The position numbers were made by a program, and so were the translations under genes. Of a DNA stretch of 64,000 nt, positions 1-64,000 are shown in pieces. Positions within the stretch are counted from its first letter, which is position 1. Each line of letters opens with the position of its first letter. The notes beneath the pieces were generated by a model. The model was not told the origin of the DNA and made no database searches. It saw nothing but the letters and a program-made list of their open reading frames with translations. Source of the DNA: Polytrichum commune (lineage: Eukaryota > Streptophyta > Polytrichopsida > Polytrichales > Polytrichaceae); the NCBI GenBank assembly GCA_950295325.1, contig OX485805.1, positions 10,540,501-10,604,500 on the forward strand, in the 5' to 3' direction.

Positions 1-215
1 GCAACCATGGAGCTTAATGCTCCCATAAGCAATGGTCATCCATCATGGATCAACATCCGCCAATGGTAAAGTTACTCGCCCCCGTATGCACCTCAAAAGG
101 TTTGTCAAAGTTCGCGAACTTAAGAACTCAATCTCTCGTTGAGCAAAGTTATTCTTCACTCCTTGGCGGTAACTTTTTGGGCAACACATTGGTGAATACA
201 TCCTTGTATCTCACC
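1..215 (-). pseudogene. Ty3/gypsy reverse transcriptase/RNase H fragment
   Basis: Minus-strand translation shows short pieces typical of plant Ty3/gypsy pol: an FAQREIEFL-type RT segment near 120-170 and a KPFEVHT...IAYGS..LHG RNase H segment near 1-110. The same segments recur at 3440-4300. There is no continuous frame, so this is a broken element that continues off the left edge. Confidence 0.6.
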
Positions 216-219
216 AACA

Positions 220-645
220 TCACACCAATGTTGTTTGGGGGAGGCCCATCTTTCCTAGCCTCCCCCATGCGTTCCTTGGAGTTGCTCCAATTGAACCACG
301 ACCATTATGCTTTCTATTTTTCATTTGGTCCATTAAGACCAAATTCAACTTAGATCCTCCTACCACAGGAGTCCTTGTCAATTTGAACTTCAATTCTTTG
401 CCATTATGACACATCATAATGCACCGCAAGCACACCGGCTTGCACCTCACATCTATCATGTGAGTTTCAAAGAAGGCGGCCTTCACAATGACATGCATTT
501 CATCTATTTCACATGGTGTGAAATTTTGATAAAAATCCAATGTCCCACATTGAAAGGTTACATGCATCGCGAACTCCTTCGTCTCATGCGGTTCGCCCTT
601 TCCAAACCGCACCTTGGTGGGCTTGCCCGCTCTATCAATTGGCAA
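220..645 (-). pseudogene. Ty3/gypsy aspartic-protease region (gag-pol fragment)
   Basis: A 141-codon open frame carries the characteristic plant gypsy stretch around retropepsin: an H-V-T-F-Q-C-G...F-Y core, then ETHMIDVRCKPVCLR and KLTRTPVVGGSKLNLV. In known elements this links the protease to reverse transcriptase. The canonical catalytic DSG/DTG is not visible. The fragment lies in PBS-to-pol order with the LTR at 1766-2737, so it belongs to a minus-strand element whose 3' part is outside the window. It joins almost directly to RT sequence, so an internal deletion is likely. Confidence 0.6.
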
Positions 646-770
646 GCCCCAACTCCCTTGTGAGCTTTGGGCTCATGAAAGAGTCCGTTGCCTCTTTGTC
701 AACTCATGAGACATATCTCCCATTCATTTGAGCCTCAAGGTACAAAAGACTTGGCCTCGGCTTAAGGCTA

Positions 771-1121
771 CTAGCCTTGGCCACAATGCCATCGTCTTAC
801 ATTTGGTCCTCCGCAACTTGGCTTGGCTTGGTCCGCAAAGCCAACTTCAAACATTTCGTGCGCGGGACAAATTGGTTTGGTGCCACAAAACCAATTTCTA
901 ATAGTTTGTCCGCAAAACAAACATGTTTTGCCTTGGTAGCACAAAGCCACCTTCCCACACTCCGTCCGCGGCACGAACATGAATTGCCTTGGTAGGACAA
1001 ACCCACCTCCCAACATTCCGTCCGCGGCACAAGTATGATTTGCTTTGGAAGCATAAAGCCACCTTTCAACATTCCGTCCGCGGCACCAACATGTTTTGCC
1101 TAAGTAAAATGGACCAAACAA
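771..1121 (-). repeat. Degenerate ~60-bp tandem repeats in gypsy gag/leader region
   Basis: Units of roughly 55-65 bp containing 'ttccgtccgcggcac(g/a)a' and 'ttgccttggtag(c/g)acaaa(g/c)ccacct' repeat about five times. Several frames stay open across them only because of the repeats, so no product is proposed. They sit between the PBS at 1752 and the protease fragment, where gag or leader sequence is expected. Confidence 0.55.
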
Positions 1122-1751
1122 TTTGCATTCATTTCTTTGGGACCTACTTTGGCTAAAGGCACTTGTGGTGATGCGCCGCCAAACTTCTCTTTGGGACCAT
1201 CGGCTTCAATGCTCTTGCAAACTTGATGGTCCCCACCATGTCCTCAAGAAGCCTTGGGGACTTAAACAAGGCATCCACCACCCGTTTTTAAAACCCCACC
1301 TAAAAGGATGCATTTCTTAGAAAGCTCGTCCGTTTTAGGTGTATCCTTCATTTGTGCGTTTGAATAGCGCACATAGGCTTTAAGAGGCCCCGGGTGCCTC
1401 ATTAGCACCAAATTCATTCCAACATCAATACCTTCCAAGCATTTCGAATTGGAATTTCAATCGAACATTAATGCCCTCCAAGGTTTTGGGTGCATTCGGT
1501 ATTCTAGGCCCCAAATGTTTTTTTGAGGTGTGCGGGAGCCCTTTCAAAGGACTCCACCATTTTCCTTACTCAATCCACCATCATGCCCACCATTGTCGTT
1601 AGAACTAATGGTATGGTCAAATTCCATTTACACATGATCTTTGTTCCAATTTGAGCCTCACAACCTTTTGGAAACCCCGGGCTCACCATAATAACCCTCA
1701 GGTTTGATAGCCATGTCTCCCTCAAAGTGCTAGCTCAAATATTGGAACCCT

Positions 1752-1763
1752 GCTCTGATACCA
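1752..1763 (-). promoter_or_regulatory. Retrotransposon primer-binding site (tRNA-iMet type)
   Basis: On the minus strand this reads TGGTATCAGAGC, the standard plant primer-binding site complementary to initiator tRNA-Met. It starts 2 nt after the LTR end (GCGACA at 1766-1771), the expected LTR-spacer-PBS order. This fixes the LTR orientation as minus strand. Confidence 0.85.
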
Positions 1764-1765
1764 AG

Positions 1766-2737
1766 TGTCGCAACCCTTGCTAGGTCCCTTAACAATCTTG
1801 CCAATTTTTGTTTCTAGCAAAGGTTACGAGCGCTAACCCTTCGCATTCCGCCATGCTAATGGATAGCTCCTCTTACCCCGGACCAATAGTTCATAGGAGG
1901 GAACCAACCCTCCTACTTTGCTTTCGGGACTCGCCCCCTAATCGGTAACCCATTTCCCCAATGTGGACTTCCATCCATGGAAGTCCAATCCTATGTTGAT
2001 CATTGCGTTGCCGGAGCAACACTACAACAACGCGAACCATACTAAGCAACTATGGCCTCACAATAGGCCAAAGCCCATGGAGGCCTTGCCGTTCGGCCTC
2101 GGGTGGGTGAGGCCACACCACCTCACCCATATAAGCCTCTAGGACTTCACGCGGGGCCCCTACCCCACCGTCAACCAACCTCTTGTCTCTCTACCAAGAG
2201 TTGGGGCCAAGTGGACATTTTCCTTTAGCTGCTGGGCCTAGAACCCCCCAGCAGCTTCAGACCATCATAACTTCCTTGTACGATGTCTGATCATAACAAC
2301 CAACCACTCCATCTTCATCTACGTTTCACGTAGATGCCGATGCACTCCTTACTTGCCCCATTTGGGCAAGTTATGAGGACGTTATGCCTGTTTGAACCTT
2401 GGCAGTCCCGGGAGTCACTCCCAGGCACTGCTGCACCAGGGCGCTGTCCCGGGACAGCGCCCCACTCAAATGGCCATAACTCCTAGCTCACACCTCCGAT
2501 TGAGGTGTCCTTGAGCATTCTAGAATCACCACGCTATGAGCTACGCATAGCTCATGGCCTTACCCTCATGCTTCCTAGTCTCAGTGGGTGGGAGGCGTTC
2601 CCAACGCCCGGGGCCCTCACCCACACTAGGATCACTTGGGCCCTCTCACCAATGGCGCCACAAGTCCCGGGTGTCACTCCGGGGTCCCCCTTGTGCCCAT
2701 GGTGTTTCGGGCACTCCTTATGGAGAGGTGCGCGACA
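1766..2737 (-). mobile_element. Ty3/gypsy LTR (minus orientation, 972 bp)
   Basis: The LTR is bounded by TGTCGC on the plus strand at 1766 and GCGACA ending at 2737, so it starts TG and ends CA with a 6-bp inverted repeat. It is flanked on the left by the tRNA-iMet PBS. A near-identical copy lies in opposite orientation at 4430-5387. The GC-rich part includes CCCGGG-containing repeats. Integrase-like sequence ends just to the right (2829), so this LTR is shared between a 5' fragment (1-1765) and a 3' pol fragment (2829-4245) in the same orientation. Confidence 0.8.
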
Positions 2738-2828
2738 CATACCATGCCATGGCGCCAACGGGATAGGCAACGGTTGCAAGAAACCGCCTTGCTTTTGATA
2801 AGAGGCTCGGTTCACTTTGCACTTTGAT

Positions 2829-3100
2829 TCAAGCCTTCACAAAGTGGGCTATATCTTCCTTTATGCACCGCCAATGGTACCCCTTTGACACCATTCTATG
2901 GCGGCTTTTTCTTTCTCCTCTAAGGCCGGCAATAGGACTATCATATTCCTCCTTCAAAACCGATAGCCTCAACTTGCCTTGTGGCACATATACCCGACTT
3001 TGTTTGCACTTGAACAATCCGTCCACCAACTTAACCTCTTTGAGCACGTTGCTCTTGCGAAGCTCACCTAAAAGCTTTTGTGCTTTGGGGTAGTTAATTT
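2829..3100 (-). pseudogene. Ty3/gypsy integrase zinc-binding domain fragment
   Basis: The minus-strand frame reads LVDGLFKCKQSRVYVPQGKL, then YDSPIAGLRGERK, then a YHWRCIKEDIAHFVKA-type end. This is the N-terminal HHCC region of plant gypsy integrases (normally H-D-SPIAGHRG...YWPGM..DI..YV..C..CQ). The first histidine is replaced by Y and the frame stops before the CxxC, so it is inactive. It lies downstream of the RT/RNase H pieces at 3512-4245 in normal pol order. Confidence 0.7.
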
Positions 3101-3439
3101 ACCCCTCCCGTATCTTGCATCACAAGTTTCCTTTGCCGGCACACATTAGCCACAAGGTTTGGATGGTTCTCATTGCTTGGAACTCTTCCGGTCTACTTTG
3201 CGCATCCGGCACTACATTTCCACGGTCCGGTTTGTGGATCAAATCCACCTTCATAAGCGCCAAACTATCATGCCACCGCAATGACTTGGCGCTCACTTGC
3301 GCTTGAATGTCAAAATACTTTTAGGACACATTGTCCTTGTAGACCTTTACTTTGTGCGACCCCAACTAGTGTCGCCACATCTTCAAGCAATACACTACGC
3401 AAAGAAGTTCTTTGTCATGAGTTGGTTGTCTTCTTTGAC

Positions 3440-4300
3440 AACCATCGAGCTACATGCTCGCATATGCAATGGCCATCCATCTTACACATAATCCACCATT
3501 GGCAAAATCATTCACCCCCATATGCACCTCAAAAGGTTTGTCAAGCTCCGTGAACTTGAGCACGGGCGGCGAAGAGAACTTGGTCTTAAGCTCCCCAAAG
3601 ACTCGTGACAAACATCATCCCACTCTTGGGATAGCCATTTCTTCCACAAGTCGAACCATCGAGCTTCATGCTCTCGTATGCAATGGCCATCCATCTTGCA
3701 TCAACATCTGCCAATGGTAAAGTCCTCGCCCCCCGTATGCACCTCAAAAGGTTTTTCAAGCTCCGCGAACTTGAACAAGGGTGGTAAAGAGGAACTTGGT
3801 CTTAAGCTCCTCAAAGACTTGGTGGCAAGGCTCATCCCACTCTTGGGATAGCCATTTCTTGCACAAGTTGGACAAGCTTCTACAACCATGGAGCTTAATG
3901 CTCCCATAAGCAATGGTCTTCCATCTTGGATCAACATCCGCCAATGGTAAAGTCCTTTGCCTTCATGTGCACCTCAACATGCTCATGAAAACCCGAAACT
4001 TAACCACATCTTGTGAAGAGAACTTTTTCTTGAGCTCCCCAAAGGCTTGGTGACAAGGCTCATCCCACTCTTGGGATAGCCATTTTTTCCAACATGTTGA
4101 CTAAGGTTCTAGCAACCTTAGAAAAACCATGAATGAAGTGGTGGTAGTAGTTGGTTAGGCCAACAAATGACCTAAGCCCTTTTCTTGAGTCAAGGGCCAA
4201 TTCTCTTCTTGGATTGCCTTGACATTCTTCATGTTCGTCCACCAACTTCCTTTGTCACCACATACCTCAAGAACTCAATTTCTCGTTGAGCAAAGTTATT
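3440..4300 (-). pseudogene. Ty3/gypsy RT thumb/RNase H, locally duplicated
   Basis: At 4245-4060 the minus strand encodes KGLRSFVGLTNYYHHFIHGF and following residues, the RT thumb signature of gypsy elements. At 3937-3700 and again at 3694-3460 it encodes CHQVFEELKTKF-like and KPFEVHTGGEDFTIG-like RNase H entry sequence. A CATGGAGCTTAATGCTC-type block and an 'ttgggatagccatttctt' block each appear two to four times, which shows internal duplication of a ~200-bp segment. No frame is intact. Confidence 0.65.
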
Positions 4301-4429
4301 TTTCACTCCTTAGGGGTCGCGCCCTAAGGTAAACACAATGCCGCACCATAGAGGATGGCACCTTGAGAATTGGTGTGCCGACTACGAGTATAGTCGATGA
4401 GGGCATCGACTCCGTTTGGTGGGGGTGAG

Positions 4430-5387
4430 TGTCGCGCACCTCTCCATGTGGAGTGCCCGAAACACCATGGGCACAAGGGGGACCCCGGAGTGACACCCGG
4501 GACTTGTGGCGCCGTTGGTGAGAGGGCCCAAGTGATCCTAGTGTGGGTGAGGGCCCCGGGCGTTGGGAACGCCTCCCACCCACGAAGATTAGGAGGCACA
4601 AGGGTAAGGCCATGAGTTATGCGTAGCTCATGGCGTGGTGATTCTAGAAAGCTCAAGAACACCTCAATCGGAGGTGTGAGCTAGGAGTTATGGCCATTTG
4701 AGTGGGGCGCGCCCTGGTACAGCAGTGCCTGGGAGTGATTCCCGGGACTGCCAAGGTTCAAACAGGCATAACTTCCTCAAGGCTTGCTCAAATGGGGCAA
4801 GTGAGGAGTCCATCGGCATCTACGTGAAGCGTAGATGAGGATGGAGTGGTTGGTTGTTATGATCAGACATCATACAAGGAAGTTATGATGGTCTGAAGCT
4901 GCTGGGGGGTTCTAGGCCCAGCAGCTAAAGGAAAATGTCCACTTGGCCCCAACTCTTGGTAGAGAGACAAGAGGTTGGTTGACGGTGGGGTAGGGGCCCC
5001 GCGTGAAGTCCTAGAGGCTTATATGGGTGAGGTGGTGTGGCCTCACCCACCCGAGGCCGAACGGCACGGCCTCTATGGGCATTGGCCCATTGTGAGGCCA
5101 TAGTTGCCTAGTATGGTTCGGGTTGTTGTAGTGTTGCTCCGGCTATGCGATGATCAACATGGGATTGGACTTCCATGGATGGAAGTCCACATCTAGGAAT
5201 GGGTTACGGATTAAGGTGTGAGTCCCGAAAGCAAAGTAGGAGGGTTGGTTCCCTCCTATGAACTATAAGGTCCGGGGTAGGAGGAGCTAATCATTGGCAT
5301 GGCGGAATGCGAATGGTTAGCGCTCGTAACCTTTGCTAGAATTGAAAATTGGCAAGATTGTCAAGGGGGGCTAGCAAGGGTTGCGAC
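4430..5387 (+). mobile_element. Ty3/gypsy LTR (plus orientation, 958 bp), inverted copy
   Basis: The LTR starts TGTCGCGCACC and ends GGTTGCGACA. It is the reverse-complement partner of 1766-2737. No PBS follows its end (the next bases are GCGGGGGGTT) and no 5-bp target duplication is visible. It is therefore a 3' or solo LTR of another insertion, or an inverted fragment. It directly abuts the first A-type palindrome at 5406. Confidence 0.75.
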
Positions 5388-5405
5388 AGCGGGGGGTTAG
5401 TGATA

Positions 5406-5425
5406 TTACGAACGCGCGTTCGTAA
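5406..5425. repeat. A palindrome in the 3' flank of gene A
   Basis: TTACGAACGCGCGTTCGTAA is a perfect 20-bp palindrome with core CG. It begins 15 bp past the stop codon of the ParB/methyltransferase-like gene A (stop at 5440-5442). A B-type palindrome has the same post-stop position in gene B. Confidence 0.9.
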
Positions 5426-5439
5426 AACATTTGGCATTC

Positions 5440-5744
5440 TCATAGATGAGTTACCTCTTTGATTAACGAACGCGCGTTCGTAATATCCATTGGGGAAGCA
5501 GCCTCTGGATCCATGACCTCCGCTGGACGCTCCTCCTGAGACGACTGGGTCTGTTGGATGAGCTCCACGTCGTCGTCCCCGCCCAGGTCGAGTCTCTCCA
5601 TGCGGACATCCTCCATGTGCGCGGACGGATGTCCTTCCTGGTCATGGCTCTCCACGACCATCCCACGCGTACCTGCCGAGTCATTGGAGCTCCCCTGCGT
5701 TTCCTCCACAATGACCATGTCAGTGTGTTGCGCAGTGTCATCGC
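5440..5744 (-). CDS. Gene A exon 3, distal part (C-terminal tail)
   Basis: An acidic, low-complexity C-terminal tail of about 98 codons (EETQGSSND..., a DLGGDDDVEL segment, ending EVTHL) is separated from the rest of exon 3 by the insertion at 5745-9129. The reading frame just inside the insertion target (G-D-D) matches the frame at 9138 exactly. Gene B's exon 3 ends similarly (EVTH). A palindrome at 5464-5483 lies within the coding sequence and is read as TNARS. No enzymatic function is visible. Confidence 0.6.
5464..5483. repeat. A palindrome inside the gene A coding tail
   Basis: TAACGAACGCGCGTTCGTAA has one outer mismatch and core CG. It lies in frame in the exon 3 tail. Confidence 0.85.
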
Positions 5745-6109
5745 CACGGGTAGATCACTTAGTGCATTTTAAAAACGACGTGCGGCATAATATAGAGAGG
5801 ATTAAAATCATTTGAAATAAAAATTATAAAGGAATTCCAAATAATGAAGGGGCCATTAAATGTAGACAATGAAATTATAAGTAAGTTAGATGCACATAAA
5901 ACATGGACCATTATTTTTTTGTAAAACTAATATAGGGGCTGAAGATAAGGATCCTAGAAGTTATGTTTAGTATGGTATGTAAATGGGTTGAGGACTCACG
6001 GGGATGGATGATAATTGGGATTTTCTTTAGTCCAAAAATGGATGAAAAATGAATGTGATGTCGCTGGGGTCGTCTTCCCCACGCCCGTTTGTTGATGGCT
6101 AGGGTTTCA

Positions 6110-6225
6110 ATTTGCTTCGCGTTTTCTTCCGTTGTGTTCGAGGAGGAGCTTTGTTTCGGAGGAGGCTTTGTTTTGGAGGAGGCTTTGTTTCGGAGGAAAC
6201 TTTGTTTCGGAGGAGGTGCGGCAGT
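6110..6225. repeat. GTTTCGGAGGAGGCTTT short tandem repeat
   Basis: About five imperfect 15-21-bp units (gaggag(g)ctttgtttcg(g)) lie inside the 3.4-kb element. They keep several frames open, but no product is supported. Confidence 0.6.
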
Positions 6226-6229
6226 GCTG

Positions 6230-9060
6230 CTGAACAGTAAGGCTTTAAGTGCCCATACCGGCTACATCGGCTTGAGGTATGTATGTTGCTCACTTTTATC
6301 CACCGCTTCCCCTATTTGATGGCTATGGAGTTTTCATCACGAAGTGCTCACACACTCACCGGAAGAGTTCGGAAGAGACAGTGCTGACACCTCAAGGTTT
6401 TCTGGGCAATAGGTACAAGGAAGAGTGTGCGACTAGTCTCTAGTATCTCAGCGTTGCAACATTGCATTTGAGAGTGCTCTGCTTCGGAGGAGCCGCGCTT
6501 TTATGTGTGGATTGTGTCCTACTAGTACATTTAGGGACAGTCGGGGAATGCTCCTCATCTCCTGATTGCCCTTACATTACTACCTTGGAAGAAATGAGCG
6601 TGGTGGCCAGTACACTAAGAGAGATGCCGAAATGAGCGTGGTGGCCGGTACACTAAGAGAGATGCCATGTCTGGGAGAGGTTGTGGTTACTCAGCCGACA
6701 ATGGGCAGTAATGTTGAAGAACTCGTGTACAAAAACATCCGATTTGAGGTTTAGGGTTTAGGGGGGAGGGGCTCTGGGATGGTCTGGGCTGGGTTGCCCA
6801 GCATGTCACTGGATCGAAGGTCACCCCCTAGAAGTATTGAAATTAGTTTGTCAACCATTACATGTTGTGATCTTTCAGTTTTTCTTCATTGATGAAGATA
6901 TATTCCATAGATTCGTCCAAAATGGTCTGTAATTTTCCTGCAGTCTTGAACTTCAACTCATCTTTTCTCAAACTCAACTGTTTCATCTGTAACTAGCGAT
7001 CGGCTCTCCCCATTCACTATTGCTGATACATAGTCCTGCACCAAGAACAAAAGCTGCAGCGAAAGAAACGGCAGCAAATTTGAAAAAGAAAAGCAATGTT
7101 AGCATAAAAGTTGACATACCCAAAATTGTGATTCCATATATAGAGCTTGACCATCGTCCTCTGTACAGTTTCAACATCGACAAAGAAGGAATTTCGAGCG
7201 AGTTAAACAATCTTCACAGGCTCTTTAGATTTAATTGTTGCAGGGGAGGGAATGACAAGGTTGTTCTGAATATGGCAGTGCTCTCCGATCATGTCCTCCA
7301 GCTTAGAGTTCATTTCTTGTCGGAGCTTCGATACTTGATAGGGATTCGGCAGGCATTCCTCCCACTCGGAACTCGGCATACTTTGATATTTTGATTGTGA
7401 TTACATTACAATTACATGTAATGTAATTGTATCTTACTGGGTCTAGCCTAGGCCTTCATCCTCGTCGCTGTTGTCCACAGTACGAAATCTGTACGAATCC
7501 CCTCACAATGGTGAAACCATTGCTATGCCAGATTGCATTATCTAGTCAAAAGATTGCCATACTTGGCGTGGAAACAAGAGTGGACAGGCAGCTGTAGTCA
7601 CTCAACCTGTCCTATGTCCCATCTTTATTAGCCCTTCTTGTTTCCGTCCTTTAGCTTGTTTCACTATGACGTTGGGGGTTTGTGGCAGGATCAGCAGTAG
7701 CTAGTTTGTTGGATATTTTGGAATTACAGATTTAGACATAATTTGGGAGGCAGTTTCCTGAAGCTCCAGAACATTTCACATGCCTTGAGCAGAGTACAGT
7801 TGTAGGGTCAAGCTCTGGGGTGTACAGTTCATTAGGCTCATAGTTGATGGTGGGTTCAAGCTCACCATTTTTGTGGCTCATAGTTTGTGGATTTGGCTTC
7901 ATAGGCACTAACATGGAAGGGGTTTGATTAGTCCAAAAGTTCGTATTTGTTTCCCATGAGGCCTATGAATGGGGTATTCCTCACAACATGTAATTCTTCT
8001 CGTTGGAAGAATCCATTCCATTCTTCAGTATGCAACTTCTGCTTAGAGATGGCTAAGTAAATTTGGGATTGGTGATTTAGGGTTCAGGCTTGTCCAAGAA
8101 TCCGTTTGTTCTATCTATATGAATTGGAGACAGAGTACTGATTGATTTTATGGAGCTGAAGTTTCAATGGGATCTCTTTGAGTTGGAAGGGAAGCTACAT
8201 AAACATTGATCTGAATTGTACCACATTTGTGAAGTGTTCAGCTCAGGAAAGATAACTTCATGTTCAGCAGCTTGGTAAGCTTGCAGTGGGATTAAGAATT
8301 TTTGAAGCAGGTTACTGCCACCCACGCTTTTAAAAACCTCACTCATGCACCTGAAGTTGACACAACCTATATAAGTGGTGCTATCTGAATCGTACTTCTG
8401 GGAAGTTTTTATAATGTTATCAATGGACTTCGAACTAAACCAATTTGAATGTACATAGCTGGGTAAGCTCGAAGATGCTTTATCAATGTTGGAGAACTGG
8501 GGGTGAAGAGGTCAGATTTCAGATGTCACTTTTTGGACATTTAGGTTACAAGAGGAACTTGAAGAATATAGAAAAAAAAATGAATAGAAGATGAGAGGAT
8601 CAGATAATGAAGGACCAATTGGACCCTTGGTTGATCTCTAGAGCTTTGCACACCCATTATATCTATATCTCACAAACCAATAAGTGTTATTTTGAGCAAG
8701 GGCTCAATTTGACTACACCCTAAATTGTAAATTCTAAACCCGCTTTACTATGCTTTGTGTTTTTGGTCACTTGCATTGCAATGACCGCTATGGTATTTGT
8801 GTTGGCATCTCCTAAGTGCTTTCATTATAACAATGTTTGCAATGGTATTATTGTTTGCACCCTTCTTTGTTTCCATGCTTTCCCTCAACACTCGTCAATT
8901 GCGATAGGAAGTAGATTAGTTTTTATTACTTAAAAGGAATATAGAGTATAAAAAATTGCAACGACTTGGACAATATAAGTAATGAAAGGGTGCAAACAAA
9001 TGGGCCATTTTTGAAATATAAGTAATTATAGGGAGGCTTTAATTCAACCCTTGAAGGTAA
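6230..9060. other. Interior of the 3.4-kb element without recognisable gene
   Basis: This is AT-rich DNA with short unrelated frames. A 37-bp tandem duplication (gaaatgagcgtggtggcc-type) lies at 6593-6665. The longest frame (7020-7394, plus, 124 codons) matches no family I recognise and lacks a gene-like context. It could be captured host sequence. Confidence 0.4.
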
Positions 9061-9129
9061 ATAGCCCCCCAAAAAATAACCCCCAGCCGCACGTGGTGCA
9101 CAAAAATGCCTTAGAGTGATCTACCCGTG

Positions 9130-10251
9130 GTCATCGCCCCGCCTATCTAGAACCCTTGGGACGACGGTGAAAGAGGCCGTGTCGGTGTCTGTGGGCAGTC
9201 CTACCCTTGAAGGGGGAGGGGTGAGGACTGCCGGACCTGAAGATTCACGAACGTGCGTTCGTAAATCTTCGTCCTCCCTTAGCGCCGCCGTGATTGCATC
9301 GTGGGAGGTTGAGGCGGCCGCCGTCACTTCGGGGGGCAATGGACTTCCCACCGGCGTTGGGTGTGGCGCTGTTTGGTGGGAAGGCCCTCCTTGGTACATG
9401 ACTGGAGGTGGGGGTTGTGAGGGGTATCCTCCAGGGGGGAAGGGGTAAGGTTGCTGGACCGGCGCAGAGAGGCTCTGCATGTTTCTGAGCATCTCGAAGA
9501 TGGCGTCGGTTTTGGCCGCTGAATCCCTCAGCTGCTCTTGCAGCCTGGCCAGATGCTTGGCGCTTTCCTCCTGTGCTGCAGCCATCTCCTCCTTCATCTT
9601 CGCCTCCAGCTTGGCGTTGAGCTCAGCGACGGTGAGTGCCTCCTCCTTCACCCGCTTGTTCTTGTCGTAGTCCACGCCAAGCTCGGCCATGATGTCCATC
9701 TCCCCCTCGTCCTCGTCCGAGACCTCGATGACTGCTCCCGGCGGCAACTCCACGTATGGAGTTTTCTTCATCCTCCTCCTCGTGTTGCGGAAGAGGTCCA
9801 AAGATGGCCGCGAGCGTTGGTCGAGGATGTCCAGGGTTTCCATCTTCGGAACCACGGCGGGCCTTGGAGACTGTGACGTCGAGCATCCGCCTGGCGTTCC
9901 GAAAGGCTCTGCAAGAGATGTTCTCGCCGGGAGGACGTCCAGGGTTGTCCCCGCGGACGACCCGGTGTAACCACCCGGCGTCCCTTGAGGGTCGGGAAGA
10001 TCCGTCGTTGGCGGCAAGATCCGAAGTGGGGGTACGTCGAAGGACTGCAGAATGGCGTCCACGTTGGCGGAGGGGGTGGGCTCGTTGTCCTCAGAATCGT
10101 GGAATGGTATGCCCTCGTCGGCGGGCATACTGAAGTCCATCCTGGGGACAGAGATGTCCTTGAGGTCCATCGTCGACGCCTTCGCACGGTGGATCTTGAA
10201 GTCTTCTTCGTCGATAGCGTCAACGAATGTGTTGACTACGAGACCCATCAT
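9130..10251 (-). CDS. Gene A exon 3, proximal part: acidic, coiled-coil tail with SUMO-type motifs
   Basis: This exon starts at a canonical acceptor (ttctcacag then ATGATGGGTC at 10251) in phase 0. It encodes about 374 residues: a proline/serine-rich stretch, a basic RNTRRRMKK patch, a hydrophobic-acidic VIEVSDEDE segment (about residues 1047-1055), a psi-K-x-E site (VKEE), a strongly predicted coiled coil (ELNAKLEAKMKEEMAAAQEE region), then a Pro/Gly-rich tail. The order SIM-like motif, VK[E/P]E, LTV.E.N, helix is shared with gene B exon 3. No catalytic domain is visible, and an adaptor or oligomerisation role is inferred. The frame runs into the inserted element and stops at 9121. Its continuation is 5744-5440. 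Confidence 0.75.
9245..9264. repeat. A palindrome inside gene A exon 3
   Basis: The core is ACGAACGTGCGTTCGT (core TG). It is read in frame as part of the tail (THVRES on the coding strand). Confidence 0.85.
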
Positions 10252-10473
10252 CTGTGAGAAGAGAGCAATAAGGTCAGAAAATACGAACGCACGTTCGTAA
10301 ACATCAAAGCGTAGCGTGCAACGAGTTTCAAGCATTACATTACGAAGGGGTTATGTTTACGAACGAGCGTTCGTAAACATGAATGCGTCACGTGCAGAGA
10401 CTGTGAAACAATACATTGAGAAGTTGGTTAACTTTACGAACGAGCGTTCGTAAATGGAGTCTGGACAACTTAC
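10252..10473 (-). other. Gene A intron 2 (222 bp) carrying three A palindromes
   Basis: The donor is GTAAGT at 10473 and the acceptor is CAG ending at 10252, phase 0. The palindromes are at 10281-10300 (core CA), 10357-10376 (AG) and 10434-10453 (AG). Together they make up over a quarter of the intron. The same intron in gene B (118 bp) contains one B palindrome. Confidence 0.85.
10281..10453. repeat. Three A palindromes in gene A intron 2
   Basis: 10281-10300, 10357-10376 and 10434-10453. Spacing is 76 and 77 bp. Confidence 0.9.
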
Positions 10474-11799
10474 CATGGCCGCATACATGAATTTGGAGCC
10501 TCCACATACGTTGTATACCGTCTCTCCACTTATAACCAGACTCTGCAATACAAAGACGTAGAACTCCATCCTGAGTTCCATGGCGGGGAAGACGGTGTAG
10601 AGGGTCTCTTGCAACAGATCCTTGGGAGGGGGATGCGGGATGCTGTAGATTTTCTTGAACGTGTTGTTTGCCTGGATAGGCGGTCGCCCATCCCTTAGCT
10701 CATTGTACGTCAAGAAAATCAGGCTGACCGCTCCCACCTGCTTGTTGCCCCTGGCCTCGTTGATGGCCACAATCCCCTCCGTCTTCGCTGGCACGTACGT
10801 GCTGTGGAAGATGCTGTACTCGAATTTGATCTTCTGCTCGTACAGCTCTGTGACCACAGACAGCTTCTCTTGTTCGACTATCCACAGCCAAACGTGTGGC
10901 TCCCTCATGGCCGGTGATTTGAACTCCATGAACTTGGCCATGAAAGGGTTGTAGAAGGGAATGTCCTTCCCCCCCTGCCTTGACGCACCCAGGATCCCCC
11001 TGAAATCGATGAGGGCAAAAGGGCAACCCCGTCGATCCTCCCTCACCTCGGCCCTACTGATGGTGCCGTCCCACTTGGAAAATGTGACCCTCTCCACGCC
11101 GGAGGTGATCACGCAAAACCTTGCCACTCCTTCGAATGTGGCGTTCCTCTTCCTCTCCAAAAATTTTAAGTACAACATTACCTCATGGGGATCCGTGTCG
11201 GTTTTCTTAGTCTTTTTGTTCCCCTTCAATTTCAAAACCGAGGCGTGTTCCTTGACCAGACTGCGCATGGAGGCTCCGTTGATGTTGTAGTCGACCTTTA
11301 ACATTTGCCATTGCGGCCAGATGATGTCGCCGTCGACTTCAAAGATTCTGTACTCTGGTACGAGTACGCTCAACCCTCTCATGGCTGCAGTCTTCAGCTT
11401 CCGGTGGTCACACCACTCCTTGATAGAGTAGGTGCCGGGCTTGTGCTTTGGCCTCTTCAAAAAGATCTTGGGATAGGGAAGGGTTCTTCCCACGGTGTTC
11501 CCAAGAACATGAATCGCACACCTCTTCAGCTTTGACTCCGTCAATCCCTGGAGGTGTCTAAAGAACTCCCTCAGTAGTGGGGGCGCTTCACCGGTTTTTT
11601 CCGTGCTGTACTTCTCCTCCGTGTCGGGGTTGACCAAATCGCCCGAGCTGTGTGCATCAAAAAACTGGGTCCACAAGTCCCATGTGTCCTTGTTGCAGCA
11701 GATCAGTCTGAGCTCACCCTTCAGCTCAAGCACAGACTTTGTGGTGGTGGACTTCATATCGATGGAAGAGAACTTGTCTACCATCGCGTCGCAAAATGC
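10474..11799 (-). CDS. Gene A exon 2: methyltransferase-like domain of ParB/MTase-like protein
   Basis: This is 442 intact codons, phase 0 at both ends. The order of landmarks resembles N6/N4 (MT-A70/beta-class) DNA methyltransferases. An FALIDFRGI segment (about residues 692-700) sits where DPPW/DPPY is expected. HVWLWIVE (about 733-740) is like the 'LFLWV.n' strand. An IPHPPPKDLL segment resembles the H..KP motif. GETVYNVCGGSKFMYAAM (about 856-873) is like the 'GD.VlDpFgGSGTt..AA' SAM-binding loop. The catalytic DPPW/Y is not preserved, so the fold may be a non-catalytic binding module. ParB plus methyltransferase is a known pairing in phage and bacterial modification proteins. The assignment rests on motif order, not on a search. 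Gene B exon 2 is homologous throughout. Confidence 0.6.
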
Positions 11800-11915
11800 C
11801 TGCACAAAACAAGATGTCAGTGTTGCACATAATACGAACGCACGTTCGTAAATTGAGTCAGTAATTGATGTTTTCGTGAGTCCAACACTTTACGAACGTT
11901 CGTTCGTAAACTCAC
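11800..11915 (-). other. Gene A intron 1 (116 bp) carrying two A palindromes
   Basis: The donor GTGAG is at 11915-11911 and the acceptor TGCAG ends at 11800. Palindromes at 11890-11909 (core TT, starting within 6 nt of the donor) and 11832-11851 (core CA) fill a third of the intron. Intron 1 of gene B is at the homologous position, after a PKW/PQW codon run, and also has a palindrome right behind its donor. Confidence 0.85.
11832..11909. repeat. Two A palindromes in gene A intron 1
   Basis: 11832-11851 (core CA) and 11890-11909 (core TT), 58 bp apart. Confidence 0.9.
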
Positions 11916-13208
11916 CTTCCATTGAGGAGACTGGTTATTGGCGTTCTCCCTCTCCTTTGGTGGGCATCCGTGTGCCACCCAGACGTCTCTCGTAGCCACT
12001 ATGTTAGCCGCCCACGAAGCCTCGAACGCCTTGATTTTGTTCCCCGAGTTCAGGAAGGTTGAAATCTTGCGCAGCTTGTCCCAATCGTCCGACCAGACCA
12101 AGAACGCCTTCCAGTACCGCAGGTCAGCCTTCAGCTCGTACTGGAAGTTGTCGTCCTTGAGGATCTGTTGCGACGCCTCCAAGCTATGTTGACCATCTAT
12201 AATCCAGAATTCTCCATTCTTGATTCGCGGCCAATCCATCTCTGTCGGTCGGGATGTCAGCCCCTTGGGCATGACGCAGACGGTCTGCCTATCCCACTTG
12301 ACGTTGTTCATGAGGTTGTTGATCTGCCACTTCACCCCACCGCTCTCGCGAGACCTTACCACCCACTTGTTGGGGGACTTTTCGCACTTGAAGCAGTCCA
12401 CGTTGAACGTGAAGTGGCGCCCCATGGGCCAACAATCCTTTGAGTAATTATTGAAATCTCGTAGGATCTTTGTTGCCTTCACTGCATCTGGATTCTCACC
12501 TTTCTTTAAAGGGGTTGGCATCAGGGGAGGAGAGCTCACCTCAGCGCCCTCTGTTATCCCAGACCTTTCCATTTCGTCCCGGGACCTCTTTGATGGCGTG
12601 GAATGTCGGCTGGGACCCTCCGTCACCCTGCTCGCAGAAGGCACCGGCCTAGGTGCACTTCTCGATCCTCCTGCCCCGGATGCGGATGGTTTTCGTGGGT
12701 TCTTCTTCTTCTTGTTGGCTTCGCCGACTGCGCTATTGTACTTGGAGATATTCAAGGAAAGCGCGGCCAACTTCCTTGCTGTCCAGTACGAGCTCAGGGC
12801 GTACTTCGTGAATAGGTCCTTGAGGAAGTGTTTGGCATGAGCCACTACGTTATTTTCTGCGTATGTGTAGGAGAAACTATGTCTCCTGTACTCTAACAGG
12901 AGGTTAATGTGATCCTTCTTATTTTTCATGTCTAAAATCATATAATCTCCTTGTGCCTCAATTGATTCTACTTCCCAAGTCTTCATCTGCACCCATTGCT
13001 CTGGCTGGTCCGGCGTCGTTTCCAGCTCGTAGGTGAAGCGAAGACAGAAAAGACCGTCTGATGTCTTCTCTGGCAGTGCCGTCCATTCCCCAATGAAGTC
13101 CTCCTTCGGAACATAATTATCGTTTCCGTTGGGGTCGGACACTGACTCTGGCAGCTGATCTATCTGCACTGCGAACATCTCAATGGCACTCCTGCTCGGT
13201 CTAGCCAT
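11916..13208 (-). CDS. Gene A exon 1: ParB-like DGQH domain protein
   Basis: This is 431 codons from ATG at 13208 to a canonical donor. Residues about 1-150 are unassigned. A Lys/Pro/Ser-rich, NLS-like linker (NKKKKNPRK, SKRSRDE) follows at about 170-230. A ParB/sulfiredoxin-type region then contains DRQTVCVMPKG, EFWIIDGQHSLEAS (D338-H341) and a following LVWSDD...FLNSGNK segment. In ParB-like proteins the G-[HQ]-[HR] element forms the nucleotide/phosphate pocket. A cysteine pair and MGRHFTF lie before it. Gene B matches from the linker to the exon end. The start codon is the first ATG after stops, with a palindrome at 13240-13259 in the presumed 5' leader. A DNA-binding role on the palindromes is inferred. 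The whole protein is about 1,345 residues if the insertion in exon 3 is ignored. Confidence 0.7.
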
Positions 13209-13239
13209 CTGCAGAGCACATAAACATTTAGTATTGTGT

Positions 13240-13768
13240 TTACGAACGAGCGTTCGTAATTGACAAGCAAATCATATATACTAATCAATGAACGCTGGCT
13301 ATGGGTACCCGGAGGAGTTTTAATTATGTCTTCGCTGATTTCATTTACGAACGATCGTTCGTAAAGAATGTGGTTGCTAAGGTGTATTTGGCTCAAGTTT
13401 ACGAACGTGCGTTCGTATTGTTTGTAAACAAGTCCACGAGTTGTCCAGTGTTATCTAATTTCCACGAGGGTTGTTCGAATTTCCATGAGCATCTTCTAAA
13501 TAGGTGAATTAATACTTTAGTTCTTATTTACGAACAATTACCATTAAGGGTTTGGGATATTATTATAGTTTGTGATTACGAACGTTCGTTCGTATTTTTG
13601 TATGTTTCATTTGGATTTGAGGATTTGAGGATGTACAGGGTATAGACGAATATACGAACGTGCGTTCGTAAAAATGGAGGGTGAGGTGCGTATTTACGAA
13701 CGCACGTTCGTATATGTTTGTGGGGTAAGGCATGTTTTCACGCCACATTTACGAACGAACGTTCGTAA
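13240..13768. repeat. Seven A palindromes upstream of gene A
   Basis: Copies are at 13240-13259 (core AG), 13345-13364 (AT), 13399-13418 (TG), 13576-13595 (TT), 13652-13671 (TG), 13694-13713 (CA) and 13749-13768 (AA). A half-site TTTACGAAC lies at about 13527. The sequence between copies is unrelated and AT-rich, so the unit is the palindrome itself and not a longer repeat. Confidence 0.9.
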
Positions 13769-13789
13769 ATGTGGTCATCTGGGATTAGG

Positions 13790-13865
13790 AAATGGTATAT
13801 TTATTTATATACATATATCCGTACATATACATATATATATACATATATATACGTATATATGTTGT
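13790..13865. repeat. (ATATAC)n microsatellite
   Basis: Imperfect atacat/atatac units in the intergenic region between the two genes of copy A. Confidence 0.7.
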
Positions 13866-14309
13866 TATGAATGTTGCGATCTGGCATTGTTCATGATCCT
13901 GCAACTCGTGATCAGATTGATGAAACACAAGTGAAAAATGGGATCAGAACAAAATTGCGAGTAAGTGATTGATAGTTCAGAATGAAGAGGAAAGTGTTAT
14001 TTCATACAAAACATGCCATACCTCATAATGCAGAAAACAAATCGCAAGGAATTCATCAAACAACAATTTCAGATTGTGAAGGACTGATTTGTAAAGGAAA
14101 CCTATACTCACATTGAATTGTTGCACAGAAAACCTCCTGCCTCCTACTGAGAAATCCAGAAATCCTCACAAATGCACACCAAATTGTCTTTCAAAAGCGT
14201 TGAATTCGCTTTCAATTGCAATTTCACTTTGTCACACTCTTAAGCCTTCACAACTTTTATGCAAATCCTACACAAACCCTGATGTACACAACTCACAACC
14301 TTCAGAAAT

Positions 14310-14480
14310 CTCAAGCTTTCTGAAACTCTCAAGCTCTCAAGCTTTCCTACTCTCAAGCTCTCAACCTTTCTAAAACTCTCCACTTCTCAATCTTTCTAAA
14401 ACTCAAGCTCTCAAGCTTTCTAAAACTCTAAACCTCTCAAGCTTTCTATAACTCTCAACCTCTCAAGCTTTCCTACTCTC
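14310..14480. repeat. CTCAAGCTTTC minisatellite
   Basis: At least ten imperfect units of 'ctctcaagctttc(ta/ctactc)' lie in a row. They are non-coding. Confidence 0.7.
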
Positions 14481-14689
14481 AAGCTTTCCTATTCTCAAGG
14501 TTCTGACAACACAACAAAACAACATACACAATGACGCTCTAAAATTGGCAAGGGCTTCGCCGCACCTAAGAGCTCCTCTCCCCCTCTGCTCCAAATGACA
14601 AATGAGGAGGAGAGAGAGGGGCGCGGGGAGGTAGTCGGCGCCGCTAGGGTTTCCAAGCGGCAGCCACGTGGCTAGTGGCCACTGGCTAG

Positions 14690-14815
14690 GGCTGGGATGG
14701 GGGATGGGGATGGGGATGGAGGGAATGGGGAGGGAATGGGGATGGGATGGGATGGGGGGGATGGGGGGGATGGGGGGGATGGGGGGGATGGGGGGGAGGG
14801 GATGGGGATGAGGGG
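14690..14815. repeat. G-rich GGGATGGGG repeat
   Basis: Repeated gggatgggg/ggatgggggg units have runs of four or more G on the plus strand and so G-quadruplex potential. The proline-rich minus frame through it is a repeat artefact. Confidence 0.7.
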
Positions 14816-15059
14816 ATACCATGGGGACATGGAGGGATGAGGGTTCAGGAAAAATGAAATAGGAGATGGGAGGAGCTTAGTTTAGGGACATAAATTTAAC
14901 TTTCCGTATCCCCTTAGTACCTCGACATATGGATTCCTTGTAAACATATATAAATGACTCAATTTGAATTGTGGAGAGGGGCTATCTGATTCTCCACAAG
15001 AGGTGGATGAAAATTCAATTTTCAATACGATGTCATTAATTTAATGAGGTGTTAGCTTG

Positions 15060-15411
15060 AACCACCCTTAATATGATATTTAGTGTTAGATACTCTAAAT
15101 ACAAACGCATAGTACACTAAATATCACTAACCCTATGAAAGTAACTACTATTCATTGTGAACTCAAACACTTAATTTCAACTATAATGGTAATATGTGGA
15201 TGTCGCATGCACAAATTTTGTGTAAGGAAATTAATATGAAAAAAACAATTAACAATGATAAAAGCATAAAGGACATGGTAGTAGGAAATGTGGTGGCCCA
15301 TTTAATATGTCCAACACTAATTATCAAAGAATTGAAATTTAGTGTTGACCATGATAGTGTAACAACACTATATTATACAATCAAACACTAAATATCATAT
15401 TTAGTGTAGTG
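15060..15411. mobile_element. CACTA-like MITE (about 352 bp)
   Basis: The right end reads, on the reverse strand, CACTACACTAAATATGATAT followed by TTAGTGTTT. The left end at 15060 is a degenerate match (ACCACCCTTAATATGATATT and so on). Related ends occur at 55330-55630 and 55791 onward. Interior fragments (AAACACTTAAT, ACTATGAAAGTAA) are also shared with the 55.8-kb copy. It has no coding capacity. Confidence 0.6.
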
Positions 15412-15596
15412 TATTATAGCCATGTGGTCGCATGTTTTGCTAGTAGTATCAATAATTGATAGTATGAGCTTCCCATAAATTAAGTTAGTGCGATATGGAT
15501 TATTTAGGAGTCGATATTGTTTGTGTATATAATGCATTGAAGTAACGATCTAAACCCTAAGCCCGCAAACCACATAGACAACTTTCACAAACTCTA

Positions 15597-15632
15597 TACC
15601 CTAACCCCAAACCCTAAACCCTAAACCCTACA
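15597..15632. repeat. Interstitial telomere-type repeat (CCCTAAA)n
   Basis: About four units of CCCTAAA, some imperfect. This is the plant telomere type. It is too short and internal to be a chromosome end. Confidence 0.7.
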
Positions 15633-15639
15633 TCTTTTT

Positions 15640-16515
15640 ATCTTACCAACCTTTCTTATATATGGCCATGTTGTGGTCTATGCGCATCATGTCAAAATGG
15701 TCTACGAATGTTGGTTCGATTGGAACTTGCCTTATTTGGGTCATAGCAACTATAATAATCTAGACTCATGCCAATAATTGTCATTTTGATATAAAACATT
15801 GGTTTAGGGGGTGAAGAATGAATTTTGAAATGCTAGCCCTTTCACCTTAATAGTTTTGAATGCAATTTGATCACAAAATACACACTTAGTCTTATTATAA
15901 CATGAATGGTTTAAGACTTCAACTTAAATCAACAGTTTAAGCTATGGTCATGCACATACTTCTTGTTGCAAATAATACAAATATATAATTGTAAGTGCAT
16001 ACTATTGTATGCACCATTCCAAATTAGTTATCTATTTCCACACCATGGTGGACCTAAAGTGAATTTCCAATAGGACGTCAAGTCATTTAATTAGGTGTCA
16101 ACTTGAACTAATGATCGAATACTAGTGCATTAAACTTTAATTTTCACCAATGATGAATTGCAACAATGAGTCATATTAATATGGGGCGATGTTTGGTGAG
16201 CCTCTAGTTCCAAATGTCCTCAATCTACCTAGCACAAGCCACTATGGATTAAGCGATTTTTTATTGGTATTCATGCACTTGGTGACCATATTACAAGCAT
16301 TTTTTTTATGTGAATCATATGATATCTACAATTTTAGGGGATTCCACAATATGTTCTTAGCCACTCTTACCTCATTGTGTGTGTGAATATATATATCACT
16401 TAGACCTTCATCAATTCACTTGGACTTCACACCTTAGTCGCAAATAATTTAATACTCAATGTTAACCCATCAACCCATATATATATAATATAATAACCCA
16501 TATATAAAATAGTAA
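15640..16515. other. Gene-free AT-rich intergenic DNA
   Basis: I see no gene, palindrome or clear repeat in this stretch. Confidence 0.5.
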
Positions 16516-16519
16516 AATA

Positions 16520-16850
16520 GTAAAATAGTAAAATATACATATATATATATACATATATACATATATATACATATATACATATATACACATATATATACAT
16601 ATATATACATATATACATATATACACATATATACATATATATACATATATACATATATATACATATATACATATATATACATATATACATATATACATAT
16701 ATATACATATATACATATATATACATATATACATATATATACATATATACATATATACATATATATACATATATATACATATATACATATATATACATAT
16801 ATACATATATACATATATATACATATATATATATACATATAGACATATAG
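16520..16850. repeat. Long (ATATAC)n microsatellite
   Basis: About 330 bp of alternating atatac/atatatac. It gives long spurious Tyr/Ile/Cys-rich minus-strand frames. Confidence 0.9.
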
Positions 16851-17231
16851 ACATATTTTCGTACGACCTTGGTAACAACTAAGGTGTGCGACGGATTTAT
16901 AGATTTACAATATGTTGCGTGCACGCAACACATGTTCCATACATAATGCTATTTATATATTGCGCATGGATGAAATGGCATATTGTTAGGTCAAAGTAGG
17001 CGGTGGGAATCCGTTTTTCAAATAGCATCCAAGGGATTTTGAACCATCGGGGGAAAGGTACTTAAAGCTCTTCCCCCCACAGAAGAGCTCTTTTCTGCGG
17101 CACATCCAAGTGTGCGCTCCACAGACCTGACTGGAACGCGCTCAAACCATTTTCTTGTGCGCCAACCCCACACCTCCTAGGTCCACTACAGACTGCACAT
17201 ACCCGTATATACCGCCGCAAATACCGGACGT

Positions 17232-18539
17232 TTACGAACGCACGTTCGTAAACGTGAATTAGTAGCACATGCAGAAGAGGTACATAGAGATGATGTGAAT
17301 TGTTTACGAACGTGCGTTCGTAAGTTGTTCACAACCGTAGTCGACATTGAGTTACTTATAGACAGAACTAGGCACGAAAATTGTGTCGATTACATACGAA
17401 CGTACGTTCGTATATCTGCCTTCAAGACCCAGACGCGCATGAGTTCCCGTGTAACCGTTTTCTCCAACGGAACATCTGATAATGGGATATTTACGAACGT
17501 GCGTTCGTAAATATCACCTGGGATTATTTTTCAAGAATTCATAAACATTCCTTAATTTATACACTTCTGTGCATTGGCCACGTTAACAATATGGAAGTTA
17601 AATACGAACGCTCGTTCGTATTTCTCACTACCATTTATGTCCACAGATAATTATGTTTTCCAATTTTACGAACGCACGTTCGTAAATACCACCTGTCCAC
17701 CGTCCATGCATCCACCAACAGAACTGTTAACGCAAGCATGTGTGGAGGACTACACCATGTTTAGGATAGATACGAACGCTCGTTCGTATTTGGCACTACC
17801 ATTTATGTCCACGGAGAATTATGTTTTTGAATTTTACGAACGCACGTTCGTAAATACCACCTGTCCACCGTCCACGCATCCACCAACAGACCTGTCGACG
17901 CAAGCATGTGTAGAGGACTACACCGTGTTAATGATAGATACGAACGCTCGTTCGTATCTGTTCAATCACGATTTTAGTGATAGATGTCGATTGTCATTTT
18001 CCACTGGATATTGAATTTCATGTATCCTTGTAACGTGGCTATAGATATCTCTATTCGGACGTGTCCAATCATTTTTGCCTAACACTGTCACGGCTGTAAC
18101 ATACATATGATCGGTCGTATGCATCCGCCCCTATGTTTCGGCTGGAACTTACGAACGATCGTTCGTGTACATAAGCCCTCCATTTCGGCTGTAGCTAACG
18201 AACGATCGTTCGTAAACTCTCGCCCATCAAATACACGCCTCTCAAATATGATGCTTACTGCATGTGAATAAAGTGGCAAGTATATTTTTGGTGCTCTTAT
18301 AATATGTCCCATTTAGATTTTATTGTATATTGGGTTGATGTTTTCGTCCTCGCGTTCGTGAATATATGTGCTTGTGTTGTCCCTTGGTGGTGGAAAATCC
18401 TTCCAATGTTTTATTTGCGACTCCACCCAAAGCCCTTCATGGGTAATATATATCGGAATGGGGTTCCGTTGTGCAGGGACGTCTGAGTCCCGTGTAGGAT
18501 TTGTATGTCATGGGGATGTTGTCGAACGCACGTTCGTCT
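17232..18539. repeat. Twelve A palindromes upstream of transposase A
   Basis: Copies are at 17232 (core CA), 17304 (TG), 17394 (TA), 17491 (TG), 17602 (CT), 17666 (CA), 17770 (CT), 17834 (CA), 17938 (CT), 18149 (AT), 18196 (AT) and a decayed one at 18520 (CA). Each is 20 bp. Those at 17602-17957 sit in a 168-bp tandem duplication (17602/17770/17938 and 17666/17834). They lie 140-1,450 bp before the likely start codon of transposase A at 18681. Confidence 0.9.
17602..17957. repeat. 168-bp tandem duplication carrying palindrome pairs
   Basis: The palindromes at 17602, 17770 and 17938 are exactly 168 bp apart, and those at 17666 and 17834 likewise. Intervening text (ccacctgtccaccgtcca, gcaagcatgtgt) is duplicated with few changes. 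Each unit carries one CT-core and one CA-core site, 64 bp apart. Confidence 0.85.
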
Positions 18540-18680
18540 TCATATGTGATGTCCCTCAACGGTGTGTCGAGTGTTGGTTGTGATTTTCCAGCCATATATG
18601 TAGGCATATCTCGTATCCACTTTTGTATGCATTGCGGTTGTTGGTGTGTTGGTCATTTATTGGTGGTTTGTTTAGGTTGG

Positions 18681-21600
18681 ATGGCGATGCACGTTGGATA
18701 TAGTTCATTGGAGTTGTTCACAAAAGCTTCATCTTCCGATGGTGACTGTGAACTATCTTCGGCATCGGCGGGTAGTCATGGCATGGCAAATGCCATGGGT
18801 GGGTTTGTGGATGCATCCTCCCACGAATCATTTGAAGCGCATGAACAATCTGTACATTCCGGGGATGACAATGATGACATTCCGTTATATGCCGGTTTCG
18901 GTAGGGAGCAATGGGTGGGCCTTGATGTTGTTCTTTTCAACGATGTTGGTGTCCCGGTGGCAGATGGCATATGTAGAAACTCCGATCCCCGTGATTGTGT
19001 GGATGCCAACCCCCTTGGTCCCGATGATGTGGGTGTGTGCATCTTGAATTCTTTGCTTCCGCTTGACGTCCCGGTGACATGGAGATTTTCCTTGCGTCGA
19101 TGGCCTCTTTGTCGGGTTCTCCATGACGGAGTAAGCTTGTTGAACCATGAGCGGCGCCATAAGCAAACGCAATTAGCTTTGTTGGCCAAAATACGTCCTC
19201 GCAAAGGCCTACGCGGATATGATTCTAACTGTGTGCCTCGTGGAGATAAAGAACGTCGACGGGATCGCATATTGGGAGACGAATCTATCCGTCTTGTGTC
19301 CGCTAAAGACTGTTGCGAGAGGAAATGTTGCCAATTTTTCCCGCGGGAGAAAATTAAGTCCCTACGTCAAGAGATGTGGCTTGCGGATTTCCGTATGAGA
19401 TCGGCAAAGAAACTCGAGGTCCACATAAATGTCCACATTGACACCCATGGGCATAAGGTGGTCACACTTGAGAATGTGGAAGTGTGTTGTACTGCGTGGT
19501 ATACTATTCACGCCGTGTCAAAGTCTGACTTTTATAGGTTTCAAAAGTATTCATCGTTGGGTCGCCGCTCTCGATTTCATGGCAATTCGGGCACAAAGAA
19601 ACCTAGGGAGGCTACACTCCAAACCTTCGCGACACTCTCCACCATCATAGTCCCATTGGCCGATGCAATGCCCCACAAGACGAGGACATTGTCGTCAGGG
19701 GAGAAAGTTGTACAAATGGTGTTGCCCACGGGTACAAAATGGAAGAACATATTAACGGACATCAATGAAGTGGGTCGCATAGCGGGATGTGGGCCCATTT
19801 CTTTGTCCAAGTTGAGTGTGATTAAAAACCAACAGTTTGCCGAATACATTTTGAAGAGACCTGGGGACAAGTTCGCTAGGTGTACGACGTGTGAAAAATA
19901 CAAAGGTCTTCGAGACGCCCACCCCATAGGCACCGAATCCCACACTAGACACCAAGCAAAATATATTGAACATGTCAACAACCAAGAGGCTCACCGTCAA
20001 GATTACTACAAGAACCGTGCTCTATCCATAATGAGGCCTACAGAGGTTCTAACAATCATCCATGATAAAATGGACCACGCCAAGACCGCATGCCCTTGTT
20101 ATGCACGCAAAATAAAGGCCACGGATGGTCTCTTCAAGTTGCCCGTATCTGTCACAGGTTTGTATTGAATCACAAATAATCTGTATTCAAATTCTCTCAA
20201 ATTTTACTGGGTGTGTTTGCCAAATGTCCAATTTCATACCTCCGTTTGGAGTTGTCGTTGTTATTGTTGTTGTTCAAGTATCGTTTGTTTTTTTCCGCAG
20301 GGATGATTGCCCACGGCCATGGAGACGTAAAGTATGCCCATTATGGGTTGGATTTTTACCCTGGCGATGCTAACCACACAGTGGGTTCATTTGCAAAACT
20401 CTTGCGCGATCTGGAAAAGCCGCCGTTACATTCATCATGTGCACTTTTTGATGGTTGTGGAACGACACCCCTTTACGAAGCAGTGCTTGCGGGAAAGGAG
20501 GTTTGTATGTCGTCATTGCCAGAACCACCGGGAGAACCTATTTGTGCAAAACCATTGCCTCCAACTCTTCACGTTCAACTTGATAATTGCGCGAAAGACA
20601 ACAAATGTCGATATGTATTTTGTTATTGGTCATTGCTCGTGGCGAAAGGAATCTTCAAGGAGGTATTTGTGTTGTTTTTTATGGTGGGACATACACACGA
20701 CGACATTGATGTATCATTCGGACGGTGGAGCATGAAGTTGCATGAAGAAGATTTTCCAACCATACCTCTTCTTATGAAATTGTATATGGATTTGGACCAT
20801 ATGCCAGTAATTCCGCACATGATTGAGGAAGTACCAGATTTCAAGGCCTTCATCAAGTCATACATGTTGAAGGGAGGGGACCGTTTGGTGGGGCATACCA
20901 AAGCACAACAATTCCGATTCTATATAAGGGATGATGGTCTCCCAGCCATGCAATTCAAGCTTTTGTGCACATCTCCTAATTGGGGCCCGGATGATGGTAT
21001 ACTTGTATGGCGTCAAGACAATGATGGCAAATGTTTGCTCCCGGATGGGGATCCAAAGCCTTGCAAACCCGATCCCATGAGGAATGGGCCGGAAATCATC
21101 AAAGGCATATCCGGATTCATTGAATATTGGAAAGAGTTGTGTGAGGAGGACATTACTAGACGTGTTAGAGATACTCATGAACCTTTTATTGCGTATTGGG
21201 ATCGCATTCGTTCCGCCCTAATGACACTTGGTGGTGACACCCGTACAACTTTAACACAAGGATTTTGGCCACAAAGTCGTTTGACGTTTGTCGAGTCCGA
21301 CACCATGGTTTTTAGCAATGGAGACGTTCGTGAAGAGTTCGCAATGGACGAGCATTACGTTGGCCCTGCCCGCAATCGGCCGGCACCGTCGTTTCGTGTA
21401 GGTGTTGATTGCCATGAAGGTTATTTGGTCCTTGTACGAGCAGGGGATGAGGAACATCCCAAGCCAATTTGGTTGGTGAAAGCATTGTCTTCACCCAATT
21501 TTGTTTGAACTAGCCCCAACTTTCGTCAGATTGAGGTGGAATATTGTCGTCCAAGTACTAAAGACCAGAACGTGCTACGCACTTATTTAGGTTGGGACAC

Positions 21601-21820
21601 CAAAAAGAATTTTAAGTGGACAGTGGACTCAGCGTACACACCGGTTTGGATAAACACGGATACTATACTTTGTGCTTGGAAGCCGCGCAAAGGGTCCAAA
21701 ACAGAAACAATGACCATCCCCCAAAAACATATAGATTTTGCCAAAGACAACTTGGCACGTATTGCAGCGGCAGAAAATGACGCCGAGAATGGATATGAAG
21801 TGGAAGATGGAGATGTGTAA
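18681..21820 (+). CDS. Transposase A: RNase H-like DDE-type candidate (D..LDN..GHTHDDID family)
   Basis: This is a two-exon gene: 18681-20157 and 20301-21820, about 998 codons, with a 143-bp GT-AG intron in phase 1. Exon 1 has an acidic N-terminus, a CCERKCCQFFPREK cysteine cluster (possible zinc binding), and IHDKMDHAKTACP (D465). Exon 2 has HVQLDNCAKDNK (D587), MVGHTHDDIDVSFGRWS (D626-D629) and a C-terminal module with WKPRKG and IPQKHIDFAKDNLARI. This order (iDg.D..K, lDN...eNKNry, GHTHeDiD..F) belongs to a widespread eukaryotic transposon-associated family that I recall as DUF7869-like, and the label is unverified. The three aspartates are the likely catalytic set. An in-frame TGA at 21506-21508 interrupts the last 104 codons. 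Gene B's pseudogene is colinear, with its intron at the same place. The start is the first ATG that aligns with the paralogue's N-terminus. Confidence 0.75.
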
Positions 21821-21829
21821 ACATAACAT

Positions 21830-23100
21830 ATTAGGTGGGAGTTAATGGCGAAAAACATGGGCGATTAGTAGATTTGGTTTTTAATAGACTTAGTGGACTT
21901 GTCACACTCCATTGTGGTATACGTTTGGGATGTGCCATCCAAATTCATAAGAGCCTTACTTATGGGATGCGCACCCCAAACTCTATAATGACATAAACCA
22001 TTTGTTTTTTTTGGAGTGGATTGTTATTTTCCACATGGAGCTCATTTTTCATTTTAATTGAAATTCTCTATTTTTAGTAATAAGAATATCCTTTACGTAC
22101 GAATTTTTAAATCGTCATGTTCTTGATATTTCCAATATTCCGTATGCCCACAATATTGGCATCCCAAACTATGGGCATATTTTATTTTGAGACTTTCAAA
22201 AGTCTCCAATTAACGAATATAGTGTTACATGCTTTGGTGTGTTGGAATCACCTGTCAACTGCTAACAATAAGGATCTAAAATATTTCAGTCTAATGATAG
22301 CATATATCCTCAGTACTTAACGTGTTGGTTTCAGCACCATCTACTCTACATGTTGCATGTGCAATGAGTATTTGTTTGGAGATGACCTCGATCAGGGCTT
22401 TCGGCTTTGAACAAACATTGGGAACCCATCTTTGGGATCCCATTCCATTTTCCTCGCGTAATCTTCTTTGGAGTCGTCAACTCCCACCCTCTCCCACCTA
22501 GCAAACAGAGTGCAATGTGATATACTGAAATTACACAAGCTTTTTGAAAGGAATCGAACAAGTGTGTTTGAAAACAGAACATGATTCTTTTTCTCTTGGA
22601 AGACATATGTAAGGCATGCATTGACCAAATTCGACACCGAATCTGGTTCTCTCAGTCATCTTCATGGAATTCATCATAGATAAAGCCTAGATATTCCCAG
22701 GCTTCAATGTGAAGCTCAATATTGTGTATGTAAGTAGATGTGTTTTCACTCAGTGCATGCATAGCGAGATGCACTAGATGGCAGACTCAAACCTTACTAC
22801 AACTCAAAAGAATGTGGTAACAAAATTAGGTCTTTCAAGATCATCCATGAACACATGATAACATTGTGAGGAAATAGCTTGACACACTAGAGCATGATTT
22901 ACTAGAGAATATCAAGTACGGTAAATAATTAACTTGGGATTTGGAGACAATTGCCAAGATTATGAGGTGTATTTTGGATATGCCAAAACTATTATGATAG
23001 GGAATCAAAGGATGACCAAGAAGCGCAACTTCTCCCCTCCCTCCTAAATTACCAACTAAGCAAACATATTTGGAGGCTTCAAATTATCAACCACTTGAAC
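21830..23100. other. 3' flank of transposase A, gene-free
   Basis: AT-rich DNA. A short inverted repeat (GAGACT...AGTCTC) at 22189-22206 has a counterpart 3' of the B paralogue at 47133-47150. No other feature is seen. Confidence 0.4.
22189..22206 (+). other. Inverted repeat downstream of transposase A
   Basis: GAGACTTTCAAAAGTCTC has a 6-8-bp stem and lies 369 nt past the stop codon. The B paralogue has GAGACTAGAGAAAGTCTC (sense strand) 494 nt past its stop. Both are followed by (C)AATT. It may mark the element's terminal region or a transcript end. Confidence 0.4.
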
Positions 23101-23158
23101 ATTAAAAAAAAGGACATGTAGACCTAAAGCGAATAGAGAGTAGGAAGTGCTATTGTAC

Positions 23159-26100
23159 CTGCATTTGGTGATGAGATGGTTAATAAGAAGTATTGTTTGT
23201 ATCCTTGCCATTTCTTGACCAGGGCAAGATTTTGGACCAATCCCGAAACCAAGATATGTGCCAATTTTTGGAGCAGTCTTTTTACACATCATGGTAAACA
23301 ACACACCAACCATTCAATTAGATGCAAATGCACAAGGCCATGTATCATGTCCAACAATTTTTCCTTGCACACAAATAGTCATTGTCTTAATGAGATCCAT
23401 ATCTAATGAGAAGAGAGCATTTTTTTTTGTTCATGAACATTATGTGTCAAAATGACACAAATTAACCTTCAATGTGTAATATTGTATCAATCATTGGAAG
23501 TTCTTTTCTACCACTGCATGTACATTGTGTTATTTGTGAAAAATACGAATTTGGTAAGGTCTTTTGACCACCATCTTTCTCCAAGTATGTATAACTAGGG
23601 TTTTCGTTACATGTTTCTAATTTTCTTCTCCAAATCAATATGTTTTGCAATATGCATGTATTGACAGAGCATACAAATCCTTCCTCCAGATTTACTTCAA
23701 ATCCTTACTATCAATAATTGTCAACACAAAATTGGTGTCATAGGCCTATTAATCAACGAACTAAGTTAGACTCTGGAAGAAAGTCTTACTTGAAACCTAG
23801 ATGGATTGAAAGCCAATGGATCTGGAAATATCTCTGGGTTTGTATGAATACCAGCTGCAGATATCCACACTGTCGAGTCTTTTGGAATTGTGTAACCTAG
23901 TAACAGAACACATATGCTCAGCTAATGTATGCAAAAGCAATTAGTACATTTCAATCATTATTTGACCTTCATACAACAAGGTAAGCAGGTTTTAAACGGA
24001 AACTTTTAGCTCTGCCCCCATTTCTAGTTGGATATGAAACACGCAATTAGTACAAGATGAATAGCATATCCAAATCGTGCCTGTAGCCATTTTCTTCAAA
24101 TCTTCAGAGTGAGATTCTATTCATTATTCAATGATGAGATACGTTGACCCCCCATTATGTACTTGATTATTGAGCCTAGAACGATTAACAAATGTTGAGC
24201 ACATAGTCCAATCCCTTTGAAGCAAATGTATTTTTTTTCTGTCCATTCTTAGATCCACACCTAACCGCACACCATTCAAATATAGGTGCCAATTTAAGAT
24301 AAGTAGCTAAATTAGGTCCGCTTACCTTACAAAATAGACAACAGAATATGCCTAGACCTACAAGAGCTGTAACTTGTCTAATATTCTCTATCCAACATAA
24401 TCTCATTTTACCTTGATAGTCGATGTCTTCTGCGGCGTGCCTTGGAAGCAATGTAACGATCGATCGAAGTCGATGGACCTCATGAAAGACCTACAAGTTG
24501 CCCACAAATTGTACTGGAAATAAATGACGTGAATAAATCGCAAGCCTGAAGCATCGGGGAGCATCTGGAGCTCGAAGCAAATTGAAGGTCATGTAATGAT
24601 GTTGGAAGGAAAATTTTGAAGCCAAATGGACAAGACAGTACATACTTGAGTTGTGAGAGGCAAGGACTTTAAGTTGAACCATTTCATAGAACCATCCTCC
24701 ATGACTTTCTTCTGGAATTCTTCATTCTCTGCCTGCACGAGGATGAACACAGACAACGTAGAATCAAAGCACCAAACGATGCGATCCTTCGGAGTTTTAA
24801 AGGTTTTCTAACACTGTCTGAGCATGTATCACTTGTTAGGTAGTCTTGAAAGGTGACGAGGAGAGTGGTCGATGGGATGTGATAGCAGCGAGACATCCAT
24901 CTACCGCTCAAGCCATGTATGGGGTTTAATTTGGAACCAGTTGGCTCATGGACATAAATAATAGGTTTTGGATGAAATGCTATTTGCGTGGATTTTTTTT
25001 AAAAGAAATGAAAAACACATCTACAAGAGGAGAGCACATGACAAGATGATGTGGTGGTTTTGAGTGGATGGGTGGATGTCTCATTGCCACCACAACCGGT
25101 CATCCACTTTTGTAATATATCACTACAATGTATGTGAGTGTTGGATAGTTGACGTACGAAACTAGGAAATTGTCCTACTTCGCTGGAAAATCTGCAAATT
25201 TATCAGAATGTTAGATTTACATATTTTTCCAAGGGAACATGACAATTGCCAAGGACCCATATGATGGAACATAACCGGTGTGAGGATAGCACAAAGATAG
25301 CTGCCAGAAGTGCTCTCCACTTGGGTGAGCGACAAATTATGGAACTGAAACATTGCGTGAGCAACAAACTGAGTCTATCTGAATCCGAGTGACTCAAACC
25401 GTGAGCTCAATGAATGGGGAGAACTAACCGCTAGTTACAGATGAACCGGTTGAAGTTCAAGATTGCAGGAAAACTACTGATCATTTTTAGAGGAATTTAT
25501 GGAATATACCTCAAATCAATAAAGAAAAACCAAAGGTCACAACATGTAACCGGTTCGACTTGGAAACACTAGGATCTTGACCAATTATGCCCAAAAATCT
25601 CCCCGAACAAGGTGCGAGCTCAAGTTTCATGGGACTTGTTAATCAATTACCCGGGAAATGCATTAATCACCTGAATGGATTCTCGCACTTCGGGATAGTC
25701 GTGAAGGTATTTGATAACCCACGGAGTCAAAAACTTGATGGTGGTGCCCACAAACATGACACCGACGATGAGTGACGCCATTTCGTAATGCGAGTAGTTC
25801 TGAGTGGTATCCGCCATGAGGATGCTCAAGAGGTCTCTCCTTGGGCTTCCTTCCGCAATCCGTTTCCTTATGCACTTTTCGATTCGATTGATGAAGGATT
25901 TGCGAGCCTGCAAGGTACCGGAGAATCACATCAAATTTGTTCTGAGGAAGCTTAAGAATCTACTTCAGGGATAGGGCACGCAAGTCTTATGAAGCATACC
26001 TACACACAGAAATTCATATTGCTTTTTGTCACAAGTATTTGAGAAAACTAAGAGTAGGTATAATTTATGGACAAAAGACTTGCCCAGAAACAATAATGTG

Positions 26101-27905
26101 TCTTACTGCATTTCTGCACCATCAAGGCATGTTTAAATTTGAATACATTTATTATTCAGAGGAAAAATCTAGAAGAATATGATGGAAACTCTTTCTATAC
26201 ATGAATTGAGAATAAATATGGTCAAATAAGCGTTTTGTCAATGTGTAATTTTCATAAATAGCATCATCATGCAACTACAATGTGTGCTCTTCACAAATAG
26301 GCTTGAACATCTTCTATGGCATTGACTAAAAGTCTTTAAATATCTCCATGATGAGCTAGACAACGAAAAGTTTTATAAACAATAGCACAAAGATCTCATT
26401 TTTTACCATCAATCATGTTGATATAGACAACTTATTATTATTATTATTGTTTACTACTATTGAAATCTACCACAAAAGATGTGATCTACATTCAAGATTA
26501 GTTTTTTTCATTTCCATCATAGAGGTTGCCAATAGAGGTGCAAGTATACAATTTTATTGTGTCCAAAATTCATGCATAAGTCTAGATTTACTCAAAACTT
26601 AGTTAAAACCATGCTTCAAGAGGGGTCGATAATGGGCAAATTGCCTTCAATGCTTTGTGGTAAGTGAAACCCGACAGATGGATAGGTAAACTCAAGAATG
26701 CTTTTCTTATCCAAACTACCTCTTCCGCCACTGTGTCTATTTCGTCCTCTCCGGTCTCCGTCCACACAAAGTCCATAACTAAAAGAGAAGAATATTGCAA
26801 TACAACTCACAAAAATTACGGTGGAATCAATAAGTAGCACAAGGAGTTTAGGGCAATTTGGCCACCTAGGGAAAAGATGTTGTAAAGTGGTAAGCCTAGT
26901 GAATGGAGGTCACACGTGTGTGACTTTTGCAATTAATAAAATACATGACAAAGATCACAAACTCTGCAGTTCCATATATACTTATCTATCAACAAGATTC
27001 TCATGTGGCTCACCATATTGATTTACCATCCAATTTTTTTTTAAAGTCCAAATGGGGTAACATTCGGACACTACACCATATACCAAATTTCAAGTGGCAC
27101 TAAAACTGATGTGCCATGTTAATTTGAGCCCAGGCCTCGATGTAGTACCAAGTGTCTCATTTCACCTTCTAAGGTCATTTACATGGGGCAATGAGGATTA
27201 GTGTAGAGCACACCACATCAAATATATAGGGTACATAAAAAGCTTTGAGCTACATATCATCTAGGAAAACATGTGCAATAGAGTGGGAGTAGGATTAGTA
27301 AACCAGGTGTTGTTAAAACATACATTTGCTTTAAGAATTGAGAGAAATAAGACCTATTCTAGGGTCTATGTCATAAATTGCTAAGCTCCATGCTCCCTCA
27401 CCCTTTTTTAAGTACGAGAGATGCCATGTTCCATAATAAGGGCCTTGCTGCAACACTAGAATTTAGGCTGTTGTTTAATGAGAATGACTACATGTAGTTT
27501 ATTTTTGGCCCTTGACCACATTATTATCATGTGTAGGGTAAGTGACAGTTGGAGGTTAGCAATGTTGTGGGATGTACCTTGAGTGACTCATAGGTGGCTA
27601 TCACATGTCCCTTGTGAAGCCAAGACTCGACGGCTTCACTGGCTCGCCGGTTCATGAGTGGGAGATGGTTGTTGAGGTTCTGGCCGGAGAAAATCTCAAC
27701 TATCAGCCTGGATGCATATTCTTTCGCCTCATTTTGCTCTTCGCGAGACGTGGTGTTGAAGAAGATGACTTTCAAAAACACGCCATGATAGTTTTCGGCA
27801 AACATGTGACGGGAAGGTGATGTCAGGATAAATTTTGCAGCGTCAGGAGTGTTCACAACAACCACTGGATAGCCAAACACCCTCATCTTGTAGATCTCCT
27901 TGAAT
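23159..27905 (-). pseudogene. Cytochrome P450 (CYP85-clan-like) gene relic
   Basis: Seven minus-strand exons are readable: 27905-27578 (FKEIYKMRVFGYPVVVV...), 26778-26645 (WIRKAFLSLPIHLSGFTYHKALK), 25907-25671 (I-helix), 24732-24646 (NEEFQKKVMEDGSMKW), 24490-24412 (K-helix ExxR as EVHR, then PRHAAEDIDYQG), 23896-23790 (VWISAAGIHTNPEIFPDP, FNPSRF) and 23277-23159 (haem loop FGIGPKSCPGQEMARIQ). They follow P450 order with plausible splice sites, and the haem cysteine is intact. The I-helix oxygen-activation motif (normally AGxxTT) reads FVGTTIKFLT, so residues are lost. The exon at 26645 has a GC donor. The N-terminal exon (membrane anchor) and the last exon were not found. CYP85-clan enzymes oxidise terpenoid hormones and steroids, but the substrate cannot be told. 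It is probably a pseudogene, less likely a gene with unrecognised ends. Confidence 0.75.
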
Positions 27906-27919
27906 CTGCAATTTAACAA

Positions 27920-29270
27920 ATGTGCATTAATTATGTCAGAGGTGATTAGTGTGTGAACGGATAATAAAACTCTGCACAGAGTGAAGTATGTTGTACATCA
28001 CAAACCCCTGAATTCATATATTATCAACACTGATTTGATCACATCGATTGAATCACATCAAACTGTAACACTGGATCAATGCCCACCAAACATACAAATG
28101 CAAGTTAAATCTCAACTTGTTCCTATTCTTTTTACATTCTGAGGCAGAATTTAAGAATTGAATGAAATCTGCATTTGCTAGATGTTGAGTAAGCATTGAA
28201 AAAGTATTAGAACCTGAACTTTGTGTATCAGCAGTATGCATTGCTCCCTTGCATTAGGAGATGTAGGAACTTGGTAGAGTAACATGAGTAACTAGGTACT
28301 AAAGTAACAGTGTTCCTAGAAATGCCTACAAAGTTGAATAATTTATGAGTTGAATCAATGCTAAATGTTGACTTTGCAAACCTTGAAGGGTATGTGTATC
28401 TACCAAGTTTCACTTGCCCACAAACGCTAGCCAAAGGGCCTTGACATTTGTCACCTTCTGCTGAGTATCTAGGCTGGGGCTTAGATGACACCACTGGTGA
28501 AAGTGGTACATCTACCAAAATCCCAGATATTAGGACACATGTGACTGTGAAAGTCACTTGTGTTTGATCAGGGATCTACAATGGACGACAGAGGATGCCC
28601 ATGGTGATTCTACTGTGGGTAAATTAAGGAAGACATGCCTAATTTAGTTACTTGTCTTAATCAAATACCTATATTTGAGTGGTATGTGTGGTTTGGTGCA
28701 GCTTCGAGAACGGATACTGAAAAAACATGTTCTTAACTTACATAAATTTGAGACTACATGTGCTTCAAATATGATAACCATTTTAGGTTCAATAGTGAAC
28801 ATAATTTCATGGACCTATATACGACCATTTAATGAACATGAAAATCTTCACGTTGATCTAATGAGTAAGATATTCAAATGGAATAGAGAGGCGATGAACT
28901 TTAGGGTGTATCGGATAGCCTCTCATTACATCTCACAAAATAACCCATGAAACATTATAAGGGCCGGTTTAGACTACAATGAAGAAGTGCACTGGTCAGT
29001 GAAGAATTTCTATCCAAGCCGAGATTGTTTGAAGCAATGGTTGGTACAACGGACAATATGAAAAAACCTCATGTTGGAGTTCTCGGTAGGTCAAGTGTCT
29101 TGTCCGAGGGTTTGAAGTTGTCCAATATGTTTGACCTCCGGAGAACTCGCCTAGCCAAAAGTGTTGTCATATTGATAATCATGTCATTTCTCATATATGT
29201 TTGAAATTTTCCACTGAAAAAGTCTTGACCCATCTCGTAGCCGATCATAATGCTCCACTCCCCTAAATTT
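27920..29270. other. Gene-free stretch upstream of the P450 relic
   Basis: I looked for the missing P450 N-terminal exon here and found none that is convincing. Only short unrelated frames are present. Confidence 0.4.
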
Positions 29271-29407
29271 TGTGACCGGTGCACTTGTTCGTTGTCGTCT
29301 AAACCAAACTTAGTCCGGGTGATGGTTTTGAGACTCACATGTGTCACACCAAAAGTAGCAACATAAGATATAAGTCCCATCTCAATGAACCCCCAACTTC
29401 TCTTAAG

Positions 29408-29602
29408 TCATGATGTTTTATTAATGCAATTTTCTTGAGTGGGCATAGCATTGGCCGCCTCAAGGGTCCATCCCACGGCCTTAGCCACACATGCTCTTAA
29501 GGACTTCCCTCTTGAAACCTTAGTTCTGGCCGTTGATTCTTCACTAGTGCTCGTCACCTCGCTGAAGTTGTGACTTATTGACTCCATGTGATGAGTACAC
29601 AA
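29408..29602 (-). CDS. Micro-ORF with conserved SLRACVAKAxGWTLE core, LTR copy 1
   Basis: A 64-codon frame ends with TARTKVSRGKSLRACVAKAV and GWTLEAANAM. The core SLRACVAKA.GWTLE recurs in the LTR copies at 41451 and 51309, and in decayed form at about 32040, with unrelated N-termini. This suggests selection on, or recent spread of, a short peptide encoded near the 3' end of the LTR. The function is unknown. Confidence 0.45.
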   Translation of the reverse strand: MCTHHMESISHNFSEVTSTSEESTARTKVSRGKSLRACVAKAVGWTLEAANAMPTQENCINKTS

Positions 29603-29925
29603 GTGTTAAAAAACACTCATTACTCTCATCACTTAGCGTTACATCATCTTCCGCAATTCTTCGCCATTCACTCCCAAGTTCATTCATTCTTCGCCATGGC
29701 ACCCTTAAGTGCTTGATTACAATCCCAACAACTTAACTACAAGTCCCCCCCCCTTTATATCACCTTATGATGCCTTGTAGTCAATCCCCTAGCTAAATGC
29801 TCATTACCTAATTAACATTAGGTAATATTCTTATTAACAAACTATGACCCAATCTAATGTCCCAGCTGTCTAACTTCTAAACCCAATGATGTCTTTCCAG
29901 CAGCCTAACCTGATTAAATACTATA

Positions 29926-30285
29926 TTTCTAGCAACCTGCCCTCTAGCTAAATACTATATTTCCAGCAACTAAATATTGTATTTCCAACAACCTACCCTC
30001 TGACTAAATACTGTATTTCCAGCAACCTACCCTCTGACTAAACACTGTATTTCCAGCAACTAAATACTGTATTTCCAGCAACCTACCCTCTGACTAAACA
30101 CTGTATTTCCAGCAACTAAATATTGTATTTCCAACAACCTATCCTCTGACTAAACACTGTATTTCCAACAGCCTAACCCTGACTAAATACTGTATTTCCA
30201 GCAACCTACCCTCTGACTAAACACTGTATTTCCAACAACCTAAATATTGTAGTTCCAGCAACTAAATACTGTATTTCCCAAAGCT
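29926..30285. repeat. ~32-bp minisatellite within LTR copy 1
   Basis: About ten imperfect units of 'ctgactaaa(t/c)actgtatttccagcaac(ctaccct)'. Confidence 0.8.
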
Positions 30286-31005
30286 CTAAGAGCTCAACTT
30301 CTTAGAGGAGAGAGAGCTTTAAATTCAACATGAATGTGGATGCTACAATTCTAAATGTCATGTTTCCAAACACTATAAATCTAAATATCATGAATCTAAA
30401 TTCTATAAGTCACATACAACAAGCTAAGCTCTAAATGTCTCAACCAAAGACTACTCCTACAAATGTCAAACTAACTTCGAGGTGAATTAGTCTTGGTTCT
30501 TCACCTTGAGACCTTGCACGCACATGTGCTCCGTTCTTGCTTCCCACACCCACACTTATAACACGTGGGGTGCCAAGGAGCACGAAGGAAAGATGATGAG
30601 AGAGGGAAGAGTGAGGGTTTATATAGTGAGTTGAGAGGGAGTAGGTGAGCACCCCCAAGGCTCAAGATAAGCCTTTGATCGCCTTTTAATCTTTTGCTAC
30701 TTTGTAGGCTCTCATCCTATCCTCTAAGCCTTCAACTCTTAAACCAACATCCTAGGTCCTAATTCAAACATTTAAATCAAGGAGCTACCATTGGTTCACC
30801 ATACACTACGCTCACCTAACTAAGGAATTTTCTTCACACCCCTAAACTTTTAATCAATTACTCCACTTGAGCCTAAGGTCTAAACATAACTTCATTCAAA
30901 CTTCATTCTTTTTATATTTTTGTGAATAATCATAAAACATCAAAACATAACTTCTAATGGTTTCGAAGAATTAAGGACACATGTGAGCACCATTTTGGGC
31001 TCACA

Positions 31006-31838
31006 TTATGTCACAAAATCTCTTGATTGCTTGCTTAGACTTTAGCTTGTTGAATCTACCTCAAGTCTTGTGCTTGTGGTTTTTTTTTCTTCACAGTTTG
31101 GCCAATGGTCTTTGTGGTATTGGATTTTGTCTTGAATTTTTTGGCTACATTTTGAAGCCTTGAACTTGAATTGAATTTAGTTCAGGGTTGCTTTGACTTT
31201 GGTTTCTTCTGCATTCATTAACCTTACGCTTCTTGTTGATTGCTTTAGGCCTTGCACTTGAGGCCTTTTTTTTTTTAATTATGATCTTTAAGCTAATTTC
31301 CTTTATTTTGCATGAAATAAAGACAGTCACAAACAAGATCACTAAGAGGTCTTATCTTGCTTTAGCGACATGCTTAGTTCATATTAATTTGGAAAATCAT
31401 AATCCAATATTTATGAATATGATAGCATTTATGAGAGATCCATTGGTATCTATCGTCTCGTCAATATCATGAGTACAATATTTGAAATTGGAAGTGAATT
31501 TTTTATAAAGTACATCATTTTTGTGATATTCAAATTATGGTTATTGTTATGCACATCGCATCTTGTGAGCCATCCAAATTGCTCATGGTTTTAATTAAGG
31601 CTTACAGTCTAGTTAGGAAATAAAGTTAACTCTTAGGAATTAGATTAATATCAATTGGTTAGCATTGTTAGATAATGAGGTAATTCAAGAAGATATGGAA
31701 CGACGTTGTGTGGATGAAGGCGGGTGTGGATGAAGGCATATGAAAAATACATGAATGTAGAGGTAGTTTGCAGATCCTCTAATTAGCCATTTATGAACCA
31801 AATGCAAACGTTGGTGTCGTGTGTATTTTGATGAACTA
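31006..31838. other. Gene-free AT-rich DNA between solo LTRs
   Basis: No gene or repeat structure is seen apart from poly-T runs. Confidence 0.4.
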
Positions 31839-33322
31839 TGTGACACCACCCTTAAGCGTCCTAGTCCAGGTGATGGCTTTGAGAATCACATGTATCTCTT
31901 ACAACCTTGAACCATGTGCAAGGCCATTTTCATGTTCAAAGGAACACATATTGTTTCACTCAGTGTACTTTATTAATGTTAGTCTCTTGGCTTGTGGTAG
32001 AATTGGCTTTCTCAAGACTCCAACCCGCGGCTTAGCCACACATGCCCTTAAGGACACTCCCCTCACTCTTTAAATCTTCACTTCTTTTTTCTTGCCATTG
32101 CAAGAATCCTCCACATTCTCCATTAACTGTGCACTTGATTTATGGTGACTTGAGAGTGTGCAAGTGTTAAGAAACACTTTACTCCATAGTCAATGTTACA
32201 TGCAATCACATGTGACTTCCACACACACATCGCCTATCCTATTGAGCTTAACACTTGTCTAGGAACTATTTTAATCTACAAATGGTCTAACACCCTTATG
32301 GCTAGTTTAGTGGCACCCTCTACTTAATCTTAGCCTTAGCTTGCTAAACCAGCCAACCGGCTAATTAACCTATCGGTCCAAATCCGGCCTATTTACCGGC
32401 AGTCCCTTGGTTAACCTGGAAGCAACAACTAAGTTTGGTGCAGCTCAGCTGCCCAGCAGTAACTAAGCTTGGTTCAGTTCGGTTGCCTAGCAGCAACTAA
32501 GTTGGTTCAGTCTCAGCTGCCCAGCAGCAACTAAGCTTGGTTCAGTTCGGCTGCCCAGCAGCAACTAAGTTGGTGCAATCTCAGCTGCCCAGCAGCAACT
32601 AAGTTGGGTGCAGTCTCAGCTCCCCAACAGCAACTAAGTTTGGTGCAGTCTCAGCTCCTCAGCAGCCTAATCCCACAGAGTTCCAATATCTGAACAGGCA
32701 ACCCAGCTACTAGCTGCACCTTAATACAAACCCTCTCATCCACTAATCAAATGTTTTCTAGGTTATTTTTCTTCTTTTTCTTTTCTTTGCTCCTAAGTCA
32801 TGAACTAATCTAACACACTAATTTCACTAACTACTACCTAATCACCACGTGCAATCTTAAGCTCTAAGAGCTCGCTCACTTGGGAGTCATTGAGAGAGAG
32901 AGCAAAAATGAGAGAGGGAAGCCTTAATTAAGTAGCAAAGAGAGAGAGAGGTCATGAGGTAAGGATAGGGTGAGAGGATTAGCACCTCCAATCACAACCC
33001 CTTAATCCCTTCCTCCTAAGTATGGACTCATCCCATCCACAAAGCTCTTACATTCCTAAATCAACAAGGTGGATCCTAATGTGGGCATTTAACCCGCGGA
33101 GCTCACCTTGCCTAACCTTACTCCATACTCACCTAGTCGAGGCATCCCTTATTGAACTTAAACCTTGAAACAATCACACAACATCACCTAATGTCTAAAC
33201 TTAAATCCACACCACACTTCACTCTTTTTATATTTTTGTGAACAATCATAACACATCCAAGTCTAACTAAAATTGGTTTCAAAGAGTTAATCACCACATG
33301 TGGGCACCATTTTGGGCTCACA
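31839..33322 (-). mobile_element. Solo LTR of the same family, copy 2 (1,484 bp)
   Basis: It starts TGTGACACC and ends TTTGGGCTCACA, with a perfect 5-bp target duplication AACTA at 31834-31838 and 33323-33327. The duplication shows it inserted as a retroelement and was reduced to one LTR. It contains a private minisatellite at 32420-32670 and a decayed micro-ORF on the minus strand near 32073-31990 (SLRACVAK-like). Confidence 0.85.
32420..32670. repeat. ~35-bp minisatellite within LTR copy 2
   Basis: About seven units of 'gctgcccagcagcaactaag(t)ttggt(t/g)cag'. The unit differs from those in the other LTR copies. Confidence 0.8.
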
Positions 33323-33329
33323 AACTAGT

Positions 33330-35360
33330 GAATTCTATAGGATCTAGGAAATTTGATCTCATTCATTGTGGACTCAAATTTGTGCCTAGACCTTTACAAT
33401 ATGGAATTTCTCTACCTTCCAATAGAGGTTGGATTCTAATCCCTTGTGAGTCATGAAAACTTTTCTCAAGTTATTAAAACAAATATTACAAAATATTTGC
33501 AAGTGTGCTTGCAACTGATTTGTAATTGGAGTCACACTTGGCAAACAAATTGCTAAATGTATAATATGTACAAAATATGGTCACCATCAACCATGCAACA
33601 TAAAATTCTTAATATCAAACTTCTTAGTAGCAATTACATACATGCCATATTTAAGTAAATCTTGACATATTTTTAAAATTTGGACTTTTTGGTTGCTTCA
33701 ATTCTTATGGGTAGATCCATAGTTACGCTTCTGATATACTCAAATTTTATGTGAGATATGTGGATCTATAGTGAGTACTTGCATGTTATGCTACTAACAT
33801 ATATTGGAAAATATCAAATATCAAATTCTTGATGTTAGATATATAAAAATAAATGTTCAATAGTAAAAACACGCTCAAACAAATTGTTATTAAACTATTA
33901 TAATCAACAATGCACATTTTATCAAAGGATCTTACCATACAATCCTATCGTAGGATCCTATATGCATGTTATAATTCTAGGATTGGCCCTAGTTTAGTTT
34001 AACTTACATATCAGATACATCTACGTTCTTCGGATTGTCAAGGTGTTATGCAAAGGAGTGCATTTGTGGGTTGAGTTCAAATGCATGTGTGGGTTTTGTT
34101 TGCAAGGTGTAATAAGAGAAATGTGACAAAAAGGACTAAGATAGGGATTTAGGATAGAGGAGAAAGAATGACATTAAGAAGGTTGATATTACAAAGTTTA
34201 GAGTGTAATGGCCGGGGTTTCATGGCACTCGGGTAAAGTCATCCGATAACCAAAATCAGATGAGTCCAACAAGAGGCTTGGGTGGAGCTTAGTTTAATAA
34301 GCACCTTCGACTTGGCCCGCAAGACCCCTTGTCCCCTCTTCGTCATTAATATGAAGCACTTTTTATTCAGTAAATAACAAATAGGTGGCAAGGGACCATG
34401 ATGTGGCTTTAACTACTCTACGCTTCTTTTCTAACCTCCCACAAGTTGTCACCAAGACAATGATGTGACATTAAATTGTGGACAATTTTAGCTCCATCAA
34501 AATTTGGATTGTTGGATCGATTCATGTGATGTCTCATCTATTTAGCAACATGATTCATGATTTAGTAAGGTCCTTGCGATTATTGAAAGCTCGAAAGAAA
34601 AATTTCATTGTGACTTTGTTTTTGAACTTAGCAGGTTGAATATATTTTGGGTATATTATTGGCCAATTTCATTGTGACACGTGTTTTTGTTGCAAAAAAT
34701 TGGTAACTATGAATGTTGCCATGTACTACTCAAATATAGCTGTCCACTACATATCGGAATTGAAGTGCACTGCATCAATTGGTGAAAATGCACTTGGCTC
34801 TGACAATGTGAGCATATGCGGGTCGCAGCCTCACTTGAATGAAACTTTGGACGTGATCAGGCAAGATGATGCATGGAGAGAGTTCATAATGACAAAAGCT
34901 TGTTGACTTGCTCATGGACATCATCCTGAGTAAATGCTTTTTAGGGGTGAAAACTTTCAATTGTCAAACCCCTACGTGCTCAAAGAGCTTGTAGTCAGTA
35001 GCCATGTTGTGCTTTCCAAACACTCCACAGTAGAATCAGATCAAGCACAAATAGCGGCAGCTCAGTAGCGGAATTTCCCGATCAAGGTTTTTTTGGCGAT
35101 GGAGCTGGAATTGCCCATGAGAGGGCCACACGCCTCATGAGAACATGCTGAAGTGCATGGCAGAGTTGAATTATCCCATGCAAAAGATATTGTGTGTTGT
35201 GGTGTAATTAAGAAAAGAAGCATTGCAGCACATCGTTCAATCAATGTCTGCCTCCAGCCACCATGATCATAAAGGTGGAGGATGCGTAAAGTGGAGATGC
35301 AGGCAAGGTGACATGATTTATTTTGTTAATGGAGATGCAAGTTATGTGAACGGATCCACC
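33330..35360. other. Gene-free intergenic DNA
   Basis: Only short frames are present, including 34700-34906 (plus). None resembles a known family. Confidence 0.4.
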
Positions 35361-35371
35361 CAGAAGCAACG

Positions 35372-35379
35372 TATATAAG
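35372..35379 (+). promoter_or_regulatory. TATA box of the small secreted-protein gene
   Basis: TATATAAG lies about 100 nt before the ATG at 35481. This is consistent with a transcription start near 35405 and a ~75-nt leader. Confidence 0.55.
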
Positions 35380-35480
35380 ATGTAGTGCTCTTGGAGTTCA
35401 TCATCCATTGCAATCAGTTCTCCACAGCTCTCAAACTTGCCACCGCAGTTGCTTACTACTTCCAACACTCACTCGATCCA

Positions 35481-35870
35481 ATGGCTTCCAGTGTCAAGCC
35501 TACTCTCATGTTCATGCTCCTCGTAGCCATGGCCATGGCCATGGCCGCCCAAGTGAGCGGTCACAATGTGTCTTGCAAGAACGAGTATTGCAAGCCTATC
35601 ACAGTGAACGGCATCACGATAGGTGTGAACGCCACCGTGATTGTCGTTGTTGACGATGTTCTCCAAACACTCACGTGCAAAGTGCCCCCCTTATTGGGTG
35701 GTCCGTCCACATACGTCGTCAATTGTCCATCGGCGGTGACCGCGATTGCACTTGTTGAAGTGAATTTCTGTCTCGTAGTGAAGGTGGTTGGTAGCACCTT
35801 GGGTGCGTTGTTGAACATAATCCTCGGCATCCTTGGATGTCTTAAAGTCACCCTTGCACTGTGTTTATGA
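35481..35870 (+). CDS. Small secreted hydrophobic Cys-containing protein (129 aa)
   Basis: This is a single-exon frame of 129 codons from ATG at 35481, which follows an upstream TATA box. Residues 1-26 form a classic signal peptide (basic start, LMFMLLVAMAMAMAAQVSG). The mature part begins HNVSCKNEYC and has seven cysteines, two NxS/T sites near the N-terminus (NVS, NAT), a central VIVVVDD strand, and a very hydrophobic C-terminal half (VVKVVGSTLGALLNIILGIL) ending in a CL. The pattern suggests an apoplastic or surface protein, but I do not recognise the family. The spacing does not fit hydrophobins or plant lipid-transfer proteins well. An upstream in-frame extension to 35385 exists, but the signal peptide argues for 35481. 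This is the cleanest host gene in the window. Confidence 0.7.
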   Translation: MASSVKPTLMFMLLVAMAMAMAAQVSGHNVSCKNEYCKPITVNGITIGVNATVIVVVDDVLQTLTCKVPPLLGGPSTYVVNCPSAVTAIALVEVNFCLVVKVVGSTLGALLNIILGILGCLKVTLALCL

Positions 35871-35879
35871 ACGTCTTCC

Positions 35880-37850
35880 ACAAACTAATCCTCAGGTTAT
35901 CTTCATGTACAACTCTTCATTTTGACTCCTCTTAGTGTTCCACTAGAATTGTTGTACTTCTTTAACTCGCAATCACAAGTCCAATGCTTACATTTGGTTT
36001 GTCAACAAGTATGATCAAATTTGTCTCTAGAAGCACAATGACATTTTGAAATGTGTTGTGGAACATCTTTGTGCGGTCATGGAGGTGGTGGTTATCCCAT
36101 CCTAGTGTAGGTTGCACAATACAACGTAGGTTAGGAATGACAATCACGGCAACTACATTATGATTTCTTTACGGTGTGGTTTTTGTGTTTACAGGTGTCA
36201 CCAACTCCAATGTTGGTCTTGAAAGGGGTGCTAAATATTTCTCCTCCACTTGACCGCTTGAGGATTGCAATCTCTAGAGAGAGAGAGCTGAAGTGCAATC
36301 ATCCACATCATGTGGCCAACCTTCCACAATATATATATATATATGTTTTCTATTTTGCAACCCCTTTTCATAAGAATTAGTATCCCAATTCCATATGATG
36401 GAAATCCTAGAAATTGATCTATTCTAGGGGAGCTTTTGATGGATAGGGGTACTAAGAGATGCATATGTATTAGTGCATACCTTCTATACAACATGTAGAG
36501 GTATAAGCCACAGACTTATGTGTCAACACACTTCCAAAAATCATGTATGTTTTGAATATTATAATGTCATCCCAAATCTCATGTTGAAGTCTTGAACACT
36601 TGAAGTGCATTGAAGATTTTGCATATCAATTGTATAGTACTCATGGGTGTGGATGACATGTTGTGTTCATCTATGTCAAGTTTTTGAGATTATTGTTGCT
36701 TTGAGCAGTAATACAATGAAACTTTTTGTTAACCCATCTTAGGATTTGAAGACATATTTAGCATGAAAAACTTTGGCTTTGCAATTCTTTGAATGTGTTT
36801 GTCCCATATTTCGAATGTTTGACCAAATGCTAGTAGTTTCATGCCTTTTGACCTATAGACGTCATGATAGAATGTAGTTGCAATTGAGAAGCTCTTGAAG
36901 TAGTATCTGCAAAGGGGGTCTTCTCAAAGATGTCATGACAATTAACACCATGATAATAAAGATGTGATATCCTACATTAGCTTATTTAATGGAGCAGAGA
37001 AATTTGAATTATTTGCCCCTTGTAAGTGAGAATGAAGATTGAAGAAGATGTTGAGTAAGTTGATAGCAATGTATCTCTAAATCACTAGGTTGCAAGGTTT
37101 GTGGTTGGTGGAAAGATCTTTCATTATCATGATACAATATAGTTGAACACTAACAAGAACCTAGTATCCTGGAAAAATAATAAGTTGAAGCCCACAAACT
37201 TGGCCGGTGAGAGCTTAGTCATGCAATCTTTTCACAAATAATTCAGCTTCAATAGATCATAGCATTCATTTTGTCTAGAAATAAATCATAGCAATGAATG
37301 ACTCCCTGAACCTCTTTGCTTGGATTCCTGACTTCTAAAATGTTATGGAGAAATCTGCCTATCAGAAGTTAGAGTTAGACGTATTCCATGGTTCCAATCT
37401 ACAGCTTAGTATGGAGGAACATGTTTTTCATCTCTCAGTTGGTTTCATTGAACATGTTACTATTGACCTGCACAAGATAGGATTCTACGCAATCCAAAAA
37501 GAACATAAATATGTGTAGATTGGATGTCTGAAATCAGTGAAATGGAGCTATGTAAACTTGAATTTATTGTGCACCAAAGAAATTTGGGTGAGCGTTCTAA
37601 TTGTGCCAGCATAAGTGTATGTGCTACTAAAGGTCCTAGGGTGGCAACAGTTGTATAATAAGTAGATTATTCAAAAAATAAGGTTTTGAAATAATAAGCA
37701 TGAAAGTGTTATTATAAAGTATCAATTTTTTTAATTAGAATAAGATGTGTTACTGTCAAAAAAATACAAGCACCATAAATTGCATGGGAACATTCCATGA
37801 AGCTCATGAGCTTCATAAGATGTGGTGAGAGCACCTCTTCAAACCTCCAC
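35880..37850. other. Gene-free DNA downstream of the secreted-protein gene
   Basis: AT-rich with short frames and a (TA)n run at 36330-36342. Nothing is recognisable. Confidence 0.4.
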
Positions 37851-37854
37851 GTGA

Positions 37855-39540
37855 ACCACCCCATGAACATCCACCCCCATTATTGTAAATTTTTCCAAGC
37901 TTAGACTGTCTCATATGCCTTATTGTAACAATCTCAACTCTCTCTCCTTCACACATGCTCCTCCACACCTACTATTTTGGATGTTTTCATTCTACAATAC
38001 AATCTCAATCTCAATGCAATATGTATCTGCGACAATATCTTATCATCCTTCTAAAATGTATGCTAATAAAAAGAATGCCTATACAAAACCACATCAACAT
38101 AACAATACAAAAAAATACATACACCTAACCCCCATCCCAAACCCCATACAGTCCTCTACAAAGATATCCTCAATACATACTACACACCTTCACACTAATA
38201 AGTATTATTCTCGCATCACACAAACATCCAACAACCACAAAGATCCTCAACACCAACACCACACAATGGGAAACACACAACATGATGGAAATAAGGCAAA
38301 CTCCATATACATACAAAGCACACCCAACACCCTCACATACAACCCCCCCAACATGCATACAACAACAACTTGACCACCCCCATAGTAAACATAAATTTTA
38401 TCGGAACCCTCTATATTTCTTACACACACATTAAAAAACCAATCACAAAATTGTTCACTACTACATATTATGGAACTCCTCTACCCTTATTCTACTCACC
38501 AGAGATAACTTCCTGAACCTAGGACCTACATACCATATCCTTAAATCTATCCAACCAAAATATTCTTAATATTACCAGAAAAAATTCCACGACACTAAAA
38601 CTTGAATATATTACCACATTGTTCGACATTTTCCTTTTATTAACCTCGACAATGAGCTCCCACATCTAGCCAAACATGCCCAATTCCTCTGACTATACCA
38701 CACCCCACCACGGGTAGATCACTCCATTGTCAAGTTGAACACCACGTGCGACCAAAAAAAATCTTCTTTTGGTAAGTTGCACCACCAAAATGGGTCAAAA
38801 TTTTATCAAATGTTTTTCATGAGTAGATATACACAGTACCTATGACATATTTAAAAGTGGTAACTAAATTTGATGATTTGTTTTTTTCATAAAACATATT
38901 GTTTCTAACTAGAATGACACAGAATTGAACTAAAAATATTACTAAAAAAAACATGACTAAAAATTTCAAAAAAATATACAAAAGATACTATCAATGGTTA
39001 TGTATATGTAGAAAAAATATCATAAATTTTAAAATTATATATGGCATGTAATATAGGGGTAGGAAACTTTGTCCGCACGTGGTGTCAACTTGACAATGAA
39101 GTGACCTCCCCATGCCCCCCACACACAACATACATCCTAATAGTCTCCATAAATCCCATACCAACACAATGCAACACCACTCTTCACAATTTGATTCCAT
39201 GCACATAGTCTCACTATACTAAGAAGACTACATAATGTTCCACCCCATTTGACCCCCCCCCCCCTACTATTTGCACCATCAACCAATTGTTCACCACAGC
39301 CCATGCACCAAGACAACTCGCACAAAAGCTACATGAACATCATACTCAACATTTCACATATCATTACCCCATCACAATCTTCACTCCAGCAACTATTCCC
39401 GGCCTACCCCATATACCTTGTAAAAGAAATCCCTCAAAATTCTACAACCAATACATAGGTCCTCATATAAATCACGCCAGGCCCCTGGCTCATCAATAAC
39501 ATCAACAAACAACCAACATACAAACATATGCCTAGACTCC
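37855..39540. other. G-poor (A+C-rich) tract, left part
   Basis: The plus strand is strikingly poor in G (runs such as acacctaacccccatccc). This makes long spurious Thr/Asn/Pro-rich plus frames (37915-38373). The same composition resumes at 46627 after the hAT insertion, so it was one continuous tract. Confidence 0.55.
38709..39114. mobile_element. MITE (406 bp) related to the 3.4-kb element in gene A
   Basis: It starts CACGGGTAGATCACT. Its right end, read in reverse, is CATGGGGAGGTCACT (11 of 15 bases match). Subterminal CACCACGTGCG is shared with 5745-9129. Flanking 8-mers CACCCCAC (38701-38708) and CCCCCCAC (39115-39122) are a 7/8 target duplication. This supports an 8-bp-duplication family. 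Confidence 0.7.
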
Positions 39541-40974
39541 ATCACATGCAGGGTTGTCTATCCCGACGTCATGACGGTGTCAGGCCATCATGACGTGTCG
39601 TGTCGTGACCAGTGTTGAACGGGTATCTGTCCCGCACACGGGTCTGTAAAAGGGTATGTACACTGGTTTGTGATACCAGCTTGAACTACCAAGCAGTGCG
39701 CAAATACCAGGTTCATACCCGGGCCCTGGACTCACTACCAACCCTAAACCTGGTCACTAACCCGTTGTGAGCCCAAAAGGGTGCCCACATTTAGTCTTAG
39801 ACCCTTGAAACGTTAGTTGATGCACTTTGAAGTAGCATGTTACTTCACAAAAATATAAAAAGAGTGAAATGTTAGTCTTAGAAGTACCATGTTGTAAGAG
39901 GCTAGGATGTGAGTTGTTATTGTGTTTTTACCTTCGGAAGGATTTGAGTGAATGAGGATAGGTAAGGAGAACTTGGATTGAGTAGTTAGTGAGTAGGCTA
40001 GTACAAATGGATGGAGACAACCAAAGTGACTCAAGAGGCAAGTGCATTCGAATTGGGATGAATGGAGGATCACATGGAGCGCACAAGTGGACCACCTCAT
40101 CATGGCCACTTAATGGGGAAGGCCCAAGGAAGAATGCAAGGTGGAGGATAAGCAAATTCTCAAAGCACCAATCAAATCACGAGTTAAGCATCGTGGTTTG
40201 AATTAAGTGGTGAGCGACGATTTGGGAAAGTAAGGGGAGAAAGTTATGGCGGCGGAAAGCGAAGGAGGCTAAGTTTGGGTTGAAGCATCCCAAGTTTGGT
40301 AAAGTGTGGTAGGTAGAAAGCCAAGGCTAGTTAAATGTTCGAATTAGGATCCTTGTTGATCATTTGAGGGAGGAAGGCTTAGAAGATAGGATTGGCGCCT
40401 ACTAAGTAGGAGGAAATCTCAAGGGCTTATCGTGAGCCTTGAGGGTGCTCACCCCCTCAAGCTTACTATATAATCCCTCATTATTCCCTCACTCATCCTC
40501 TCTTTCCTTTGTGCTCCAAGGCACCCCACGAGTTATAAGTGTGGGTGTGGGAAGCCATATTGGAGCACATGTGTGTGCTTAGTTTTTAGTTTGAGAGCCA
40601 AGGCTTGTTAGCCTTGAAGAGGGCTTGACCTCTTGGTAGAATTAGTGTTGACGTGAAGGATTTTAAAGTTAATTCATGATTCCAATTTGTGGTACTTAAA
40701 GTTCATGTTTTGAATACACGTGGTTGCAAGTTCCATGTTTAAGAGTTGAGCACTTGATGTTGTGATGAGTGCAAAAATATACTTGTGTGGATTAGTTAGT
40801 CTTAGTGAAGTTAGGAAATTCTCTCTCCCCCTCTCCTCTCTAGGATTTTAGGATTTTAAGATTAGAGAAGAATTGCGTGATTAGAAAGGGGTTGTTAGTA
40901 GAATTAGGGAAATTAGGTAGGAAGATTAGTTAAGGGCTTGAATAATTAGTGAGGTAGTTGGGGATTACAACTAC

Positions 40975-41170
40975 AAAGTTGTGGGTTCATGAAGGAGCTG
41001 GGTTTATGAAGGAGCTGGGTTTGTTTAGTTAGAAAGTAAAGAGCTGGGTTTATGAAGGACCTGGGTTTGTTTAGTTAGAAGCTAAGGAGCTGGGTTCATG
41101 AAGGAGCTAGGTTTATGAAGGAGCTAGGTTTATGTAATTAGAAAGTAAAGAGATGGGTTCATGAAGGAGC
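40975..41170. repeat. Minisatellite within LTR copy 3
   Basis: Imperfect units of 'aaggagctgggttt(at/gt)...tagttagaaagtaaagagctgggttcatg'. The unit differs from those in the other LTR copies. Confidence 0.7.
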
Positions 41171-41450
41171 TTAGTAGATAGCCTACCTAATTAGCTCATA
41201 GACAAGTAGTTAGTTACATTATGCTAGTTAGTGTTATGTGTGGCTTTCACAAGTAAATGTATTTGAGATTGACTATAGAGAATAGTGTTTTTTTAACACT
41301 TGCATCCTCTCTTTAAAAATAAACCACGTGCACAAATTAATGGAGAATGTGGAGCACTCTCGCGATGGCAAGACAAAGGAAGCAAAGACCAAAGGTGCGA
41401 GGGAGAGATTGACATAAGTCACATAAGTATTTCTTAATACTTAAAGGCTT

Positions 41451-41663
41451 ATGTACGGTATGGAGACACCAAGTGAGACCTCTTATAGTAGCGATACGGA
41501 ATACACAAGTGATAGTTCAAGTGGTAGTATAGAGTCAACGGCACGGACTCCATTTAGGAGAGGGATATCCTTAAGGGCTTGTGTAGCTAAAGCAGCCGGA
41601 TGGACGTTAGAAGCAAACAAAGACAAAATAGCACCCGAGCATAAGGAGGTTAAAATAACATAG
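41451..41663 (+). CDS. Micro-ORF with SLRACVAKAAGWTLE core, LTR copy 3
   Basis: This is 70 codons from ATG. A Ser/Thr/acidic N-terminal part is followed by STARTPFRRGISLRACVAKA and GWTLEANK. It lies about 1 kb downstream of the LTR TATA box and about 200 bp before the LTR end. It is the best-preserved copy in the family. It could be a regulatory peptide, or an exon spliced to the (lost) internal region. Confidence 0.5.
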   Translation: MYGMETPSETSYSSDTEYTSDSSSGSIESTARTPFRRGISLRACVAKAAGWTLEANKDKIAPEHKEVKIT

Positions 41664-42914
41664 TTAACTTGTGCATTCTCCACATACGTATTGAAATCGT
41701 ACATTGAGTTGTTAAAAGTGAAATTCCAGTTAAATCCAAGACCACTTGAAGGGTGAACCTTGCACTATGGACTCATCCAAGTCCAAATCCAATACCGCGG
41801 AGGAATGTGAGCCCAAACCCACTACTCGGACTACGGACGCTTAAGGGTGGGGGGTTTGGCCTCACACCCGTACCTTGCTCAACGATGAGCTTGGAAACCC
41901 TTAAACATGCACGTCTTTGTTCATTATGCCTGCTTCCGGCGATGTACGGGTTTGTTGTGTGCACAGCGTACTACAAGTAGTGGAGCTTTGTTGCTGGGGT
42001 TAAGCTAGCAACGTTGATTAATGTGGGAGAGAGGGTGTTGCACCTTCAAGAAGAGGTAATTATGTTTTGTCTTTGCTTGAAGCACCAACTTCATATAACA
42101 ACTAGGGTTTGTGTTTGCTAAACAAATTTAGTGAAGAGAAGTTGATTGCAGCAGGTGAGCTAGAGTGACATTTAGCTTGAGGGCATTGTTTGATTAAACT
42201 GATGTTGGTCGAAGTAGTCCATGTTGATCCGATTCAATACTTAGTCAAGCATGACAATTTGATAAATTCAAATCATGATTCAATTTGATCAGTTTGCTCA
42301 AGTTCATGCTTCATTTGTTTTGGATTTTTTATTTTTTATTTTATTAAATTATTAATTAAATAAATTCTCTCTTAAAAACCTTAAAATGACATACCATACC
42401 CTTGCACTGGGCACCCTGGTATATGAAAAAAAATCACACCATAACACGTACCCTACAATTCAAGAAATTTTACAAGACCACATACACATACCCTACCTTG
42501 AAAATACAAAACCTTTGTAATATCAATACCTCGATGTTCTACATTTCCAAGAATTTTTCAAAAACCAGGCCTCCCCTGTATGCACTTTACAACATACCCG
42601 TTCAACACTGGTCGTGACGGACCCCTCCGTCACGACACAATAGGGTCCACATAGGGTCAACCTAGGGGGCAACTAGTAGGGTGGGTAAAATACTTACCTT
42701 CTTGCCAAGGTGGTGTCCTATGTGGCAGAAAAGGCCGACGTGGACGTGGATATGCCTAGCGCCAGGTAAACCATTTTGCCATTCTGTTATCATTATGTTA
42801 AAATCAAAGTAGTAAAATATGACTAAGGAGTGTATGGGGCGGACGGGGACGGACGGGGGAAGGCGGAGGGGCGGAGGGGCGGATGGGGGGGGGGGGGATT
42901 TTCACATTTTTTTT

Positions 42915-43275
42915 GAAATTGAAGACATAGTCTCGGTTTTTTGGCTCTCAAAAAATCATATGAATTCCAAAAAATGAGTTCTTGGTGTCCACGGATAGGC
43001 AATGAAGTCCTCTATACAAATATGAAATAATATTTGTACTGCAAGAGAATGTGCGACCGCAATTCTACGCTGTTCGCTGGAATCAGCACCCTTTCACTTT
43101 TTTTTGGAAATTTTAAGACATAGTCTCGGTTTTTTGGCTCTCAAAAAATCATATGAATTCCAAAAAATGAGTTCTTGGTGTCCACGGATAGGTAATGAAG
43201 TCCTCTATACAAATATGAAATAACTTTTGTACTGCAAGAGAATGTGCGACCGCAATTCTACGCTGTTCGCTGGAA
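42915..43275. repeat. Tandem duplication, ~190-bp unit
   Basis: The block 'gacatagtctcggttttttggc' through 'cgcaattctacgctgttcgctgg' occurs twice in a row with very few differences, inside the outer hAT. Confidence 0.85.
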
Positions 43276-44639
43276 TCCGAGTTCCATGTAACTATTACAT
43301 AAAAACAAATAATCATGTGATTATTTTACTACAATTGAATTGTAACCCTTAAATGATACCAAAATAATGTTTTAAATATTTTATGAATATTTCTTTTGAT
43401 TTTTTCCTCTATATATAAATATGTTACTTATGCCCCCTCTCCATTTGACATTAGCTAAGCCTAAAAATGGGTCCTTAAAACTGAGCGTTCACACCATCGA
43501 CATTATCTAGTGCCGAGCCTAGTTGGCAAATGATGTGGCATGGCTTAAAAATGGAGGTTTTAAGCTAAAACTACCGACCCTCCCATCAGTACCTAGACAT
43601 GAGGCAAGAATGTAGGACCTCTAAAAGTGTTGCCTCCCGCTCTTGTGATTGGTTGCTTTTAGTCTTAGCTATGAGGGCACGAGGAGCTCCATTAACAAAA
43701 ACCGAGGGTAAGGATTAAGGCATTTGGGGATGGGACAAAAACTATCCAACATTCATTGGTTGGTAGATAAAACAATGACCATGTGTGAAAGCTACTTAAC
43801 TAAAACCTACTTGGAAATCTCCGGAGCAAGTTCTTGTAGGTGCATTGGGATAGCCGGACGTGTCCGCTATAACCGAGGGAGCTTTACCCGGGTTTTAGGG
43901 AACTCCTTGGGTGAGAGGGATGGGCACATGGCACCACCCTCTTTTCACCAGCCCACCCATTTATTTCAAAATAAACGGATCGGGACCGGTACATGGAATT
44001 TGGCCCTTATGCCCGATTGATAGTTTTTTGTTACAAATCAAGATTGTATTTTTTATTATTTAAAATATTAGTTTTTCTAAAATGTTGTGTAACCCAAAAT
44101 TGAGGTGACATTTTAGAATTAAATGTATATGTCATTTTGACATTCATTTTTTTTTAAATGTCACATGACACTTTGTATTTGGAGTTGAACGTCAAATGAA
44201 ATTTGTCAAACTTACACACTGTACGGGAGCATAGGGGGGGAAGACTGGGAGATGGGGGGAAGTAGTTTGTATGTTTGACAAAGATTTTGCAAGTTATTCA
44301 CTTTGGACACGCAAAAACTCGCAAAAAAAATGCATGTCAATTGACATGCACAATTGAGAAATTGACACGTACTGTGACTTGTGAAGAAAAAACCACACGT
44401 CAATTGACATGCTAGTGATGTTTTGGTTGGTTAAATATTGGACTAATTATGAGGCATCTTAGCTTGACACTGGGATGATTTGAGGTAGACTTTGCAAAAT
44501 GTAGAGATCCCCTTCAATTTGAGTGTAATGTACAATGTACAATTCACAATGCCTTAATTGAAGATAGATTGGAAGCAATATTGTTGTTGGGTTTGTGATT
44601 TGAAAGGGTTTAGGATTTAGGATTTAGGATTGTGAAACC

Positions 44640-45020
44640 ATATAAACTACTATGGTTGAAGCACCAATATGTGATTTGTTGAATGAAAGTGGCCTTCGAT
44701 TGCGTGACATGAGTTATGAAACCATATGAACTACTATGGTTGAAGCACATATATGTGATTTGTTGAATGAAAGTGGCCTTCGACTGCGTGACATGAGTTA
44801 TGAAACCATATGAACTACTATGGTTGAAGCACATATATGTGACTTGTTGAATGAAAGTGGCCTTCATATGCGTGTGGGTTGTGAAACCATATGAACCACT
44901 AAGGTTGAAGCACCAATATGTGATTTGCTGAATGAAAGTAACCTTCGGATGCGTGACATGGGTTGTGAAACCATATGAACCACTAAGGTTGAAGCATAAA
45001 TTTGTGATTTGTTGAATGAA
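44640..45020. repeat. ~81-84-bp tandem repeat inside the outer hAT
   Basis: About five units of 'gtgaaaccatatgaac(t/c)acta...ggttgaagca...tgtgatttgttgaatgaaagt'. It yields a repetitive minus-strand frame that I do not count as a gene. Confidence 0.85.
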
Positions 45021-45286
45021 TGGATAACATATCAAATATAGAAGCTTCAAAGAGGTATCAAAGAGGTTTCCAATACGGATGTCGAAAAACTTTTCCAAAA
45101 AGTGCAACTACCTTTTTTATCTCACCTACTTTTTTTTTATTCTAATTGTGTTGTCTTTATCTCACCAACGAGAATTGGATCCTCTACATCTTGGATTACA
45201 TCAATTATTGTATATTTTATGAAGTCATTTGAGCTCAATATATAAGTAGAGCATTTAGACTCATACATATGACGAGGTAGAGTATC

Positions 45287-45748
45287 ATGGATAGGATGGG
45301 AGAGGAGAGAGATATGTTTGAGGATCTAGGACGGGATGAGGAGATAGAGAATTTAGGGAATTCCCATATTCCATTCAATCCATCATCCGAGCGTAAGAGA
45401 AATAAGAGAAGTGCTAGAGATCGATTTCGTGATGAGTATGTCATGACCCCCTTCTCACAATCTATACAAGCATGGAAATTGAGGGCGGAGGAGAACCAAC
45501 GACGATATGCGGACAAATTGGAGATCGATGCGGTGGAGAAGAACTTAACAAAATGCGTGGGTGGAGATCCAAATGATGTGGTTGATTTGAGTACGCATAT
45601 GGAACGGAAGCCCGAGAATGTGGATGTGGAGGATAATTCAATCGACATTGAAGAAGTCAAGGTAGCGGGGGAATCTTCAAGGACTTTGCATTTTCGTAAG
45701 AAGATGGGAGGATGTCTCACAATGTTGAAAGGAATGGTAGCTTCATAA
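45287..45748 (+). CDS. Unrecognised 153-aa frame inside the outer hAT
   Basis: This ATG-started frame has gene-like composition: an acidic N-terminus, a basic ERKRNKRSARDRFR patch, a possible helix (AWKLRAEENQRRYADKLE) and an acidic middle with a VEDNSIDIEEVKV segment. No family is recognised. It runs opposite to the BED-finger remnant at 46254-46069, so it may be captured host sequence or a fragment of another transposase. Confidence 0.4.
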   Translation: MDRMGEERDMFEDLGRDEEIENLGNSHIPFNPSSERKRNKRSARDRFRDEYVMTPFSQSIQAWKLRAEENQRRYADKLEIDAVEKNLTKCVGGDPNDVVDLSTHMERKPENVDVEDNSIDIEEVKVAGESSRTLHFRKKMGGCLTMLKGMVAS

Positions 45749-46068
45749 AAAGCCGTTGCCCATGCTCTATCAAGAAGTTGTTTTGTTTACACATTGAACC
45801 CCTCCGTTATGTTGAGTTGACATAGTTCACGAGGAGGTGTGTCATGTACCACAACAACAGAATGCTGTGTGGATTGGGACATAAGCAAAGGCTATGTTTC
45901 ACTATCTACGGAGTCCGCTATAATAGGCTCCAGAGGTACATTATCTCGCACCGGAGGGTCCTCATTTACAATGCCTACATGTAAGGGCACAGCGCCTCCG
46001 CAATATTCAAACAAGACCCTAATATGCGGGGGTACCATCCTACATGTAGAAACATCACTAGGACCCCC

Positions 46069-46254
46069 TCAAGGAGGTTTATAACCAAGGTGGGCCAACA
46101 TTCTATTTCCTCGGTAAGATATGACGAACGGGTAAAACCTACATTTAACCTGCCTTTGTGATTTACCGGGAACCATCCCCTTAACCTCGTACCAATGATC
46201 CCATGCATCATTTCGGCGTGGCATGACTTCAACAAAACCTGCAAATACAAACAA
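46069..46254 (-). pseudogene. Degraded BED zinc-finger start of hAT transposase
   Basis: The minus strand reads PRRNDAWDHWYEVKGMVPG, then KSQRQVKC, then RMLAHL. This is the plant hAT BED finger pattern (D.aW.h...vkg....kvkC..C......r...HL). The second cysteine is replaced by Y (CRFY), so the finger is broken. Its position just inside the right terminal repeat is as expected for hAT. Confidence 0.6.
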
Positions 46255-46626
46255 GGTAGAGCAAGTAACTTTGATCGCATACTAGGTCTTGTTGAAGAGT
46301 GTCACAATGAACCCTCAATTTATAGAGGACGGGGGCGGACCGGGGGGGGGTTTTGGGAACGGGGCGGGAATGAGGCGGATCGGGGGCAAGTAATTTTTCC
46401 CCCACTTTACTTCTACTTTGCTGACATGTCATCACACGTAGACATCTTACATCCTACGTGTCCGAAATGGGGTAATGCAATTACACACAGAATTCGGTAA
46501 AATTCAAGTCCGTCAGGATAAAGACAGCATCCGGCATAATATCGTGACGGATACGTGTCGTGACGACACGACATTAGGCCCGAGATTAGCCTCCATCACG
46601 ACACAATAGACAACCCTGATCACATG

Positions 46627-47640
46627 CCACACATGGAATTGTGGGCACTTGAGCACAAGCCTTCAAGACATTCACCAACTCACTGGCATAAATGGTGTCC
46701 ATTTCTACTTCTATTCATATATGAAACAAATGTCCTTAAAATAAATCCATAAGATACATATGCAATTTTCATCATATAAGATTATATACAAAACACATTA
46801 GATGGACTCACATGCATATGGCACCTTTACATACAATACGCCCCAACAAGAAGAGGACTAATCACTATCATGATACACAAATTACTCGCCTTCTCCAGTA
46901 ACATCACCAAAAATAACAACTTCTAACAAACTCACCTCTTACCTACAAATCACTACAATAGCCAATAAACCTTTCACCCTCATAGTACTAATCCACTCAT
47001 ATATGTCAACACATAAAGAAGACACACATATAATCTTTGATATCAAAAAAACAATTAAACAAACCCTAATTATAAGCTAAGCCAAATTGGGGCCATTACT
47101 CCCAATTGAGACTTTCGAATGTTTGACCAATTGAGACTTTCTCTAGTCTCAAATTAATATATGGATTAAAGAACTTGAAGAGGCCCGAAACTATATTGTC
47201 AACAATCTCAAATATATTATATGGTCTAATATCCCAAATCTATGATGTGCGGACATAAACACATATGGTAGAGCACTCGACACCAACTTCATCAACGAAA
47301 ACACATTGGGTAGAGCACTCCAAACAAGTTTCACCCAAAAAACATATAAAATGATTTCTATTATTAGCATGCTCAATAGAATATAGACATTGCAACATAC
47401 AAAGTGCATGTAATAAATGCATATTTCTTCAATCGACAATATAGTCCCAAACATAATAATAAGATGAACTTCATATTTTTTTTGAAATATAGTAAATGGA
47501 TATTCATCTAACTCCAAACAATATAGTATTCGTAAGTTCTACCCAAACTCTGCCCCAATTTTGAAGAGCACACATATGAGTAATTTATATTGCTATAATT
47601 ACGTATTAAACTATAATCATGCTAATACAATCCTACCAAC
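46627..47640. other. G-poor tract, right part, and 3' flank of transposase B
   Basis: This continues the A+C-rich tract. The inverted repeat GAGACTTTCTCTAGTCTC is at 47133-47150, with a further CAATTGAGACTTTC copy at 47103-47116. No genes. Confidence 0.45.
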
Positions 47641-47643
47641 TTC

Positions 47644-50600
47644 TCATTCAACGTGGGTTGGTTCTTCTGCAATCCGAGCAAGGTTGTCTTTTGCAAAAGT
47701 TATGTACTTTTGAGGGATGGACACTAATCCACTGTGGTTTTTCCGTGGTTTCCATGCTATGAATATGGAATCTGTATCTACCCAAGATGGACCGTGCTCA
47801 GAATCCACCTTCCACCGAAAGTTAGGGTTTGTATCCCAGCCTGTATAATGCCAAATCACATCTTCATTCCTTGTTGTCGGTCGGTAGTACTCCACTTGTA
47901 TTTGTCGAAAATGAGGACTGCAAGTTGTAAAATTTGGTTTGGACAAAGCTCTTGCCACCCACACTGGCTTCGCATATGTCTCGTCTCTAGGACGCAAAAT
48001 GAGCATATAACCTTCATGACAATCCACTGCAATGTGGAAAGATGATGGGGGACGTTGACTAGCAGGCCCAACGTAATGGTTGTCCACATCAAACTCCTCT
48101 CGAATCTCTCCATTTTCCAGAAGGCAAGCCTCTATAGCTTGTACATGGACACGAGTTTGTGGCCAAAATCATTGCCTCAAAGTATGAGGGCTATCTTGGT
48201 GTAGGTCTGCCAAGGCGGCACGAACACGTGTCCAATAATGAATCCAACTCCCATATCGATGCCAACATGATCCGCCAACATCCGCTATCTTCAAACTCTC
48301 TCAATATTGTATGAAGCCTGATATACCTTTCAAAATATCCTCCAAATTCTTCATGGGTATTGGCTTGCAAGGCCTAGGCTCTCCATCCGGTAACATGGTG
48401 TTCCCATCCGCATCCACGTGCCACACAAGTAGACCCTCCGGCGGGCTCCAGTCTTGTGTCGTACACAACAACTTGTATTGCATGGCCGGAACACCATCGT
48501 CACGCATGTAGAACCGGAATTGTTGTGCCTTCGTATGCCCGATCAATCGGTGAGCTCCACTTCGAATATAAGGTTCTATAAATGCCTTGAAGTCTGGCAC
48601 CTCCTCGATCATATGGGGGATGACGGGAACGTTCTCCAAATCCATGTACGACTTCATCAATACTGGGATTGTAGGAAAATCCTCCTCCCGCAACTTCATG
48701 CTCCACCGCCCAAAAGATGCATCAATATCATCGTGCGTGTGGCCTACCAATAGGAAGGACACAAAAACCTCTTTGAAAATGCCTTTCGCAACCAACAACG
48801 ACCAATATGCAAATATATATCTACTTTTATTGTCCTTGGCACAATTGTCCAATTGGACACGCAAAGTAGGGGGCAACTTCTTCGCAATCACAGGTTCACT
48901 GGGTGGCTCGGGCAACGAATGCAAACATACATCTTTTCCATCCAACACCGCTTCATATAAAGGTGTTGAACCCGTGTTTTCAAATAACAATCTTGAAGAA
49001 TAGGTTGGCGGTTTCTCTAAATCATGTAAAAACCTTGCAAATGACCCTATCGTGTGTTTGAATCCGCTGGATACAAATCAAGAGCATAATGAGCATACTT
49101 GACATCACCGTGTCCATGTGCAATCATTCTTGCAATGCCAACCGAACGTGATTAGTATCTATGTATATCTAAATCATTTTGAATGAATCCATGTTGCCAA
49201 GTACATCACGGAATAGAAGACCAGAACATTTAGGGTATGTCATGACATTGTTTCGATGTTCACCTGTAACCGATACATGCAACTTAAAAAACCCATCCGT
49301 GGCCTTGATACGATTTGCAAAACATGGGGAGGCTGTTTTGGCATGGTTCATTTTGTCATGGATGACTGTAAAAACCTCCAAGGGCCTGGAGATGGACAAA
49401 GCCCTATTTGTGTAGTAATCATTACGGTGTGCCTCTTGCATGTTTACGTGCTTGAAATAGTTCAATTGATGCGCCACATATGACTCGGTACCCATCGTGT
49501 GTGCATCCCGAAGTCGCTTCAACTTCTCACAATTAAAGCACCTGGCAAATTTGTCCCCTCGTCTTTTTGTAATGTATTCACTAAAATTTGCTTTCTTGAT
49601 TGCACTCAATTTTGACAATGAAATTGGCTCCAACCCAATCTTCTCGCCAACTGCATTCACGTCCAACAATATGTCTTTCCATTTTGTGCCTGTGGGAAGA
49701 ACTTTCTCCACAACCTTTTCACCGGTTGTGAGTGTGCGTGTTCTGTGCGGCATTGCATCGGCAAGGGGGACAATGATGGTTGCTAGAGTGGCCGTTGCTT
49801 GCCTTGTTGCTTCCCTAGGCTTCTTTAAACCCACATTCCCATGGTGACGGGATCGGCGGCCTTCCTTGGCATAAGCGGCTTGTCTATAAAAGTCCGCTTT
49901 CGACACACCGTGAATGGTGTACCATGCCTTACAACACACGTCTATGCTTTCAAGCGTGATGACATTACGACCCGTCCCGTTCACATGTATTGCCCTATGG
50001 ACATCAAGTTTTTTTGTGGATCTTAGACGGAAATCTCAAGCCACATTTCCTCACGGATGGCCTTCAATTTGTCCCTTGGAAACAATTGGCAACAACGATG
50101 CACACAACAATCCTTTGTGGCAACTTCTCTAATGGACTCCTCACCGAGCAACCTTTGACGTTTACAATCAGTTGCAGACGGGGCAGGACGTGCCAATGTA
50201 TCGTACTTTCTTTAATCCTTACGTGGCCGCATGTTCAATTGCAGCTCTTTTTCGATTTGCATGTGTCGTTGCTCATGTTCACGCAAGCTAACTCCATCAA
50301 TCATGACATTCCTCAATGGCCACCTACGGAGGGAGAACCTATGAGTGGGATCCACCTCGGAATGAACGAGCGGCTCCAATATGACAACCCCAATGTCCTC
50401 GGTGCCAAGCGGGTGTTCATCAATGCAATCTTGTGGATGGGTGTTACGACAAATACCCTCTGCCACACCAACTCCACTGTCATTAAGAAGTACCACCTCC
50501 AAATTCACCCACGAAGCTCTTCAAAGCCCTACACACTCTACAATCGGACACTGTGGAACGGACGGCGAGGGTAAATCCAAATGATCTTCATCTGTAATGT

Positions 50601-50706
50601 CATCCATAGTAGCCTCGCCGACAATGTCAAACTCGTCCTCAGAAGCAGATGGCCAAGTGGCCATGTCTTCAGCTAACGAATATCCTATTCCACTGTACCC
50701 ATACAT
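47644..50706 (-). pseudogene. Transposase B: decayed paralogue of transposase A
   Basis: It is colinear with transposase A along its whole length. It has the same intron (donor after 49264, acceptor before 49128, 135 bp) and the same motifs: KDCCVHRCCQLFPRDK, IHDKMNHAKTASP, RVQLDNCAKDNK and VGHTHDDIDASFGRWS. The frame is broken by in-frame stops near 50521, 50212 and 48301, another before FWPQTR, and by small indels near 50030 and 49050. The second residue after HDKM is N, not D. The predicted start at 50706 (MYGYSGIGYS) lies 217 bp from the first B palindrome. It is not functional as it stands, but it keeps clear homology for judging conserved residues. Confidence 0.8.
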
Positions 50707-50922
50707 TGTGCCTACACACATGAACACGACACCTTGTAAAGAATGACAAAAGCTATAGGGTCTATTATAAAAACACAGAATACATATCATATAATGACAC
50801 TTGTTAATTCTCAGTCGTAACACATGTTGATATGAATATTATGCCATTGGGTTCGAAAAGGTTGGGGCCTACAATAGTGTGTTTAAAATCACAATATGTA
50901 CATCCCCACTGTGGGCAATGAG

Positions 50923-51172
50923 TTTGGGTCGAGCGACCCAATCCTGTTGTCAGGATGCGGCATAGACATAGGGTCATGGACCCACAAGACCTCCAAAATG
51001 GGTTCGGGTCGACCGACCCAAACCTCGTGACAGGATGGGCCCCGGTCGTCTAACCCAGCCCACACTGTGTGGATGGGTTTGGGTCGAGCGACCCAAACCT
51101 CTTGTTAGGATGGGCCTTGCTTGTCAAACCCAGCCCACACTTTGTGGATGGATTTGGGTCGAGCGACCCAAA
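50923..51172. repeat. B palindromes upstream of transposase B (four copies, 75-bp tandem units)
   Basis: Sites are at 50923-50942 (core AG, one outer mismatch), 51003 (AC), 51078 (AG) and 51153 (AG). The last three are spaced exactly 75 bp apart within a repeat containing 'cttgtcta(a)cccagcccacac'. Confidence 0.9.
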
Positions 51173-51308
51173 CATCTTGTTAGGATGGACCATTTATGTG
51201 AGGCCAAAACCACCCCCCTTAGGCGTCCTAGTCCGGGTGATGGTGTTGAGAATCACATGTATTGTTCGTATCAAAAGAATGATCTCTTTGCATCCCAAGG
51301 CATACATG

Positions 51309-51545
51309 TCATTTTGAATCACTTTGTTTATTAGTAATGACCTCTTGGCTTGTGACCGAATTGGCCTTCTCAAGAGTCCAACCGGCAGCCTTGGCAACAC
51401 AAGCTCTCAAGGATATTCTCCTTGCGCCTTTGATTATCCTCTCCTTCACCTTGCCAATGCTAGAGTCCTCCTCCCTCTCCATTGTTATATAAGTGATTGA
51501 TTTTTTTACCAACAAGGATGTAAGTGTTGAAAAACACTCCCTCAA
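51309..51545 (-). CDS. Micro-ORF with ISLRACVAKAAGWTLE core, LTR copy 4
   Basis: This is a 78-codon frame whose middle reads ARRISLRACVAKAAGWTLEK, matching copies 1 and 3. The remainder is unrelated or diverged. The function is unknown. Confidence 0.45.
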   Translation of the reverse strand: MRECFSTLTSLLVKKSITYITMEREEDSSIGKVKERIIKGARRISLRACVAKAAGWTLEKANSVTSQEVITNKQSDSK

Positions 51546-51699
51546 TGGTTAACCTCAAATATAGTTGCTTGTAAAAACCCCACACCCTCCTGGCTATCTA
51601 ACCACACAACTCACACATTGACTAATTTCATTAAGTCCTTTCCCTAAGTCCTAATTCTAAGTCACTAGGATGATGGCACTAAAGTTTGGCCAAGTAAGC

Positions 51700-52090
51700 T
51701 TGTCTGCTGGCCCACCGTAAGTTCGTCTGCTGCCCAACCGGTAAGCTCTTCTGCTGGCCCAACCGTAAGCTTATATACTGCCCAGCCGGTAAGCTAGTCT
51801 GCTGCCCAGCCGGTAAGCTTGTCTGCTACCCCACCGTAAGTTCGTCTGCTGGCCCAACCGTAAGCTTATATGCTGGCCCAACCGTAAGCTTATATGCTGC
51901 CCAACCGGTTAAGCTTGTCTGCTGCCCAACCGTAAGCTTATATGCTGCCCAACCGTAAGCTCGTCTGTCTGGCCCAACCGTAAGCTCGTTTGTCTGGCCC
52001 AACCGTAAGCTAGTCTGCTGGCCCAACCATAAGCTCGTCTACTGGCCCAACCATAAACTTATATGCTGCCCAGCCGTAAGCTTAGTCTGA
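51700..52090. repeat. Minisatellite within LTR copy 4
   Basis: About a dozen units of 'gt(c/t)tgctg(g)cccaaccg(g)taagct(t/c)(a/g)t', about 25-33 bp each. Confidence 0.8.
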
Positions 52091-52924
52091 TGGGCAGAGC
52101 CCAATATATTTGCACTAAGGTTTGGCCAAGCTCCTTAATGGCCCTAAATTAACACACAAATTAGGAGGCTACCTAAGGGATTTCAAACTACAACTAATTT
52201 GGTGACTCTACCCTCTAATCAAATACTTTTCTACTTGGTCTCTATGATTTGGAATAAGTAACTAAACTAACTCCCTAACATCACTAAGGCTAACTAATCC
52301 ACACATGTGGCCTAGTTCAAGCTATAAGAGCTTACTCCCATGGGGTGAATTGAGAGAGAGAGCTTAACTAACTAACTTCACTAGAAAACTAACAATCCAC
52401 ACACGTGGCTCAAGCTCTTAGGAGCTTGCTCCCTTGAGAGCGCTTGATGGAGAGAGAGGAAAATGAGAGAGAAAACACCTTAAGTAGCAAAGAGGGAGAG
52501 AGGGGGAGAGGGAGAGAAAAGTGAGGATAGGGTGAGAGGATTAGCACCTCCAATCACAATCCCTTAACCTTCACCTTCAAAGTAGGGACTAATCCCCTTC
52601 CACCAAGCTTCCTTCTTCCTAAACTAACAAGATGGATCCAAAAGTGGGCATTTAACCCGCGGAGCTCACCTTGCCTCACCTTACCCCTTACTCACATAAT
52701 CAAGGCATTCTCCTATTGAACTCAACCCTTGAAATAACCACCCAACACATTCTAATGCCTAAACTTAAATCCACACCACACTTCACTCTTTTTATGTTTT
52801 GTGAATAATCATAACACCTCAAAGTCAAACAAAAATTGGTTTCGAAGAGTTAATCACCACATGTGGGCACCATTTTGGGCTCACAGCCTTGCTTGTCTAA
52901 CCCAATCCAAACTGTCTGGATGGG

Positions 52925-53394
52925 TTTGGGTCGAGCGACCCAAACCTCTTGTTAGGATGGGCCTTGCTTGTCTAACCCAGCCCACACTGTGTGGATGGGT
53001 TTGGGTCGATCGACCCAAATCTCTTGTTAGGATGGGCCTTGCTTGTCTAACCCAGCCCACACAGTGTGGATGGGTTTGGATCGATCGACCCAAACCTCTT
53101 GTTAGGATAGGCCTTGCTTGTCTAACCCAGCCCACACAGTGTGGATGGGTTTGGGTCGATCGACCCAAACCTCTTGTTAGGATAGGCCTTGCTTGTCTAA
53201 CCCAAGGCACAATGTGTGGATGGGTTTCGGTCGAGCGACCCAAACCTCTTATTAGGATGGGCCTTGCTTGTCTAACCCAGCCCACACTGTGTGGATGGGT
53301 TTCGGTCGAGCGACCCAAACCTCTTGTTAGGATGGGCCTTGCTTGTCTAACCCAGCCCACACTGTCTAGATGGGTTTAGGTCGACCGACCCAAA
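52925..53394. repeat. 75-bp tandem array, seven units, each with one B palindrome
   Basis: Palindromes start at 52925, 53000, 53075, 53150, 53225, 53300 and 53375, exactly 75 bp apart. Cores are AG, AT, AT, AT, AG, AG, AC. Linker units differ at a few bases. This array and 51003-51172 were one tract before the LTR insertion. Confidence 0.95.
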
Positions 53395-53744
53395 CCTCGT
53401 GACATGATCACTACTAGAAAATCATGACCAAATCAACAAAAAATCAACAGATCTTTGTCGATCCGGGCACTGCAATGACCGATTTCACTGATTTTTGAAT
53501 TTTTGTAAAAATCAACAGTTTACTGCCTACATTTTTGTTGATTAGAATAGTACAATGACCAAATCAACAAAATTTTAGTAAATGTGAAATCTTTTTTGAA
53601 TCTTTTTTGGAATATTCTAGGATCTATTGGAATATTATAAAATCTTTTTAATTTTTTGCAATTTATGGACTTGTAAGTGTATGGGTATGGAAATAATTAC
53701 GAATTCAAAGGTGTTTAAATATTATAAATATTATATTAGTTGAT

Positions 53745-54035
53745 AGTTAATAATATATATATATTAATATGTATAATATGTATATAATATATGTAACATA
53801 TAATATATAAATGTATGTATATATGTATATATATGTCTGTATATGTATGTATATATGTATATATATGTCTGTATATATGTATGTATATGTATGTATATAT
53901 GTATATATATAATATATGTAACATATATGTATATAATATATATAACATATATGTATATAATATATGTAACATATATGTATACAATATATGTAACATGTAT
54001 GTATATAATATATAATATATAAATATGTATACATT
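53745..54035. repeat. (ATATGT)n-type microsatellite
   Basis: A long tract of atatgtat/aatatatgtaac units inside the CACTA element. It generates spurious Tyr/Ile-rich frames. Confidence 0.85.
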
Positions 54036-54039
54036 TACA

Positions 54040-54305
54040 GTAAATATTTACAGTATATATTTACTGTAATTATATACAGTATATATTTATTGTAATTATA
54101 TACAGTATATATTTACTGTAATTATATACAGTATATATTTACTGTAATTATATACAGTATATATTTACTGTAATTATATACAGTATATATTTACTGTAAT
54201 TATATACAGTATATATTTACTGTAATTATATACTGTATATATACAGTATGTATTTACTGTAATTATTTACTGTAATTATATACTGTATATATTTACTGTA
54301 AATAT
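54040..54305. repeat. 24-bp TATACAGTATATATTTACTGTAAT tandem repeat
   Basis: About ten units with period 24. Each unit includes an ACAGTATATATTTACTGT-like inverted repeat. It lies inside the CACTA element. Confidence 0.85.
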
Positions 54306-54383
54306 ATACATCAAGTAGGTAGTAAAGAGAAATTAGTGGCCTTATTCTAGAAAGGTTTAAAACACTCCATTTATATCATGTGT

Positions 54384-54595
54384 GATGTGATGACCTAGTG
54401 GTTAAGGCACATGTGTGGGTATCACTAGGTGCAAGGTTCGATTCCTGTGGCCGACACCTTTGGCCTTGGCCTTGCCACCTATGTGAGTGGTAGGTAGTCT
54501 ATAATTGTAGGTGAGGTATATGTTGAGGGTTACTTGGGAGGAGTTAGGAATTGCAGATCTGACATTTATTCATTTTTTATTTTTTAATGTTATAT
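54384..54595 (+). mobile_element. tRNA-derived SINE inside the CACTA element
   Basis: An RNA polymerase III A box (TGACCTAGTGG at 54391-54401) and B box (GGTTCGATTCC at 54435-54445) have tRNA-like spacing. They are followed by a ~150-bp unrelated body and an AT-rich tail near 54570-54610. No tRNA cloverleaf is evident, so this is a SINE and not a tRNA gene. The 3' end is approximate. Confidence 0.7.
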
Positions 54596-54806
54596 ATATA
54601 TATATATATATATAATAAGTTTTTTAAAAAAATATTTTTGTGACCATATCAACAGAAAAAATCAACAAAATTGTGTTACATCATGTCCAGGTCAACGCGT
54701 CCTAAGTAACAACCGCGACCAACGCCTTTCTGTTGATCCGGACGCAAAATTTTCTACTAGTGGATGGGCCCCATTCGTCTAACCCAGCACACACTGCGTG
54801 GATGGG

Positions 54807-54901
54807 TTTGGGTCAACCGACCCAAACCTCTTGTTAGGATGGGCCTTGCTTGTCCAACCCAGCCCACACTGTGTGTATGGGTTTGGGTCGTTTGACCCAA
54901 A
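54807..54901. repeat. Last two B palindromes of the 75-bp array
   Basis: Sites are at 54807-54826 (core AC, one arm change) and 54882-54901 (arm changes, core TT), again 75 bp apart. Confidence 0.88.
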
Positions 54902-54904
54902 TCT

Positions 54905-55325
54905 TCCGCAATTTACGCCTGATAATGCGGCATACTTCCATTTCGCCTAAATAGAAACTACTTGGATGAATTCAGGCCGTGCATGGCTATTCTATTTAGC
55001 TACTCATGAACGGAGGCGTACACAAACCTTGTACTCCACCTCTAACTGAGAGAGCTTGCAATGATTTCAGAATGGGGAGATGAGGAAAAAGGACCGAATT
55101 CCGGGGGGTTTGGGACTTTATACTACTCGCCTCCACCTTGGCCTTCCTCTTTGGATGCCTTTCCCGCCGGAATTTCATTTGACCCTTAATTCAAACCTTC
55201 TGACGGACTTTCCCGCTTCATGCTCGTAATAGATAATCCATATTTAGCATGGCTCTTCGTCGCCCCAACCATCAAATGACCTTTCTAATTCCGCTATTAA
55301 ATAACTACACAAAATATGAGGTGTG
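54905..55325. other. Gene-free segment right of the B array
   Basis: It contains only short frames. No palindromes or known elements. Confidence 0.4.
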
Positions 55326-55329
55326 TGTT

Positions 55330-56060
55330 TCATTATATTTAGTGTTGCTACCACCCTACCATGCTCAACATTAATTTTCAATTTTTTGACAATTAGTGTT
55401 AGACATAAATGTGTTGCTACCTTCTACTCTCACATATATTTCTTCTTCTCACATCCTTACTAACATCCACTAAATCCAAACATGAACATTCCACATATTA
55501 CCATAGATGATATTTATTGTTCGAGTTTACATTTAATGTTACTTACTTTCATATGGTTATTGATATTTAGTGTATGCGTTGTAGTTAGTGTATCAAACAC
55601 TAAATATCATATTTTTTGTAATTGTGTTTTGTAACTAAAGTTTTTGGCGATTTGCCCTGCCAAAAAATGTAGTGAACTTTATTTGTTTAAAACAAATGTT
55701 TGACGAAAAATCTAATCAAATGTAGTTGTACCTAGTCAATGAAAGTTGAACAGAACATGTCCACGACTTCGTGTTATTGTGTTGTAGTGTCACTACACTA
55801 AATGAAATATTTAGAGTTTGATACACTAAATACGAACGCATCTACTCAATACTAATACCACTATGAAAGTAAGTCACATCAAATGTAAACTCAAACACTT
55901 AATATTATATATGGTAATATGTTGAAGTTACACGTTTGAATATAGTGTTAGTAAGGGTATGAAAAAAACAATGATAAAGGAAGATCTCCAATATATCTTC
56001 CAATATCCTCTAACACTCTTTGTCAAAAAATTCAGAATTAGTGTTGATGGGGTTAGAGTG
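55330..56060. mobile_element. CACTACACTAAAT-type MITE remnants
   Basis: CACTACACTAAAT starts at 55791, and AACACTAAATATCATAT is at 55600-55620. Together they show at least two adjacent or nested copies of the family seen at 15060-15411. The ends are degenerate, so exact boundaries are not assigned. Confidence 0.5.
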
Positions 56061-56064
56061 TTTT

Positions 56065-57180
56065 ATTTTATGTGCCTATGACATGCACTATTGGGAGGAA
56101 AATGGTATTTGATAAGTGATTTTGAAAACCCATCCTCCACAACTTCACATCAATGCATTGCATACAGAAAAAAGTATGTAATTCTAGGATATTACTCTAC
56201 TTGGACTCAAATATTATGGTTTATTTCAAACAATATATTGACAATAGATGTGGCAACATTATGAAACTTTATATAGTATAAGCCACCAAATACAATTACA
56301 GTTTAGTATGTAGTTATGACGACTTTCACATGAGGACTTATACATTGAAAAGAAGAATTCATGTCATGACAAATTTGAATAATTTGGCCAACTTTCAATT
56401 TGCGACAATAAAAATGAGAAAAACTTGAAAAGAACATATGGCGTTTGTAATGTGTGCACACAACGTGCTCCATTGTCAAGCATGCATGTGTGGCAATGAA
56501 TAACGTATGTGGAAGGCATTAATGGGAATTCCATCATGAATGGGACTTTATAGTTTAGGGTTTCAAGGATGTTTGAAACTATCATGAAGTCCACTTGAAA
56601 TCTAGTATAAAGATCATATCTACTATAACCAAGTTATTATACTCTTCATGACAATATACATTTGTATTGAAAACTACAAGCACCAAGGCTTGTAGTTCAT
56701 GTTACCTATGTGCCATTCATTTGTGGCTTGCGGTGTTTAGGGTTTAGGGTTTAGGGTTTAGGTTGGAGGGATCATCAAACATCAAACTTAATGCTTAAAT
56801 GGCTTCATATGATTTTGAACTCCATGGGGTTCCAGTAGATAAATTTGTAATCTTTGTGCATCTCCCATGTACTTCAAATGTCAACTTCTATGTACTGATA
56901 TAAATGATTAGGGCAATGCTACTTGGGTGGCTATCCATTGTAGGCTAGAGCCTTGTCTTCTACCAACTTGGGTTATGAAAATTACAATAGAGAGCCCTAA
57001 ACCCTTGACCATGTTAATGGTTAGCATATTTAAACACTATATTCGTTAAATTGAGACTTTTTGGGCATTTTGAGATAATCACATAAATAAGAACAAGGAT
57101 AAATGGAACACATATTGGAGAAAGTTGTAAGATGCGAACACTTTGAAGCGGGTGTTTAGAACAAGAACCCCATTAATAAC
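56065..57180. other. Gene-free AT-rich DNA
   Basis: The only feature is an interstitial (TTTAGGG)4 tract at 56738-56766. Confidence 0.45.
56738..56766. repeat. Interstitial telomere-type repeat (TTTAGGG)n
   Basis: Four units of TTTAGGG, the plant telomere type. Internal location. Confidence 0.75.
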
Positions 57181-57440
57181 TCATATTTGGGATTGTTTAG
57201 GGTGGGCAATCCAAACCTTAGGCCAAGTTGAAGGGGAAATCTTAAAACATTTATATTATCGCACAAAAACTTGTATGAATATGGTTTAGGTAGCGCAATC
57301 CAAACCATAGATCATATTGAAGGGGAAATATGTGAACCAATATAATATAACATACAAAATATTCCAAACTCATATTTGTGATGGTTTAGGTAGGGCAATC
57401 CAAACCTTAGACCATATTGAAGGGGAAATCATGTGACACT
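57180..57440. repeat. ~90-100-bp tandem repeat, three units
   Basis: Units contain 'gtttagg(g)t(a/g)g(g)gcaatccaaacc' then 'ca(t)attgaaggggaaat', starting near 57195, 57284 and 57384. Confidence 0.75.
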
Positions 57441-57570
57441 TATATTATTGCAAAAAAAACATACAAATTATGGCATGTAAAATGCATAGCATGCTAACAC
57501 CACACATCCATTGGATAGTGCGACCCAAAATGTTCTTGCCTATGGCTCACAACCCTACGCCTACTATGGC

Positions 57571-58390
57571 CTATCTAGCCTCGGAGACTACCTCTTTTTC
57601 TTTTGCTTCATTTTCTTTTGCTTTTTTTTCTTTTGCCTCTTTTTCTTTTGCCTCTTTTTCTTTTGCTGCGGCTTCTTTTGCTCGCATTGCTTCAACATTC
57701 CTGAAAATCTCCGCCCCGCGACTATAGCCATTCTTGGGGTGACCGCCATCAATAACACATTTTGGATTCCGTCGGCCGCCCGAATTATACGACGAAGAAT
57801 TCGAATACGATGAAGTGGACTGTCTTGCATTTCTGGTCATGGAGTAGAAACGCTCCAACTCGACGGACGCACTAGCCCGCATAGGTCTACGGGTGGGAGC
57901 AACCTGCAACGCGTGAATGCAAGAACACACGTGTTAGTTTAGGGAGGAAGACCCAAACGTGTCACACGTTCATTTTTTAAGTGCCGGATGATTGTAATGC
58001 GCAGTTAACCATGTTTTGGGGGGGGGGGGGGTTCACCTTGTCACCGGGGGCGTTCCCGTCGGAGTCGGCGAGGAGGGGCAATGCATCCCGCAAAGGAATA
58101 GGAAGGGTGCCACTCTTCGTAGGCCGAGCGTCCATCCGCAGCCGCCGTTGAGGTGTACTACTGCCGCCGGGCCGAGACAGGGACGTCCGGACGCATTTGC
58201 GATTTATGCCCTTGAGCGGCGACAGGGACGGAGATGGCCGGAAGATTTGCTTGGGTGGGGGGCTATCAACGACGCCGGCGTCAATAGGCTCCTTGGAGTA
58301 GTCGATGGTGGACGCGGCATCGTAGACGGTCTCGTAGAAGAAGCTCCCCAAGTTTGATTCGCTGACGATGTCAATCGAGGGCTCCAAACG
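57571..58390 (-). CDS. Unrecognised two-exon gene with Lys/Glu/Ala coiled coil
   Basis: Two minus-strand exons are supported by splice sites: 58390-58037 (acceptor ATCAG; donor GTGAAC) and 57903-57571 (acceptor TTGCAG; stop TAG at 57571). The first encodes an acidic/Ser/Pro-rich stretch (IDIVSESNLGSFFYETVYD...). The second encodes VELERFYSMTRNARQ, a Ser/Tyr/Asn-rich run, then a highly regular (A)KEKEAKEK coiled-coil or single-helix repeat from a tttttcttttgcctc microsatellite. No upstream start exon was found, so the 5' end is open. It may be a 3' continuation of the FCP1-like gene just upstream (58510) or a separate gene. No function is assigned. Confidence 0.5.
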
Positions 58391-58509
58391 CTGATGGGAA
58401 AATTAAAACAAACAAAACCCAAGGGGAGGGGGGCAGGGGGGGAGCATGAGAAAATCGATATACAATTGAGGCATACTATATCACACACAATGGCACACCA
58501 TGTAGTATC

Positions 58510-59364
58510 TCAAATGAGTTTATTATATTTCGCGTGAGCGTACAACTCTCTGTACATATAGTCCTTCGGATCCATGTATCTTTCGCCTATCGGATTACAA
58601 CTAAGGAACCGGGGCACGGGTAGTCCGCTCCCCACGAGCGTTTGAATGTACTTAAGTAGGTCTAACAAAAAGCGGTCTCGGACCTTCTCGACCGTCCACG
58701 TGGGGCAAACTATGAAGTTCGAGGTCGGGTTCAAAATGTTCTTGGAAGCGCTGTCGTCCACCATCAACGTGTTGTCACGGGTGGGGCGAACGTTGTAGGG
58801 ACAGCCGACCATGGTCGGACGCTGATCCCATACGACTGGCTTCAAGACCTTAAGAAATTGGTTTACGGCGGGGTTGTTGGGCTTCTTCACAACCCTGCCC
58901 TCGGGGGTGTACAATGTTTTACAAGAATCCTGTCCTAGGACCAAGCACGGGGGTTGGAGTCCCTTGAAGATGAACTCCACGACGGCCTGGGTGTTCTCGG
59001 ACTTCATGGAGCTCCACACGATCACCCACCATTTGGATAGGGTGACCTGCAGGAAGCGCCGAAGCCACGGGCGGAGGTACACTAGCTTGCTTTTGATGTA
59101 CGCGGGGGGACCATCGTAGTTCCCGTCCTCGGGCTTGCAGAAAGGCACCGTGGGGACCTTGGGACAGTGCACGCACTGGACGAGGACCCCGTTGAGGTCT
59201 AGCACCAGGAACCGTGTCTTGGGCGGCGGAGACGGGGAGGGCAAAATCGGGGGGACCACCGCGCTGTCCTCCACGCTCCTCGGGGAGGACCGGTGGGGAG
59301 CCACGACGCTATGCTCCGATCCCTGCGGCGACGAGCGAGAGAAGGCGGCGAGGACTATGTTATG
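58510..59364 (-). CDS. FCP1/SCP-like HAD domain protein (DxN variant)
   Basis: An open frame ends at 58510 and is open back to about 59364 without an in-frame ATG, so a 5' exon is probably missing. A Pro/Ser-rich N-terminus is followed by RFLVLDLNGVLVQ (HAD motif I), a YLRPWLRRFL segment, WWVIVWSSM (motif II region with SS), KPVVWDQR and DNTLMVDDSASK (motif IV DD). These follow the order of FCP1/NLI-interacting-factor domains, which dephosphorylate the RNA polymerase II CTD. The second aspartate of DxDxT/V is N, as in a plant subfamily with LDLNGLL, so CTD phosphatase activity is doubtful. The C-terminus (MDPKDYMYRELYAHAK) is unassigned. It lies 3' of gene B on the same strand, about 0.4 kb past its final palindrome. 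It may be host DNA or element cargo. Confidence 0.7.
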   Translation of the reverse strand, partial: HNIVLAAFSRSSPQGSEHSVVAPHRSSPRSVEDSAVVPPILPSPSPPPKTRFLVLDLNGVLVQCVHCPKVPTVPFCKPEDGNYDGPPAYIKSKLVYLRPWLRRFLQVTLSKWWVIVWSSMKSENTQAVVEFIFKGLQPPCLVLGQDSCKTLYTPEGRVVKKPNNPAVNQFLKVLKPVVWDQRPTMVGCPYNVRPTRDNTLMVDDSASKNILNPTSNFIVCPTWTVEKVRDRFLLDLLKYIQTLVGSGLPVPRFLSCNPIGERYMDPKDYMYRELYAHAKYNKLI

Positions 59365-59742
59365 CTATGTTTAATTCAAGCAGAACGGAAATTTTGTGCA
59401 AACACAAGAAGAATTGGACCATTGGTGGCAACAAAAACATACAAGGGGAACAACATACATTGGGACACGGATGCTAACATATGGGCGCCAAAAATAGTAA
59501 TTTTATTGTTACAAATCTCTATGTACAATTTGAGGGGGGGGGGGCGCGGTGAACGAGGGCATTCACACTATCCTAATTGTACATCTACAAAATTGGTTGC
59601 GCACCGCCAAGGTTGAGCGTAGTCGAGTGAGGTGAGACGAAGGGGATCGCGGGGGGAGCACGTTGTTGGGTGCGTCGGGGGGGTGTAGTTCCTTATAGCT
59701 AGGGGGGACAAGACCACGCCAACAAGACAATGACCAAGGAGG
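59365..59742. other. Gap between gene B and the FCP1-like gene
   Basis: A G-rich patch (59533-59546) and no recognisable gene. Confidence 0.4.
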
Positions 59743-59762
59743 TTTGGGTCGGTCGACCCAAA
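59743..59762. repeat. B palindrome in the 3' flank of gene B
   Basis: TTTGGGTCGGTCGACCCAAA is perfect, core GT. It begins 11 bp past the stop codon of gene B (59773-59775). It matches the post-stop A palindrome of gene A. Confidence 0.92.
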
Positions 59763-59772
59763 CTGGGAAGGC

Positions 59773-61269
59773 TCAGTGTGTTACCTCGCCCTGGTCATGT
59801 CTCGACGATGTGGATGCCTCCACCGTCCCCGATGCCCCACCTCTCTCGCCACCGCCTTCTCCGCCTACGTCAGGGACCTTGTCCTGCAAAGGTTGAGCAT
59901 CAGGCCCTTGTCCTAAACCAATCTCCGCATATGCATCATGCATGGGTTCATCGATTTGGTTAGGATTAGAGGTATCACCAGGCCCTTGGAGGCCTTCAAC
60001 ATCTAACATGGTTGTGTCTCTTTGAGACACAAGTTCGTCAAGGGAGGACTGAGCTGCTCCGGGGTTTGGGTCGGGCGACCCAAACTGTCCTGCATCGGGG
60101 GAGGCGCCTTGGGGCACTACAGTCGAGGGTGGGTTTGGGTCGGTCGACCCAAACATCCTGGGATCGTCCGGCTGGTGAGGGGGCGCCATCACTATGGGGG
60201 GTCGTAGTGGTGGAGGGCCCAACGGGGAGGAGGCTCCAGATACGCGCCAGATGTTGGGATCGTCCACTTGTTGGACTGGCGCGTACGGAACATGGGGCGG
60301 CCGCATCATGTGCTGGAAGCTGAATGACCCTTGCGACACTGGGTGCTGAGGGATGCTCTGCGCTAGGAAACCGGGGGGCAAGTGCGGAAACGAGCTGGAT
60401 GGAGCCACCACCAATCCTTGCGCCCACATCCCTTGTATGACTTGCGATATCAAGTCGGCGCTGGATGGAGGTTGGGCCATCGCCCTTAGTCTTTCTTGTT
60501 CCAAGAGGAGAGCCCTCAGCTCTGCGACCTCGTTCCGCACGGAGGGTTCTTCCGCGGTAGCCCTCTGCAGGCGGACGCGCTGCTCCTCGTCTCTACGCAT
60601 CTTCTCGTTGGCTTCCTCCACAGTGAGGACTTCGGGTTTCACCCTAACCATGCCTGCGAACGCTGTCGGGGAGGGGGGATCCGATCTGAGCCGTTTGGCG
60701 AGCTCAATGTCGTCGTCGTCCTCGCTGCTAATGGCAATGGTCTCCTCCAATGCGTAATCGCCATAGAGCTTCTTTCCCTTTAACTTCCTCCTCTCCCGGA
60801 ACGTGGCAGTCGCGTCCCTGGAGTACATGTCCCTCGCATCGTCCACCGTAAGGACGGGCATCATCTTACTCTGCGGGGTTGCCACACGCATAGCCTTCTT
60901 CCTCTGAGGGGCTTCAGATTCTTGCGTGAATCCCGTTGCCCCTTCCTCCACATCCCCCTCCTTTTCCTCCTCTCCGTGTTCTTCTTCTTCCTCCTCCTCT
61001 TCCACCTCTCCACCTCCTGTACGGGACGGATTGCCCGGATGCAACCCGACTAGAGGTTCGGGTAATTGGGTTGTTGCCCTCATCGCAATTTCTTCCGGGT
61101 TGATCCGCCTCGCCCTATCAAGAGGGTTCTCACCCCCCTCAACAACCTCGTCCACGTAGCTTCCCGGGATCCAATCGAGGATATCCATCTTCTTTGCCAG
61201 CGATTTCTGCGTCCTGTAAAATTGCAGATCGCTATCCTCTATGTACGAGTAGATGTTCAACCCCAACAT
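59773..61269 (-). CDS. Gene B exon 3: acidic tail with SUMO-type motifs
   Basis: This is 498 codons plus stop, phase 0 from acceptor TGTAG at 61270. It begins MLGLNIYSYIEDSD, similar to gene A's MMGLVVNTFVDAID. It has a Glu-rich run (residues about 88-110), a basic patch, ETIAISSEDDDD (SIM-like, residues 176-186), VKPE (K211), LTVEEAN and a charged helix, then a long Pro/Gly/Gln-rich tail. Two B palindromes are read through in frame in that tail (FGSTDPNP and FGSPDPNP). It is the same layout as gene A exon 3 despite low identity. No catalytic residues are visible. Confidence 0.75.
   Translation of the reverse strand: MLGLNIYSYIEDSDLQFYRTQKSLAKKMDILDWIPGSYVDEVVEGGENPLDRARRINPEEIAMRATTQLPEPLVGLHPGNPSRTGGGEVEEEEEEEEHGEEEKEGDVEEGATGFTQESEAPQRKKAMRVATPQSKMMPVLTVDDARDMYSRDATATFRERRKLKGKKLYGDYALEETIAISSEDDDDIELAKRLRSDPPSPTAFAGMVRVKPEVLTVEEANEKMRRDEEQRVRLQRATAEEPSVRNEVAELRALLLEQERLRAMAQPPSSADLISQVIQGMWAQGLVVAPSSSFPHLPPGFLAQSIPQHPVSQGSFSFQHMMRPPHVPYAPVQQVDDPNIWRVSGASSPLGPPPLRPPIVMAPPHQPDDPRMFGSTDPNPPSTVVPQGASPDAGQFGSPDPNPGAAQSSLDELVSQRDTTMLDVEGLQGPGDTSNPNQIDEPMHDAYAEIGLGQGPDAQPLQDKVPDVGGEGGGERGGASGTVEASTSSRHDQGEVTH
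60065..60152. repeat. Two B palindromes inside the gene B coding tail
   Basis: Sites are at 60065-60084 (core GG) and 60133-60152 (core GT), 68 bp apart and read in the same frame, each giving F-G-S-x-D-P-N-P. Confidence 0.92.
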
Positions 61270-61387
61270 CTACACAATCCAAGTTATATAGAAATTAGAA
61301 TTTGCAAGACAAAAAACAAGACCAAAAACAATATCTAGTTTGGGTCGACCGACCCAAACTGCGCAAGAGCTAAAGAATGTAACTTAC
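61270..61387 (-). other. Gene B intron 2 (118 bp) with one B palindrome
   Basis: The donor is GTAAGT at 61387 and the acceptor is TGTAG at 61270, phase 0. The palindrome is at 61339-61358 (core AC). It is positionally the same as gene A intron 2 (after GGSK..YAAM). Confidence 0.88.
61339..61358. repeat. B palindrome in gene B intron 2
   Basis: TTTGGGTCGACCGACCCAAA, perfect, core AC. Confidence 0.92.
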
Positions 61388-62719
61388 CATGGCAGCATAG
61401 AGGGGTTTCGAGCCCCCGAACACGTTGAAGATACAGTCCCCTCTCCTAGTCAGCGTCCTCAGCATCCGCATGTAGAATTCCATCCGCAGCTCATCTGCAG
61501 GATAGTTTGCGTATTTGGCCTCGTCGTATAGGCATTTGCTGGAACCTAACCCATCTGGAACTTGGAAGAGCTTGTCCATCCGGGATATAGGGTGGTTCGG
61601 CACCTTCAACAACTCCGCTTTGTACACGAAGTACAAACACAGGACGTTGACGACCTTGGTCTTCTTGTCCTTCAACGACGTGTAGGCCCCCTCCGCCGGT
61701 GCGGCGATGTAGTGAGACTTGGAGACTGCATACTCCGGCTGCAATTTCCGGACAAGGTCGTACACCTGCTCCGCCCTCCTATCCTCGACTATCCATAGCC
61801 AGACATCAACCTCCCTGAACTTAGGACTCGCATAATCGACGAACTTAGATAGGAAGGGGTCGTAAAACAGTGTGCTCATCGTACCCTCAAATGAGCTTCC
61901 AGGAATGTTCCTGAAATCTATCATTCCGAATGGGAAACGCCCCCCTGCTTTCGTCCTTATCGCCATTCTGGCGTCTTGACCTGGCCAGCCCTGAATTTTC
62001 AAAGGCTCGAAGGTGACAAGGTTGAAGTAAGCGTCCCCTTCAAACTGGACAATCTTCTTCTCCTTGATGAAGTTCGAGAACGCACGCGCTGTGTGATCCG
62101 GAAGCGCCCGGTTCTTCCCACCCTTCACCATCTTGGCCCGCAAGAAGTCATCCCCCGCTTCCCTTATTAGAGCCGCCATGGAGGCACTGGTGAACTTATA
62201 TTCAGCTTTGAATGCTCTCCAGTTAGCCTCATGAACCTCGCCGTCCACGACAATATTCCTCTCCGGCACCAATTTATGCAGCTCCTGCACTATAGTTGTC
62301 TTCTTTTTCCTATTCTCAGTCCATTCCTTCATGGTGTAGCATGAAGGGACGAAGGATTTGGGCTTTAAGAAGACAATCTTCGGGTGCACCCAGCACCTTT
62401 TCGCCGTGGGCGTGAAATGCAGGATGTGCGCCGCCGCCTTCTCCATCTCCGTCTCGGAAAGGCCTTGAAGAGTTCTAAAGAACTCTCTCACGAGAGGCTT
62501 CATTTGTTTGAAGCGCGTGGTTTGGTTGAAGAAAATTCATGTGTCCGGGTCGATGAGCTCACCCGTCTCATGCTTCTCAAATACACTCTTCCACTTCATC
62601 CAAACGGAGTCGGATGCTGTTATTAAATAAATCTCCCCTCTAAGCTCGTTGTATTTCTTCTGTTTGTGACTAGCATTATCAATGGAGGAGAATTTATTTA
62701 TCATTTGGTATTTGAAGTC
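61388..62719 (-). CDS. Gene B exon 2: methyltransferase-like domain, one in-frame TGA
   Basis: This is 444 codons homologous to gene A exon 2. It has FGMIDFRNIPGSS at the motif IV position, VDVWLWIVEDRR, ELRMEFYMRML and GDCIFNVFGGSKPLYAAM, which resembles the GD.V.DpFgGSG..AA SAM loop of N6/N4 methyltransferases more closely than gene A does. An in-frame TGA at 62537-62539 follows ELIDPDT, where gene A reads NPDTEEKYS. The frame continues in register after it. So the copy has a single nonsense codon, unless the codon is bypassed by splicing. The DPPY motif is absent here as in A. Confidence 0.65.
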
Positions 62720-63068
62720 CTGCATGTGATCAAAACAATCATTTGAATGCATGTTAGATATGAACATGTGATTTCCAAAACATATCATGACCAGTGTCTG
62801 CACCAAGAGTTTGGGTCGATCGACCCAAACTAAAAAAACATGACTGCAACAAGAGTTTGGGTCGATCGACCCAAACTAAAAAAACATGACTGCAACAAGA
62901 GTTTGGGTCGATCGACCCAAACTAAAAAAACATGACTGCAACAAGACTTTGGGTCGAGCGATCCAAACTAAAAAACATGACTGCAACAAGACTTTGGATC
63001 GAGCGACCCAAAGTACACAAATAAAGCTGCAAAAGGAGTTTGGGTCGATCGACCCAAACAATACTCAC
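62720..63068 (-). other. Gene B intron 1 (349 bp) with a six-palindrome array
   Basis: The donor is GTGAGT at 63068 and the acceptor is TGCAG at 62720, phase 0. B palindromes are at 62810, 62856, 62902, 62948, 62993 and 63039 (cores AT, AT, AT, AG, AG, AT). They are spaced 45-46 bp apart with a conserved 'taaaaaa(a)catgactgcaacaaga' linker. The last lies 9 nt inside the donor. Confidence 0.92.
62810..63058. repeat. 46-bp tandem array of six B palindromes in gene B intron 1
   Basis: The starts are at 62810, 62856, 62902, 62948, 62993 and 63039. Two sites have one arm mismatch (62948 right arm, 62993 left arm). Confidence 0.92.
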
Positions 63069-64000
63069 CTCCCACTTGGGATTCTTGTCCTTTGCATTCT
63101 CCCTCTCCTTGGGAGGCCTACCATAGAACTCCCACACCTCCCGCGAGGCCATGATATTCCTTATCCAGGAAGCTTGGTAGGCCCTTTTCTTATTCCCCAT
63201 GTTAAAGTAACGGGAGATGTCGCTCAGTCGGGTCTCATCGTCAGACCACACCACCAGTGCCTTCCACACCTTCAACTTCTCCTTCTGATGGTTGGGATCG
63301 TCCCACTCAGTCATCAGTTGGATTTTCTTGGAAGCCTCAACGCTGTGTTGGCCGTCTATGAGCCAAAAATCGCCTTTCTGAATTGTCGCCCACATTTCAG
63401 GGGTAGGCATTTTCTTCAGTCCCTGGGGCATCACTACAATGGTTTGCCTGTCGTCTTTGAATTGTTCGCTAACGATCTGCGCGATTATCCAATCGACGTA
63501 GGCGTCTTCTTTTGCCCGGACACATTTTTCTGGTGGCGCGAGATGACATTGACTGATGTTCACGTCGAATTTGAAATCCCTGCCCATGAAAAAGCAATGG
63601 GAGCACTTGGTCGTGAAATTGTTCACGATTTTTTGGATCTCCCCTGCATCCACTTCCTGCCCTGGCTTCGGCATGCGCAATTCTGGAGAGACTGGCTCGT
63701 CAGTCATCACAGATGACTCTCTCGCCCTCTTGGAGGAAGTTGTTTGGCGGCTGCCAGAAGGCGTAGGCGTCTGGCTATCCGCCGGTGTCTCCGATGGAGT
63801 GGTTCGTCTTGAGCTAGCCGGGACTGGTTGCGGCATCCTCACTGATTGAGGCCTTGACGACCCTGCACCTTCCTCAGTGGGTACCTTCCGCCTGACGGCT
63901 TGCTGAGACTTCGTTTTGCTCTGCAGGGCTTTGTTGAGCACGCTGATTGCATGCTTTAGTTTCGTAAACCGGCTCGAGACCTTTGTGTTCGATGTACTGG
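63069..64000 (-). CDS. Gene B exon 1 (partial): ParB-like DGQH domain protein
   Basis: The frame is open to the window edge, so the N-terminus is missing. It encodes a Ser/Thr/Pro-rich, NLS-like linker (SSKRARES), a C..C and MGRDFKFDV segment, then DRQTIVVMPQG, DFWLIDGQHSVEASKK, VVWSDD and YFNMGNKKRAYQASW, and ends PPKERENAKDKNPKWE at the donor. Each block aligns with gene A exon 1, including the exon end. The DGQH motif is that of ParB/sulfiredoxin-fold proteins. A DNA-binding or nucleotide-binding role is inferred. Confidence 0.7.

Follow-up and report, generated by a model that had tools for sequence, protein, structure and literature searches.

Palindrome spelling tracks a ParB-like/methyltransferase-like protein across lineages of a long moss DNA transposon

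The window, the whole 64,000-nucleotide stretch of Polytrichum commune DNA analysed here, raises the question of why two 20-bp palindromes of the same format and different spelling occupy separate territories within it, each beside homologous genes. Palindrome A (TTACGAACG-NN-CGTTCGTAA) occurs 26 times at positions 5406–18215 when up to 2 mismatches are allowed, and palindrome D (TTTGGGTCG-NN-CGACCCAAA) occurs 23 times at positions 50923–63058 when up to 1 mismatch is allowed; an extra D-type match with 3 mismatches is located at 57510. The original prediction had counted 27 A and 23 D copies; the D count was reproduced, and the 27th A copy probably corresponds to a degenerate site at position 18520. 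The territories are separate as predicted, with neither palindrome found in the range of the other in the window search. Both palindromes conform to the format TTNNGNNCG-NN-CGNNCNNAA, which has 25 fully self-complementary matches (12 A and 13 D) and in which the arms are conserved and the 2-bp core is variable. Palindrome A was not found in any of 100 shuffles, fully self-complementary matches to the shared format were absent from 50 first-order Markov simulations, and the genome control sequences for A, D, and a third palindrome, B, gave no matches; a chance or simple-repeat artefact was therefore rejected. Coding sequence contains 1 of 24 A sites (a count that leaves out the two sites at 5.4 kb) and 2 of 23 D sites, versus 55% and 46% of the respective spans that are coding. 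An Rfam scan of the window returned no matches.

The palindrome carriers are long DNA transposons, autonomous and non-autonomous, of one family (Table 1). The elements have inverted ends of approximately 25 bp and 4-bp target duplications; the autonomous copies contain a DUF7869 transposase gene and a ParB-like/methyltransferase-like gene, which face away from each other, and the palindromes populate the non-coding DNA of the elements (upstream regions and introns). In the 3 elements with both ends, (i) the target duplications are CATA/CATA, AAGT/AAGT, and ATAA/ATAA; (ii) all 116 palindrome matches (116/116) are inside the element, whereas the original prediction would have been undermined by palindromes spread genome-wide without relation to these genes; and (iii) the outermost sites are set back from the inverted ends by 0.8 to 5.3 kb. 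The left inverted end of the A element in the window was searched for and not found; the homology of this element to the A-type copies L016 and L022 ends at approximately position 5394.

Each palindrome set had been noted beside a ParB/methyltransferase-like gene and a transposase-like gene, and the A element contains both. The right-hand set belongs to at least 2 elements, because the transposase at 47.6–50.7 kb and the sites at 50.9–54.9 kb are outside the element that starts at 57033 and contains the methyltransferase-like gene, and the remnant transposase is thus separate. A single element on the right side was rejected, since the inverted end at 57033 separates the remnant from the second D element. 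The right flank (L036) contains a transposase on the plus strand, accompanied by D sites, at 69.6–72.4 kb. It is in the canonical facing-away position, but a further inverted end at 67.7 kb is located between the methyltransferase-like gene and this transposase, and its assignment to the D element of the window is therefore tentative. The stretch of the phosphatase open reading frame (ORF) in the D element has homologous counterparts in L026, L028, and L029.

Table 1. Features of the A and D elements in the window.
Feature	Position	Strand	Evidence or detail
A element: 2 A palindromes, near far (gene 3') side	5406..5483	.	palindrome search
A element: ParB/methyltransferase-like gene exon 3, Pro-rich, probable coiled coil	9121..10251	-	gene model; A site inside at 9245
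A element: intron 2, GT-AG, 222 bp	10252..10473	-	3 A sites: 10281, 10357, 10434
A element: exon 2, methyltransferase-fold domain without catalytic motif, DFR conserved instead	10474..11799	-	gene model
A element: intron 1, GT-AG, 116 bp	11800..11915	-	2 A sites, one beginning at intron position 7
A element: exon 1, ParB-like DGQHS segment	11916..13208	-	gene model
A element: 7 A sites immediately upstream of ParB/methyltransferase-like gene	13240..13768	.	palindrome search
A element: 11 A sites upstream of transposase gene, partly within 168-bp tandem repeat	17232..18215	.	
A element: DUF7869 transposase gene with one probable intron and an in-frame stop ~21508	18501..21820	+	Pfam PF25273 E 3.8e-37; tblastn to D copy
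A element: right terminal inverted repeat	22202..22226	.	2 mismatches to 25-mer
Separate D-type remnant: DUF7869 transposase gene, frame broken at several places	47644..50694	-	Pfam, tblastn
Upstream of remnant transposase: 11 D sites, most of them within 75-bp tandem repeats	50923..53394	.	
2 D sites, one CpG change in each	54807..54901	.	
Second D element: left terminal inverted repeat	57033..57057	.	perfect 25-mer
D element: NLI-interacting-factor-like (CTD-type) phosphatase ORF	58510..59304	-	PF03031 E 2.3e-13
D site directly after ParB/methyltransferase-like gene	59743..59762	.	
D element: gene exon 3, 2 coding D sites (60065, 60134)	59773..61269	-	gene model
D element: intron 2, 1 D site (61339)	61270..61387	-	gene model
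D element: exon 2, methyltransferase-like, one in-frame stop	61388..62719	-	gene model
D element: intron 1, 6 D sites in 46-bp tandem repeat, first beginning at intron position 11	62720..63068	-	
D element: exon 1 (ParB-like), truncated by window end	63069..64000	-	

The 408-Mb genome contains 3,737 exact copies of A, 9,731 of D, and 1,310 of B, the spelling of which was predicted from the proteins ahead of the genome search. Two lineages of one element system had been proposed, and the genome has at least 3 (A, D, and B). Type C, with 27 copies that are mostly single and in a few cases paired or in a triplet, therefore marks no large lineage here, and types E and F have no exact copies in the genome. 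Elsewhere, 4 viral contigs have one A match each, D has no match in the viral collection, and protein scans of the viral and prokaryote contig collections returned no confirmed relative.

Around 12 methyltransferase-like genes, the exact sites number 39 for clade I-A, 40 for clade II-D, and 22 for clade III-B, and clade and palindrome agree in 12/12 gene copies and 101/101 exact sites, as expected if each cluster pairs with one paralogue. At none of these 12 genes did the search reveal an exact palindrome of a non-matching type; the same palindrome at both clades, which would have contradicted the original prediction, is thus absent there in exact form, but each of the 3 clade III copies has one A-like site with one mismatch approximately 100 bp upstream of the gene (L035:1090, L037:2988, and L038:4179). 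Two further sites are equidistant from the A and B spellings. In public sequences, the distribution of 7 palindrome types that share one format agrees with the protein tree, so that protein phylogeny tracks palindrome sequence as predicted; one member, P0054, has both D and G palindromes. Compared at the sequence level, palindrome spelling has diverged together with the ParB-like/methyltransferase-like protein. A scan for discriminating residues revealed many columns that split the deep clades and no convincing candidate for any single position of the site; residues 190 to 196 of exon 2, which vary between the A, B/C, D, and E sets, are a lead only.

A third factor may lie behind the correlation between site and protein, given that the A and D elements also have divergent transposases (45 to 69% identity by tblastn). 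A reading that we consider unlikely is that the palindromes are internal transposase binding sites comparable to the CACTA/hAT subterminal repeats, with the methyltransferase-like gene as a passenger that shares the lineage. Every gene of a vertically inherited element would correlate with site type, and site clusters are located upstream of the transposase as well; however, the distances given above show that the sites are not subterminal, the inverted ends are nearly identical in A and D elements while the internal sites differ, and sites occupy fixed places in the introns of the other gene. The CACTA/Spm protein TnpA binds short repeated motifs and is linked to methylation; its motifs are subterminal and are not palindromes of the A/D kind. 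That the palindromes are selfish or structural repeats, independently expanded and only hitch-hiking, is highly improbable: many sites are held in tandem repeat units of 46, 75, and 168 bp, but sites often recur at a homologous place within intron 1 across lineages with different spelling, they avoid exons, and their arms are kept while the core varies.

The protein set comprises 165 mostly partial sequences; the region expected to hold the catalytic motif was compared in an alignment of 65 exon-2 sequences from this set, one of them from the window. The methyltransferase-like part of the protein was found to have an amino-methyltransferase (beta class/MT-A70) fold. This fold, a conserved G-G-S/T-K stretch at the place expected for motif I (a position that is inferred), and the CpG-rich palindromic sites would suit a catalytically active DNA methyltransferase whose mark on the palindromes serves a self/non-self modification system. 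Such an activity is nevertheless quite unlikely, as the catalytic motif [DNS]PP[YFW] is present in 0/165 proteins and is replaced by D-F-R (at least 63/65 aligned exon-2 sequences at each position); moreover, a specificity of 20 bp is unusual for DNA methyltransferases. Foldseek alone returned no matches below E 0.001, and a Foldseek search with the whole-protein AlphaFold model of P0002, which returned weak methyltransferase rows among others, was set aside as evidence because the model is poor (pLDDT 50.3).

The ParB-like part contains a DGQHS box in 50 proteins, and this box differs from the G-x-R-R box of ParB CTPases. GxRR of any kind occurs in just 3/165 proteins, and no Pfam ParB match was obtained for the window exons and 19 aligned members. 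These observations, and the lack of an obvious use of partition for a nuclear transposon, make a partition-like system very unlikely, in which the protein would be loaded onto palindromes acting like parS and would then spread or bring element copies into clusters. The ParB-like DGQHS segment and the many palindromes would otherwise recall such a system, as the short palindrome parS is bound in bacteria by ParB, which spreads from there (PMC12207404, PMC7053999).

We consider it somewhat probable, from sequence comparison, that the lineage-specific protein acts as a reader that, with its palindromes, forms an anti-silencing or activation system for its own elements. The reader, probably a dimer because the sites are palindromic, would bind the palindrome of its own lineage through the methyltransferase-fold part, the ParB-like part, or both, and would not methylate it. 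Bound at many places, the reader would keep its own element accessible and transcribed, probably by de-repression, and related non-autonomous copies with sites would likewise be kept accessible and transcribed; a change of specificity would isolate lineages from one another. Preservation of CpG near the sites would be expected if the sites are kept unmethylated. CpG is preserved near A sites (0.97 and 0.87 within 150 bp versus 0.46 and 0.42 beyond 600 bp), whereas the trend near D sites is reversed (0.21 and 0.35 versus 0.67 and 0.75 over the same distances), and a simple universal CpG protection is therefore unsupported. There is about an even chance that the fusion of a catalytically degenerate DNA methyltransferase and a ParB-like part is a specificity-shifting palindrome reader that has changed repeatedly and in step with its site by single letters (TTACGAACG, TTACGGACG, TTACGGCCG; TTTGGGTCG, TTTGGGCCG, TTTCGGTCG, TTTCGGGCG) in the fixed frame, with dozens of sites per element rewritten and some positions kept. 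These would be natural orthogonal DNA-address systems that control transposon lineages.

Searches of one open-access literature library returned no description of this element. To our knowledge, the principal published example of joint change in a transposon protein and the motifs it targets is VANC. The original prediction knew of no described plant element with this design, but a functional analogue exists in VANDAL/VANC of Arabidopsis: as described there, the Mutator-like VANDAL elements encode the accessory protein VANC, for which anti-silencing was shown; their motifs occupy the non-coding DNA of introns, intergenic stretches, and element termini, frequently as tandem repeats; and related VANDAL elements bear different motifs that are served by different VANCs (PMC5735166). 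The moss element likewise has an accessory protein and lineage-specific short motifs, which are concentrated in the non-coding DNA of the element and multiplied within tandem repeats (46, 75, and 168 bp). By contrast, VANC is a DUF1985/DUF287 protein with motifs of 8 to 9 bp in a single orientation (PMC5735166), whereas the moss element has a ParB-like/methyltransferase-fold protein, another transposase family, and 20-bp palindromes of one format; no Pfam match to DUF1985/DUF287 was obtained for the window exons and 19 aligned members. Anti-silencing is proposed for the moss element by analogy.

Sola elements, described with 4-bp target duplications, variable inverted ends, and in some cases lengths above 15 kb, occur in the moss Physcomitrella (PMC10741241), and the Sola2 group is capable of accessory-gene capture (PMC3627910). 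The moss elements resemble Sola in the 4-bp target duplications (3/3 elements with both ends), the ends, and the size; their transposase matches PF25273 (DUF7869). The available parts of the Sola accounts mention neither palindrome arrays nor this accessory gene (PMC10741241, PMC3627910). Fungal DNA transposons carry a TET/JBP dioxygenase gene that may counter DNA methylation, but this is a catalytic enzyme, and lineage-specific site arrays are unmentioned in the available part of that account (PMC12730594). If the moss element is an unrelated second system, with at least 7 site types, this would suggest that co-change of protein and motif is a general strategy. The long palindrome, the few changing letters, and the 165 mostly partial reader sequences make the co-change of a reader and its dispersed sites directly testable, and the system may supply related readers with different 20-bp specificities.

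The two halves of the window are marked by different 20-bp palindromes, type A on the left and type D on the right, whose territories do not overlap, as the original prediction had stated. The 2-bp core is variable in both, as predicted, and the arms are nearly fixed. All 23 predicted D copies were recovered, none with more than one mismatch, and one further weak match was seen. Of the 27 predicted A copies, 26 were found with at most two mismatches, the 27th probably being a degenerate site at 18520; 100 shuffles of the sequence contained no A copy. The sites prefer non-coding DNA: coding sequence contains one of the 24 A sites between 9.1 and 21.8 kb (two at 5.4 kb omitted) and two of the 23 D sites (binomial p 2e-7 and 1e-4, respectively). 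Two sites, at 53225 and 53300, pair a G-type left arm with a D-type right arm.

Both halves carry homologous copies of the reader gene, a candidate palindrome-binding ParB-like/methyltransferase-like gene, and of a transposase gene, as had been claimed. Gene models predict an A-element reader gene of 1,250 codons (stop counted), whose two GT-AG introns measure 116 and 222 bp and contain 2 and 3 A sites, and an identical three-exon structure for the D copy, whose predicted introns 1 and 2 hold 6 and 1 D sites and whose exon 2 has one in-frame stop. The A-element transposase gene faces away from the reader gene. The A and D transposases share 45 to 69% identity over most of their length, and their C-terminal part corresponds to Pfam DUF7869 (E 3.8e-37 in the A element, 2.2e-38 in the D remnant). 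D elements also seem to carry a CTD-phosphatase-like gene downstream of the reader gene, a possible route for acting on host transcription; the ORF in the window belongs to a region over which four D copies are homologous. In the copies E_D1 and E_D2, 281-aa ORFs represent this gene (PF03031) after the reader gene.

Palindrome types, genes and complete elements of the A/D system (element site matches allow one mismatch, and one site can match two types)
Feature	Sequence or position	Strand	Duplication	Remarks
Type A	TTACGAACG			decoded from protein tails
Type B	TTACGGACG			decoded from protein tails
Type C	TTACGGCCG			decoded from protein tails
Type D	TTTGGGTCG			decoded from protein tails
Type E	TTTGGGCCG			decoded from protein tails
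Type F	TTTCGGGCG			decoded from protein tails
Type G	TTTCGGTCG			decoded from protein tails
Reader gene, A element	window exons 13208-11916, 11799-10474, 10251-9121	minus		gene model predicted from sequence
NLI-interacting-factor-like (CTD-phosphatase-like) ORF, D element	window 58510-59304			PF03031
Non-autonomous A element	C1:639070-648560, 9,491 bp		CATA	inverted ends, no ORF >200 aa, 37 site matches
D element	18,084 bp		AAGT	42 site matches
D element	16,952 bp		ATAA	37 site matches

Comparison of copies revealed near-constant inverted ends, mostly starting AACACTATATTCG(T/G)TA; shuffled end sequences gave 0.05 matches per query on the forward strand. All three elements with both ends are bordered by perfect 4-bp duplications, and one of them is non-autonomous and site-rich. 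In these three cases the sites are confined to the element, with 0 site matches in 10.5, 1.9 and 3.0 kb of flank and 0.8 to 5.3 kb between element end and outermost site. In both D elements with both ends, the transposase and reader genes again face away from each other. On its right side the window comprises no fewer than two D-type pieces: one is a remnant whose transposase lies at 47.6-50.7 kb, the other an element that begins at 57033. Its right flank (L036) contains D sites at 64.4-69.4 kb, followed by a plus-strand transposase at 69.6-72.4 kb, and a transposase-side inverted end at L036:3691 (67.7 kb, window-extended) between the reader gene and this next transposase suggests nested or rearranged D elements.

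Several further repeats were observed: (i) a hairpin, TTGAGACTTTC...AGTCTC, near the transposase-side inverted end of A and D copies (window 22187-22213 and 47131-47157); (ii) a long inverted repeat directly left of the A element (1786-2743 / 4424-5367), with arms of 491, 287 and 99 bp that are 91 to 95% complementary; (iii) a repeat common to both halves (15070-15420 and 55293-55613, ~71% identity), possibly a small non-autonomous element; and (iv) repeats resembling plant-type telomeres (15588-15630 and 56735-56762), in keeping with a plant host.

Three protein searches (15, 91 and 75 rows) yielded 165 distinct relatives of the reader protein from public genome or metagenome records. Because their reading runs from exon into intron, intron palindromes are visible as peptides, such as YERxFV, LRTxVRK and TNxRS for A and WVxRPK, LGRxTQ and FGSxDP for D. 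Without preset letters, every 8-NN-8 palindrome compatible with each read-through tail peptide was listed and counted. Among the first 96 proteins, assigned to clades by eye from the tree, the top-ranked palindrome was the A core in clade I (20/37), the D core in clade II (9/34) and a new palindrome, B (TACGGACG-NN-CGTCCGTA), in clade III (4/25); three trials on shuffled tails yielded no palindrome common to two proteins of one clade. In the full set, the tail was usable in 110 proteins and a compatible palindrome existed for 81, of which seven types sharing the frame TTNNGNNCG-NN-CGNNCNNAA account for 70; for each arm, decoding recovers the eight inner letters, and the T at its outer end was borrowed from A and D. 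The remaining 11 are compatible with one-off palindromes only: those of P0014 and P0019 appear to be D and A, respectively, with a single letter changed, and that of P0140, TTTAGGCCG, suggests an eighth type.

A search of the 407.8-Mb genome (64 contigs; window at C3:10540501-10604500) found 3,737 exact A and 9,731 exact D copies, together with 1,310 of B, searched because decoding had proposed it, and 27 of C; reversed-pattern controls for A to F gave 0 each. Part of the relatives may come from the host genome itself, and some do not, since types E and F have 0 exact copies there. Four viral contigs (L001-L004) contain one A palindrome each, perhaps by chance.

Site spelling is lineage-specific. 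In 22 stretches of 10 kb on C1, taken around A and D places among the matches listed (roughly the first 100 each for A, D and B), a reader-gene piece was present in 10 and absent from 12; clade I pieces occurred only with A sites and clade II only with D sites, except in L022, which holds parts of one A and one D element. Three B places led to three clade III genes with 67 to 79% identity to the relative P0002. The predicted pairing of each cluster with one paralogue was examined at the 12 gene copies in which 250 or more residues could be aligned (2 in the window, 10 fetched; smaller pieces, e.g., in L018 and L022, dropped), counting exact sites from 1.5 kb upstream to 0.4 kb downstream. It held throughout, with 39 I/A, 40 II/D, 22 III/B and 0 other combinations; as the stretches were picked by site type, this reveals which clade occurs, not whether a gene occurs. 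Exclusivity applies to exact palindromes at these 12 genes; with one mismatch allowed, an A-like site lies ~100 bp upstream of each clade III gene amid B sites (L035:1090, L037:2988, L038:4179), and two further sites there are equidistant from A and B.

The protein phylogeny also tracks the palindrome, as predicted. A single unambiguous type was available for 59 proteins and the two window copies; 10 proteins whose peptide fits A and B alike were omitted, as was P0054, with both D and G. The exon-2 (83 tips, 34 labelled) and exon-1 (62 tips, 27 labelled) trees each required 7 type changes against a minimum of 6, and the fewest in 2,000 label shuffles were 13 and 12, respectively; the shuffles ignore relatedness, so this result indicates lineage specificity rather than selection. 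The fit is good and imperfect, the exon-1 tree placing G inside the F group and also elsewhere. D and G palindromes occur together in the P0054 intron; this protein is a possible intermediate in a specificity change.

Site positions are conserved. Among 42 proteins covering the end of exon 1, a named-type site starts within 10 residues of the last exon tryptophan in 24, is located further inside in 5 and is absent from 13, including P0002, which has no intron there. All seven types are represented among the 24, so the position was retained while the spelling was swapped.

We propose that the methyltransferase-like protein would be the reader of the palindromes and would act on its own lineage, with relief of silencing as the most likely mode. 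As a proxy for methylation, CpG depletion gave opposite outcomes, with CpG-rich surroundings at A sites and CpG-poor ones at D sites, and we therefore regard the whole chain as only somewhat favored, the identity of the reader being more secure than anti-silencing.

Among known systems, Sola elements, which occur in moss, agree with the A and D elements in the length of their duplications, 4 bp (PMC10741241, PMC3627910). The layout is similar to that of the Arabidopsis VANDAL transposons and their accessory anti-silencing VANC proteins. These bind motifs within their own elements, both in introns and elsewhere in the non-coding DNA; the motifs form tandem repeats and differ between VANC21 and VANC6 (PMC5735166, PMC10398659). 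The domains of the accessory protein differ between the two systems, as does, by Pfam match, the transposase family.
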